Of a stretch of DNA of 64,000 bases, positions 1 through 64,000 are shown one piece after another. Position 1 is the stretch's first letter. Every line of letters starts with the position of its first letter. The stretch is from Antedon mediterranea (lineage: Eukaryota; Echinodermata; Crinoidea; Comatulida; Antedonidae). The notes beneath the pieces were generated by a model, which did not search any database, had not been told where the DNA came from, and was given only the letters and a program-made list of their open reading frames with translations. The stretch spans positions 24,924,432 through 24,988,431 of the forward strand of contig NC_092679.1 of NCBI RefSeq assembly GCF_964355755.1, given 5' to 3'. Both the position numbers and the translations under genes were made by a program.

Positions 1-3000
1 CTCACTCGATGGCATCACGTACGCGTGATCGTCTGGTTATTACGGTCGTTGCTCTTCTCAGACGATCTGGAAAGTTCTACTCTTACTGCTTTGAGATTTT
101 ATCAAAGCAAAACAATCAAATAAATTACCTGTTACTATCGCACCTGAACCCCAATAAAGCTGTTACACATGACATTTGACAAGTCACATTATTAGTGAGC
201 CATTCTAGGCCTAGTTTAGGCCCATATACGGCAAGTGCTGATTTATTAATCATCAATGATCATTACTTGACCATAGTTAGGCAGCTGAAGTCATAGGTTG
301 CTAGGCAAGCCGGCCACTGGTAGTCTTGTGGTTGGTTGCAAAACAGAAACGATCAGACACATACGCACGATGGGGTCAAATTTTTTTCCAATGTCTCCAA
401 AGACATTTAGTTATATAAACAAGTTATCTCAGTTTGAATTTTTTTTATTAGTTTTATTTAGTTGAGCTGGTCCGAAATGAACTATTAACCGTATTTATTC
501 AAATACCCCCACTTCGAATAAACAGCCCCATCAAATATTGTTTGGAATAAATGCCTCCTCGTTATTTAGGTAGAATATAATTGATTATACATATTACCAA
601 ATTACATCCTAAAAAATAAACACTACCTTGAATAAACAAAGCGCTTGACCATATCTTTAATCTGTATATAATTCTTTACATTAAACAATGAATACGTACA
701 TGTGCAACGTTTCAACTGTTTCTAACAAATCTTTATCTGGCAACTACTAGATGTTAGTGGTTGCAAGGAGTTCTTTAGCTTTACTAGTTGTAGAACAGCT
801 CCCACTATTCGTAACCGTAGTCTGCGATTTGCCGAAGTTTGTAATGTAATCTTGTTAAAGTCTGGTTAAAATTGTATCTTATAAAAATGTTTAAATTTAA
901 TTCATGAGGACCAAAATCTATACAAAAGATAAACTGTTTGAGAAAGTGATTAAGTGCAGAGGTCATTATTGATTTAAACATTTTCACTTACAGATTAACA
1001 TAAATTTTCAACATTTTCCAGCTGTTAGTTCTCTATTTTAATGTGTACTTTAAATGAAAAAAAAATGGTCTTTAGAAAGAAGCATATACCGTATTTATTT
1101 GAATAAACACCCCGGTGCGTTTATTGTTCAGGTGGCTTTTTAAACGATGTTATATGGGGTGTTTATTTCAAACGATGTTATATGGGGGCGTTTATTTCAA
1201 ACGATGTTCTATGGGGGCGTTTATTCAAAGCAGGGTGTTTATTCAAATAAATATGGTATAGTAATATTACAAGCTGTACTAGAAATAAAATGATATACTT
1301 TTAATATAGACCAAACGGGATAATTATTTGTTTTATGGTATATATTTGAAATTAGCCCATACTGTACTACATTTTTGCAATTAGTACCTTTTTTCTATTG
1401 CTGGATAACAGGCTTATTAGATGCTACATAAGACTGATAGATGTTTCATGTTTCTTGGTGTGTACTTTTGCATAATTTAAAATGAAATTCATCCATCTCT
1501 GTTAAATGCAGTTATTTTAAGTAGCAGCTAGTGTTGCTCGTCAGATTGTCTCCTATCAATCTAGCTTTTTATATCCCATTGCCTTATTTTTAATGTATTT
1601 TCAGTTTTATTGCATAATTCTGTTTTTAGGCTAATGGCCAGCAATTCTGCATTGTGGAGTAGGACATTAGTGAATGTGTCATGGATGGGTTGGTTTTTTT
1701 TTTTTAGTCATTGTTAATTCATCCTAGACTGTTTCCTCCTGATTCCAATGCAATAAGTATAAAAATATGTATCTATGACTATACAGAATATTTCATTTGT
1801 ATTTATAGTTATTTAGTTATTTTGAGATACTCACTAACAAAGAAACAATTGTTTTAATCAACAATTCAATACATTGATGTGCAGCAGCATTTCACTTTCT
1901 TGTCAGTATTATAATTTACAACTTTGTTTGTTCATACAGCCTTACACATTGGAATGCAATGCATACAAATTAAATATGTATCATTTCTTATTTCTACTTA
2001 TAGTCTGAAAATTACACACAGAAAATTCAACATATACAATATTTTCTATATTCTTAGTTATTTATTGCACAAACAATATCAGTTACCCATAATTTTAATA
2101 TCAACAATAAATAATAAATATAATTCTAATGATTTTTTTAAAAAACTTGTCAGATTAAAATATAGATTATTTATAGGCAGCTATTTTTAACTGTGAATTT
2201 TAAATTGCCATAACAAGTTGTTTTAACTTCAGAGGTTTTTATTAGCATATAATACTCCTGCTGTACAAGATTCTTTTTGTCACTGGAGTTTTACTAATTA
2301 TATCCTGTACCATGATATAAGGTATAACAATTAATTGCCTATACTTTGTACACTGTTTCCTAATTGATGTATGTTTTAAGAGGAATACGTACAATAAAAA
2401 TATCTATCTAGCCTTACAAGTAATAATTACTCTGAAAAGATTAATTTTCTGTGTCAAATTTAATGGCCCATCACTTCAATTTGTTCCTACTGTAAATGGT
2501 AGTTTTGCAAATGCACACACAATACTGACGTAGCATTATGATGGGTGACATAAGACTATAGATTGTTGTTTAATCCTAATAGTTTTACTTTCCATTGATT
2601 TAAAGTAATGCATAACTGCTGCACATCTCAATGACATAAATTAATTTCTTTTCTTGATATTTATAACCGATGATAATAAGCCAAATCGAACAAAGCATGT
2701 GATTTGTATAAGCCTGAACAAGTAATAATTGATAGTTTAGTTTGAGTATCTTTTGAATTAATTTATTAGTATTCATACACATTCACATCCTGGTTTCATC
2801 GTTGAACCTACTATCAGTATCAGTCAATTTAAAATTTAAACTAAAAAATGAAAGAAAAAACACAAAGGTGATTTTAACCTTCAGTCGAACACCAACCCAT
2901 GAAAAGACACAACCACAATTAGCAGGCTAACAGCATACCTGTACCTTAGGCTTACGACAGTGAATTAGCTAAACGTCAAATGTATTTTCAGGTTTTTAAA

Positions 3001-3300
3001 TTTTTTTAAAATGTATTCTGCTTCTACTAGTAGAAGTATGCCATTCTATCCTTCCTAGTATTTTTATTCCTCTATATTGTAAATAAAAAAAAGGCGAGGT
3101 CATTCAGGCCATCATAATAGTATCTTGATAAATAAAACAAACCTATATTAATTTGTTATCAAAGTAACTTTATATTAACAAAGTAGTAAATGGCAAATAT
3201 TTTTCTCATATATTCCAATATTACAGTACGGTGTGTCCTTTTAAGAATTAAAATACTTTCAAGTTGAAATCGATTTAAATATTTTAACTTTTTCTTACAG
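1..3300. other. 5' flank of the receptor gene, no coding region seen
   Basis: Short frames here have no recognisable protein content. The stretch is AT-rich and holds one clear small inverted-repeat element (1087-1258), a related unpaired fragment near 489-620, and a half-copy near 664-745 of the element at 3978-4110. A non-coding first exon of the receptor gene probably lies here or further upstream, because the first coding exon starts at a splice acceptor (AG at 3299-3300). I cannot place it. Confidence 0.5.
1087..1258. mobile_element. 172-bp TA-flanked inverted-repeat MITE
   Basis: The ends are inverted copies of TACCGTATTTATTTGAATAA, continuing into AAACACCC, with few mismatches. TA flanks both sides (1085-1086 and 1259-1260). 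The interior has three direct copies of a roughly 30-bp unit containing AAACGATGTTATATGGGG. Related end sequences occur near 489-620 and 18238-18275. The TA duplication is consistent with a Tc1/mariner-type MITE; the superfamily is an inference. Confidence 0.6.
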
Positions 3301-3310
3301 GTTTGAAAAA

Positions 3311-6300
3311 ATGTCTGTGGACTACACGAAACAGAAGTGCCTTGTGTGCGGAGACAAGGCAAGTGGTCTCCACTACACTGTCATCTCCTGTGAAAGTTGC
3401 AAGAGTTTTTTTGGCAGGAAGATTAAAAGCAAAGCAAAGTTTACATGTGAAGCTAATGGAAACTGTGTGATGGATTTGTACACACGTCGTCATTGTCCTG
3501 CTTGTCGTTTAAAAAAATGTCTTGATGTAGGAATGAAACCAGAACGTAAGATTTGTTCTCTGTACTTCTGTTTATTTAAAATCCGTTCTCTTGAATAATA
3601 ACTGCCTAAAGGCACATCTAAAAAAAATAATAATTTTATTTATCATCATTTCTTTTTTTCTTAACTATTAAAGTAAAACTTTCAGTTCACAATCCAACTA
3701 TTCTTGCTACAAAATGTTTTTGCCAACTGAGGGTGGTGTTCAGGTGTACTTGTTGAAATTCATATTTCAGAGTTCAATGATTTCTAGTATCACCAAATCC
3801 CTTCGGATGTTATTTATAGTGTTCTGGCGTAATTCCCGAACTGACAACCACCAAGCACATTCCATGTCAATTAATAATGTTTATGAAGGTAGTTTAGTTA
3901 ATTGATTTTCATCAAAAGAATATTGTTATTGTATAATGATAATAATAATAATAATGATAATAACATTTTCAAAACATTTGTATATAATTCTTTAGGTTAA
4001 ACCAGTATTGATACGTGTGCGACGTTTCGACTTGTTGACCAGATTTGGAAAGTCGAAACGTTACGCACATATCTACAATATACTGGTTAAATAACGTAAA
4101 GAATGAATACAGATAATAATAACATTGATAATTATACAGTAATTTAGATTATCTTATTTTAGTCTTGCGTTTAACCATTCAATTTCATTGACGGCAAAAG
4201 CTACTTATTTTTATGAATTAAATTGCAACAACTATGTTAAAATAGAAAGATCACTACTAGGTAATATTTCTTTTCTTGTTTAACTTGGTTATTATATGAT
4301 TGGAAATAAAAACCTTGAACTTTTAAACTGAGTAGTAAGTAGCTGTAGTACTAGTAGAATTCTATTGTTAAATACATGGGACTTCCATGATTGCTTTCAC
4401 AATCATATGGGCTTGTCAGTTCCTGTATCTTATTATTTAGATTTACTACAACTACCTGGAAATCCTGAATTTATAGAAGCATATATACCTGGAATTTACT
4501 CTTATCTCAAAGCATCTGCTGCTTTAATTTTTTTGCAAATCATTTGGTAAAAACTATAACCAGTAAAAGATAGTTGTAGTTACTTTTAATGATCAACACC
4601 TACGAATAAAGTAACATTTACATATAAATAATGTTTATTGTTTAAAGGTTTACATTGGTAAATATAAATATATTTTACAATGGAAACGAATTGAAACATT
4701 TTTTTAATATCCTGTAGGTGTTTGGGATGAGAAAAGGCTTGAAACTCGTAAGCCTTTAGAAAGAAAGAACAAAAAGAAACAAAACCATCAACAACAACAG
4801 CAACAACAAGCACACCAACAGCAGCAACTTCAACAGCAATCTCCACAGCAGACTGTTAGCCCTCAACCATGTCAAGGCCCTGTCAATTCCATACAAACAA
4901 TGAGAGATGAAAAGTTTCCTAAATTGTTGCCAGACCAAGAAGAACTTATACGCTGCTTAGAAAAGGCTAAAGTTTCTGCAAAAACATCAAATAAAGTTCA
5001 TCAAGTATGTAATTATTTTTGTTAGGATTATAAAAGATTAAACCATTTTGTTATCGACCACATTTCTGCTAACAGTAAAGTTCTTCCTAAAAACATTTAC
5101 ATCAGTGGGTGGTTGTCAATGAAAACATTACCCAAAATGCAAATGGCTCATTTTAATTATTAAATTTGTTTTAGATTTTTATATACTGTATTCGTAATCT
5201 ATATTTGGAAAGCTTTATTAAATGAGAGGTTATTTATTTATTGGTTTATTAATATGACGAAAACATTCTAGCTCATGAAATCTTTTTTGGCAGCAGTACC
5301 AATTAACAAGACAAGTCATTGGACAAAACTCCTCAATGGTGAATTTGTTGGAAAGATATCACTACAGCATGTGGTACATAATATTTATATACAAAATGTT
5401 GAAGCATTCATTTCACAAAACTATGTTGTCATATGAAATACACATCAATTATTACTGTTTTTTGCAGCCTAATGGTAGATTTGATGAAATTTTGGAAAAA
5501 ATGAAGACGTCATTGGATTTAGGAAGTCAAAACAGCAATGGACTTCAATCACTTTTTGGATCAAAGGGCTTTGCATTAAATGGTTTTAAACCAGATGGTA
5601 AAATGAGAATTTCAAATTCTCAAAATTGTCCTTTGAACTTGTCAATGTCTGGAGAAGATGGTATCATGAATGATGTTGATGTTACAAGAATGATGCCATC
5701 AGGTTATGTTAATGGACAAAATCATACTGGACTATCTGTAAAACAAGAAGTCATGGGCCATACTGATATTGATTGTGGAATGGGAGGTATGCCAGAGATA
5801 GACCCAAACAACCCTCCAGATTCACTTTTGTATAACATGACTCTAATGGGCTGTGTTATTCGTCAAACTGTTGCATTTACAAAAGGAATCCCAATGTTTC
5901 GAGAATTAACATATGAGGATCAGGCTGTTTTAATTAAAAACGCAATTCTTGAGGTATTAATATTAAGATGTGCAGAATGTTTTGTTCCTGAAAAGAATGC
6001 CGTTATTGACGATATTACTGGTAGTGAGTGGAGCTATGATGCAATGATGTCATCAGGATTTGGAACGTCAGCAGAACCTACACTGAAATTTGTTCAAACT
6101 GTGAATGCGATGAATTTGACAAAAGAAGAATATGCATTATTACAAGCCATAACTATAATATCACCTGGTATGTATAGTATAATATTTTTGTTCTGTTTGT
6201 TTTTTGGGGGTTTTTTTTGGTTGCCCCTAACATATGTGGACTATCTGTGTTGCTCGAGTGGCTTTAAAAATAAAACAAAAAAAACAATGATAATGTTTTC

Positions 6301-7381
6301 CCAGTGTCAAAAGTGCCTTTAGTTTACCAATACACAGCAGCTTATAACAAACAGTGAAATGTCAAGAGGATGAATGGTGTTTGATGTTGATATGGTTGTG
6401 AGTTATGTGGTTTAATCTTGTCGAAGATGAGCATAACCAAATCGCGATGTAATGCACAATCTTGTGTGAAGATTGAAACGACACAGTGCCATGCATCGTG
6501 TGCGTTATAAAGGGGGAAACCTCGGACTGCGCTGAATTTTGTTGGATAATCGTCGCGATATACTGTAACCTCCAAATTACAATGCAATTTCTGGGTACCT
6601 ATAAGTCCTGATTCCTAAAATGTTCTTACCTCAGCCCTAACCATGGTGGGGTTTGGGTACCTATAAGTCCTGATTCCTAAAATGTTCTTACCTCAGCCCT
6701 AACCATGGTGGGGTTTGGGTACCTATAAGTCCTGATTCCTAAAATGTTCTTACCTCAGCCCTAACCATGGTGGGGTTTGGGTACCTATAAGTCCTGATTC
6801 CTAAAATGTTCTTACCTCAGCCCTAACCATGGTGGGGTTTGGGTACCTATAAGTCATGATTCCTAAAATGTTCTTACCTCAGCCCTAACCATGGTGGGGT
6901 TTGGGTACCTATAAGTCCTGATTCCTAAAATGTTCTTACCTCAGCCCTAACCATGGTGGGGTTTAGTAATCTATTTTATGTTTGCTTTAAGTTCAATACG
7001 TTAATTTAGCTGTGTAGTTGTGCCACGGTTTAACAAAATAAAAAGTTTGCGGAACGCTGGCTCAGTTGGAACTGACCTTAAGTTGCCTCTTTATTTTTTT
7101 AATAAAACAGCTGCATTTTAACTTTTATCTTTACAGATCGTCCAGATCTTATGGAGAAAGAGAGAATAGAAGACATTCAGAGGCCAATGGTAATGACGTT
7201 GCAGAACTTATGTAAAATTACGCATCCAGATGACAAGCTCCTGTTTGCAAAGTTGATCATGAAATTGACAGATGTTCGAGAAGTGGTTACACGGCACATC
7301 AGTGATATTATGCAGATGAAACTTCCAGACAATCAATTTGAACAAATTTTCCCACTCATCAATGAAATATTTAGTCTTTGA
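3311..7381 (+). CDS. Nuclear receptor, NR1-like (HR96/VDR group), four coding exons
   Basis: Coding exons 3311-3545, 4718-5004, 5468-6167 and 7137-7381 join in frame at GT-AG sites to give 488 residues. The DNA-binding domain (about 10-78) has all eight zinc cysteines (10, 13, 27, 30, 46, 52, 62, 65). Its P-box ESCKS resembles the ESCKA of HR96/DAF-12 receptors. The usual FFRR is FFGR here, with Gly35. A glutamine-rich hinge follows (about 95-120), then VKQE (265-268), which fits the sumoylation pattern. The ligand-binding domain (about 290-488) has FTKGIPMF, the DQ motif and ILEVLILR, and ends in PLINEIFSL, a plausible AF-2 helix. The product should be a nuclear ligand-regulated transcription factor. 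The start chosen is the first ATG after the acceptor at 3300; F-E-K precedes it in frame, so an upstream start is possible. A frame at 5273-5339 has splice-like ends, but joining it hits a stop, so I left it out. Subfamily placement is tentative. Confidence 0.9.
3978..4110. mobile_element. Short inverted-repeat MITE in receptor intron 1
   Basis: The left arm (TTCTTTAGGTTAAACCAGTA, then CGTTTCGAC) is mirrored on the right (GTCGAAACG, then TACTGGTTAAA and AAAGAA). A half-copy with TTCTTTACATTAAAC and CAACGTTTC lies at 664-745. Boundaries are approximate and no target duplication was resolved. Confidence 0.5.
6593..6964. repeat. 62-bp minisatellite, six copies, in the last receptor intron
   Basis: Six head-to-tail copies of a 62-bp unit containing CTATAAGTCCTGATTCC and CCTAACCATGGTGGGG. 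The copies are almost identical; one has TCATGATT in place of TCCTGATT. It lies between the two ligand-binding-domain exons. Confidence 0.95.
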
Positions 7382-10300
7382 TCGCTCAAATACATATATT
7401 ACGCTTTCACTTATCTTTCTTTAAAGTAAAAACCAGATTTGTGTTTTCATTTATTTATTTAGGCCAAAACAATTTGTTAAGAGTCAACCTCTGAATAAAT
7501 TTCAGGGGTGGGAGGGTTTTTTTTTTTGGGGAGGGGGGTCTTGTTTTTCTTGACGTACTATAGGTACTTGACATTGATTTATGCTACCATTTGAAATAAA
7601 TTTACACCGACTTTTTAAAACATAAACAACTGAATCACTAATACATTTTTAACTTCAAGAAAATGTTTGGGATAATGAAATGTTATGATTTGATCATAAT
7701 ATTTTTTTTTCTTGTTTGTCATTTTCAAAAAATTACAAAAAAAAACAGAGGTGGCTCGGAAATCAAGGGAGGGTGATGACACTTAACAAGTACATATAGA
7801 TTTCTGGCCTTATTTTTTTTTTTTTTAAATAATGGAAAATTTGTTGAAATATTTCACAGGATTCAATTCTGGTTAGCTACTGTACAATTTATGAAAGAGA
7901 AGGATTCTTTCAATATAAAACTAAAAACAATGTTATTACCATGAATTGATTGTTTTTTTATGGTATGCTAAATGAAAAATAGTTCTGTACCATAAAAAAC
8001 AAATATTATACTATAAAACATTAGCAGTAACCTATAGTATTTATTTGCTGTATTTATTACTAATGAACTACTCCTTCAAATTCCATTCTGCAAATGACTT
8101 TAACATCTTAAAACACAATTGTGGATTATTTGGTATTCATGTTTATTATTTGATTCTCCTACATACATTACAACCGTCCATGCAAGTTTAAATTTGGATT
8201 ACTATATTTATTTGCACTGCAACAAATAAATTATTATTAAGAATGAAATGCAGAAGAATATCCAACCAATACTATTGGCTACTTGTTGTTTATTATATGG
8301 ATATATTTTAATAATTATAGATACATTTAATACACCATTGAACGTGCAGTCAAAATAGTAAACTATTTCAGCACAAATCAACAATGAATTTAATCTGTTT
8401 TGACTCATAATTCTCATAAATTTGATTACATTATTTTGTACATCAGAGTATTATCTAAGCAAAACACAAAGGTTTTACATACATGTACTATATACTTTGT
8501 ATGTTTCCATTCTGAAATATTTTTGTGAATTTTGTTTACATCCCACCAAGAATAAAGTATTGAAATGAAATATATTTTATTTCATAGATATGCTATTTCA
8601 AAATTTGAACAACATTTGCATTTTTTAAAGAAATATTCTTTACCATGTAATTATTAATTTCTTTTCTTAAATTTATCTTTCAAGCTTGATCTAATTTGCC
8701 TAATGTAAGTGATAATGATAAATAGATAAGCACCCATGATGTTGTATAATATACAAATATGCAGTCTTCAATGAATACAAAATGTTTATTGATTTCTGTT
8801 GACACCAACACATTCACTTGTTCCACTTTGGAATAGATATTTTACTTTTATATTTATATTATGTATATTTACCATAAGCATATGTTTTTATTTGCAGAAT
8901 TTGTTTCCAAATTTTATTAATTTCGTCCTGACCAATCAGTTGGATAATTTGCAGGTTTTTATTTTAGATTGTCTATATTTCTATTTATTGTAGCTTCTAT
9001 GATAATTCTTGCAAGAGATCTCTTCTGTTGAAATGTGCAATGGGTTTGATTCAATATTTTCACAAACATAGATTAGCTTTGAATTAATTGTAGCAGGTGG
9101 AATTAACTTAATGATTCTGGTCTGCAAATCAAAGAACATTCTCGTACGCTAATGTTGAAAAGGAACTGAAAGTAACTCAACTGGTCGATGTAAGCGCTCT
9201 TGCTCAACTAGTTCCTTTCAGTTGAGATGAGATGAGTTTTGTGTCGATGTAAGCGTACATTTAGAATTACAGTTGTGTGTACATATTTTGAAACCCATGG
9301 ATTTTATGGAGATTTGAATTATATATAAAAAATATATCAATTTATATAAACTGTGTGTTGTTTTGTTTTTATTTTCAGGTGCCATTTAAATGTTTATAGC
9401 AAAAGGCTACACAGCCTAACTTTCTTAGTGTTTACCTGTTTTACAACAATAATTGTTAGTAATTGCTTGGAAATGCTGATATAACGTTCCGCCAATTTGT
9501 TTAGAGAGAATTGTGAAATGCTTAGCATATTATAAAAAATAGCACAATTATCAAAGTAGTAATCAACAGTATTATTCACTATTTTTAAAATATAGATATA
9601 GCCTTTACTCTTGTCATTGCTGGTATACATATTTAGCAAAAGAAGTGTTCCTGTTTAAATAATTAATTCAATTTTAATGTAATGCTGCCTGCTAGTAAAA
9701 ATGATTGAATCATCTTTAGCAAATCTAGTTAAGAATTGCAAGCAATTGAAACTGAAATTCATGATTGCATGTGTACCATAGTCACGCAATTTAGTACAAT
9801 TGATTTTTGTCAGTTTGCCCAAACAGTAAAAATATTTAAATTGGTTTAATGACAACTAAACACAGGTGTATCTAAACATATTTTTGCATACTACCACAGG
9901 TGTAGTATGTGTCATTCATTTAAATAATGAGATGAAACTGTGTCAGCTTGTTTAACTACCTTACTTCAGTATCTGTTGATGCCATCATTGGTTGTGAATC
10001 ATACAGACTTAGTATTTCACATGTATCATGTATTGCTATGTAACCACATACAAATAATTGTAGCTATATATTGTAATCAATAGAAGGCATTATGATCACA
10101 ATATCTGTATTTTTGTGCATTTAAACAATTTTTCAGAATATTATGTTATAAAACAAATGATAAATGACGGTTCACCACTGATTTTATACAGTAGTTTAAA
10201 TTAAATTGTATACCATATAGCTATTGTATGCTGAAATTTCATTAATTGAATCTAGATGCATTGTACAATCAATATGTTGTATTTCAAATGTAAATGATCA

Positions 10301-11004
10301 CTTAGTCTTCTTTCTGGTCCCTATTTTCCTTTCATGTTATGTTGTTAACATGATAGTTTTATTTCAATACATAAAAACAAATTTGAATGTTATCTGTTCA
10401 ATTGTACGGTAACATGGCACTGTGTAGAGGTTTTTTATTAGATTCCTAGGTATCACTTTCGTTTATTAAAAATGCATATTATATTTCTAAGTTTAAAAGC
10501 TAGCTATAGTATCGATGTGTAACTTGTTTTGTATCATCAATTTGGTTAATTATTTTTAATTCATGATCATAATATTGTACCTATCTGCTTGCCTGTATAT
10601 TATGCCAGATTGTTCTTCATTATTGACTTTTAATCGCAAATGAAGGTTTATAAAACGCAAATTGGCCCGCATTGTGGCAAAGTTCCCGGTGCCTTATATA
10701 TAGCTGAAATGTCTGAAAATAGTGTTGTACAGGCGTAGGTGTGCATGCCCTAGGCTTCCAATTGCCTCGGGTTAAACTTACTACTTGTTTTATGTAATAA
10801 AAAAAAAGGTTATGTTATTGATGTACAGTAATTATAAAAAACACATCATGAGCATTAAAATGTTCTATTTCTTTGCATGAAATACAAACTTGTTTACTCT
10901 TATTCAATTAGTTGTAATAATGAATGTACATAAGACATAAGATTTACAACATCAAAGTGCAACTTCATTTTCACATTATTTGTTGGCCTACTAGACCACC
11001 TACA
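7382..11004. other. Receptor 3' UTR and AT-rich intergenic DNA
   Basis: The receptor 3' UTR begins here, with AATAAA-type signals near 7493 and 8550. The rest is AT-rich and shows no convincing exon. A 13-bp word, GTCGATGTAAGCG, occurs twice at about 9183 and 9242. The stretch 10541-10650 resembles 13935-14033, on the far side of the LINE. Confidence 0.5.
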
Positions 11005-13631
11005 AGATAAGATAAGATAAGATAACTTTTATTGATCCTCAAAAAGGAAATTCATTGCTCGTCATAATAACAAAGAAAACACTATAAAAACAAATATAGC
11101 ATAAAACCATTCATATAAAAACATCTAAAAAATTACAATATAAAATTATCTTCTTGACTTCCTGTTGTACTGGATGATACCGGAGGGAATAAAGGATTTA
11201 GCAAATCGATTTGTTTTCACACTGAGGAGCCTCAATCTACCACTTGGATTAAGTTGGTCTATGATCACTTTGTGGAGAGGATGAGAGGCATCCGACTCAA
11301 TGCGTTCGAAATCTTTCTGGAGGTGTTCTAGGTGCACATCGGTAAAGGAAGGCAGTTCCAGACCAATCATTTTACCAGCCCGACGGATGAAAGTTTCAAG
11401 GCGTCCTTTATTCCCTCCGGTAACATTACCAGCCCAACAGGAGAGGCAATACGTCCAAACACTACATATAACGGATCTATAGAACGAAAGTAACATCAAA
11501 TCACAGGAGTTAAATTTATATAAAGTTCTCATACAATACATTCTGGGACTTAATTTTTTGCTGATGAAGTCTATATGGTCTCCCCAACTCAGTTTATCAT
11601 TGAAAACAATTCCTAGATACTTGTACTGGTCAACAATTTCAATTTCTTTACCTTGAAAATTAAATTTATGTTTAGTCCTAAAATCAATGATCATCTCCTT
11701 TGTTTTTGATGCATTTATTTGGAGATAATTATCGTCACAAAATTTAACAAATCTTTGTATTTCGCTACGATAATTTTCATCATTGTTTGAAACTATGAGA
11801 CCAATAGTACTAGTGTCATCAGCGAATTTAACAACGGGGCAAAGCTCATCATTTAAAGATCTGTAATCCGCCGTATACAAGGAATATAATTTAGGTGCGT
11901 TGACAGTACCCTGAGGAACACCGGTGTCAGAGGTTACGATTTCTGACTTAACACCATTAATATTAACAAATTGTTTTCTATCACAAATGAAATTTAAAAC
12001 TAAACGAACAATCGGACGGGGAAACTCCATATTCAACATTTTGTCTGCTAAGATATGGGGTTGTATGGTATATTAAACGCAGATTGAAAATCAAAATACA
12101 TAATACGTGCCGAGTGGCCTTTCTTTACATTATCTAGATGTGAATACAATTTATGTAATTTAAAATAAATCGCATCACTGGTACTACAGAGTGATCGGTA
12201 AGCAAATTGCAACGGGTCTAACACTTTTTCAGCATAAGGTTGCATAATTTTTAAAATAATACGTTCCAATATTTTCATCGCGACAGACGTGAGTGCAGCG
12301 GGTCTCAAATCATTCATGCTGTTAATCTTAGGTTTCTTAGGTACCGGTATTATGCATGAAAGTTTCCAAATATCCGGGAACGCATGATAAGAAAGACACA
12401 TATTGAAAATAAATGTAAATATACCATCAAGGTGAGGAGAGCAGACCTTAAGTACTCGTGGTGGGATTCTATCCGGCCCAGCAGCCTTCGATGAATTGAG
12501 TTTCATGAATTTGTTATGTACATCAGAAATGCTTATACTAAATTTGGGATCATCTTCAGTCACCCGACACAAGCTAAATAGAGCCTCTCTTTCTTTTTTA
12601 AAATCATGAACATTAAAACGGTTATAAAATTCATTTAACTCATTAACATATTGCACAGTAACATTCGGAATCGAGGTGGGTGTATTACCACCGTTTGTGT
12701 AACCACTCATAAGTTTCATACCCTGCCAAACTTGTTTCATATTATTAGACCTGAAGTTATGTTCAACTTTTTTCCTATAAATGTTCTTCTGTTTCATTAT
12801 TTCAGATTTAATCTCTCTAGTCAATATTTTCATACGATTAGAGTCGCCCATCTTAAAGGCTTTACGTTTCTCACACAACAGTAATTTAACGCCTTTCGTG
12901 ATCCATGGCTTGTTGTTAGGGTAGATTTTCACTTTTTTAACTGGAACGCATTTATCAATACAAAAGTTTATGTACGAGCTCACTGCATAAGTAATACTAT
13001 TCAAATCTTCATCCTCCGTAAAAATATCCCAATCGGTAGATTCAAATTCCGCTATCAGGGCTTCCTCGGCTTCAGGAGACCATTTACGTACATTAATAAT
13101 TTTTGGTTGGCATGTCTTATTTAACGGGCGATATTTAGGACTGAGTAAAATCAAATTATGATCAGATTTGCCCAAGTTCGGTAGTGGGGTCGAAATATAG
13201 GCATCCTTCACACTAGAGTAGCATAAATCAAGAATCGCGTTGTCCCTCGTTTTACATGTAACATGCTGATAATAAGTGGCCGTTGTTTTCTTGAGCTTGC
13301 ATCTGTTGAAATCGCCATTGATAATTACAAGCGCCTCAGGGTGACTACACTCAATACCTTCGATAATTTCTGCGATCTCATTTATAGCAGGCTTTTCAAG
13401 CTTTTTGTTAGGTATGTATACCATAACATTGATAACATGCGAGAACTCTCTCGGAAGATAGTAGGGGCGAATACCAACAACCAGCACTTCCGAGTGTGGC
13501 GAACATTTATGAAGCTTAAGCGTAGAGTTATTTGGATGACAGTATTTCTCATTAATGTAGAGGCAAAGACCACCACCGCCATCTTTGTTCGCTTCGGCTG
13601 TACAATTCAATACATCAGACACATGAAATAA
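11005..13631 (-). pseudogene. LINE retrotransposon (CR1/L2-like), 5'-truncated, frameshifted
   Basis: On the minus strand, 13622-12048 encodes an apurinic-type endonuclease region (GDFN and SDHNLI motifs) followed by the start of a reverse transcriptase (SSKAAGPDRIPP, DPLQFAYRS, YFDFQSAF). The frame then breaks. Translation resumes in another frame at 12039-11146 with TGVPQGTV, the catalytic KFADDTS and a C-terminal thumb-like region. The break near 12071 looks like a 2-bp TA duplication relative to the expected motif. No ORF1 and no start of the endonuclease are present, so the copy is 5'-truncated near 13631. The 3' end (11005-11030) is a short tandem GATAA array typical of this clade's 3' tails. 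Family placement is by motif recall. The copy is probably inactive. Confidence 0.9.
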
Positions 13632-14213
13632 TAATACAATACTGTATTATTAAATTGACAATATATACCTATTTAGGCATGTATCACCCACTAATGTAAC
13701 AATCAACAAATGTAACATTAACCACTAATGTAACAATTTAATTTACCAGTAACATAACAACAACCATTTACCCACTATTTTGACCTTTTGTGAAAAGATT
13801 TTTGTAAATTGGAAATCTCTGTGTTGTTGTGGAACTTTTTCTGGTATCATGTCTGATTGCAGACGTTGATGATCTTTGTTCTCCAGAGTTCCTCTGATAT
13901 GCAGTTTGAATGAAATTGCTGTTGCTGAGCTGAGTGTTATTGATAGTTAATTATTTTTAATTCACAATATTTTACCTCCTATCTGCTTGATGCCTGTATA
14001 CTATGCCAAGAAGGGTTTTAGACTTTTAATACGTAATATAATGTGTTGGTTAAAACATTAGAGAATTAATTAATGGACAGAGAGACACTCGGACAAACAG
14101 ATGATCACGCAAACAAAAAATAGGCTGAAGATTAAAATTTAAAGATTGATATTCAAGCTCAAGTTAAGACCAATTGAAGGACACAACCCAAGAGTTGAAG
14201 ATTTTAGTTTAGT
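13632..14213. other. Intergenic, short repeats only
   Basis: At 13683-13765 the word ACTAATGTAACAAT recurs in a degenerate short tandem. At 13935-14033 there is similarity to 10541-10650. No exon recognised. Confidence 0.4.
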
Positions 14214-14217
14214 TTAA

Positions 14218-15095
14218 AGGACAACTTTACCGAGAACCATATTTTGACAACGTATTAGGTATGTACATATGATTTTACAACAATTGCGAGATTTACGACA
14301 TCGCCGCGCAACCTCGCCCTAGAGCCGGCCGTGTCGATGTCGTCGCCGTAAATTGTTGTGACGTCAGTGTGTGCTTAGCAAAATTTAAGAGAGTAGCTAG
14401 AAACATGACGTATGATGCTTTGGAATCATTCAAACATATCGCACTCAAAACTTTTTTTTGGTGAATAAAGACGATGATGATTGTATTTATTTATTTATTT
14501 CAACAATATTGCACTATGGTTGGTAATCCACCGGCCTAACTCTTGTATTCAAATACGATGGTGACTAAATTATAAAAGTTTATGAAGTTAGGCGTTCATA
14601 AACGGCGGACATAATTTATCAGACCGACTAGATATCTGGTTAGTAGTGTAGCTAGCCTAGGATGCTAGGCATCTATAGGCGCCCTACCTAGTACTAGTGT
14701 TATAAGTTCTTTGGTACTAGTATTAGGCATATCTAGTATTATACCATGGAGTAAATTTTTACTCCATGATTATACCAACATCAGCACAAACCGACGACTC
14801 GTCGCGTCGCGTGTGTCACCATCCACACACCACACACAAAAAGGAGGAGAGGAAAGTTTTGAGTGCGATATGGTTGAGTGATTCCACACGTCATCACATA
14901 CGTCATACTGCTGCCACACACGTAGTCAAGACCAAGGTAGATTTTGCTAAGCACACTAATCTTGACGTCACATTAATTTACGGCGACGGCGGCTGTACGG
15001 CGAGCGTACGTGCGCGGTGATATCGAAAATCTCACAATTGTTCTGAAATCATATAGAATACATTGTCAAAATATGGTTCTCGGTAAAGTTGTCCT
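14218..15095. mobile_element. TTAA-flanked inverted-repeat element (piggyBac-like MITE), copy 1
   Basis: The ends are inverted copies of AGGACAACTTTACCGAGAAC, continuing through CATATTTTGACAA, directly flanked by TTAA at 14214-14217 and 15096-15099. Inner arms are also mirrored (GCTAAGCACAC, GACGTCA, TTTACGGCGACG). No transposase frame is seen. TTAA targets are typical of piggyBac and Kolobok elements, so the superfamily is an inference. Further copies lie at 25530-26120 and from 57511. A 24-bp palindromic insertion sits inside at 14745. Confidence 0.8.
14745..14768. mobile_element. Micro-palindrome insertion 1 (24 bp, 7-bp TSD)
   Basis: Begins CATGGAGTAAA and ends TTTACTCCATG. Exact 7-bp direct repeats ATTATAC flank it (14738-14744 and 14769-14775). 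It lies in the non-coding interior of the TTAA element. Confidence 0.85.
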
Positions 15096-15524
15096 TTAAT
15101 TTTCAACACCATTTATTTGTCCAACAGTAGGGAGTTGGCGGACAGACAAAAAAAACTGAACTCGACTCCTACATTTTACACTTTCAAAATAAAAAATTTG
15201 ACAAAAAAATTTTCCACATTCATGACAGAAATATTAATTATTTCTGCACCCGCGCCCTCTGGCGGTGGTGGTTAGCGCTCTATACGTTGATGATGAGCTG
15301 AGGATCGGACCGTTTGACCCTCATGAATATGCAAATTACCTCTGCTTATGTATATAATTACCTTGAGTGTTTACTTTACTTTCCATCCTTCTTCCGGGTA
15401 CAGAGTACCTGGTACGCGGCATTATTATAATAAGTGGTGTTTTGGCCAATGCACGTTGATTTAGACAGGTAGGTGATATTAGTACTAGTAGGTACCGTGC
15501 TTTAGTTTCAGGTAAGACTAAAGC

Positions 15525-17833
15525 GGCGCTAATGCAGTTTCGTACCCACCCCTTAAAATTACTCAAAATCTTCATCCAACCTACTCACGAGTTGTCTACA
15601 ACACCCTGCAATCATAAAATTGTAAAAAATCGAACATTTTTTATTTCAAACTATTTTTAATCAATTAATACTGAGCACCCTTCGGAAATACATCGCCAGC
15701 TTAGCTTCGCGAAAATCATCGCTAGGCCTGCCGATAAAAGTACGGAGGCCTCATAGGGCATTAACTCTATTAATAGAGTAAACAGTTGCTTTCTATAGAG
15801 GGCGTAGTTATTAATGTTTAATGCACGCACCAAATTAGTCTGGGTTCCAGACGGAGTTTTTATTTGTCTTAATATTAGTTAAAAGATAAATATTTTGGCA
15901 CAGATGGCGTTTCATACGTATACTACTTGATTTTGGATACTCCGTCTGGGGAAACACGCACAAGTCACGTGGTTTGACACCAAGAATTCTTGGTGCATAC
16001 GATTATCCGGTTGACTAGTTTCAGCTGCATGCGATTGGCTACTCACTCGTACACCGTGTAAATATTCATATTTCAGAATTTTAAAGACTCAACAACTAAG
16101 ATGATGCGCATGCGCTATGTTACGTTTAGACAATGTGTACTTGGGTACATTTATGAAAGTTCTGAAGGCTAGAAATTATTTTATATGCCTAGTACTAGTA
16201 GTCTGGTCTGGTAAACATTTGATGGGATCTTTGAAACATGAAAACTCGTCTTGATATATGATAGGCTAGCTTCTCCGCAAATCAAACATTGAATGGATCA
16301 TTTATTACGCGGAGATAATTTTGATTTAATTCCCACCGAGACCCCGTCCTGTTCTGTGTGGTGGTGTAGCCCTGTTGTGTGCCGGTGGTATGTAATGTAA
16401 GCCTACTTCATTGGCGTTTTATTTGGCAGGTCATACACGCGAGTTGAGTAGGACCTACGAAAGAGGCCTAGGCCAAGGACTAAACAATTAATAAACAAAA
16501 CAACTTGGCATTACTATTTTATATTTCAACAGTCTCGATCGTACATTAAGCACTGGTAGGCCTACGTACTCGATCTCTTTCATTTTTAAACAAAATGATC
16601 ATTGGTTGATTCGAAATCCATATTTACATACCGCCCGCCCCATATAGCCAAATACGGTATGATAACCTACGTCATTCTTATCGTATGTTTGCGGTCTGCA
16701 AATCGATTTCTATACGTGTTTCACAAGTCTGTATTTTCAGAAATAAAAACAAATAAATAAAAAAAAAAGATAATATACAGACTTGGGGCAAGTCTAGCAC
16801 CAAATATAATTTTCATTATTTCCGACATTCGTTTCGTATTTTTAATAAAGAAATACTATACAATTGCTGTATTCATCATTGTGGGTGTCATGTTTTTAAT
16901 TTGTTCTTTCATTTTACTAGTATAATTTCACACAGAAAAGAAGATAAATATGGAACTGCTGACTCTTGAAGATATAAGTTTGACCAATTTTCCTCTGTTT
17001 TAGTTTATTTTACATTATGGTTTGTAGGTCAAATAAATAAATGAAATGAATAAAAAGAATTACAGTACTTCATTCCTGAGTTACATTGTTAATGTTATAA
17101 CACAATAATCAAGCTATGACAAATTAATTGTTTTAGTAATGTTATCACTAGCTGTTAGGTCTACTAGAAACGCTAATGGTTTCCCTGTTTTAAGATTTTA
17201 TAGAAGTATATTATTGTTAATTAACATTTTTTATTCACCTATGAAAGACCTCTTCAAATACATGGAAATAGGAAATGCAACAAAAACAGAAAGATATAAT
17301 TTATTGAAATGTAATGTACAGTAATACAATAATTATAATAAAAATGTTTTCCATCAATTAATTACTAGAATTTATTTTACTTCTGCTGACACTGAATACA
17401 TCATTTCATGTCTTCCATTTCTTCTTTTTTATCTTCTTTCCTGTTGTGTTTATTAAAATAAAATCAAATAAAACATTAAATAATGAAGCAACTATTCATT
17501 AACTTAAAATCCGTTTCACGAGGAACATGTAAAAAATATTTTATTATCGCCATAATATGACCATAACAGCGTCCTCTATATATCGATGCCCTATGAGGCC
17601 TCCGTACTTTCATCGGCAGGCCTAGCGCTGATTTTCGCGAAGCTAAGCTGGCGATGGATTTCTGAAGGATGCTCAATTATTAATTGATTAAAAATAGTTA
17701 TAAATAAGAAATTATCGATATTTTAACATTTTATGCTTGCTGAATGTTGTAGACAACTCGTGAGTAGGTTAGATGAAGTATTGAAACCATTTCGAGTAAT
17801 TTTAAGGGGTGGGTACGAAACTGCATTAGCGCC
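15525..17833. mobile_element. 2.3-kb inverted-repeat element with 8-bp TSD (GGCGCTA family)
   Basis: Terminal arms of about 210-240 bp are inverted copies. The outer ends are GGCGCTAATGCAGTTTCG, and the arms continue through GGTGGG, TTTTAAGGGG-type and CGCGAAGCTAAGCTGGCGAT sequence. A perfect 8-bp direct repeat ACTAAAGC flanks it (15517-15524 and 17834-17841). The interior has no transposase frame and carries another repeat (15834-16345). The 8-bp duplication suggests hAT or a similar superfamily. A second member with the same ends is at 19995-20752. Confidence 0.8.
15834..16345 (+). repeat. Dispersed repeat, copy 1 (pair of 27134-27575)
   Basis: About 400 shared bases, beginning TTAGTCTGGG, with internal inverted CCAGACGGAGT / ACTCCGTCTGG, GTCACGTGGTTTGACAC and ACTCAACAACTAAGATG, and ending near TTAATTCCCACC. 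The second copy is in the same orientation. This copy has about 110 extra bases near 16190-16290, and at 16287-16311 it shows the empty site for the micro-palindrome of the second copy. Confidence 0.8.
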
Positions 17834-18411
17834 ACTAAAGCCTAGGTAGGCCTATTATTTTTTTATTTTTTTTGCCCAGACAACATATAATATTTTCTAG
17901 GCTAATAAGGCCTCTCACTCCTAGACCTAGCAGTTACAAGTAATTTCGGTCGCGTTTACAGTTATTTGCGGTCGCGTTTTAAGTCGATCGCGTATATGGC
18001 ATGCCGATGTACGTACCTACTATGTATATTTATGCGCGACATGATTGGTACAAATGGTAGATACTAAAAAAATCTTTTGTTTTGTGCAACTAAACCACAC
18101 AATAGGCTTCCATTGATGCAACAAGGGACGGATAAATTAAATTCATCATGAATGCGATATGTTGGTGTACCCAAGGGCCAATATATCATTATTAATGTTG
18201 TGGAAAAAATATAAAATAAATATTCACTAGGGCCTATACCATATTCGAATAAACGCCCTGATGTGAATAAACGCTGTAATTTTAAAAACATGCAAAACTT
18301 ACACATATCCAAAATTTCCTCCCTGATGAAATGCTGCTTCACAGTATAGTTAAAATACAATTAAGATTTTAAAATCCATATTAAAATATGTTTTTTTTTT
18401 GCAGATAAAAA

Positions 18412-21400
18412 ATGGCATTTTATCCGACAGCAGGTCAGCAGTTCCCTATTGTGAACCCGGTAAAAAATGATTTTTTTTTCAATTTCTGCACTTATCTTTA
18501 TTTACTTTATTCATTTTATTCATTTGATATATATGTCAACAAAACATGGGAAGCAACAAGAATCATAGTTTGTGGCAATTACCATAATATATTGTCATTT
18601 TTACATTTTACTATTCTATGAAGACCTACTGTCTACAAATATGGTCTAGACATACAGACCTTTCCAAAATCAAAACGTTTTTAAAGGTTCTGTGTTTGCA
18701 GGCAGGGTTATGTTGATATAAAAATAACAATTTGAAAAACGCCATTACACAGTACATAAAAAGTCAATAGTGGGATTGTTAGTTTAAGCATTTTGGAAAA
18801 TGAAGGAAAATGTGTTTAAAAACATGTGCAAAATATTGTAAAATCAGTGCTTAACCACGATTGATTACATTACAACCAAATACTACACATTAATGGCAAA
18901 TATTATATTTCATAAATTTCCCTGATTAACACACTTGAAAATGCTTACTTGAAAATAAATATTTCAAAGAATTGCTGATTTATGTAGAGCCTTTGAATAT
19001 TTAATCCCATTCCCTGCAATGTGTACACTAGTATTTATCATTTTATAGCCTGTTCCATATATTGGCAACATTCAAGGACAAATGGTTCCCAACAAAATGA
19101 TATTCATCCAAGGAGTTGTACCTCATGGAGCAGATAGGTAGGTACACTGTATTTCTTTTATTGTTTATTATCACGTAATATTTGGGCATTTTCAGCTCAC
19201 CATGTAGCTGTAATTTACTGGTTTTACCATCAACTCCAAACTAAAATAAGAACACTTTTAATGTGCATCCAGTTCATATTGGTCTATTAAAGACAATTTG
19301 TGATGTTTTGTAATAATACGTACAGATACGAATTTTGAAATTGAAATAGTAGATCTAAATTTTTTAGTGCCTCAAAACATGGTATAAGTATACCACATAT
19401 ACCATCATTATTCTGTAATAACCCATTCGAATAAAGGTTTTACTTTTATTTGATAGATTTCATATAAACTTGCAGTGTGGTACAAGTACCAGTCCACGTG
19501 CAGATATTGCCATGCATTTTAACCCAAGATTTCAAGCCCAAAAAGTTGTGCGTAACTCCTTAGTTCGCCAAGGCTGGGGCAAGGAAGAAAATCATGGAAG
19601 CTATTTTCCATTTGCTCATGGACAACACTTTCAAGTTATTATCTTATGTGAGCCACACCAATTTAAGGTAATGTATCTTTATACAGTAGTATATCGTATA
19701 GATATTCAGGGCTCGATTTATCTTTTTCATGTTGCTAGCCCACTGGGCTAGTTCACTGTAGATTTCACTAGCCCATACATTATTTTACTAGCCCACTCTT
19801 ATTATCGCACCGTGATAGCAGGGCCGCCATATAAATGAATTCAGGCATTTTGTACAATAGAGGGCGCACTAATCTAAACGCTCGAGAATTGCTACACATT
19901 TACATACAAACTGTATTAAACTATTATTGCATGAAAAATTACACAAAATTGTATTTCTTTATTGTTCACATCCCGGTTCACATAAAAATTAACTGGCGCT
20001 ACTGCAGTTTCACACCACACCGTTATATCTTCGATTTCTCACCTAAATTTTTCTTTTTCACACTCACAACATAATATTATGTAACATGTTTATACGATTC
20101 GACCACTTACGAAGTAATTTTTTTTAAATAACAATACTTTTCAAAACATTTTAAACAATACTGAACTCGATGTCAACACACTGCGAAATGTTCGCCATCT
20201 TATATTTATCACTTAATTGCCAGAATGTATGCTTCATTTTCCCCAAAAAATGTAGAAACTATAGAGGCCAGTGTAATAAAATCCGATTACACATATATAG
20301 GCCTAGGCCTATTTAGTTTTGAAAGGCAAGAAATATTTTCAGCTGGCGAAAGAGAGGTTTAATTAATATTTCATTATTAATATTAGTATTATTATTCATG
20401 TTAATAGGTCCTATCAATGTTTTATGTAGACTCATATCGTCGCCGTTTTGATATGTACAGTGAGCTAGCTGGTTCTTTATAAAAACCACTCTTTGCAGTT
20501 TAAAAATAAAAACAGAAAATAAAACATGCATTGATTTATGGCAATTTTCTGATTCTAAAATGGCCACAGTTCGATCGAGGAAATAGAGCTGTTTTGAAAG
20601 GCATTTTTTATTGTGATAAAGGTAAATATAACGGTGGCTAAATCATGGAAACATGTTACATAATGGCCCAAAATTGTATGATGTGGGTGTGAGAAAAAAA
20701 TTAAGCGATAAATCGAAGATTTAACAGTGTGGTGCGAAACTGCAGTAGCGCCAATTAACTTTGCGTTGCGACGCATAGTCTATTTCATGCTCAACATATT
20801 CACAGAATCGATTTATTGAGGTCTTTTTGTTGTTGGGCTTCAACCTAGCCAAGAAAACTAATTAGATTCTGTCTACCTTAGGCTAGAGGCCTAGGCCTAG
20901 AGCCTATTATTTTAGTACTACTAAAATAATAGGCTCTAGGGAGTATTAGTAGGGTAGCTAGGATAGACCTACCTACTAGATCGCATTGGAGCACCTGGCC
21001 TACTGTACCAAAATGGTACTATAGGCCTAGCTAGGCCTAGGTAGTATCTAGCTAGGCCTAGCTGCTGCTGAGCAGCCATCACGATGCCAAACGATGGCTT
21101 TTGATTCTATCTAGGCCTCCTACGCATATTATAAAATATGGCCTCCATGGCCTACCTACGGGATATGACCGATTGGGCCGCCGACAAGTTGAGCCGCCGG
21201 TGATTTCTATCAGGTTTCTATGAAACGCCCAGTGCATGCGTCTTTTACGACATTTCGCGTAGTGATTAGGATGGTGTCCTAGTACATAAGTTCATGGTCT
21301 TGGTTTATTGTGTCATGAAAATAAATAATATATAGGCTTAATTACATATTACAATTAACAACACAGCAAAGGAAAGTAGTAATATTTAATTGTTTTTAAT

Positions 21401-24224
21401 CTTTCGAGGAAAAAATTCAGTGCACTCATAATTGTTCTCGCGTGTAGGCCTACCACGTAAAGTCACGTTGTCTCTCAGGACTAATTAATGGGGTATTAAC
21501 ATTCTTCGAATGAGGTTAAATAAATATTATTTTTTATTTACTAATCTTTTAATATCATATTTTATTGAATTTTACAATGTTAATACACAAAATATTTTAC
21601 TAAAAAACGTGATTTTATGTAATTATTTTACCGAAAAATGGAGTAGGCCTAGTTCATACAACTGCCGACTGAGAGGCAACATGTTTACGTCATTTTTGGC
21701 TAAAAACGATCACTTTCGGTGATGTTTTTTAATATTTTGGAATCTACAAGCCAGATTTTCATAATTATTAATTATAATATTTAATAATATATATACTAAA
21801 AACCATGATATATACATGGAGCTATAATTATAATCTAATTTTATAGCTCCATGATATATAAACTTTTGAATGTACATCGTTATCTCTAATATAAATAGAA
21901 CGAGCACCGGCGAAAGTTAGCATTTGGCGTTCCATAGAAAATAACGTTTTTCTGGCGGCGGCTCAACTTGTCGGCGGCTCAACTTGGCCTAATCCCTACC
22001 TACAGGGATAGAGCCAGCCACCCGGCCCTACAAAATATCCCTAGCTTTGATCTGTGATGACAACCAGGCCTGATGACAAGACTAGACAAATTATTTTTAA
22101 CATTGGCAAAATTCTACTACATTTGGCCAATCACAGTTCGTTATTTATGGTCATATTTTTGTGACATGTTTGACCTGATAATGAAGCTCCGCCTACTTCA
22201 CAATAACCTGGGTGACAAAAACATAAATGGCCAATCATAATTCGGGAAATTTGTTTGATTATGAGAGGCTCCGCCTACATCATCACTTGTTATGGCCACA
22301 GCAGCAGCGCGCCAGTGGTTTTTTTTTTATGATGTTGCCAAGACATATATGTCTTTTATGCTGGAGTTATTTTTATGAGGTCATTTCGTCCCAATTTCGA
22401 GTTCCCACAACCTACTAGCCATCCGGGCTTAAAGGAAGATACTTTAGGTAGCCCGGAGCTGTTTTTACTAGCCATTGTACGCCGGGCTAGCACTAAATCG
22501 AGCCCTGATATTGTTAGCTGCTTTTTATTACAGTATATGTATCTATCAATTTTGGAGAAGAAACATAAAGCCCATACTAAAATTCATCCACATTAGTAGT
22601 GGATTTATACCTACATGATTGTGTAGGTGGTACTGAATAAAATAGTATTATGCTATGTCATGATAACTATTAATTGAAATAATCTAATACTGGTATTATA
22701 TAAAAGTTAGTGTATGATTTTCAGGTTGCAGTGAATGGACAGCATTTTGTTGAATACAAACACAGAATTGAACAACTAAACCGTATCAATACACTTGCTG
22801 TTGATGGCAAAGTACAGCTTTATTCAATCAGATACAGTGGTGGTGAGCCGCAGGTAAGCATACAAATGTTTATCACTATGTTTACATATCAAACTTGCTT
22901 TATTGTGATAAGCAACTATATAAAGAAGCCAAAGTAAACAGTTTCAATTTTAATCAAGCAAACTAATGTATCTGTGTTTTTTTAGGTTGCAGGAGGACCA
23001 ATTTTTAATCCTGTAAGTTTCTCAAAAATATTGATAAGTAATTCATATGTAATGATGATAATTTATATAATAATAACTCATCAGGGAAGAAGGCATCATA
23101 GATTAAAGTATGTTTTGCAATATACACTACACTAAGGAATAACCTATAGTGCTATCGTACATGGCATACAACTCCACCAGATTAGTGTATGATTTTGACC
23201 CATGTACCTACATTTTCGAATCTCATCCAACGATTCTTCTTCAGCCCTAATAGGCTACCTTAATGCTTTTAATTATACATTATATAGCTACTACATTAAT
23301 ACTTGCCTGTATTTTAATTTTGTACCTTCTTTCCTCTACTAGCCGGTACCATTTACTGGAGGTATCCAAGGAGCAATGACACCAGGTCGCCTTGTGTTTG
23401 TTTCTGGCATTGTGAAACCTGGTGCAGATAGGTTAGTTATAGCATTCTGGAAAACTGAAAATAACTTTTAAATCTGAAATATTGTGTCTACTTTGATCAA
23501 ATCAATAAAAAAAATTAGATGCCTATTTAAACTTCATATTCGTAACAAATCAGACACATAGGACCTTTTAAAGCCTAGAATTCTAAGGCTTTGTATGAAT
23601 TTGTCAAAGCCGAAATGCAGATTAAAGCTACAGTTCCACAAAAAATATCACTGAAGATGCCATTTCAATTTGAGTAACAATTATTAAAATATTTAAATTA
23701 AATGTGTTTTATTTATTAGGTTCCATATAAACTTGCAGTGTGGTCCAGAGGGTAGAGGCCCTCGTCCAAATATTGCTCTTCATTTCAACCCTCGTTTTAA
23801 AGCTCGTACAATTGTTGTCAATGCCCTTTCAAACCAGAAGTGGGGAGGAGAAGAAAAACATGCTCAATTCTTTCCATTTATTGAAAATGGATTCTTTGAG
23901 GTATTTCTTTATTTATGTTTTAAGTTAGAGTTTTATAGTATTTCTATTTATTCTATTCATCCATTGCAATTTTGGCTGTGACACTTTTAGTAAAGGGAAG
24001 TTATTTCTGTTTGTTTTATTTATGTTTTTGTTATGCTCCTCATTTAGTATAATGTAATAAGAGTTTAATTTTTTTAGGTGATCATCTTATGCCAGAATGA
24101 TGCTTTTCGTGTAGCTGTGAATGGTCAGCATCTCTTGGAATTTAAGCATAGAATTCCATTCCACACTGTGAACACTTTGATGGTAGCTGGAGCTGTTACT
24201 GTCACTCAAATCAGATTCCAGTAA
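18412..24224 (+). CDS. Tandem-repeat galectin, two carbohydrate-recognition domains
   Basis: Eight coding exons join in frame at GT-AG sites: 18412-18459, 19049-19137, 19457-19667, 22725-22853, 22986-23012, 23343-23431, 23720-23900 and 24078-24224. They give 306 residues, close to galectin-4/8/9 length. Galectins bind beta-galactosides and leave the cell without a signal peptide; none is seen here. CRD1 (about 15-155) has HFNPR (66-70), N79, W86 and E89. CRD2 (about 168-306) has HFNPR (219-223), N232, W239 and E242. The usual sugar-contacting arginine after the W-G-x-E motif is Asn91 in CRD1 and Lys244 in CRD2, so specificity may differ. The linker is one tiny exon (22986-23012). The acceptor just before the ATG implies an upstream non-coding exon. 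The domains share intron phases, consistent with internal duplication. Confidence 0.95.
19995..20752. mobile_element. 758-bp GGCGCTA-family element with 8-bp TSD
   Basis: The ends are inverted copies of GGCGCTACTGCAGTTTC, continuing through CACCACAC, ATCTTCGATTT and TATGTAACATGTTT. Perfect 8-bp repeats AATTAACT flank it (19987-19994 and 20753-20760). It shares its terminal motif with 15525-17833. Non-coding. Confidence 0.8.
20897..20939. repeat. Near-perfect hairpin, about 20-bp stem
   Basis: GAGCCTATTATTTTAGTA is followed, after one base, by its reverse complement, set in AGGCCTAG-rich DNA. It lacks the CA...TG ends and the 7-bp repeat of the micro-palindromes. With almost no loop it is unlikely to be a microRNA precursor. 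Confidence 0.7.
21160..21995. mobile_element. 836-bp inverted-repeat element with 8-bp TSD
   Basis: GCCGCCGACAAGTTGAGCC near the left end (21177-21200) is mirrored near the right end (21953-21990), where the GGCTCAACTTG unit occurs twice. Perfect 8-bp repeats CTACCTAC flank it (21152-21159 and 21996-22003). It carries a micro-palindrome at 21815 and no gene. Confidence 0.75.
21815..21853. mobile_element. Micro-palindrome insertion 2 (39 bp, 7-bp TSD)
   Basis: Starts CATGGAGCTATAA and ends TTATAGCTCCATG, with a short AT-rich loop. Flanked by exact ATATATA repeats (21808-21814 and 21854-21860). The duplication is low in complexity, so alone it is weaker evidence than the other six. Confidence 0.75.
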
Positions 24225-25044
24225 TTTGGCAGAAAAAACTGCACATTATTTTAGAGTATTCTTGATTTTTGTAGCTTTAAAGCAGCATATGTTAATATAG
24301 TGATAGTTTTATAATTAGAGTGCAACTCTATAATGTTGATTTTTATGTGATTATAATTTTTAAAATGTAATTTTATGAAGATATATATTGTTATTGTATA
24401 TTCAAATTCTCTTTATTACCTGTATAATACATATAACAACTAAATACTAACAACCTACATATCAACAAAAGCAATTGAAAGAATTGTAGACAGGTTTAAT
24501 TTTTCATTCCATATGTTCCATTCCAATCATTTTGATTTTTTTTAAATATTTGATACATTTTATAAAACAAAAAATAACCAAGCAATCAATTATTGTTTAG
24601 TTAAACTTGTAATACTATGGAGTAGATAATAATTTTTAAGAATAATGTGGCATTACATATTATTACTAAGGCCTAGGAATGTTGTTCGGCTGTGCTGTTG
24701 ACATAATTCAAAGTAGGTGTGTTATAAAACAAATAATTTCATGAGGTGAAAGATGAAATGTCATATTATGTTTTCACTTGGCTTTGTACCTCAGGAAAAT
24801 ATATTTTGTTTTGCATTCATGAAGTTATTTGCCCTATTGCACTCATAAACATTAATTATTTGTATACTAGACTAAATAGTAATTTGTATAACTTTACTAA
24901 TAATAGTCTGATCATGGTATGTTTGAATAAATAAATGAGTACAGTACACAGAATTCTATAGATTGGAACAAAGCTATGGTCTTATTTATAAGGAGAGGTT
25001 TTTTAACCTTAATCAAGAACTCTCTGTTATATATATATATACAA
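24225..25044. other. Galectin 3' UTR and flank
   Basis: AT-rich sequence after the galectin stop, with an AATAAATAAA cluster near 24926 that could serve polyadenylation. No other feature seen. Confidence 0.5.
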
Positions 25045-25340
25045 TTATGATTTTAAGCCTGATTTAGGGATTTCCATGGTTATAAGCTTGTGGGAATTTA
25101 CATGATTTAAGCCTGATTTAAGGATTTCCATAGTTATAAGCTTGTGGGAATTTACATGATTTAAGCCTGATTTAGGGATTTCCATGGTTATAAGCTTGTG
25201 GGAATTTACATGATTTAAGCCTGATTTAGGGATTTCCATGGTTATAAGCTTGTGGGAATTTAAATGATTTAAGCCTGATTTAGAGATTTCCATGGTTATA
25301 AGCTTCTGGGAATTTACATGATTTAAGCCTTTGGGAATTT
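25045..25340. repeat. 54-bp tandem repeat, about five copies
   Basis: Unit of about 54 bp containing TTTAAGCCTGATTTAGGG, TTTCCATGGTTATAAGC and GTGGGAATTTACA. Because 54 is a multiple of three, it leaves an open minus-strand frame that is not a gene. Confidence 0.9.
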
Positions 25341-25529
25341 CCAAAGTTTAATTTGTTCTTTTCTCTTGATATTTCTTTCAACTTCCATTAAAAAAAACTT
25401 TCTTTGCTTTATGGAAACTTGTCACTAACAATTACACCCCAACCTGCATTCATAATAAATATAGTGCAAAGTGTTTCCTCAAAATACCAGTTTAAACATT
25501 TTGGTAAATATATGCCTAATACAGGTCAA

Positions 25530-26120
25530 ATTAGCAATTGATGTGACGGTAGCTATATCTTGTATGTTAAAAACGGTTCTAGGACACCTACCCCCTAGAC
25601 AGTTAACCCCGGATGTTTACCACCCGGACAACTACCCCCTTAGGACAACTACCCGGACAATACAGGGGGAGTATTGTGTCAGAGGTAGTTGTCCGCGGAG
25701 TAATTACCCGGGGGAAGGGGGGTAATTGTCCGGGGGTGATTGTTCCTAGGGGTAATTGTTCCTAGGGGTAGTTGTCCTAAGGGGGTTGTTGTCCTAAGGG
25801 GGTTGTTGTCCTAAGGGGGTTGTTGTCCTAAGTGGGTTGTTGTCCTAAGTGGGTAGTTGTCCGGGGATATTTGTCCTAAAGGGTTAGTTGTCCTAAGGGG
25901 GTAGTTGTCCAGGTGGTGGTTGTCCGGGGGTAAATGTCCAGGGGGTGAATATCCGGATACGGTTAAAAACTAATGAGGTAGACTTTGCCATGCACTTGTG
26001 ACGTCACAGCAATTTACGGCGACGGCAGTACGGCGAGCACGTGTCGTGTTGCGATATCCTAAATCTCGCGATTGTTCTGAAATCATACATCCCTAATTAA
26101 TAAGTGGTTAAAATATGTTG
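25530..26120. mobile_element. TTAA-type element, copy 2, interrupted
   Basis: Interior matches copy 1 and copy 3 (TTGTATGTTAA, GTGACGTCACAGCAATTTAC, GGCGACGG, GTTCTGAAATCATA), and it ends near CCT-TTAA at about 26117. The left terminus is not recognisable. A GC-rich tandem insertion (25575-25961) splits it. Confidence 0.6.
25575..25961. mobile_element. GC-rich tandem insertion with 9-bp TSD
   Basis: An array of short units (GTAGTTGTCCTAAGGGGG and variants) that opens in the opposite orientation (CCCCCTTAGGACAACTACC), so its two parts can pair. Exact 9-bp repeats GTTAAAAAC flank it (25566-25574 and 25962-25970), and the related copy near 57680 lacks the insertion. Confidence 0.65.
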
Positions 26121-26292
26121 GCCTTTAAATATTAGATTAGATTATTTTTGGGGCCCAAAACCACCATCGAATTTTTCAACGTGGTGGCGCCCTTTCCAAG
26201 GGTGTCACGAAACCTAAGACCATGAAAGCGAAGACCCCCTAAGACCACGAAAGCTAAGACCCAAGACCTAAGATTACAAATATTTATCTTTC

Positions 26293-26947
26293 GCACCTGC
26301 CTTGTATTTTAACTCCCAACATTTATTCTGAATACCACACCTAAGAATTGGCACTTTCATGAAAAAGAATCACATAAAAAGTAACAAATACATTTTTAAA
26401 TTGATGATTTTACAGACGTTTTTCTCGAACACAAAATGACTAGCCTACAGTACAGTAGGCCTACCCCATGGGCCATGTTCAATGTTTTTGTTTCTATGGA
26501 ACGTCAAAAGAGCAAAAATTATATAGAGGGCTGAAAACTCTGCGGAGTCCATCTACAGTGTGGATGGAACAATGTAAATTTAAAATTGTAATGATAATAG
26601 TATAATCATGCAAGTACGAAGAAATAAATACTGGCAAATAAATTTTAATTTAAAAATCATGATAAGTTTTTTTGTTTCGTTTTCTTTCTGTTTTTATACT
26701 TGTACTATTATTGTTGCTCTTTTGGCGCTCCATAGAAACAAAAACATTGAGCATGGGGAGCTCGAGGAGTTACATTACAGTATACAATGAAACACATCTG
26801 TAAAATCATCAATTTAAAGGATTTATTTATTTGTTATTATGTGTTTCTCCTTCTGAAAGTACTTATAAGTCCTAATTTTAAAGTGTGGTGTTCAGGATAA
26901 AGTTAGTCAACAAATTTGGAGTCAAAATACAAGAAAGGCAGGTGCGT
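26293..26947. repeat. 655-bp palindromic (foldback) repeat
   Basis: CGCACCTGCCTTGTATTTTA at the left is mirrored at the right end. Further paired blocks include AAATTGATGATTTTACAG / CTGTAAAATCATCAATTT and CAATGTTTTTGTTTCTATGG / its complement. The arms span most of the region, leaving a short central loop near 26600-26710. Confidence 0.75.
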
Positions 26948-27133
26948 AAGAAAAACATCCTCTGAACCAACACAATGGAGTAAATATATACCAACAAACA
27001 ACCCGTCAAGTTTTGTTTGTTGTAAAGAAAAAATATACATTTACTCAACGGGCGAAAATAATGTGAGTTTATCTATGTTTTGGATAGAGATCCTGCTGCA
27101 GACTGTCCGCCATGCGGTATGTCTGCCAGGCGG

Positions 27134-27575
27134 TTAGTCTGGGCTCCAGACGGAGTTTTTTCTTAATATTAGTAAAAATATAAATATTTTTGCACATATG
27201 GCGTTTCATACGTGTATTACTTGAGTTTGGATACTCCGTCTGGGGAAACACGCAAAAGTCACGTGGTTTGACACAAAGAATTCTTGGTGCATAGATTATC
27301 CGGTTGATTAGTTTCAGCTGCATGCGATTGGCTACTCACTCGTACACTGTTTTAATATTCATATTTCAGAATTTCAAAGACTCAACAACTAAGATGGTAC
27401 GCATGCGCTATGTTACGTTTAGACAATGTGTACTTTGGGTACATTGATGAAAGTTTCTGAAGGCTAGAAAGGATTTTATATGGATCATTTAATCAGGGAG
27501 ATGTAATTTACATCTCCCTGATTTAATATTACGCGGAGATAATTTGATTTAATTCCCACCCAGACCTGTCCTGGT
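27134..27575 (+). repeat. Dispersed repeat, copy 2 (pair of 15834-16345)
   Basis: Same orientation and block order as copy 1, missing about 110 bases and carrying a micro-palindrome at 27494. Upstream (27099-27124), CAGACTGTCCGCCATGCGG is mirrored at 29193-29216. Confidence 0.8.
27494..27520. mobile_element. Micro-palindrome insertion 3 (27 bp, 7-bp TSD, empty site known)
   Basis: CAGGGAGATGTAA, one base, then its exact reverse complement. Flanked by ATTTAAT repeats (27487-27493 and 27521-27527). The paralogous sequence at 16287-16311 reads continuously through the same position without the insert. Confidence 0.9.
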
Positions 27576-28464
27576 GGCGATTTTTTTTTTCGTACATAAG
27601 TTGGGGACCCCCTCATGAAACGTCACAAAATAAATATGAATAATTCATCAGTTAAATTTTCTTGTTCCGTGTGCACCCAAGCGTATAGCAACAAGAAGTG
27701 ATTACACAACTGCGATACGATACTTTTATTTCTACAGTAGGCCTGAGACAATAATGAGTTATATATGAGTATGAGTTTATGAATAGCCCTTCATCAATGC
27801 ATGTGAGAGTACTTAGACAAAACTGTCGGGATATCTAAAATGTTAACTAAGCTAAAATATTCTGTATCTCCCAAAACATGCGTAAATTTCGTAGGAGCAT
27901 GCAACGTATTATTGTTGTAATTCAATAGGGGGTTTACTCTGTTACGGGATACTAAAATTGTAGAACAGTGTAACTGTACCACTACCAGAGAGATTTTAAA
28001 ATCTTTGGTCGTATTACTTACTCTTTCATTATGGCTCTGTTATAAATGTAGAAATAGCGCCCTCTGTTGCCAATATTTTCTAATTCGTCAATGTTTAAAA
28101 AAATCACAATAGACAATTGTAAAAGGTGATTTATTAATTAAAAAGAACAAAAAACTACACACAGTATATCAAGTAATACCAATACGAGTAATTGACGGTC
28201 TACCACACTGTAGATACAATAATTACCCACTGTAAAATGGAATCGCCAGGCTATTGTACTAGTTACAGTAATTACCCACTGTAAAATGGAATCGTCGGGC
28301 AATTTGACAAGGTCGCTACCGGTTGGCGGACACAAACTCCCTCAAAGAATATATCACAAGAATGAGTATTCCGCGATTTTTGCATGAGAAATTTGTAACA
28401 GAGAGCTCCAGAGAGTGATGCCCGCCCTCATAAGGGCGGATGTATACATATTAAATAAGACTTG

Positions 28465-29165
28465 ATTTAATAGATATTATACATGTCACATTAAATAGAA
28501 TTATGATAATAGTTTTGCAATTGTAAACTATTTTATAATACATATTTATTAACAAACTAGTGTACATTCACTTTTACAGACAATTATTTACTAACATGCT
28601 AAGTTAGTTCACAAAAAAGGCCTAACACAGCAACACCAAAAGTCAACGAATCGTTACTCAGCACGGCCTATTCTTTACCATTGCCCGTGTACTACTCTAC
28701 GCCCGGTAAATTAAGTATTGTTTTTATGATATAAATCAGTATAAAATACATGTTATTAATAGGAGAAAATGTTAAATGTCATTAACATTTATTTGTTTTA
28801 CCAGAAACAAGTTAAATATAGGAATATTATTAAACTATCCTACGTGAAAACGCGTAAACACCAACACGCCCGGTCACGCTATTGTAGCGCCCGGTTGATA
28901 AAGCAAACTGTTTATACGGCAGTTTTTACTAAATAAATTGCATAAAGCGAACAATTAAATATCCAAATAGTATTTAACATGATGTTGGCATGTAGTTGAT
29001 AACATTTTTTATCATGAAAATACTACCGGTGGTCCAGCCTTTGATTAGTGAAACCGTCACAAAAAGTTGTATACATCCCAGATACATCCACACTTATGGC
29101 GGCGCCCTACCACATGGACAATATTACTGTTACAGGGAAAATCGCGGATTACTCATTCTTGTGAT
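28465..29165 (+). repeat. Dispersed promoter-proximal repeat, copy A (upstream of ADAT3)
   Basis: About 700 bp matching 39924-41010 in inverted orientation. Shared blocks include ACTAAATAAATTGCATAAA, GCATGTAGTTGATAACATTT, GTCACAAAAAGTTGTATACA, TTATGGCGGCGCCCTA and ATATTACTGTTACAGGGAAA. It lies inside the 3.2-kb element, ending about 600 bp before the ADAT3 start and pointing towards it. Confidence 0.75.
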
Positions 29166-29772
29166 ATATATTCTTTGACTCCCTCTAGTAGACATACCGC
29201 ATGGCGGACAGTCTGCAGCAACATGCAATTGATGTTTTGCGGTAGTATTAAATTATATTTATGGTAATAAATGAAACCAACTGTGTTTAAAATTATGTAT
29301 GGATAAACAAGTATTGTTTTTAAGCTGTAGTATATCTTAGTATTTGTAATCTTAGGTGTTGGGTCTTAGCTTTCGTGATCTAGGGGGTCTGAGCTTTCGT
29401 GGTCTTATTAGGTTTCGTGACACCCCCCCTTAGCTTTCCAAACGTGTTTAAAATTTTCCAAAAAGCAATTTCAACCATTTTCGATGATATATCGTATTTT
29501 TTAATCATTAATTGAACCAAGTGTTGGTGGTATGGTGTAAGTAAGGTACACCTATATATGTACATATGGAGTTGTTGAGATTATTATCAACAAACATAAT
29601 ATTCTATAGTAGGTAAGGTTAGGCCGAGCCTGAAGGAAACGGATCACTCCGGTCGGTCACGGTTCGTTCTGTCTGTTCGCGATTTTTTTTTCGTGCGGCA
29701 GTTCCTCCATTACTATGGCGCGCCTAATGAGTCAACTATTTTCTTAATTTCAGAGTAATTAATTAATTTAAG

Positions 29773-32700
29773 ATGGAAGAAGATAGAATTACAGCAGTTT
29801 TAGCAGATTGTTATTTTGAATCAATACCAACAGGTGAGAGATATTAACCTTCCCCACATTAGGCCTACGTTACAACATAGAGATATTAATATCTCTATGG
29901 TTACAATAATCAAATTGGGGAGCAATTTTTTTTTTTTTTTTAACCATATTTAATGAGGGTGATCCATCCACCTATTGCTGATCATTAGGGACCCTCAGAG
30001 GTTCACAAGACAAACATATACACAAGATGCTCTACATAAACAAAGTCTTATTACAAGTCTTTGGGAGTGGAGTGATTTGGTCCTTACATGTGACGGGACT
30101 TGAACCCAGGACCCTTAGAGTGGTAGCCAAGCATCATAACCACCAAGACACAACTTTAATTGATTTAAAATATTACAACTCCTTGATTTAAACATCACTA
30201 ATTATATCAACAGAACTTGTTTGTTACATTTTGTTTATTCCAAGTTAAGAGTTTTATTAATTATTTTTCCACACAGTTCCTGTTCATGTTGCTGAGGTTA
30301 AAGACTGTAAAAACATTTCTGATTTATTGAGGTAATGTTTTGTGTTTTTATTTAATTTGTTTAATTCTCGGGTGCGACATGAACCCACGACCTCCAGATC
30401 ACACACTAGCCTGACATTCATACTTCTAGACCACCAAGCTTGCGCTGATGACTAGGGGTTAGATTTGAGCAGGTAAACATTGGGTTGGCTACTGCTAAAT
30501 ATGTCTTGCTGTACTCTTCAAAAACAGATTTAAATTTGTTTGAATAATGATAAAATATAATGCATTTATTGTAATGAGACATTTCGTCATAAAACGGTTG
30601 GAAGTGAAAGGTTATTGACCTGTAACTTTTATCTATGTAGCATTTCCATATCTCATTGTATGACCATCTGCATAATCATAATTTTTTAATTTTTTTCTGA
30701 ATGGAAAGGGGATTCCTCTCACATAGCCATAAAGCTGTACTGCTTGTGACATCACATTGCACTCCTTACCTCTCAATAATAGAGGGCACTGTTGACCTAA
30801 AAAACACCACCATCAGTTTTTCACGCTGCTGCTCTAGCCCGCTACGTCCCATTAGGACTACTCAATCAGAAGCTAAAGCAAGCAGCAGTTATAGTTCTAA
30901 GGACGACAGTTTTGCGAAAATGGAAATTCCACTATAATTTATTGATTCCAGCTGCTACAGTAGACCCAAAAAAGTCTGGGAAAAGAGTATATTAGGACAA
31001 GTCATGCTAAAATTACAAATCCCAAGCATTTTTGGTATATTCACTGTCAGATATTCATTGAATTATTATCAAAACAGTCCATAAAAGTTTGTGTTTGTAA
31101 TAGGATACTTCACACTTGAAATATCTAGGGTGATGAAGTGACCCCCATACTTGACCTTAGCAATAAAATTAACTAAAGTGACTAAAATTGAGTATTCACT
31201 TCTGTAACAAAAAAATAATATTTATTCACATATAAAAAGAGAAAAGAAACCCCAAACCATTGTCTGACAGACAATTTAAGTATTTGTTGCTTTAAATTAC
31301 ATTTTTTTTCAGGTAAAATAACTATTATGTGACAATAAAATGACACATTCAAAAACATTTGAAATAAAAAATATTTTTCAATAAGCGAGCAGCGTTTTTT
31401 GTGAGAAATATTTCTTGTTAAACTTCAGATGTTGCCATGTATGTTGACATAAACATTGTTTACTTGCGTATCATTTAAACGTAGAGAAACCATTTTAGAA
31501 TTACTTGTGATACACCAGAAAGAAAGACTTGTGATGTCCATGCCCCAGCTTGTGGAGGAGATTTGATCTTTTGTACAATGCGTCATTTAAATTGTTATAT
31601 CGACGTGTGCTAGCAAAGTTTAACAGATTCATCCCTCTCCTAAATCACTAAAATGTACAATATACTGTCATATTTTAACATTCTATATTTGTACAATATT
31701 GTTGAAGTTATACAATTATGTATACACTTCAGACAGAGTGGGATATTGATGCTCTTGTTTTAAAATTATGGCCAAGTGTATCAACATCAAATTTTCTTTT
31801 TATTTAGAAACCTTGAACAGTTGTGTCCATTAGATGAATTAAAACACCTAAAAAGAATAAAATGTTTTAAGAAAGAAGATGGAACCGGTATGTATTATGT
31901 TTGTTTAAACTACCTCACGCGCAGTATCACTCTGTGCAATCTAATGCACTTGTCAATTGTATGACCCACTATACGACCCCCGGGAGAGGTGCGTCATGGG
32001 TGCGTCATTTACAAATAATTACTGACGCAGGGGTGCGTCAAAAAACCTAGATGGTACGTCACATCAATGAAGAAGGTGTGTCAATGTCCGTCACTTTACC
32101 ACCCACCATATCATAAACAACATGGTCACAGTGCGTCAAAATGGGTGCGTCATGGTCACCTAAAGGTAAGTCACCTTTTTGACGCACGGGTGCGTCATGG
32201 TATTCAAAAGTATGACGCACATCGGACAAATGACGCACCTCTCCCGGGGGTCGTATAGTGGGCCATACAATTGACAAGTGCATAACTACATCACATGCAG
32301 CATCACTCTGTGCAAGCTAACTACATCACATGCAACATCACTCAGTGCAAGATAAGTACATCACATGCAGTATCACTCAGTGCAAGATAACTACATCACA
32401 CGCAGCATCACTCAGTGCAAGCTAACTACCTCACACGCAGCATCATTCAGTGCAAGCTAACTACCTCACACGCAGCATCACTCAGTGCAAGCTAACTACA
32501 TCACATGCAGCATCACTCTGTGCAAGCTAACTACATCACATGCAGCATCACTCAGTGCAAGCTAACTACCTCACATGCAGCATCACTCAGTGCAAGCTAA
32601 CTACATCACATGCAGCATCACTCAGTGCAAGCTAACTACATCACATGCAGCATCACTCAGTGCAAGCTAACTACATCACATGCAGTATCACTCTGTGCAA

Positions 32701-35700
32701 GCTAACTACATCACATGCAGTATCACTCAGTGCAAGCTAACTACCTCACATGCAGTATCACTCAGTGCAAGCTAACTACCTCACATGCAGTATCACTCAG
32801 TGCAAGCTAACTACCTCACATGCAGTATCACTCAGTGCAAGCTAACTACCTCACATGCAGTATCACTCAGTGCAAGCTAACTACCTCACATGCAGTATCA
32901 CTCAGTGCAAGCTAACTACCTCACATGCATTATCACTCAGTGCAAGCTAACTACCTCACATGCAGCATCACTCAGTGCAAGATAACTACATCACATGCAG
33001 TATCACTCAGTGCAAGCTAACTACATCACATGCAGCATCACTCTGTGCAAGCTAACTACCTCACATGCAGCATCACTCAGTGCAAGATAACTACATCACA
33101 TGCAGCATCACTCAGTGCAAGATAACTACATCACATGCAGCATCACTCAGTGCAAGCTAACTACATCACATGCAGTATCACTCAGTGCAAGCTAACTACC
33201 TCACATGCAGCATCACTCAGTGCAAGCTAACTACATCACATGCAGCATCACTCTGTGCAAGCTTGGGTGGTCACATTATAGGTTATAATTTAACAAAATG
33301 TGAAGATCAAAATGGTTTCTCAAATTTTTCTTTGATAAATAATTTGTATTTAATTATTACTATTTGTATTACAGATAAATTTGAAGTTATCTTGTGTCCA
33401 ACAAGTAAAGGTGATACAATCCTTCATGATTTACTAAGAAGATGTGATTGTCTTTTAAATTCTAGGGTAACAGAAGTCCCTGCCAAATTACCATTAACAA
33501 GGCATCAATTTAATGAGGCTTCAAAGCTTTGGTCAACGAAATTTCATGAAGACAAAAAGTAAGATATGAATGAAAACTTAACTCAGTATGCCTTTATATC
33601 TGATTATTGCACTTCAGTTATTACCCTGAAACATACCTTCCTCGTTCACTTATGGCAAACAAAAGATTTCATAAACATTTTATTTATTTGTTATGAAAAC
33701 ATTTACCTGGTTTCGATTAGTATATTGATGTGTGTTCATTGATTGTAAACCAACTATCACATATTTACGATCAACTCCTGACGACTGGTCCCCTAGGCTA
33801 CACACCAAAAACATCCAGTGGCCAGTACACACTGTCTTTTTTTTATATCACAACCAAGCTCCAAATATGTTAACTCCTGACGACTGGTCACCTAGGCTAC
33901 ACACCAAAAACATCCAGTGGCCAGTACACACTGTCTTTTTTTTATATCACAACCAAGCTCCAAATATGTTAACTCCTGACGACTGGTCCCCTAGGCTACA
34001 CACCAAAAACATCCAGTGGCCAGTACACACTGTCTTTTTTTTATATCACAACCAAGCTCCAAATATGTTAACTCCTGACGACTGGTCCCCTAGGCTACAC
34101 ACCAAAAACATCCAGTGGCCAGTACACACTGTCTTTTTTTTATATCACAACCAAGCTCCAAATATGTTAACTCCTGACGACTGGTCCCCTAGGCTACACA
34201 CCAAAAACATCCAGTGGCCAGTACACACTGTCTTTTTTTATATCACAACCAAGCTCCAAATATGTTAACTCCTGACGACTGGTCCCCTAGGCTACACACC
34301 AAAAACATCCAGTGGCCAGTACACACTGTCTTTTTTTTATATCACAACCAAGCTCCAAATATGTTAACTCCTGACGACTGGTCTCCTAGGCTACACACCA
34401 AAAACATCCAGTGGCCAGTACACACTGTCTTTTTTTTATATCACAACCAAGCTCCAAATATGTTAACTCCTGACGACTGGTCCCCTAGGCTACACACCAA
34501 AAACATCCAGTGGCCAGTACACACTGTCTTTTTTTTATATCACAACCAAGCTCCAAATATGTTAACTCCTGATGACTGGTCCCCTAGGCTACACACCAAA
34601 AACATCCATTGGCCAGTACACACTGTCTTTTTTATATCACAACCAAGCTCCAAACATACTGTAATAGTGTAATGTTTTATTTTTGTTACACAGAAAGTTT
34701 TAATTAATGATTTGTTTGTAGAATAAGCAAACTGATAGATGGTACAATATTCCAAAAACATGAAATCAATCAAATAGTGTGTAACATGAAAAAGGCAGTT
34801 AACATAGCCAAAAACGGCATACAACTCTCAGAGGTACGTTATTTAAACCTTTCCTAAATTAAGTTTTTTTTAATACTAATATTTATAATAAATAAATTTA
34901 CCAATTTTAATTTTCATCGTCAAAACATTTTTTGTAATGTCACTTGTTATATGTCTTGATGATCAGCCAAATTTAAAAGATTATAAAAAATGGTTTCGAA
35001 ATGCAGACAAAACTAGAAAGCCACTCCCAAGAGTACATACCTCCGCCTACTGTAAAATTCTTCTACATCAGATTTAGTCACTGTAAAGTGTGTGTCTTAA
35101 TGCTGTGTGTGATTTAGGCTAATTTCACTAAAAGCATGTGTATGCGAGTTTGGTGTAATGGTTATGTAACAAGCCTTTCAACTAACAATAGCTTCAGCCA
35201 ACTAACAAAAGAACAGCAATGCGAAAATCAAACGAGTGAATTTGAAAATAAATAGGTAAATTAAATTTAATTATGTTTTAAAATTACAAATCACCAAATA
35301 TAATTCTTGGTAGTTCTCGAGAAAATACAATTTTAGTTTACTGTTACTTTAAGACCGGCATTTGAAATTTCTGTCCTATCTTTTAACACTAGCAAGTCTG
35401 AAAATAATTTAAAAAGTGGTCCAGAATTGGGGCCGTGGTCCGGATTTCCTCCAAAATTTAATGGAGTGGTCCTTGACCACATGTCTATCTGTATTTTCAT
35501 TTTGGGAAAGATCATGTAATTACTTTTTTAGTAATCCTGCTAACAAACACACGCGATCGATTACATATACCTCCTTGGCAGAGGTAAATTATAAGAACAA
35601 CCAACTAGAGACTAATTCCTAACCTCAACAATGTTTCCATTTATATATTCTAACTCTTCAAAATGTATCTCTACTTTTGTCTTATTTTTCCAGATTTGTA

Positions 35701-36792
35701 TAGGTGCTTGTATTGTAAATCCAAAGTGTAATAAAGTGATAGCTTTTTCCTCTGATTACCGACATCAACATCCATTACATCATGCTGTGATGGTGTGTAT
35801 AGATAAAGTTGCACATACTCAGGGCTCTGGAACTTGCCAAACATACAGTAAGGTCTTCGAAATAATAAACTAGTGTCCGATGGAGTTTGTTTTTCACCAT
35901 GTAGTATAGTCTTTCTTTTTTGTACGTACCTCTTGGCTATTTTTATTATACAGTTGACTCTCCCAATATCAGACTCTCTGAACATCGGACACTCTCCCAA
36001 AACCAGACTTTTCTTTAGGTCCCAAATTCATTTTTCGCCATCGTCATCAATTTTTTAAATTAGAGATGAATTAAAGGTGCTATAATATTGATGATTGTTG
36101 TGGCTTCGTTACATTGATTAGGGTAAGAGTTGGTTCAGGTACAAGGTAGCCAAGTTGGTACAAGTTGTCATATGTTGGTTTTGGCACAAGATAACCAGCC
36201 TCTTTTTCAAGGAAGAATAGTTTTTTTAGCACAATCTTTAATCCCTAAAAGCTAATTTAAAACAGAAAAATATTTGTTTTGACATTTTGGATAGTTATAC
36301 AGTAATTACACGCTATAAAATCATTTTTGTTGTATCTTGATCAGAAGATGGTTTTAGTGAGCTTATTCCTGAGTTACCAACGACTTCTCATTCTAAAGAA
36401 TGTCAATATTTATGCACTGGTCTGGATCTTTATTGCACTAGAGAGCCATGTGTCATGTAAGTTGTGTGTTTTTTTACACAAAAGGAAGATGTGGGAAACC
36501 TGTTTTCATTTTTTGAAGTACAACGTGGCTCATTTAAAATCTCTTAAGTTTGTAATATAGTTAATGAATGCAATGCAATGCTGAAACCTACTTTTTATCA
36601 CTGATTTAATTTTTTTTAAGGTGTTCAATGGCATTAGTCCATTCCAGGATTGGCCGAGTTTTTTACGGTACATCAGATCTATGTGGAGCTCTTGGAAAAC
36701 AATACAAGATACATACTAAAGAAGGACTAAATCATCATTTTGAAGTTTTTAAAGGTGCACTTGAAAATGAATGTAAATACCTAAACTCATGA
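29773..36792 (+). CDS. ADAT3: ADAT3, non-catalytic subunit of tRNA wobble adenosine deaminase
   Basis: Eight exons join in frame: 29773-29833, 30277-30331, 31808-31887, 33375-33558, 34722-34833, 35694-35847, 36345-36456 and 36621-36792, giving 309 residues (human about 350). ADAT3 pairs with ADAT2 to convert A34 to inosine in tRNA anticodons. The N-terminal half (1-160) is the ADAT3-specific RNA-binding region, with CPLDELKHLKRI near 45. The deaminase-like domain (165-309) has H194-A195-V196, where a catalytic enzyme has HAE; the valine marks ADAT3 as the inactive partner. The zinc motif EPCVMC (249-254) is intact, and SRIGRVFYGTSD follows. The start is the first ATG in the exon, with MEEDRI. 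The gene converges on C1D, with about 940 bp between stop codons. Its introns carry two SINEs, a MITE, two satellites and a micro-palindrome. Confidence 0.95.
29876..29899. mobile_element. Micro-palindrome insertion 4 (24 bp, 7-bp TSD)
   Basis: A perfect palindrome starting CATAGAGATATT, flanked by exact GTTACAA repeats (29869-29875 and 29900-29906). It sits 42 bp inside ADAT3 intron 1. Confidence 0.9.
29927..30155 (-). mobile_element. tRNA-derived SINE in ADAT3 intron 1
   Basis: Read on the minus strand, the 5' end resembles a tRNA gene, with TTGGTGGTTATGATGCTTGG and the B-box-like GGGTTCAAGTCCCGTCA (complement of 30091-30107). An unrelated body follows and it ends in a poly-A tract (T-run at 29927-29942 on the plus strand). 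This matches a Pol III SINE. The parental tRNA and family are not determined. Confidence 0.75.
30352..30452 (-). mobile_element. Second tRNA-derived SINE fragment in ADAT3 intron 2
   Basis: The minus strand reads GCTTGGTGGTCTAGAAGTAT, then GGAGGTCGTGGGTTCATGTC, the latter close to a tRNA B-box (GGTTCGANTCC). It differs in sequence from the SINE at 29927. No poly-A tail is seen, so it may be a fragment. Confidence 0.55.
31945..32282. mobile_element. Harbinger-like palindromic MITE, copy 1 (TSD TAA)
   Basis: The ends are inverted copies of TGCACTTGTCAATTGTATGA, continuing through CACTATACGACCCCCGGGAG, flanked by TAA (31942-31944 and 32283-32285). The interior is packed with GGTGCGTCA words in both orientations. 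It is inserted inside the first units of the 35-bp satellite. Copy 2 at 52871-53197 is nearly identical but lacks an 11-bp internal duplication. Three-base TWA duplications fit PIF/Harbinger elements. Confidence 0.85.
32283..33262. repeat. 35-bp satellite, about 28 copies, ADAT3 intron 3
   Basis: Head-to-tail units of 35 bp containing ACATCACATGCAG(C/T)ATC and ACTCAGTGCAAGCTAACT. One further unit (31909-31943) lies on the far side of the MITE, showing that the MITE landed in the array. There are no unique spacers, so this is not a CRISPR array. Unit variants (ACCTC/ACATC, CAGC/CAGT) cluster, as expected from local unequal exchange. Confidence 0.95.
33771..34660. repeat. 99-bp satellite, nine copies, ADAT3 intron 4
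   Basis: Nine almost identical 99-bp units containing CTCCTGACGACTGGTCCCCT, AACATCCAGTGGCCAGTACA and CACAACCAAGCTCCAAATAT. Since 99 is divisible by three, long open frames arise on the plus strand; these are by-products. Differences are mostly T-run length and single bases, so the array is young. Confidence 0.95.
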
Positions 36793-36921
36793 TAATTGTT
36801 TGTCTATTTCTTTATTAATACTTAGTTTTATTACAGCTTCTAACTTATGATGCAGAAGATATTTTTTTTTGTCTAACTAGTTCACTTCTTCATTTTGTGT
36901 TTTGCCATATTTTTATTGAAA

Positions 36922-36943
36922 CATAGAGATATTTATCTCTATG
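36922..36943. mobile_element. Micro-palindrome insertion 5 (22 bp, 7-bp TSD)
   Basis: Starts CATAGAGATA and ends TATCTCTATG, flanked by exact ATTGAAA repeats (36915-36921 and 36944-36950). It lies 130 bp after the ADAT3 stop codon. Its arms closely match insertion 4. Confidence 0.9.
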
Positions 36944-37044
36944 ATTGAAACAACTGTAGATAACAAATGTTTATAACATTAGTCATCAAAGTATTATTTG
37001 TGAAATTCATACATCTAATGAATAGACTGACACATTGTGTGATG

Positions 37045-37350
37045 CCAATGATTTTGGTGGCAAAATGTAGGTTTTAAGGGTCAAGGAATCCAAATATGTA
37101 CAACATTTTGAAGTTCACCCAATTTCCGCCATTTTCAATGGCTGCCATAAAATTGACAGATTTTTCTTCATATCTGAACTTCTACGTCATATGTATAGAC
37201 ATGACTTTGGTGGAAAAGTATATGTTTTGAAGGTCAAGGCATCCAAAAACTGTGTTGTTATTTACGGATTTGTCTTCATACCTCGGCTTCTACATCATGT
37301 ATGGAAGTGATTTTGGTGGCAAAGTGTAAGTTTTGAGAGTCAAGGAATAA
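37045..37350. repeat. Degenerate roughly 150-bp tandem between ADAT3 and C1D
   Basis: Three diverged units, each with GATTTTGGTGGCAAA-like sequence, then GTTTTGAGGGTCAAGGA, starting near 37049, 37204 and 37311. Two also share TCTTCATA(T/C)CT and GCTTCTAC. Not coding. Confidence 0.6.
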
Positions 37351-37547
37351 CTAATCATCAATGAAATGGTTGTATTTTGAGTAAATAATAAGCAACAAAT
37401 TACTAAAACTGGTTTCTTAACCGCATTAAAAACAGCAGAAACTGGCCAATACTGTAGTTCAGAGCAGTTTGGCACAATAAACATAAAACACAATAGGCTA
37501 CAGTGTCTCTGTCCTTTTTTATCTTTATTCTGTATTTTTTTTTTTTA

Positions 37548-37672
37548 AATAAGCTAGCTAGAAGTGAAGATTCGCTGTAAATAAAAAAAAAAACCTATTT
37601 TAAATAATAACCTATCATCCTGATGCTTGTTATTGTAATTGCATTATTTTTACATGAAATCGCACACTTTTT
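37548..37672 (+). repeat. 125-bp segment duplicated at 54920-55045
   Basis: Begins AGCTAGCTAGAAGTGAAGAT and contains TAACCTATCATCCTGATGCT and TTTTTACATGAAAT. The second copy is in the same orientation about 17.4 kb away with only a few differences. Type unknown. Confidence 0.8.
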
Positions 37673-37733
37673 TTACACACAGCCTACTGTAATAATATGA
37701 CAGTCTGCAGAGGTTAGGAAAAGTATAATGTTT

Positions 37734-39854
37734 TTATTCCTTTTTTAGCTTCTTATTTGTCTCATCTGAAAAAGCAAAAGTAATACATTTTAAATAGTAA
37801 AATAATGCTGTGACCAATACTACTAATGAAAAACAGCTTATTATATTTTACTTACTTGTGTCAAACATTGCGCCTCTAATTAAACGTTTAGATGCCTTGA
37901 CATTCAATTTTGGTGCTGGAAAAAAAAAATTAAAACAAGTAAGCTGGAGTAATGATTTAATCTCAACAAATTACTATATACTGCATTAATATAGCACAAG
38001 CCATTATGAGTATTTCATTATTTTCACATTATGGTAATATTTTATGAGCTATTATGATCGTTCACATCATGTATAGAAAATGTCCTCACAATAGGCCTAC
38101 TGTATTGAACACATTTAACATAATGTATGCTTATGGTGCTATAAATCGTATATAAACCTCCTTGTAATTTGGGAATCATTATATTCCATATAAAAAAAAA
38201 TAGCCCCATAGGCCGAATTTTGTGATTATGATACACACCTGAATCACTAATTTTAACTTACCTTTTTGTTTATCAACAACTTGCTTTATTAAGTTCATAT
38301 ATTTTTTTATTCTCTCCTGCAATAGTTAAAAATGTTTTTAAACTAATTATTATGATCATGAAAATATTGAAAGGGACAGTACTGATAATCATAATTTATG
38401 ATAGAAATAGTTTCTATTTGTATTGAAATAGTTCTAAAATTGATTGAACTGGAGTGAGTGTACATGACATATTTCTACTAACCAGTTCATGTTTAATATG
38501 GCCTCTTGGATCAACTCCTTGAACACATAGGTACACTGAAATTATAAAATAGTGATAACATAAGTTGCCCATATGAAGTATACTTGTCAAGTTTCATTGA
38601 AAAATATCTTTTTGCTCTGAATTTAATATGATCAATCATAGAATTTTATTTCTGCGTAGTTGAAATGCACGACAGACTTCTATCATTTGCTGTACAACTT
38701 CACATAATATTAATAAAGTGACAAAGATACAACATGTACTGTTCCAGACACAAGTGGGGGAAGGAAAGTGAGCAAAAATAACTTACTCCAAAAAACTGAA
38801 TTGATAGCATATGCATCAACTAAATGCTTCTTAGCTTGATTAAGTGGATCTGGCTGTAATAAATGAAAATTAGTTAGATTTTATTGATTTGCATTTTAGG
38901 TACCAAACTTACTTTTTAGGTCCAATAACAAATAACAAACAATTATTTTCTTTCTTTCCTAATATTAGTATTACAATATAAATTAATAAGGTACTTAAAT
39001 AAAGTAGGTAAGTATTGAATTTCAAATAATTAATTTTGATAATATACTATACTGTTATATAAAAAAAAACAATCATTATTACTCTTTTATTTTAAATCGC
39101 ATAGTTAGAATTATTACTATTTTCTCTATTTTCTTTTTCTATATTTATTAATTAGCAAAAAATAAACCTTAGTTATAATACTGTACAGCAAAGTGTAAAA
39201 AGAAAGTTGGCAATCCACGGAAGGCAAACCTGTGATGTGTGTGGAAGCCCACTATATATTATAGGGGAAAAAACATAATTACAGTATTACAACAATAACA
39301 ATTAAAACTGCCCACCAGCGTGTCTTTGACCCCATCACTTTTTCCTTCATTGTATACAGTCCTCCTGTAATGTGTATTTTTGCTGTTCAAAATTAAGTTT
39401 GGGAAAAAACCTACTAGGCCTAGGAGGCCTACTACAGTACCAAATAATATTAATTACGGAAAAACAGCATATTTATTTGTTTATAATAACGCTGTATTCT
39501 ACAAACAAGGCCTTTTTAAATTATTCTTACATCGACACTCCTATTGTGGTCTGTTTCATCATAAATGTCTTTTGGTCTGTTTTTATCAAATTTACTGCTA
39601 GGACTAGGCCTAAATCGTGCACTATCGGTGACATCTTCACTGGTCCTAGGCCTAGTACTCTTCTCACTAGTAGTAGTAGTAGCCCTAGGCCCGTCGTCGT
39701 TGTTGCCTGGTGGTGGTGCCGCCAACGACAGTGTTTCTACTGCAGGTTTTAAAACTACGGTCTTGCGGCCTATTGAATTAAAAAATTCTTCAACTTGTTC
39801 AATTGCTTCTTCAAATTGTTTTATTGTATTTACTATTTCCCGTGGGTGATCCAT
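37734..39854 (-). CDS. C1D: C1D nuclear nucleic-acid-binding protein (exosome cofactor)
   Basis: Six minus-strand exons join in frame: 39854-39531, 38853-38787, 38535-38483, 38316-38262, 37915-37856 and 37765-37734, giving 196 residues. C1D (yeast Rrp47/Lrp1) is a Sas10/C1D-fold nuclear protein that works with the exosome nuclease Rrp6 in rRNA and snoRNA processing. Evidence is the start PREIVNTIKQFEEAIEQVEE, then DPLNQAKKHLVDAYAINSVF, YLCVQGVDPRGHIKHEL and ERIKKYMNLIKQVVDK, which follow the human order closely. Human C1D is 141 residues; the extra length is a Pro/Thr/Ser-rich block (about 35-105) in exon 1, between the two helical parts. The TAA stop lies within an AATAAA (37738-37733). The start codon is about 70 bp downstream of a dispersed repeat. 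Confidence 0.92.
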
Positions 39855-40000
39855 TTAGAAAGGATTTACGGTATAACTATAAAACACGGGACGCTCACCG
39901 CGTGTCGTGACCCACCGTGGCCAAAGAATATATCATCACCACCGACGAACGAGTAATCCGATCCGCGGTTTTCCCTGTAACAGTAATATTGTCCATGCGG

Positions 40001-40200
40001 NNNNNNNNNNNNNNNNNNNNNNNNNNNNNNNNNNNNNNNNNNNNNNNNNNNNNNNNNNNNNNNNNNNNNNNNNNNNNNNNNNNNNNNNNNNNNNNNNNNN
40101 NNNNNNNNNNNNNNNNNNNNNNNNNNNNNNNNNNNNNNNNNNNNNNNNNNNNNNNNNNNNNNNNNNNNNNNNNNNNNNNNNNNNNNNNNNNNNNNNNNNN
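40001..40200. other. Assembly gap, 200 N
   Basis: Exactly 200 undetermined bases. The flanking bases (TCCATGCGG before, TAGGGCGCCGCC after) are directly adjacent in the paralogous repeat at 29096-29121, so little or nothing need be missing. Confidence 1.
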
Positions 40201-40639
40201 TAGGGCGCCGCCATAAGTCAGGATGTATACAACTTTTTGTGACTGTCACACTAATCTAAGCCTGGATTCATGATTAAAAATGTTATCAACTACATGCTAA
40301 CATATTAAAAGCTATTTATTTTTATTTTATTAAAAGGATATTTAATTGTTCGTTTTATGCAATTTATTTAGTAAAAAACTGCCGAATAGACTCTGCTCCG
40401 CCGGTCTCCTTGCCGACGTGTTTTCACTAAGGAGTAAGGATATAGTTTATTTATAGTTTAATAACACTAATTTTGTATTTCTATATTTAATTTGTTTCTG
40501 GTAGAAAAAAAAATATATCCTAAAGTATCCTATTAATAAACATGTATTTTATACTAATTTATATCATAATAACATTACTTAATTTACCGGGCGTAGATTA
40601 GTACGTGGCAATGAAAAAGAATACGCCACGGCTGAGTAA

Positions 40640-40830
40640 AAGGTCTTTCACACGTACCTCTTCCTCCGGTCCGGCGTATCGAACATCAATGTTCTGTTTT
40701 TTCACGAAGCTCCACGCGGCTATGCGCCTCGATATGCGCGTAGTAGCCGCGTTAAAACGAACATTGACGTTCGATTGGATTTTTCGGTGCCGCATCGCAC
40801 CGCCGGAACAGGTACGTGTGAAAGACCCTT
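40640..40830. mobile_element. 191-bp palindromic MITE with TAA duplication
   Basis: The ends are AAGGTCTTTCACACGTACCT (left) and the mirror of AAGGGTCTTTCACACGTACC (right), with paired CGAACATCAATGTTC-like inner arms. TAA flanks both sides (40637-40639 and 40831-40833). Copy A of the host repeat shows the uninterrupted site near 28655. This fits a PIF/Harbinger-type MITE. Confidence 0.8.
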
Positions 40831-41416
40831 TAACGCTTGGTTGATTTTTGTTGTTGCTTTTCGGCCTTTCTTTGTAAACTAATTTAGCATGGCGGTAAAT
40901 AATATTCTGTAGAAGTGATCATGTACACTATTTTCTTATTAAATATGTTTTATAGAATGTTTATTAAATTGCAAAATATATGATCATAATTCTATTTAAT
41001 GTATAATATCCAATAATTTTATATAGCCAAAGGCTGGATGTCCAACAACAATGTTATTGCAGTTCAAAAAGTATTATAATGTATTATATTAAATTATTAT
41101 TTTTGCTGCCATCTTGTTGGTTCCCCTCCTGTCACTTTTCAGTCTGGAGTATGCCCTCTAGCCTTCGGCTTTACATCTCACTGATAATACTGTATCTATT
41201 ATTATTGTGTCAAGTAATGATCTACTGTTATGTATCGATTAAAATTGGTTGGGGGATAGAGTAGGGGTTGATACTTCTTTTTGCCTCCTTTATACTTTTC
41301 TGTATGTAAATTAATTGATTGTTATATTTTATATTATTCTTTTGATCGATGCACCTTTGTGCTAAGTGTGCTAAAATGGTAATCCCAAATAAATAAAGTG
41401 AATCATGGTGAATAAC

Positions 41417-42021
41417 CAGGCCCGTATGCAGCATTTATAATGGAGGGGTGCGAGCGAAGCGAGCAACAATGGCTGGGGGCCAGGGGGCCGCCAAGGGCCC
41501 CCCGGACAGGGTCCAGGGGCCGAAGGCCCTGGAAAAATTTGCGTTATTTGACGTTCTAAAGACTGATGTAAGACTCTCTGTTGTGGCTTGGGCTAGTTGA
41601 ACGATGGACACCAGAACTTAACGCTTTCATGATGAGGCCAACTCAGTATATTATATTCCCCGACAAAAAGTACACGTGTTCCCTGACGTTAAGTTGTCTG
41701 TATTTCTCCAGCAAACACTTTACCGCGTACCGCGTACATGAAGCGCTAAGCTATTGCTTGTCGTCACATGATCGACTGCGCATGTTTTACATCGAGTTTG
41801 TAGTCAGTTCAGATTCCGTAATTTAATTACCGGTATTTTTTCATTTTATATTAGCATATTTTTGTTTGTATACCATTGATAATGTAAATTTTGTATATAT
41901 ATAATGATATTGTCTTTAGTTAAACAAGACAAGAAAAAATACCAACCGAGGAAATAGTGGACCTTTTGGGACTTGGGGGGGTGCGTCTGCACCCAACGCA
42001 CCCCCCCTGGATACGGGCCTG
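41417..42021. mobile_element. 605-bp element with CAGGCCCGTA ends
   Basis: Left end CAGGCCCGTATGCAGC, right end GGATACGGGCCTG, flanked by ATAAC on both sides (41412-41416 and 42022-42026). It contains GCGAGCGAAGCGAGC and a CAGGGGGCC block. The inner word TATATTATATTCCCCGACAA recurs at about 61228, and the GCGAAGCGAGC plus GCTGGGGG block recurs at 58215-58270. Non-coding. Confidence 0.65.
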
Positions 42022-42065
42022 ATAACGGATGAAGCAAACGTAATCACGGAAAAAAACCTCAGCTG

Positions 42066-42125
42066 GCTTAGACTAGTGTGCATTTCCCGACGTATGTGGC
42101 GCCCTTCTGCATGAAAAAAGTTACT
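42066..42125 (+). repeat. Degenerate copy C of the promoter-proximal repeat, split by the foldback
   Basis: GCTTAGACTAGTGTG, TGTGGCGCCCTTCTGCATGA and TTACTGTT match copy B in order. The continuation, GTTACAGGGAAAACCACG, is found at 51733-51750 on the other side of the 9.6-kb foldback element, upstream of the SPT subunit gene. Confidence 0.5.
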
Positions 42126-42284
42126 GTTGTTACGCTTGTGTCAAGCTAGCCAACAATAAGCCAGCCAACATTAAGTCAGCCCACTTTTATTTTTTCCAGC
42201 CAACAATAACTATGAAACGCCGTTTGTGCATTCTTTACATTTTCATTGCTACTTATGGCTTTTATGGTATTAGGAATTAAATAT

Positions 42285-45200
42285 TTGTGAGAAAAACGGC
42301 GGATTGTTCCTGGGATTCACTTGGTGGGATTATACTAGGGTACCCCCTTAGTCGTCCAGTATAAGTTAGAGTGGGACCACTGGTCCCGTTTACTCAGCCC
42401 TCATCTTTAAAATTTGAGTGTAACTCAATTACGATTTTTAAAATATAGTTAAATTTGAAACTGTATTTGTGAGAAAATGGCGGATTGTTCCTGGGAGTCA
42501 CTTGGTGGGATTATACTAGGGTACCCCCTTAGTCGTCCAGTATAAGTTAGAGTGCGACCACTGGTCCCGTTTACTCAGCCCTCATCTTTAAAATTTGAGT
42601 GTAACTCAATTACAATTTTTAAAATATAGTTAAATTTGAAACTGTATTGGTGAGAAAATGGCGGATTGTTCCTGGGATTCACTTGGTGGGATTATACTAG
42701 GGTACCTCCTTAGTTGTCCAGTTTAAGTTAGAGTGGGACCACTAGTCCCGGCCCTTTACTCAGCCCTTATCTTTAAAATTTGAGTGTAACTCATTTACGA
42801 TTTAAAAAATATAGTGAAATTTGATACTGTATTTGTGAGAAAATGGCGGATTGTTCCTGGGAGTCACTTGGTGGGATTATACTAGGGTACCCCCTTAGTC
42901 GTCCAGTATAAGTTAGAGTGGGACCACTGGTCCCGTTTACTCAGCCCTCATCTTTAAAATTTGAGTGTAACTCATTTACGATTTTTAAAATATAGTGAAA
43001 TTTGATACTGTATTTGTGAGAAAACGGCGGATTGTTCCTTAGAGTCACTTGGTGGGATTATACTAGGGTACACCCTTAGTCGTCCAGTATAAGTTAGAGT
43101 GCGACCACTGGTCCCGTTTACTCAGCCCTCATCTTTAAAATTTGAGTGTAACTCATTTACGATTTTTAAAATATAGTGAAATTTGATACTGTATTTGTGA
43201 GAAAACGGCGGATTGTTCCTGAGAGTCACTTGGTGGGATTATACTAGGGTGCCCCCTTAATCGTCCAGTATAAGTTAGAGTGGGACCACTGGTTTCGTTT
43301 ACTCAGCCCTCATCTTTTAAATTTGAGTATAACTCATTTACGATTTTTAAAATATAGTGAAATTTGATACTATATTTGTGAGAAAACAGCGGATTTTTCC
43401 TGAGAGTCACTTGGTGGGATTATACTAGGGTGCCTCCTTAGTCGTCCAGTAAAAGTTAGAGTGGGACCACTGGTCCCGTTTACTCAGCCCTCATCTTTTA
43501 AATTTGAGTGTAACTCAACTACGATAAAAAAAATTAAAATATAGTGAAAATTGATACTGTATTTGTGAGAAAATGGCGGATTGTTCCTGGGAGTCACTTT
43601 GTGCGATTATACTAGGGTACCTCCTTAGTTGTCCAGTAGAAGTTAGAGTGGGACCACTGGTCCCGTTTACTCAGCCATTATCTTTAAAATTTGAGTGTAA
43701 CTCAATTACGATTAATATTTTAAAATATAGTTAAATTTGATACTGTATTTGTGAGAAAATGGCGGATTGTTCCTGGTAGTCACTTGGTGGGATTATACTA
43801 GGGTACACCCTTAGTCGTCCAGTATCAGTTAGAGTGGGACCACTGGTCCCGTTTACTCAGCCATCATCTCTAAAATTTGAGTGTAACTCATTTACGATTT
43901 TTAAAATATAGTGAAATTTGAAACTGTATTTGTGAGAAAACGGCGGATTGTTCCTGAGAGTCACTTGGTGGGATTATACTAGGGTACACCCTTAGTTGTC
44001 CAGAATAAGTTAGAGTGGGACCACTGGTCCCGTTTACTCAGCCCTCATCTTTAAAATTTGAGTGTAACTCATTTACGATTTTTTTAAATATAGTGAAATT
44101 TGATACTGTATTTGTGAGGAAATGGCGGATTGTTCCTGGGAGTCACTTTGTGGGATTATACTAGGGTACCTCCTTAGTCGTCCAGTATAAGTTAGAGTGG
44201 ACCACTGGTCCGGTTTACTCAGCCCTCATCTTTAAAAATTGAGTGTAACTCATTTACGATTTTAAAAATATAGTGAAATTTGATACTGTATTTGTGAGAA
44301 AATGGCGGATTGTTCCTGGGAGTCAATTGGTGGGATTATACTTGGGTACCCACTTAGTCGTCCAATATAAGTTAGAGTGGGACCACTGGTCCCGTTTACT
44401 CAGCCCTCATTTTTAAAATTTGAGTGTAACTCATTTACGATTTTTAAAATATAGTGAAATTTGAAACTGTATTTGTGAGAAAACGGCGGATTGTTCCTGA
44501 GAGTCACTTGGTGGGATTATACTAGGGTACACCCTTAGTCGTCCAGTATAAGTTAGAGTGGGACCACTGGTCCCGTTTACTCAGCCCTCATCTTTAAAAT
44601 TTGAGTGTAACTCATTTACGATTTTTAAAATATAGTGAAATTTGATACTGTATTTGTGAGAAAACGGCGGATTGTTCCTGAGAGTCACTTGGTGGGATTA
44701 TACTAGGGTACCTCCTTAGTTGTCCAGTTTAAGTTAGAGTGGTACTACTGGTCCCGTTTACTCAGCCCTTATCTTTAAAATTTGAGTGTAACTCAATTAC
44801 GATTAATATTTTAAAATATAGTGAAATTTGATACTGTATTTGTGAGAAAATGGCGGATTGTTCCTGGCAGTCACTTGGTGGGATTATACTAAGGTACCCC
44901 CTTAGTCGTCCAGTATAAGTTAGAGTGGGACCACTGGTTCCGTTTACTCAGCCCTCATCTTTAAAATTTGAGTGTAACTCATTTACGATTTTTAAAATAT
45001 AGTGAAATTTGAAACTGTATTTGTGAGAAAACGGCGGATTGTTCCTGAGAGTCACTTGGTGGGATTATACTAGGATGCCTCCTTAGTCGTCCAGTATAAG
45101 TTAGAGTGAGACCACTGGTACCGTTTACTCAGCCCTCATCTTTTAAATTTGAGTGTAACTCATTTACGATTTAAAAAATATAGTAAAATTTGATACTGTA

Positions 45201-48200
45201 TTTGTGAGAAAATGGCAGATTGTTCCTGGGAGTCACTTGGTGGGATTATACTAGGGTAACTCCTTAGTTGTCCAGTAGAAGTTAGAGTAGGACCACTGGT
45301 CCCGTTTACTCAGCCCTCATCTTTAAAATTTGAGTGTAACTCATTTACGAATTTTAAAATATAGTGAAATTTGATACTATATTTGTGAGAAAACGGCGGA
45401 TTGTTCCTGAGAGTCACTTGGTGGGATTATACTAGGGTGCCTCCTTAGTCGTCCAGTATAAGTTAGAGTGGGACCACTGGTCCCGTTTACTCAGCCCTCA
45501 TCTTTTAAATTTGAGTGTAACTCATTTACGATTTTAAAAATATAGTGAAATTAGATACTGTATTTGTGAGAAAACGGCGGATTGTTCCAGGGAGTCACAT
45601 GGTGGGATTATACTAGGGTGCCTCCTTAGTCGTCCAGTATAAGTTAGAGTGGGACCACTGGTCCCGTTTACTCAGCCCTCATCTTTTAAATTTGAGTGTA
45701 ACTCATTTACGATTTTAAAAATATAGTGAAATTAGATACTGTATTTGTGAGAAAACGGCGGATTGTTCCAGGGAGTCACTTGGTGGGATTATACTAAGGT
45801 ACGTCCTTAGTCGTCCAGTAAAAGTTAGAGTGCGACCACTGGTTCCGTTTACTCAGCCCTCATCTTTTAAATTTGAGTGTAACTCAATTACGATAAAAAA
45901 ATTTAAAATATAGTGAAAATTGATACTGTATTTGTGAGAAAATGGTGGGTTGTTCCTGGGAGTCACTTGGTGGGATTATACTAGGGTACCTCATTAGTTG
46001 TCCAGTAGAAGTTAGAGTGGGACCACTGGTCTCGTTTATTCAGCCCTCATCTTTAACGTTTGAGTGTAACTCAATTACGATTAATATTTTAAAATATAGT
46101 GAAATTTGATACTGTATTTGTGAGAAAATGGCGGATTGTTCCCGGGAGTCACTTGGTGGGATTATACTAGGGTACCTCCTTAGTTGTCCAGTTTAAGTTA
46201 GAGTGGTACCACTGGTCCCGTTTACTCAGCCCTTATCTTTAAAATTTGAGTGTAACTCAATTACGATTAATATTTTAAAATATAGTGAAATTTGATACTG
46301 TATTTGTGAGAAAATGGCGGATTGTTCCTGGCAGTCACTTGGTGGGATTACACTAAGGTACCCCCTTAGTCGTCCAGTATAAGTTAGAGTGGGACCACTG
46401 GTTCCGTTTATTAAAATTTGAGTGTAACTCATTTACGTTTTTAAAATATAGTAAAATTTTAAACTGTATTTGTGAGAAAACGGCGGATTGTTCGTGAGAG
46501 TCACTTGGTGGGATTATACTAGGGTACCTCCTTAGTCGTACAGTAGAAGTTAGAGTGGGACCACTGGTACCGTTTACTCAGCCCTCATCTTTTAAATTTG
46601 AGTGTAACTCATTTACGATTTAAAAAATATAGTGAAATTTGATACTGTATTTGTGAGAAAACGGCGGATTGTTCCTGAGAGTCACTTGGTGGGATTATAC
46701 TAGGGTACCCCCTTAGTCGTCCAGTATAAGTTAGAGTGGGTCCACTGGTCCCGTTTACTCAGCCCTCATCTTTCAAATTTGAGTGTAACTCATTTACGAT
46801 TTTTAAAATATAGTGAAATTTGATACTGTATTTGTGAGAAAACGGCGGATTGTTCCTGAGAGTCACTTGGTGCGATTATACTAGGGTACCCCCTTAGTCG
46901 TCCAGTATAAATAAGAGTGGAACCACTGGTGCCGTTTACTCAGCCCTCATCTTTTAAATTTGAGTGTAACTCATTTACGATTTTTAAAATATAGGGAAAT
47001 TTGATACTGTATTTGTGAGAAAACGGCGGATTGTTCCTGAGAGTCACTTGGTGGGATTATACTAGGGTGCCACCTTAGTCGTCCAGCTCAGTATAAGATA
47101 GAGTGGGACCACTGGTCCCGTTTACTCAGCCCTCATCTTTTAAATTTGAGTGTAACTCATTTACGATTTAAAAAATATAGTGAAATTAGATACTGTATTT
47201 GTGAGAAAACGGCGGAATGTTCCTGGGAGTCACATGGTGGGATTATACTAAGGTACGTCCTTAGTCGTCCAGTATAAGTTAGAGTGCGACCAATGCTTTC
47301 GTTTACTCAGCCCTCATCTTTTAAATTTGAGTGTAACTCAATTACGATAAAAAAAATTTAAAATATAGTGAAAATTGATACTGTATTTGTGAGAAAATGG
47401 CGGATTGTTCCTGGGAGTCACTTGGTGGGATTATACTAGGGTACCTCCTTAGTTGTCCAGTAGAAGTTAGAGTGGGACCACTGGTCCCGTTTACTCAGCC
47501 CTCATCTTTAACGTTTGAGTGTAACTCAATTACGATTAATATTTTAAGATATAGTGAAATTTGATACTGTATTTGTGAGAAAATGGCGGATTGTTCACCG
47601 GGAGTCACTTGGTGGGATTATACTAGGGTACCTCCTTAGTTGTCCAGTTTAAGTTAGAGTGGGACCACTGGTCCCGTTTACTCAGCCCTTATCTTTAAAA
47701 TTTGAGTGTAACTCAATTACGATTAATATTTTAAAATATAGTGAAATTTGATACTGTATTTGTGAGAAAATGGCGGATTGTTCCTGGCAGTCACTAGGTG
47801 GGATTATACTAGGGTACCCCCTTAGTCGTCCAGTATAAGTTAGAGTGGGACCACTGCTTTCGTTTACTCAGCCCTCATCTTTAAAATTTGAGTGTAACTC
47901 ATTTACGATTTTTAAAAAATAGTTATATTTGAAACTGTATTTGTGAGAAAACGGCGGATTGTTCCTGAGAGTCACTTGGTGGGATTATACTAGGGTACCT
48001 CCTTAGTCATACAGTATAAGTTAGAGTGAGACCACTGGTACCGTTTACTCAGCCCTCATCTTTTAAATTTGAGTGTAACTCAATTACGATAAAAATTTTA
48101 AAATAGGCCCTATAGTGAAAATTGATACTGTATTTGTGAGAAAATGGCGGATTGTTTCTGGGAGTCACTTGGTGGGATTATACTAGGGTACCTTCCTAGT

Positions 48201-48668
48201 TGTCCAGTATAAGTTACAGTGGGACCACTGGTCCCGTTTACTCAGCCCTCATCTTTAACGTTTGAGTGTAACTCAATTACAATTTTTTAAATATAGTTAA
48301 ATTTGAAACTGTATTTGTGAGAAAATGACGGATTGTTCTTGGGAGTCACTTGGTGGGATTATACTAGGGTACCTCCTTAGTCGTCCAGTATAAGTTAGAG
48401 TGCGACCACTGGTCCCGTTTACTCAGCCCTCATCTTTTAAATTTGAGTGTAACTCATTTACGATTTTAAAAATATAGTGAAATTTGATACTGTCTTTGTT
48501 AGAAAACGGCGGATTGTTCCTGGGAGTCACTTTGTGGGATTATACTAGGGTACCTCCTTAGTCGTCCAGTATAAGTTAGAGTGCGACCACTGGTCCCGTT
48601 TACTCAGCCCTCATCTTTTAAATTTGAGTGTAACTCAATTACAATTTTTAAAATACAGTTAAATTTGA
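42285..48668 (+). repeat. 182-bp satellite, left arm, about 35 units
   Basis: Each unit contains GGCGGATTGTTCCTGG, CACTTGGTGGGATTATACTA, CTTAGTCGTCCAGTATAAGT and GACCACTGGTCCCGTTTACT. A distinctive pair of variant units (TCCAGTTTAAGTTAGAGTGG, then CCTGGCAGTCAC) recurs at about 44657, 46110 and 47573, pointing to an eight-unit higher-order period of about 1.46 kb. Confidence 0.95.
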
Positions 48669-51580
48669 AATTTCACTATATTTTAAAAATCGTAAATGAG
48701 TTACCCTCAAATTTAAAAGATGAGGGCTGAGTAAACGGGACCAGTGGTCGCACTCTAACTTATACTGGACGACTAAGGAGGTACCCTAGAATAATCCCAC
48801 CAAGTGATTCCCAGGAACAATCCGCCATTTTCTCACAAATACAGTTTCAAATTTAACTATTTAAAAAAAATTGTAATTGAGTTACACTCAAATTTTAAAG
48901 ATGAGGGCTGAGTAAACGGGACCAGTGGTCCCACTCTATCTTATACTGGATGACTAAAGAGGTACCCTAGTATAATCCCACCAAGTGAATCTCAGGAACA
49001 ATCCGCCGTTTTCTCACAAATACAGTATCAAATTTCACTATATTTTAAAAATCGTAAATGAGTTACACTCACATTTTAAAGATGAGGGCTGAGTAAACGG
49101 AACCAGTGGTCCCACTCTAACTTATACTGGACGACTAAGGGTGTACCCTAGTATAATCCCACCAAGTGACTCAGGAACAATCCGCCGTTTTCTTACAAAT
49201 ACAGTTTCAAATTTCACTATTTTTTAAAAATCGTAAATGAGTTACACTCAAATTTTAAAAATGAGGGATGAGTAAACGGGACCAGTGGTCCCACTCTAAC
49301 TTATACTGGACGACTAAGTGGGTACCCAAGTATAATCCCACCAAGTGACTCCCAGGAACAATCCGCCATTTTCTCACAAATACCGTATCAAATTTCACTA
49401 TATTTTTAAAATCGTAAATGAGTTACACTCAAATTTTAAAGATGAGGGCTGAGTAAACCGGACCAGTGGTCCCACTCTAACTTATACTGGACGACTAAGG
49501 GGGTACCCTAGTATAATCCCACCAAGTGACTCCCAGGAACAATCCGCCATTTTCTCACAAATACAGTCTCAAACTTCACTATATTTTTTTTAATCGTAAA
49601 TGAGTTACACTCAAATTTAAAAGATGAGGGCTGAGTAAACGGTACCAGTGGTCCCATTCTAATTTATATTGGACGACTACGGAAGTACCTTAGTATAATC
49701 CCACCAAGTGACTCCCAGGAACAATCCGCCATTTTCTCACAAATACAGTTTCAAATTTAACTATATTTTAAAAATTGTAATTGAGTTACACTCAAATTTT
49801 AAAGATGAGGGCTGAGTAAACAGGACCAGTGGTTCCACTCTAACTTATACAGGATGACTAAAGAGGGGTACCCTAGTATAATCCCACCAAGTGACTCTCT
49901 CAGGAACAATCCGCCGTTTTCTCACAAATACAGTATCAAATTTCACTATATTTTAAAAATCGTAAATGAGTTACACTCAAATTTTAAATATGAAGGCTGA
50001 GTAAACGGGACCAGTGGTCCCACTCTAACTTATACTGGACGACTAAGGGGGTACCCTAGTATAATCCCACCAAGTGGCTCCCAGGAATAATCCGCCATTT
50101 TCTCACAAATACAGTATCAAATTTCACTATATTTTAAAATATTAATCGTAATTGAGTTACACTCAAATTTTAAAGATAAGGGCTGAGTAAACGGGACCAG
50201 TGGTCCCACTCTAACTTAAACTGGACCACTAAGGAGGTACTCTAGTATAATCCCACCAAGTGACTCTCGGGAACAATCAGCCATTTTCTCACAAATACAG
50301 TATCAAATTTCACTATATTTTAAAATATTAATCGTAATTGAGTTACACTCAAACGTTAAAGATGAGGGCTGAGTAAACGGGACCAGTGGTCCCACTCTAA
50401 CTTCTACTGGACAACTAAGGAGGTACCCTAGTATAATCCCACCAAGTGACTCCCAGGAAAAATCCGCCATTTTCTCACAAATACAGTATCAATTTTCACT
50501 ATATTTTAAAATTTTTTACCGTAATTGAGTTACACTCAAATTTAAAAGATGAGGGCTGAGTAAACGGAACCAGTGGTCGCACTTTAACTTATACTGGACG
50601 ACTAAGGACGTACCTTAGTATAATCCCACCATGTGACTCCCAGGAACAATCCGCCGTTTTCTCACAAATACAGTATCTAATTTCACTATATTTTTAAAAT
50701 CGTAAATGAGTTACACTCAAATTTAAAAGATGAGGGCTGAGTAAACGGGACCAGTGGTCCCACTCTAGCTTATACTGGACGACTAAAGAGGCACCCTAGT
50801 ATAATCCCACAAAGTGACTCTCAGGAACAATCCGCCGTTTTCTCACAAATACAGTATCAAATTTCCCTATATTTTAAAAATCGTAAATGAGTTACACTCA
50901 AATTTAAAAGATGAGGGCTGAGTAAACGGGACCAGTGGTCCAACTCTAACTTATACTGGACGACTAAGGGGGTACCCTAGTATAATCACACCAAGTGACT
51001 CCCAGGAACAATCCGCCATTTTCTCACAAATACAGTATCAAATTTCACTATATTTTTTAAATCGTAAATGAGTTACACTCAAATTTAAAAGATGAGGGCT
51101 GAGTAAACGGTACCAGTGGTCGATCCCACTTTAACTTATACTGTACGAATAAGGAGGTACCCTAGTATAATCCCACCAAGTGACTCCCAGGAACAATCCG
51201 CCATTTTCTCTCACCAATACAGTTTCAAATTTAACTATATTTTAAAAATTGTAATTGATTTACACTCAAATTTTAAAGATGAGGGCTGAGTAAACGGGAC
51301 CAGTGGTCGCACTCTAACTTTTACTGGACGACTAAGGGGGTACCCTAGTATAATCCCACCAAGTGACTTCCAGGAACAATCCGCCATTTTCTCACAAATA
51401 CAGTTTCAAATTTAACTATATTTTAAAAATCGTGATTGAGTTACACTCAAATTTTAAAGATGAGGGCTGAGTAAACGGGACCAGTGGTCCCACTCTAACT
51501 TATACTGGACGACTAAGGGGGTACCCTAGTATAATCCCACCAAGTGAATCCCAGGAACAATCCGCCGTTTTTCTCACAAA
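48669..51580 (-). repeat. 182-bp satellite, right arm, about 16 inverted units
   Basis: The same unit in reverse orientation (ACCAGTGGTCCCACTCTAAC, ATAATCCCACCAAGTGACTC, AACAATCCGCCATTTTCTCA). The arm is less than half as long as the left one, so a folded element would leave a large unpaired or slipped region. Confidence 0.95.
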
Positions 51581-51912
51581 TATTTAATTCCTAATACCAT
51601 AAAAGCCATAAGTAACAATGAAAATGTAAAGAATGCACAAACGGCGTTTCATAGTTATTGTTGGCTGGAAAAAATAAAAGTGGGCTGGCTTATTGTTGGC
51701 TGGCTTATTGTTGGCTAGCTTGACACAAGCGTTGTTACAGGGAAAACCACGTTACGTCGCGTAATCGGATCGTACGAGGCCGAGTGAAGGGTGTGACGTG
51801 TATACGACGTAGGCTCTCTCTCTCTAGGCAAAGCGTTATCGTCCGTTTGTTGACTTCTGGTGTGATACGTGGATTGTATGCTGTATCGGATCAATTGTTA
51901 TTAAAAATAATA

Positions 51913-52036
51913 ATGAATAAATCCGAGAATCCCGGTTTTATAGGTAGACAAGTTAATAACTTCCGTTGGCTGTGGATAAACTACTTATGTTTCTTTTCTC
52001 TCAACATGCTGGAACCATGGGAACAGGCCATATTTA
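51913..52036 (+). CDS. SPTSSA: Serine palmitoyltransferase small subunit, first coding exon only
   Basis: The frame encodes 41 residues from an ATG at 51913 and contains LWINYLCFFSLNMLEPWEQA (20-39), which matches the family signature around YMLEPWER in SPTSSA/SPTSSB. These roughly 70-residue ER-membrane proteins activate the SPTLC1-SPTLC2/3 enzyme that starts sphingolipid synthesis. The hydrophobic stretch about 19-33 is the single membrane segment. A GT at 52037 ends the exon in phase 1, close to where the vertebrate exon appears to end; without splicing the frame stops at 52053. The second exon, encoding the C-terminal tail, was not found. The frame is open further upstream to 51784, but the family has a short N-terminus. 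The start is only 175 bp from the end of the foldback element. Confidence 0.75.
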
Positions 52037-52353
52037 GTATCCTTTTTGCATGATGAGGCCTCTCTATCATCCTCTATCTAGCTAGGTTAGGTGGGCCTAA
52101 ACTAGGCTAGATCTGCTAGCTAGGGATCTAATTCTAAGCCTACTTTACTACTTACTACTGCTATACTAGCTAGCTAGGCTAGATCAACTTTTTTAGATTG
52201 AAATGCATATGAATTATGTGAATTTATTATTTAATATTAAAATGTAAACTAGCCTGCTAGCTAGGCTAGGGCAGGGCTATTTTGTATTACTAATACTTAA
52301 TACTGATAGTAGTAGGCCTAGGCTAAGAGTATAGATAGGCCTATATAATAATA

Positions 52354-53396
52354 CGCTGTGGCTAAAGATACGGTACCGTATCCTAACTTCCGTTTACTAA
52401 AGGTACGGTAAAATTACATTGCGTCATAATCAGCCAAATGGGGTGCCTGCTGGTATGTGTGTGTGACGTCATCGTATAAGGACTTTGGATTTTCTTACAT
52501 CGCGTCTGTAGAGAATGCCTATCGGCGGTGCCAGGCTGCAGATTCTGTGACTTAGTAGACCTAGCAATGTTGAATTCGTCCATATATGAGGGTTTTATTT
52601 TTATTTCAAATGGCCTAGGCCTATTTAGGCCAATATTTTTTTTATTAAACTTTGTTTACAGATGGTGACCATAAACAAAAAGCAAATGCGGACAATAAAG
52701 GGGCCCTCAAAAACTATGATTTAGACAGTAGGCCTAGCCCCAGGGCTGTGTCAGTGTCACAGAAATCAAACTCATATACTGAGGCTATAGGTTATAGCAT
52801 GGTTATAATTACGTAGTAGGCCTCTTTTTAAACAGTTTTCTGTATTCTAGAATTAAAATCAACATGTTTATGCACTTGTCAATTGTATGACTCACTATAC
52901 GACCCCCGGGAGAGGTGCGTCATTTACAAATAATTACTGACGCAGGGGTGCGTCAAAAAACCTAGATGGTACGTCACATCAATGAACAAGGTGTGTCAAT
53001 GTCCGTCACTTTACCACCCACCATATCATAAACAACATGGTCACAGTGCGTCAAAATGGGTGCGTCATGGTCACCTAAAGGTAAGTCACCTTTTTGACGC
53101 ACGGGTGCGTCATGGTATTCAAAAGTATGACGCACATCGGACAAATGACGCACCTCTCCCGGGGGTCGTATAGTGGGTCATACAATTGACAAGTGCATTA
53201 GTTTCACACGACGGCGATAATATTAATAGCGATAAATAAAGCATAAAGAAAATGTTAAGCCGCCGGTTGATCACTGTTTTTGCGATATGAAAAAAAATCT
53301 AAATTCCTTATACGATGACGTCACACATGTACTATTCTAGCACCCCATCAGCTGATTATGACGTAAAGCAATTTTACCGTATCTTTAGCCACTGCG
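52354..53396. mobile_element. 1.04-kb inverted-repeat element (GTGGCTAAAGATACGG ends)
   Basis: The ends CGC(T/A)GTGGCTAAAGATACGG are mirrored, with inner paired blocks GCGTCATAATCAGC / GCTGATTATGACG and TGACGTCATCGTATAAG / its complement. The flanking direct repeat ATAATAATA (9 bp) is low in complexity, so the duplication length is uncertain. The Harbinger-like MITE copy 2 is nested inside. Confidence 0.7.
52871..53197. mobile_element. Harbinger-like palindromic MITE, copy 2 (TSD TTA)
   Basis: Nearly identical to 31945-32282 with the same ends, flanked by TTA (52868-52870 and 53198-53200). The two copies therefore have different targets, TAA and TTA, of the TWA type. Confidence 0.85.
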
Positions 53397-54747
53397 ATAA
53401 TAATAATAAGTCAAAATGCAGTAAATGTTTAAAATATCATTGATTTGCTGCTCTAGCTATTTATTAAATTCAATTCTGATCAACAGTTGTATTATTATTT
53501 ATGTTAATTTTATTTTTATTAAGAGCTTTATTTGTAATAAGCCTAGGCCTTGATGCTTTTTAAAATGTACTTTCGTACAATTTGTTAACACTATTTCAAA
53601 CAAATGTAATGATTGAATTGAATTGAATTGAAATATATATTTATACTGGGTAACCTCTTCAGTCAAAGACTGGTCTCCCAGTTGGTTTCGTTCGTTTACA
53701 TTAACACACAACCGCAACACAACAATATCAACTTTAACTACAAACAATGCACACAGGAACTGTAAACAATACACAGCACAATTTTATTCAAAATGTTTAT
53801 TATAAAATTTAGGTTTTTAAACATAATTGTGATCATTGTCATCATAAATAAAATTAAATATTACACAGTATAAAATAAGTGTTGTAATTATTAACAAATG
53901 ATTTATTATGTATTATGAAACAAAACAAACTTTATTATTAATTTATTTATTTCATTTAAATGAGGTTTCAGTAATCATTAATAGTAATCACATTGCTTAA
54001 AGATGTATTGTCCCTTTGACTAATTCCATAAAAATAGAAAATAAAAGATTTCGAAAAAAGGTGGGTCATTTAGAAGTATCATAATAGCTATTAACTATCA
54101 CCAAAAATTTTTCGAAAAAAAAATCATTTAACTGAAATACAGACGTTTTTTTGTTTAAAAAATAACTTTGACTTCCAGTCAAAGTTTTCGATCAAAACAT
54201 ATCCCATAATGAAACGCGCTTGTTTGGCTACTGCTCTGTATGCATAATCATAAAACTTCCTCATGATCTGTGTGAAAATACCTTCTTAATCGTGACGAGT
54301 TGTACTGTAAACAATCCTAATTAGCAATGCATAATGCGTACTCATGGTTTGAAATCTTTGTTTACTTTCGCTCGCGACGATTTTCCAGATGAAATGTAAT
54401 CAAACTAATTTACCTGTTAATTACGTAAACTTGTTGTTTTTTCCTCGAATTTTCGACTTAAAGTGAATAACTTTAATATTACTTTTGATATGGCCACTTT
54501 AAATTTAGAATATTTTGACCTTCATTTTTTTGTGTTTCAAGGGACAATACATCTTTAAATAATTTTGTCTTATTACATGAAGTTAGATTGTAATTATAGA
54601 ACTAACTTTGTTATTTTGATACAAGATAGCTTACATATAGTGAGTGCTTAAAATAAATTATAGGTTTACACGGTATAGTTAATTAAATATTGCACTATTT
54701 TGATGCACACATCTCGATTTAGATACTAAGGATTACATGAGATTCAG
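53397..54747. other. AT-rich stretch, nothing recognised
   Basis: Contains a short (GAATT)n run near 53615 and AT-rich sequence without a convincing exon, inverted repeat or RNA gene. The second SPT-subunit exon was looked for here and not found. Confidence 0.4.
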
Positions 54748-55569
54748 CTGATGACACAGCTTGATGCTAACAGCAATGATCTTGTATTTCGTGCACCTTT
54801 TTTGTACTCGTCACAGTTTCCATTCAATGACTGCATGGGGTGACTGTCTTTGGATCTTATCTTCTCTAAAAATGAGCTCCTATGGCTACCATCTCACTCT
54901 CATGAAGCAGCCTACACATCAGCTAGCTAGAAGTGAAGATTCGCTGTAAATTTTAAAAAAAAAGCCTATTTTAAATAATAACCTATCATCCTGATGCTTG
55001 TTATTGTAATTGCATTATTTTTACATGAAATTGCACACTTTTTTTAGTGATAATTTTTTCACGTTTTTAGACGTCGTTTTTCATGTAGTTGTTTGCCTAT
55101 TTTTTTTTTTTAGAGAAAAAAGTTTATAAAAAAAATATTTCTTATTAAAATAAATTTGCTATCTTTCGATATACATATGTTTTTAAACAAAATTATTATT
55201 GATGTGAAAATAAAAGTACTAAAAATATACGTTTGTTGTTGGATTGGCTTATTTCAAATAAATCACTAATAAAAACACGAAATACTGGTATGGCGTTGAT
55301 ACGTACTACTTATGTGCAGAAATGTACAAACCAATTCACTGTTTCAAGCCTTAACTTAAAATGTGTTTAGATTTTGTGATAGTTTTTGTTTTGATGACCG
55401 CCACTTATTCTACAGTTCTTTTTATGCCTGGCCACTTCCAGATGCTAATGCAAGAAACGGGAGTTTTATAGCAAAGTCTACATGTATACAACCTTGTGTT
55501 GCATGTCTTCCTAACCTACAGTACCCAGAGATGAAAAGGAGAGGATTTGACTTTGTGTTCAGAGGCTGA
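54748..55569 (+). CDS. Unidentified protein, two possible 3' exons
   Basis: Exon A (54748-54839) and exon B (55371-55569) have AG/GT borders and compatible phase, and together encode 95 residues ending at a TGA. Exon A contains VFRAPFLYSSQFPFNDCM. Exon B contains LFYSSFYAWPLPDANARNGS, TCIQPCVACLP and ends GFDFVFRG. The composition, with paired cysteines and few low-complexity runs, looks like real protein, especially exon B. I do not recognise the family. The exon A acceptor has a poor pyrimidine tract and its donor (GTGACT) is weak, so exon A is less certain. The start lies upstream and was not found. Confidence 0.35.
54920..55045 (+). repeat. Second copy of the 125-bp segment at 37548
   Basis: Same orientation, same start (AGCTAGCTAGAAGTGAAGAT) and same order of blocks, inside the putative intron of the unidentified gene. 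Confidence 0.8.
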
Positions 55570-57506
55570 ACTTACATACGTTACATAACACACAAGTTTG
55601 ACTGAGAGGTACAGCACACAAAACCAGGCCTACAAACAATTCAATAATCCAGAACAACTTTTTATACAAATATACAAATTAGAATATTATACTCTTTATT
55701 TCCCAAGAAAATGAAATGCTTTTTATAGCAGTTACCTATAAATCTAAAGGCAAATTAGTGAAAAAATGACAATGCTGTGGGTATCCATATAAATGTAATG
55801 CAATATCAAAATTCATACGTAAACATTCAATATCTGTTGATATAGAACGTGCAGTACACCATGTATGTAGTTCTGTCTTGTTAGAACTAAAGCTGTATGT
55901 AATGTAGTGTACTGCAAACTTTATATCAACATTCAATATCTGTAAACATTGTAATTTTAAATTACCATATGCACTACATACATTATTATTATTCAATGGT
56001 CAGAGAATCTATATTCCACCATAAGCTTACAGATAGAAAATGTATTATGGTAACTCCAGAACAAAATGTATTAGTATTATGGTAACTCCAGTTACGAAAT
56101 GTATTTCGTAACTTGTTGCAACTCTTTACATTTGGTGCTTTACAGCAAATACAGATAACAACTCTTAAGTATATTTACTTAAAAGATAAGAACAGATACT
56201 ATGCAAGTCTGTGTGTAATTAACTGTAATTTACAATGTTTGTACAATGTTTATATTGTTGTGTTGTTTGAAAACCATAAAGTATTATGATTTTTGAACTA
56301 TATTTCTGGAATCAAATAATGTGTACACTGTGCTACTGTATACTACAGTGCAATACAGTGGGGATTATAATCTACCATGCAGAATATATCCATAAATGTT
56401 TAGTTATTGTAAAAACTATACAATATGTTTTATTTGATGGAAAAATGAAAATGATAATGTTGTTAATGAATTTTCATCATAATGAATTTTATTCAAAACG
56501 TAAAATAAACTGATCCATGTTTTTATTTTGTATTTTTGATTATATTACAATACTAGTACATACTTATTTTTAGTGAATTGATAAAGGTTTCATTTATGTT
56601 ATGGTACAAAAGGCAAATAGTCCTTCAAGTTAATCCCTAACCTGTTAGTAGTGTACTGCATCCTTTCAATAAATAAAAGGCAAATAGTCCCTCAATTTAA
56701 TCCCTAACCTGTTAGTAGTTTAATGCAAAAACATCCTATTACAATAAATCCCTCAGTTTTAATTACATTTGTAACCACACAACTACTACAGTAATACATT
56801 TGACATATTCAAACAAAGTTGTTTGCAACACCATGGAGAAATAAGTTAGGATTTCTCCATGGCAACACTAATTTGGCGGAGGCAATATAATAATTATCTG
56901 TGACTATTATGTGTTTAGTAAAAATTTCCAAAAACATGGAAATGTGTGGATGTTTTAATTACATTATACTATGGGAATTAATGTAATGATTATTATTTTA
57001 ATGTTTATTGTTAATTTACATTGTTTTATACAAAGTTTATTATTTAAGCTACTTAAGCAAACTTAAATCTAATTACAATACCTTAATTATTATTATTTAC
57101 AGTACAGTTATGTACTTACAATACCTTAATTATTATTATTTATATTGAATCATTATGTACATACTTATTTTTTACTCCATAATTGAAGTATTTATAATGC
57201 TTAAGTTAAGTATAAACATCTACAGCTCTTGCCATCTTTTATTTTTCTTAATATACATTAAATGTTTTTTTTCAGTTATTTTGTACCATTATTTGGGTTG
57301 TGAGACTGAGCACATTAAATATAATAAAGGTGTGTAAAATTAAAAACAAACAGTTTTTTTAATCTTCCTTAATGAACAAAAAATTTCTGCACAGATTTGA
57401 TGAAACTTCACAGATAAAGATGAGCCATATTGGTTCTTCAAAAGACCTTCCTTCAACTTTGGAACTATAACATAGGTGAACACATAATTTCTAGGAATAA
57501 GGAATA
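55570..57506. other. AT-rich stretch with small hairpins
   Basis: Holds a doubled TATTATGGTAACTCCAG (56045 and 56077), a hairpin GTTACGAAAT / ATTTCGTAAC near 56092, doubled AAAAGGCAAATAGTCC (56607 and 56676) and micro-palindrome 6. No gene recognised. Confidence 0.45.
56832..56861. mobile_element. Micro-palindrome insertion 6 (30 bp, 7-bp TSD)
   Basis: Starts CATGGAGAAAT, then an 8-base loop, ends ATTTCTCCATG. Flanked by exact GCAACAC repeats (56825-56831 and 56862-56868), a non-repetitive target. Confidence 0.92.
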
Positions 57507-57510
57507 TTAA

Positions 57511-57790
57511 AGGATAACTTAACTGAGAACCATATTTTAACAACGCATTGGGGATGTACATATGATTTCAGAACAATCTCAAGATTTACGATATCGCCCC
57601 GCGCGCTCGCCGTCGCCGTACATTGCTGTGACGTCACGTGTGCTTAGCAAAATGTACCTCATGAGTTTTCACGATTGTTAACATACAAGAGATATGTACT
57701 GTCACTTCTGCTAGACACCTATATTTCTTCAGTAAAATGTATGCATGCCATGATAGTGTCAAAATCTGAAACCAACGCAGCGTAGCCCTA
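57511..57790. mobile_element. TTAA-type element, copy 3 (left part)
   Basis: TTAA (57507-57510) is followed by AGGATAACTTAACTGAGAAC, then ATGTACATATGATTT, GCCGTCGCCGTACATTG and GACGTCACGTGTGCTTAGCA, matching copy 1. The right end was not found. Confidence 0.65.
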
Positions 57791-57935
57791 GCTGCGCCTT
57801 CTATGGAAGCTGTTGTTTCGATCATCTACAACTGCTACGTGTTTTCGCTGACCGGGGATTTCCCCCCTTTTTTTTTAACGCGCACTTATTCTCATGGATA
57901 AAAAGGGATATGACTTACGATCGTTATGGCCAAAT

Positions 57936-58011
57936 CACGGAGGTATAAATTTATAATAGGCCTATTATTATTTTATTTATAAATTTATATTTTTAATTTT
58001 ATACCTCCATG
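57936..58011. mobile_element. Micro-palindrome insertion 7 (76 bp, 7-bp TSD)
   Basis: Starts CACGGAGGTATAAAT and ends ATTTTATACCTCCATG, with a longer AT-rich middle that is itself partly paired (TATAAATTTATA-type). Flanked by exact GCCAAAT repeats (57929-57935 and 58012-58018). One arm mismatch (CAC against CAT). Confidence 0.85.
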
Positions 58012-58587
58012 GCCAAATTGTGACATATTCGATTTACCAAATGAAGCGTTACGTATACATTCCTGCAGAGCGAGACGATAGAACATGTGCTGTGCATATG
58101 CCCGGTCTCGTCATATTCCCCCTACTTTATGATTCAGTGTCAGGAATATCAGTATAGCAGCGGTGGCGCCAGGATCTTCCAGACGCGAGGGCTACATTCC
58201 CCGACGAGGGGGCTATGCAAGCGAAGCGAGCATCACTAGGCTGGGGGACAGGGGGCCACCAAGGGCCCCCGGAACCAACGCGTTCTAGCGTCATTTGAGG
58301 CCATTTTAATCAGATTTACGGTAGCCACTTTTTCCATTTTTTATAATGCATAAATAAAATACTGCGTGCAAAAACACGATGCGCGATGATGACTGTTTCA
58401 ATCCATATTTTTCAATTTAAAAAATAAAAGTTCAAAATGTGTCTATATTTATCGGGTAAATTATAGCTTAGAAAAATTAATATACGCGAACGTAAAACGT
58501 AGGAGCCGAAGAGGTGTGCCTATATTGTTTATCGCAAAGGCGTATGCTGGTTGCTGTCTCGGGGTGCACAAATTGTAAATGCGTGCT

Positions 58588-58975
58588 TTGGGCTGATCTG
58601 TAAGAAAATTTTGAAAAATAGAGCTGCTAGGTCCCCGGAAGTTGCAATTAATTTATATACATATTAATGATACTATGAAACGAAATTAAAAGTCTACAGA
58701 AACAAACCGTGGTTGGGATGGAGCTAAGAAAATTTAGAAAAATAGAGTTGGAGGTCCCGGAAATTGGACTTATTATACTTCAAAACAAGAAACAAAATAT
58801 AGTCCCTATCATGGTTGTGACTGAGCTAAGACATTTTTGAAAAATAGAGCTGTTAGGGCCCGGAAAATACACTTATTGTTCTTCCAAATATGACCAGCTT
58901 TATATGGTTGGGGCTGAGCTAAGAAAATGTTTAAAACTAGAGCTGCAGGTCTTCAAAATTGCATCTTATAGCCTA
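58588..58975. repeat. Degenerate roughly 95-125-bp tandem, four units
   Basis: Four diverged units, each with GAGCTAAGAAAATTT, AAAAATAGAGCTG and AGGTCCCGGAAATTG-like words, inside the hAT-like element. Confidence 0.6.
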
Positions 58976-59419
58976 CTATGGAAACATCGGGCCTAGAGGC
59001 TTAAAAAAAGTGGTCCGTTTTGCCTTTATTTTAGAGAGGGAGGTGGAGTGCGTCCGCAAGCGTAGACCCTTTTCAGTCGGGTAAATCAGTTTATAGCCTT
59101 ACCTCCCATAGTGTATGCGTTGTACGTCCATCTGGACCTGCGAGTGGTGAGAAGTTCATACTATAATAAGATGTTGGCTAAGTTTTTTTGTTTAGTATTG
59201 TATGAAATATATTTTAAGTGCCCCACAGTACAGAGGGTTACTTCTTGTAAATCAAACAAATTGTGAACATACGAACAATTAACATAATTCGTTGTATGTA
59301 GCGTACGTCCACAAACAGTACATGACGTAACCGTCGGTAAACTTCGCCTGGAAAGTAACTACACTACACGTTTTGGTCCCTGCGGATATGGAACACGATA
59401 TCGCGCGACCCAACGTTAA

Positions 59420-61057
59420 AGGGGGATTCTGGGTTTAAAATTGCTTTTAAATATCGTTTATTTATTAAATAAAAAACATTATAACAATATAGACATGTCA
59501 GAATGAAGAAGTAATAACGAGAAATTAAAAAAATTAAATTTCATATACATTTTAGGGTAAATTCATGGAAAGTCTGTTTTTCAGCAGCTTAGGGAAGCTC
59601 ATTAATATTCATGAGATATTCACAAAATCACGTCATCAGTGGATTCCAAACTCACGACGTCAAGCTTGTACGTTATGTTCTCTCTCCTCTGTCAAACGAT
59701 GACCACCCGATCATTGTGAAATACATTTTTTTGTAGATTTGCTAAGCTAGGCCTAAAGTGTAATAATAACAGTAGTAGCATATATTTATTTGACATTTAA
59801 TGAAATACAAAATTTAGTACAGATTACGGAGTCATAAATTATACTAATTTTATACCTCGAATTAATAATAGTACAGATCGTATATCGGCTTCACGTACTA
59901 GTAGGCTAGGCCTAAATCATTTTATTCATGCCGGGGTGAGAGCCATTTCTGACTAGGGATTCCATGCCACGATGGCTACGTTAAAACATTGCATTGGGGC
60001 CATCATTCATGGGCCTAGCTAGCCTATTACTGAACGATTGGCCCATAAATAACAAAACTCAGTGGATTCCAAACCCATCCTATCAAAACCAAACTCCTAA
60101 ACAATCTAGGCCTAAACCTAAAACGTTCTACAAAAATCGGCTGTAAATATTGAGGCAAAACAAGGTCCGATCGCCGTCCGCACGTCTAATAAGTAGGCCT
60201 AGTTAGTTTACTCTCCAAAAAAGCGGATACTGCATCAAGCAAGTAGACCGGTAGTAGGAAGGAGACCTACCTAGCCTAGCCTAGCCGATCCGGCCCAGTT
60301 AAAAATTGAGCTAGCTAGTGTAGTAGACCCTATGGCATTATGCGAATTGATACTACCAGGCCTTTTACTATAGGCTACACTTGTTAAAATTAGCAATACT
60401 GTACTTATGTTTACAAATATTCCAACTCTCTCATTCGAGCTATATTATCTATACCATTCCGGTAGGTTGAGTCGACCTTCAATCAAATACTGTACATCGT
60501 TCATGTTGTGATATAGACGGGGTATACTCGACCCGACCAGTTTGGTATTGTATACTGTATCTGCTTATCACGTGACGATGCCAGGCATGGGCAGAGAGAG
60601 CACGTGTATCGTCGTCTCGCTCTCCTCGCTCAGCAGGTGGTGCAGGATTGTATACGTTACGCTTCATTGATTTTGAAGGCTTTCCCTAAGTCAGTGCGAA
60701 AATCGGCAAACGTAAAGTGCAAACTTATCTAATTTTTCACTGTTTTGATGGATTTTCATAGAAAATTGATTTTATAAATGGGAAGACCGACTAAAATTAC
60801 ATAAGATAAGTATAATTTTACAAAAGTAATTGATATGGTTAATGATAACGAGTCGTCGGAAGATTGACCATTTCACGAATTTCGTATTCTGTAACCACAG
60901 TGTGATTTTGCCGTAGCTGCACTTGTAATCTGGCCTCATTTCACAGCCTTCGTTCTGCTTCACTGGACGCTTATATAAATTGAAACTTTTACCGTTCAAG
61001 AGACAAACAAATATATTTTACATTTTTTACTATTCATTTTAAACCCGGAACCCCCCT
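59420..61057. mobile_element. 1.6-kb TTAA-flanked inverted-repeat element
   Basis: AGGGGGATTCTGGGTTTAAA at the left is mirrored by TTTAAACCCGGAACCCCCCT at the right, flanked by TTAA (59416-59419 and 61058-61061). It is nested in the hAT-like element. A partial inverted relative lies at 61870-62090. Non-coding. Confidence 0.75.
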
Positions 61058-61835
61058 TTAAACGATTCGTACAAAGAGATACCGCCAGACAAGTGCGTAC
61101 CTAGCTACTGTCATGTTTAATAGCTAGATCGCTGGCTGCATATAGCCCTCTGATGTACTCACGGTCAATGGAACGTCGCAGTTTTCTAGGCGCTCAAGCT
61201 ACGAAGTGAACGCGAACGATTTTTACTGTATATTATATTCCCCGACAAAAAGTACCCGTAGTCCCCGACGCGGGGGCGTCGCACGCGGGGGCTAGGCTCC
61301 CGGACGATGGGGCTAGAGCCCCCGTAGCCCCCCCCCCCCCCCCGCTGGGGCCACCACTGCAGTATAGCTATAGGCCCGGGTAGTAGGCTGGTGCGGACGA
61401 TTGGACCATGTTTTGCCTTGATCATTTTACGGTTTTTTTCCGACTGAAAGAGATTTTTACAACGTTAGGTTTAGATTATTTAGGAGCTAATTATTTTAAG
61501 TATTAGTTAGGATAGGAGGCAATGTTCTTTTTTTTTTCTAGGCGGCAGGTTAGCTCCAAAATCGTCGTCCTCCTAAATACCAAGACCCGTCAATTTAAAG
61601 TGTTAATTTAACAAAATATGAAATATATAGACTTCTAATAGCATTTCCAACAATAAAACCGGTTTACGTTTGTCATGATAGCTATCGTAGACATGGAATT
61701 GTCCATTTAAATGTATGCCCATGTAGTTAGGCTAGTGAAGCCGAGGCTACGGTAACGGCTGTAGTCCCTACTAAATTTTGTATTTTCATTGAGTGTTAAA
61801 TACATATTATAGACATACTCAACTGTACTGTTACG

Positions 61836-61869
<34 letters not shown>

Positions 61870-61870
<1 letters not shown>

Positions 61871-62090
61871 GCCGACGTGAGTTTGGAAGAATCGACTTGA
61901 TCTCATGAATAATAATGAGCTTCCCTAAGCTGATGAAAAAAGAAGTCTCATGAATGTACTCTGAGAAATTATGATTATGAAATTTTATTTTTTTTTAATT
62001 TCTCGTTATTACTTTATCCTTTTGACATGTCTATATTGTAATAATAGTTTTTATGTAGTAAATAAACGATATTTAAAAGCAATTTAGAAT
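61870..62090 (-). repeat. Partial inverted copy of the 59420 element
   Basis: Matches about 59434-59663 in reverse: ATGAGCTTCCCTAAGCTG, TTTCTCGTTATTACTT, GACATGTCTATATTGTA and AAACGATATTTAAAAGCAAT occur in mirrored order. Confidence 0.75.
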
Positions 62091-63286
62091 TGATCGCCAT
62101 AATACATTCTATTAAAACTATTAACATTTCAAGTATTGATTTGATATGCAGATACGCGGTTAACATAGACAGCCCACAGAGAGACATGGTTAGAAGATCA
62201 TCCACCTTCACTCCCACCTAGTAGTACGCCCTCTAGTCTTCACCTTCTTAATATTATCTCTGTGTGGTATGGTTGAAACTGAAAAACACACATAATTGCC
62301 CCGCGTTTCAAGGTGTCCTAAAAGAAGAGGTTATACTCTATCTCTTTCAATATATATATATTCTTTATATAAAAGGGATCTTTATTAGAACTTAGATAAT
62401 CTCTACTGTATTTTAATATTGTTATTGTTATTAAATAGTTGATATGCAATGCATAGTCGAAGAAGTCAGTAACGGCGTTCCATATATAATTATAATATTT
62501 TCTAGAATTAAATATTAATGTACACACTGCAGTAGTATCTTATTAAAAATTATGCTAGCGATGATGAAGACTAGTTAGGATCGAGTCTAATTGTTGGTCT
62601 GTAAAATACAGTACAAGGAGGAAATCGTTGTGTTCTTGCATACGGTAAAATTCAGGTTTGTAATGTATTGCTAGAGAAGTGAAATTGCACTCTTCTTCCC
62701 TGATTATTATTATTATTATTGGACCTTTATTTTATAAAGGCTTTGGCTTTATAGATTATACAGCAGCAACACGCAGCCATCTTCTTGTGCGTGCAGCAGC
62801 AGCGTAGCAGTAAGAGATGACAAATACGGTGACCAGCCAAGCGTAAAGATAAAAAATAACAACGCTATTATCAAGGTATCACACGGAGGAGGCCTGGTCG
62901 GTATTTCCGGCGGACACACCGTGTTAAAAGTCGAGACATTTTTACTAGAATACCTATACTGTATATTCTTAGTAAAAGATTAGCCTACATCCATAAATAC
63001 AAGCATCCGGCCATGCATGAGGCTCAGTGTTTTTGACCCAACTTCAAGCTCTTTTCTCCTATCTACGCCGCTCCTAAAAAAAAGGCTCATCAAAAGTTTC
63101 TAAAATTATCTCTTGATACATTGCATTCTTGACTTGACTTGTGCGCCCAGTGGCTTGGAGCGCTTATGTTGACACAGTTGAATTGATTTCCGTGTCGACA
63201 TAAGTGTACCTTTACTGAATTTCATATCCGAACGGTCGTATACTCATAATTGCTGAGTAGAGTAGTAGTAGTACTAGTACAGTAGT
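62091..63286. other. Intergenic, nothing recognised
   Basis: AT-rich sequence with a TTATTA microsatellite near 62704. The word GTCGACATAAG near 63195 resembles the 9183/9242 repeat. No exon or RNA gene seen. Confidence 0.4.
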
Positions 63287-64000
63287 CAGGGCCGTAGTAG
63301 CCAGGATCTGTCAAGGGGGGGTTCGCACACTAAGTATTTGGGTCACCCCCCACCCCCATCATACCCCCCCCCCCTGGGGTGGGGCCTGAGGCGAAGCAAA
63401 TTTTGTTAAACAATTGCTACCAATGAGCAAAACGATCGTACTTGGACTCGTGGACTATTTTTAAACGATAACATTTGTTGCCGTATGTTAGATGCGCGTG
63501 CTCTGTGCGGAACCGCCGATTGTTTGATCATTTACTCGATATTTTGTTTTGCGTTCAAGTTCAATGCGAACGTACGTCTAGGAGAAGCCCCGAAAAAATC
63601 ACACTGGGTGAAGGCAAAAGCAATTCTTATTATAGCTCTATCTATAATATTTATTTACAGCAATTTGTTGAGGAAATTAAATATGCCAATGTAAATAGGT
63701 GATATTGATACATTTGAGTACGTATCGGCTGTGGTCTAGAAAAAAATAATCGGATGCCATAATGTGAACTACAGTACATGATACCATAGATATTATAGTG
63801 TAAAATATTAATATTCACTATAATCCTCTATGATACATTATACTTCATAGCCACACATAAATACTGATGATATGTCGGAAGGCTATATACTTTATGCATG
63901 CTGCCTGACTGCCAGTGATCTAAACAATTGGTACGCAGTTGTCTGGCGGTGTCCTTTGTACGAATCGTTCGTCCCCCAGCTCGCTGTGAGACGCGTCAAT
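63287..64000. mobile_element. One terminus of a hAT-like element (partial)
   Basis: CAGGGCCGTAGTAGCCAGGA followed by G/C runs and GAGGCGAAGC resembles hAT ends such as the one at 58158. The other end is outside the window or lost. An imperfect 48-bp hairpin at 63785-63832 is the only other structure in this tail. Confidence 0.4.

Follow-up and report, generated by a model that had tools for sequence, protein, structure and literature searches.

Micro-palindromes between 7-bp target duplications in the genome of Antedon mediterranea are probably excision footprints of P-superfamily transposons

INTRODUCTION

Laboratory excision of the Drosophila P element leaves two 8-bp duplications between which the 17-nt tails of both ends have been joined, with AT or TA at the junction (PMC2895639, Table 1). 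A 17-nt stagger of P transposase is also described in PMC7776569. The published target consensus is GTTNAAC for 1360, GTCCGGAC for P, and GTANTAC for Galileo (PMC3276498, PMC2775673, PMC4168063). A GT...AC target is not specific to P, as hobo (hAT) has GTNCGNAC, of 8 bp. Here we analyze seven short palindromic inserts with 7-bp flanking repeats in the crinoid Antedon mediterranea and compare them with these systems.

RESULTS

The window, by which we mean the whole 64,000-nucleotide stretch analyzed, contains seven inserts, referred to as footprints 1 to 7 and given with their flanking repeats and without an assigned strand. Footprint 1 (14738 to 14775) is a 24-bp palindrome, CATGGAGTAAA-TT-TTTACTCCATG, at 14745 to 14768 between ATTATAC repeats at 14738 to 14744 and 14769 to 14775; similar stretches were found elsewhere. 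At footprint 2 (21808 to 21860), ATATATA repeats flank a 39-bp insert, CATGGAGCTATAA...TTATAGCTCCATG, at 21815 to 21853; this AT-only repeat (21808) is weak when taken alone. The 27-bp insert of footprint 3 (27487 to 27527), CAGGGAGATGTAA-T-TTACATCTCCCTG at 27494 to 27520, lies between ATTTAAT repeats, and an identical 27-mer occurs in the genome listing at C1:5472833. Footprint 4 (29869 to 29906) consists of the 24-bp CATAGAGATATTAATATCTCTATG at 29876 to 29899 with GTTACAA repeats and is compatible with two 13-nt ends joined with a 2-nt overlap; an identical 24-mer lies at C1:16495352 (L059), where the duplication is not clear. ATTGAAA repeats enclose the shortest insert, the 22-bp CATAGAGATATTTATCTCTATG at 36922 to 36943 (footprint 5, 36915 to 36950). 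Footprint 6 (56825 to 56868) is a 30-bp insert, CATGGAGAAAT...ATTTCTCCATG, at 56832 to 56861 between GCAACAC repeats, with a fuller 35-bp relative in L066 that carries the 7-bp duplication GTATGAC. Finally, footprint 7 (57929 to 58018) holds 76 bp, CACGGAGGTATAAA...TTTTATACCTCCATG, at 57936 to 58011 between GCCAAAT repeats; it has GGTATA-type ends and a long AT-rich middle, and its end type matches the P element of L024, described below.

The coordinates, lengths (24, 39, 27, 24, 22, 30, and 76 bp), arms, and perfect 7-bp repeats claimed in a prior sequence-only reading were all borne out, and the target duplication is kept in two copies at 7/7 inserts. CANNGAG...CTCNNTG pairs spanning at most 219 bp occur 13 times in the window; the seven with an exact 7-bp repeat are the seven inserts, and the other six lack one. 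Requiring exact 7-bp arms starting with CA and an insert of at most 80 bp gave six matches at repeat length 7 (the arms of the insert at 57936 differ by a single C/T mismatch, which excludes it) and 0 to 1 match at each repeat length of 3 to 6 and 8 to 11. Chance palindromes or low-complexity artifacts might be suspected from the AT-only repeat at 21808 and the AT-rich composition of the window (35% GC). However, no such insert appeared in any of 500 copies of the window generated by a first-order Markov model, against the 7 real ones, and CATGGAG micro-palindromes are in large excess across the 354-Mb genome (2,499 versus 13 reversed-pattern controls). We rejected chance on these two results and give it practically no credence.

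The genome-wide scan that the earlier reading had proposed was run for three arm types, and the excess over reversed-pattern controls was likewise strong for CATAGAG (785 versus 48) and CAGGGAG (1,252 versus 3). Palindromes of this form thus number in the thousands in the genome, and few complete parent elements were found. These counts are inflated because scars have been copied within other repeats and in a tandem array (L016). The window is enriched: 0.82 inserts of these three types would be expected, and six are present (for this single window, Poisson P = 2e-4); eight 10-kb stretches picked by position held two inserts with perfect repeats and one with two mismatches. Among 40 chosen, nonrandom loci, perfect 7-bp duplications were present at 25 (4 of them copies of one repeat), one mismatch in the duplication at 10 (7 of them one repeat), 8-bp duplications on inspection at 2, and no clear duplication at 3. 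One scar, L046, has two different ends without a duplication and is unexplained.

Longer elements and a transposase were found, as the sequence-only reading had suggested looking for. L024 is a 6,324-bp P-superfamily transposon with the end type of footprint 7, a 7-bp duplication (GATACCG) and perfect 32-bp inverted repeats, CATGGAGGTATAAAAATAGAAGGAGAGAGCTC, starting CATGGAGGTATAAAAAT. The transposase that it encodes is of the P type, with matches to PF21787 (4.8e-24) and to the P transposase structure 6P5A (6e-05); Pfam otherwise reported only a subthreshold zf-AD, and the second open reading frame had no Pfam match. L001, also with perfect 32-bp inverted repeats, matched PF21787, PF21788, and 6P5A (1.5e-14). 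Pfam and 6P5A matches therefore identify in both elements the P-type RNase H-fold transposase with a GTP-binding insertion. Pfam reported no N-terminal THAP domain in the supplied open reading frames of L024 and L001, which may lack an exon. Ends were delimited in 6 of the 16 P loci fetched, and all six elements have 7-bp duplications: L001, L002, and L003 (one family), L024, and L025 and L027 (one family). Ends could not be delimited in L004, L005, L021, L022, L023, L026, L117, L118, and L119; L022 was not accepted because it offered only a 10-bp matching pair, and L116, a candidate seventh element, was dropped because its inverted repeat continues beyond the supposed duplication. No parents were found for the CATAGAG, CAGGGAG, CATGGAGTAAA, CATGGAGCTATAA, and CATGGAGAAATAAG types, which leaves six of the seven window scars without an identified parent.

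The CANNGAG start is not universal: related micro-palindromes start with CTGAGAC or CAAAGAT. These belong to two further P families that carry micro-palindromes of their own, as the excision reading predicts. CTGAGACA micro-palindromes number 82 versus 0 controls and CAAAGAT micro-palindromes 506 versus 95, and 14 of 20 fetched from the two families have perfect 7-bp duplications. Across 53 sites, all taken from scars rather than elements, targets fit GTNNNAC: position 2 is T and position 6 is A in 79% each, the outer positions are G/C in 51%, and the base just outside is a purine in 68%. The 7-bp length at the delimited elements is thus joined, in the scars, by a palindromic GT...AC preference.

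We next consider where the scars stop. In 50 listed L024-type micro-palindromes, the inverted repeat is retained over at most 21 nt at all 100 ends (modes, 15 and 18; the end pattern itself demands 13 nt). For the CTGAGAC type, whose repeat is 32 nt, the longest of 44 ends keeps 17 nt, and one of the two CAAAGATC scars examined keeps 18 nt of a repeat that is perfect over 23. These limits of 17 (CTGAGAC), 18 (CAAAGATC), and 21 (L024 type) nt are close to the maximum of about 17 nt per inverted repeat expected of P footprints. In the latter two types the limit is slightly above 17 nt, some ends keeping 18 to 21 nt. L024-type ends of at least 25 nt (at most two mismatches) occur only nine times genome-wide, two of them being the ends of L024 itself, versus 151 scars with 13-bp perfect arms; if the excision reading is right, element counts alone would therefore underestimate past transposition.

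This distribution bears on whether the inserts are internal-deletion derivatives, that is, standard P-family MITEs that lost their middle later (e.g., by cruciform instability) without a transposase cut. Perfect palindromes are unstable, and the 111-bp L084, in which one L024-type end, of 105 nt, and its 10-nt counterpart overlap by 4 nt between GTCAAAT repeats, is an internally deleted form. Random loss, however, would not be expected to give a limit at 17 to 21 nt; no listed L024-type end retains 22 to 32 nt, against the nine longer ends genome-wide. In addition, no longer element could be delimited among 15 loci fetched by a CATAGAG 17-mer: an exact duplication lies within 150 bp in nine (three of them one repeat) but not in the other six (L006, L008, L012, L014, L018, and L019), and no partner end was seen in L008. 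We consider later internal deletion very unlikely. L084 is also lopsided with an intact duplication, a form that favors the excision reading, and it is suggestive, though only that, of a full element having been excised from the site it occupies.

Among the places listed, each end type shows many lengths and centers, and some forms recur. A 36-mer CATAGAG palindrome (17+2+17) is found at seven places with unrelated flanks, with perfect 7-bp duplications at five. Independent repair could explain this only if one joint were strongly favored; its central GA is unexplained. Such recurrence would be expected if the 18- to 46-bp palindromes were themselves mobile, as extreme MITEs inserted by P transposase with 7-bp duplication. 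Also in line with this are 34-mers at four places outside one shared repeat, the high copy number relative to longer ends, and an extra 31-bp unit plus GTCAAAC in L047 that is missing from the sister repeat copies L028, L031, and L032. Against it, ends halt at 17 to 21 nt of longer repeats; each end type has many joints; some scars are lopsided, with one arm of at most 6 nt and the duplication intact (L007, L011, and L017); and the inserts lack the internal sites beyond the 31-bp repeats that P transposase also binds according to PMC7776569. We therefore regard mobile micro-palindromes as unlikely. It is similarly improbable that excision scars seeded only the recurrent forms, above all the 36-mer, which P transposase then remobilized as units; if so, these would rank with the smallest DNA transposons.

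The joints themselves are mixed. Where no filler is present, the ends in CATAGAG joins overlap further than in random joins (mean, 2.1 versus 1.1 nt; P = 0.02; 10 distinct sequences). Most L024-type joints, in contrast, have filler or match a related end variant rather than showing pure microhomology, a point against the excision reading.

Taken together, the sequence evidence is best explained if the inserts are footprints that P-superfamily transposons left on excision, with end joining as the repair (probability, roughly 0.86). A cut-and-paste element first integrated at a target resembling GTNNNAC, with duplication of 7 bp, as the structure shows. Its transposase would later make widely staggered cuts, one strand being cut at the outer end of the element and the other some 17 to 20 nt within it, so that each flank would keep a 3' tail of inverted-repeat sequence; we infer this from how far into the repeat the scars reach and from the 17-nt stagger of the Drosophila enzyme. 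Host end joining would then unite the tails, at times through short microhomologies and at times with filler bases, as the junction shapes suggest. As both tails carry one sequence in opposite orientations, a short palindrome would remain between the two target duplications, and arms would differ among scars owing to the activity of several P families, each with its own ends. Counting against this reading, the zebrafish P relative THAP9 left larger flanking deletions upon excision in fly cells (PMC10983969). We found no site at which one copy holds the full element and a second copy holds a scar: 14 further copies of the L035 repeat (40 matches listed) and all 4 further copies of the L009 repeat carry the micro-insert or a worn form, none being empty or occupied.

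DISCUSSION

If the excision reading is right, past P-element activity can be read from scars after the elements are gone, including the number of jumps, the families, the landing sites, and how the host joined long 3' tails. The scars would form a large natural collection of end-joining junctions and would place the stagger of these P transposases at 17 to 21 nt. Short palindromes between 7-bp repeats may go unannotated in other genomes.

The interpretation offered by the sequence-only reading holds in part. Its end-only remnants of a transposon with 7-bp duplications fit P-superfamily elements with such ends and duplications in this genome, while its hairpin-forming integration found no support. 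Its statement that no described family has this form fails as to mechanism, since Drosophila P excision products share the anatomy (PMC2895639), and since 1360 and Galileo, of the P superfamily, also make 7-bp duplications (PMC3276498, PMC2775673, PMC4168063). The mechanism itself is already known, and the unusual part is the genome-scale record. Titles and abstract openings in the open literature yielded no report of genome-wide P footprints, and we claim no priority.

Compared with MITEs, the inserts are likewise short, palindromic, flanked by duplications, and of high copy number. Unlike MITEs, they are mostly shorter than twice the 32-bp repeat of the parent, have many centers, and include lopsided forms; internal sequence and size are not uniform across copies. 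1360 and Galileo resemble the present case in their 7-bp duplications and GTNNNAC-type consensus (PMC3276498, PMC2775673, PMC4168063), but they are known from elements, whereas here the evidence comes from scars. Galileo has occasional 8-bp duplications, comparable to L044 and L054, and very long inverted repeats, in contrast to the 32 bp of L024 and L001. A further close system is that of the P excision products of Drosophila melanogaster, in which, as here, both target duplications are kept and tails of at most 17 nt are joined head to head, with 2-nt microhomology or filler, to give short palindromes (PMC2895639). Those products derive from one engineered element with 8-bp duplications, whereas the scars described here have 7-bp duplications, come from several families, and are natural fossils in large number, some with ends of 18 to 21 nt.

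Micro-palindromes in the window and across the genome

All seven micro-palindromic inserts described by the sequence-only reading (starting at 14745, 21815, 27494, 29876, 36922, 56832, and 57936) were borne out: each is 22 to 76 bp long, starts with CANNGAG, ends with the mirrored sequence, and is flanked on either side by perfect 7-bp repeats. The sole mismatch in their 7-bp arms is a C/T in the 76-bp insert at 57936. The window has six more CANNGAG...CTCNNTG pairs, none with a 7-bp repeat, and no match arose in 500 first-order Markov versions of its sequence. Outside the CANNGAG set, a near-perfect palindrome of 45 bp spans positions 20896 to 20940, with arms of 22 nt around a 1-nt loop. The window also holds a large block of inverted and tandem repeats at 48111 to 49172 (505-nt arms, 91% complementary); two minus-strand ORFs of 297 and 524 amino acids at 11146 to 13622, which on visual reading resemble the reverse-transcriptase-bearing polyprotein of a non-LTR retrotransposon; and tandem arrays at 6650 to 6952 and 33732 to 34672 (a unit of 62 bp and a recurring ORF motif).

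The genome-wide scan proposed in that reading was run for three arm types over 354,431,138 bases in 18 contigs, with exact arms 3 to 33 bp apart and a reversed, non-complementary pattern as control. CATGGAG palindromes were detected at 2,499 places (13 for the control), CATAGAG at 785 (48), and CAGGGAG at 1,252 (3), counts that take in scars copied within other repeats. Relative to the 0.82 inserts per 64 kb predicted from these counts, the window is enriched, with 6 inserts of the three types (P = 2e-4, for one window). In eight 10-kb stretches picked by position there were three micro-inserts, two flanked by perfect repeats and the third by repeats with two mismatches. As for copying, one 38-mer scar resides in a repeat with at least 40 matches listed, and all 14 further copies read have the 38-mer or a worn form of it; several CTGAGAC scars have a flank in common. 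At locus L016 (300 to 780), about 11 copies of a 36-bp palindrome form a tandem array with a 43-bp period (36 bp plus the 7-bp GTCCAGG) and the central GA/TC in both orientations; this array is a scar turned small satellite.

P-superfamily parent elements

A scan for PF21787, the RNase H domain of P elements, gave 35 matches in the genome. Of the 16 such loci fetched, six had ends that could be delimited, each with a 7-bp duplication: the 5.55-kb elements L001, L002, and L003 (CGGACAC, AGCTAGC, and TATAAAC; L001 is about 99.4 to 99.5% like the other two), L024 (GATACCG), L025 (GTTTCAG), and L027 (ATAACGT). In L001, L024, L025, and L027, the inverted repeat ends at the duplication without running past it. 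A seventh candidate, L116, failed this check and was dropped. Its P domain lies within long imperfect inverted repeats (3319 to 8793), and its true ends were not found within the fetched locus; it may be a P-type element whose terminal repeats are long, as in Galileo.

L024 is the key element, a longer one of the kind that the sequence-only reading proposed to look for. Its perfect 32-bp inverted repeat starts with CATGGAGGTATAAAAAT, and many micro-palindromes in the CATGGAG and L024-type lists have this same end. The ORF of L024 matches PF21787 at 4.8e-24 and, at 6e-05, 6P5A, a structure of the P transposase of Drosophila; L001 matches PF21787, PF21788, and 6P5A (1.5e-14). In the window, the insert at 57936 is the sole scar with the L024 end type, and no parent was found for the other six of the seven among the 16 P loci fetched, of which six were delimited.

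If P elements in general are the source of the scars, families whose ends differ should have scars of their own. This prediction held: micro-palindromes with CTGAGACA arms numbered 82 (0 in the control), and those with CAAAGAT numbered 506 (95 in the control). Of 20 such scars chosen for fetching, 14 had perfect 7-bp duplications (four sharing one flank and two another), one (L097) had a single mismatch, and five had two or more. The CANNGAG rule of the sequence-only reading therefore holds as the signature of some families only, since other P families have CTGAGAC or CAAAGAT scars.

Duplications, target motif, and scar ends

Among 40 loci chosen from the listed palindromes, 25 had perfect 7-bp repeats (including L028, L031, L032, and L047, copies of one repeat), 10 had one mismatch (seven being the 38-mer repeat), and two (L044 and L054) had 8-bp repeats on inspection; no clear flanking repeat was found in three (L046, L051, and L059). 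At one shared GTCAAAC target, copies L028, L031, L032, and L047 bear at least one scar, and the scars stacked there differ in end type; L047 has an additional 31-bp CAGGGAG palindrome plus GTCAAAC, both absent from its sister copies. By eye, window positions 21854 to 21930, right of the second footprint, resemble this repeat. The target motif was RGTNNNACY in the 53 sites left after collapsing by 5+5 flanking bases, a few stacked or repeat-borne ones among them: position 2 of the repeat is T, and position 6 is A, in 79% each, the outermost bases are G and C in 51%, and a purine directly precedes the repeat in 68%.

Scars stop short within the inverted repeat. For the L024 type, none of 100 ends extended beyond 21 nt among the 50 scars listed (plus-strand places, of 151; the pattern requires 13 nt per arm and is unable to show two full 32-bp arms). 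Modes were 15 and 18 nt, and part of the 15-nt mode comes from a related end variant that lacks one A. Among the matches listed, the commonest form was the 38-mer that belongs to one repeat, at 8 places, followed by a 34-mer (7 places, 3 in one other repeat) readable as two 18-nt ends overlapping by TA. CTGAGAC scars reach at most 17 nt across 44 ends (22 distinct sequences among 50 places listed); many of these ends match the L001 repeat over just 8 to 10 nt and could derive from different end variants. Nine ends genome-wide matched 25 nt of the L024 repeat with at most two mismatches, two being L024's own. Among the five others that were read, L084 is an insert of 111 bp flanked by GTCAAAT repeats and made up of 105 nt from one end plus 10 from the other (overlap 4), and four resemble internal L024 sequence, with no second end in the stretch fetched.

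Probable excision and end joining

We put the probability that the micro-palindromes are P-superfamily excision footprints at roughly 0.86. The analysis directly shows the structure of the inserts, the parent family of one end type, the limits of the ends, and the target motif; by inference, P transposase cleavage would leave tails that end joining would then unite. Filler-free CATAGAG joins had a mean overlap of 2.1, versus 1.1 for random joins of the same 17-mer (P = 0.02), a modest effect in 10 distinct sequences; most L024-type joints contain filler or fit less closely. The lopsided scars at L007, L011, and L017 (one arm of at most 6 nt, duplications intact) are better accounted for by one tail having been trimmed than by a transposase that requires two ends having inserted them. 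Counting against excision footprints, the same site in two states, full element and scar, was not found among the loci read. In addition, a 36-mer with central GA occurs at seven places with unrelated flanks, which allows the reading, in our view unlikely, that some palindromes move as units.

Comparison with known P elements

The P transposase of Drosophila makes cuts staggered by 17 nt, leaving non-complementary 17-nt 3' tails (PMC7776569, PMC2895639). In Table 1 of PMC2895639, many repair products retain both 8-bp duplications, with tails joined at AT/TA or with filler, and others have lost most of the tails at long microhomologies. These products are short palindromes of the same anatomy as those described here, although the duplications are 8 bp there and 7 bp here. 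Within the P superfamily, 7-bp duplications are described for both 1360, with a GTTNAAC target, and Galileo, with GTAGTAC and GTATTAC targets and three 8-bp cases (PMC3276498, PMC2775673, PMC4168063). Among titles and abstract openings, we found no report of such natural palindromes, which does not prove absence. Members of the P superfamily that make 7-bp duplications at GTNNNAC targets are already known, as are laboratory P excision scars; the unusual part is the occurrence of natural palindromes of this form by the thousands, with few bodies found.
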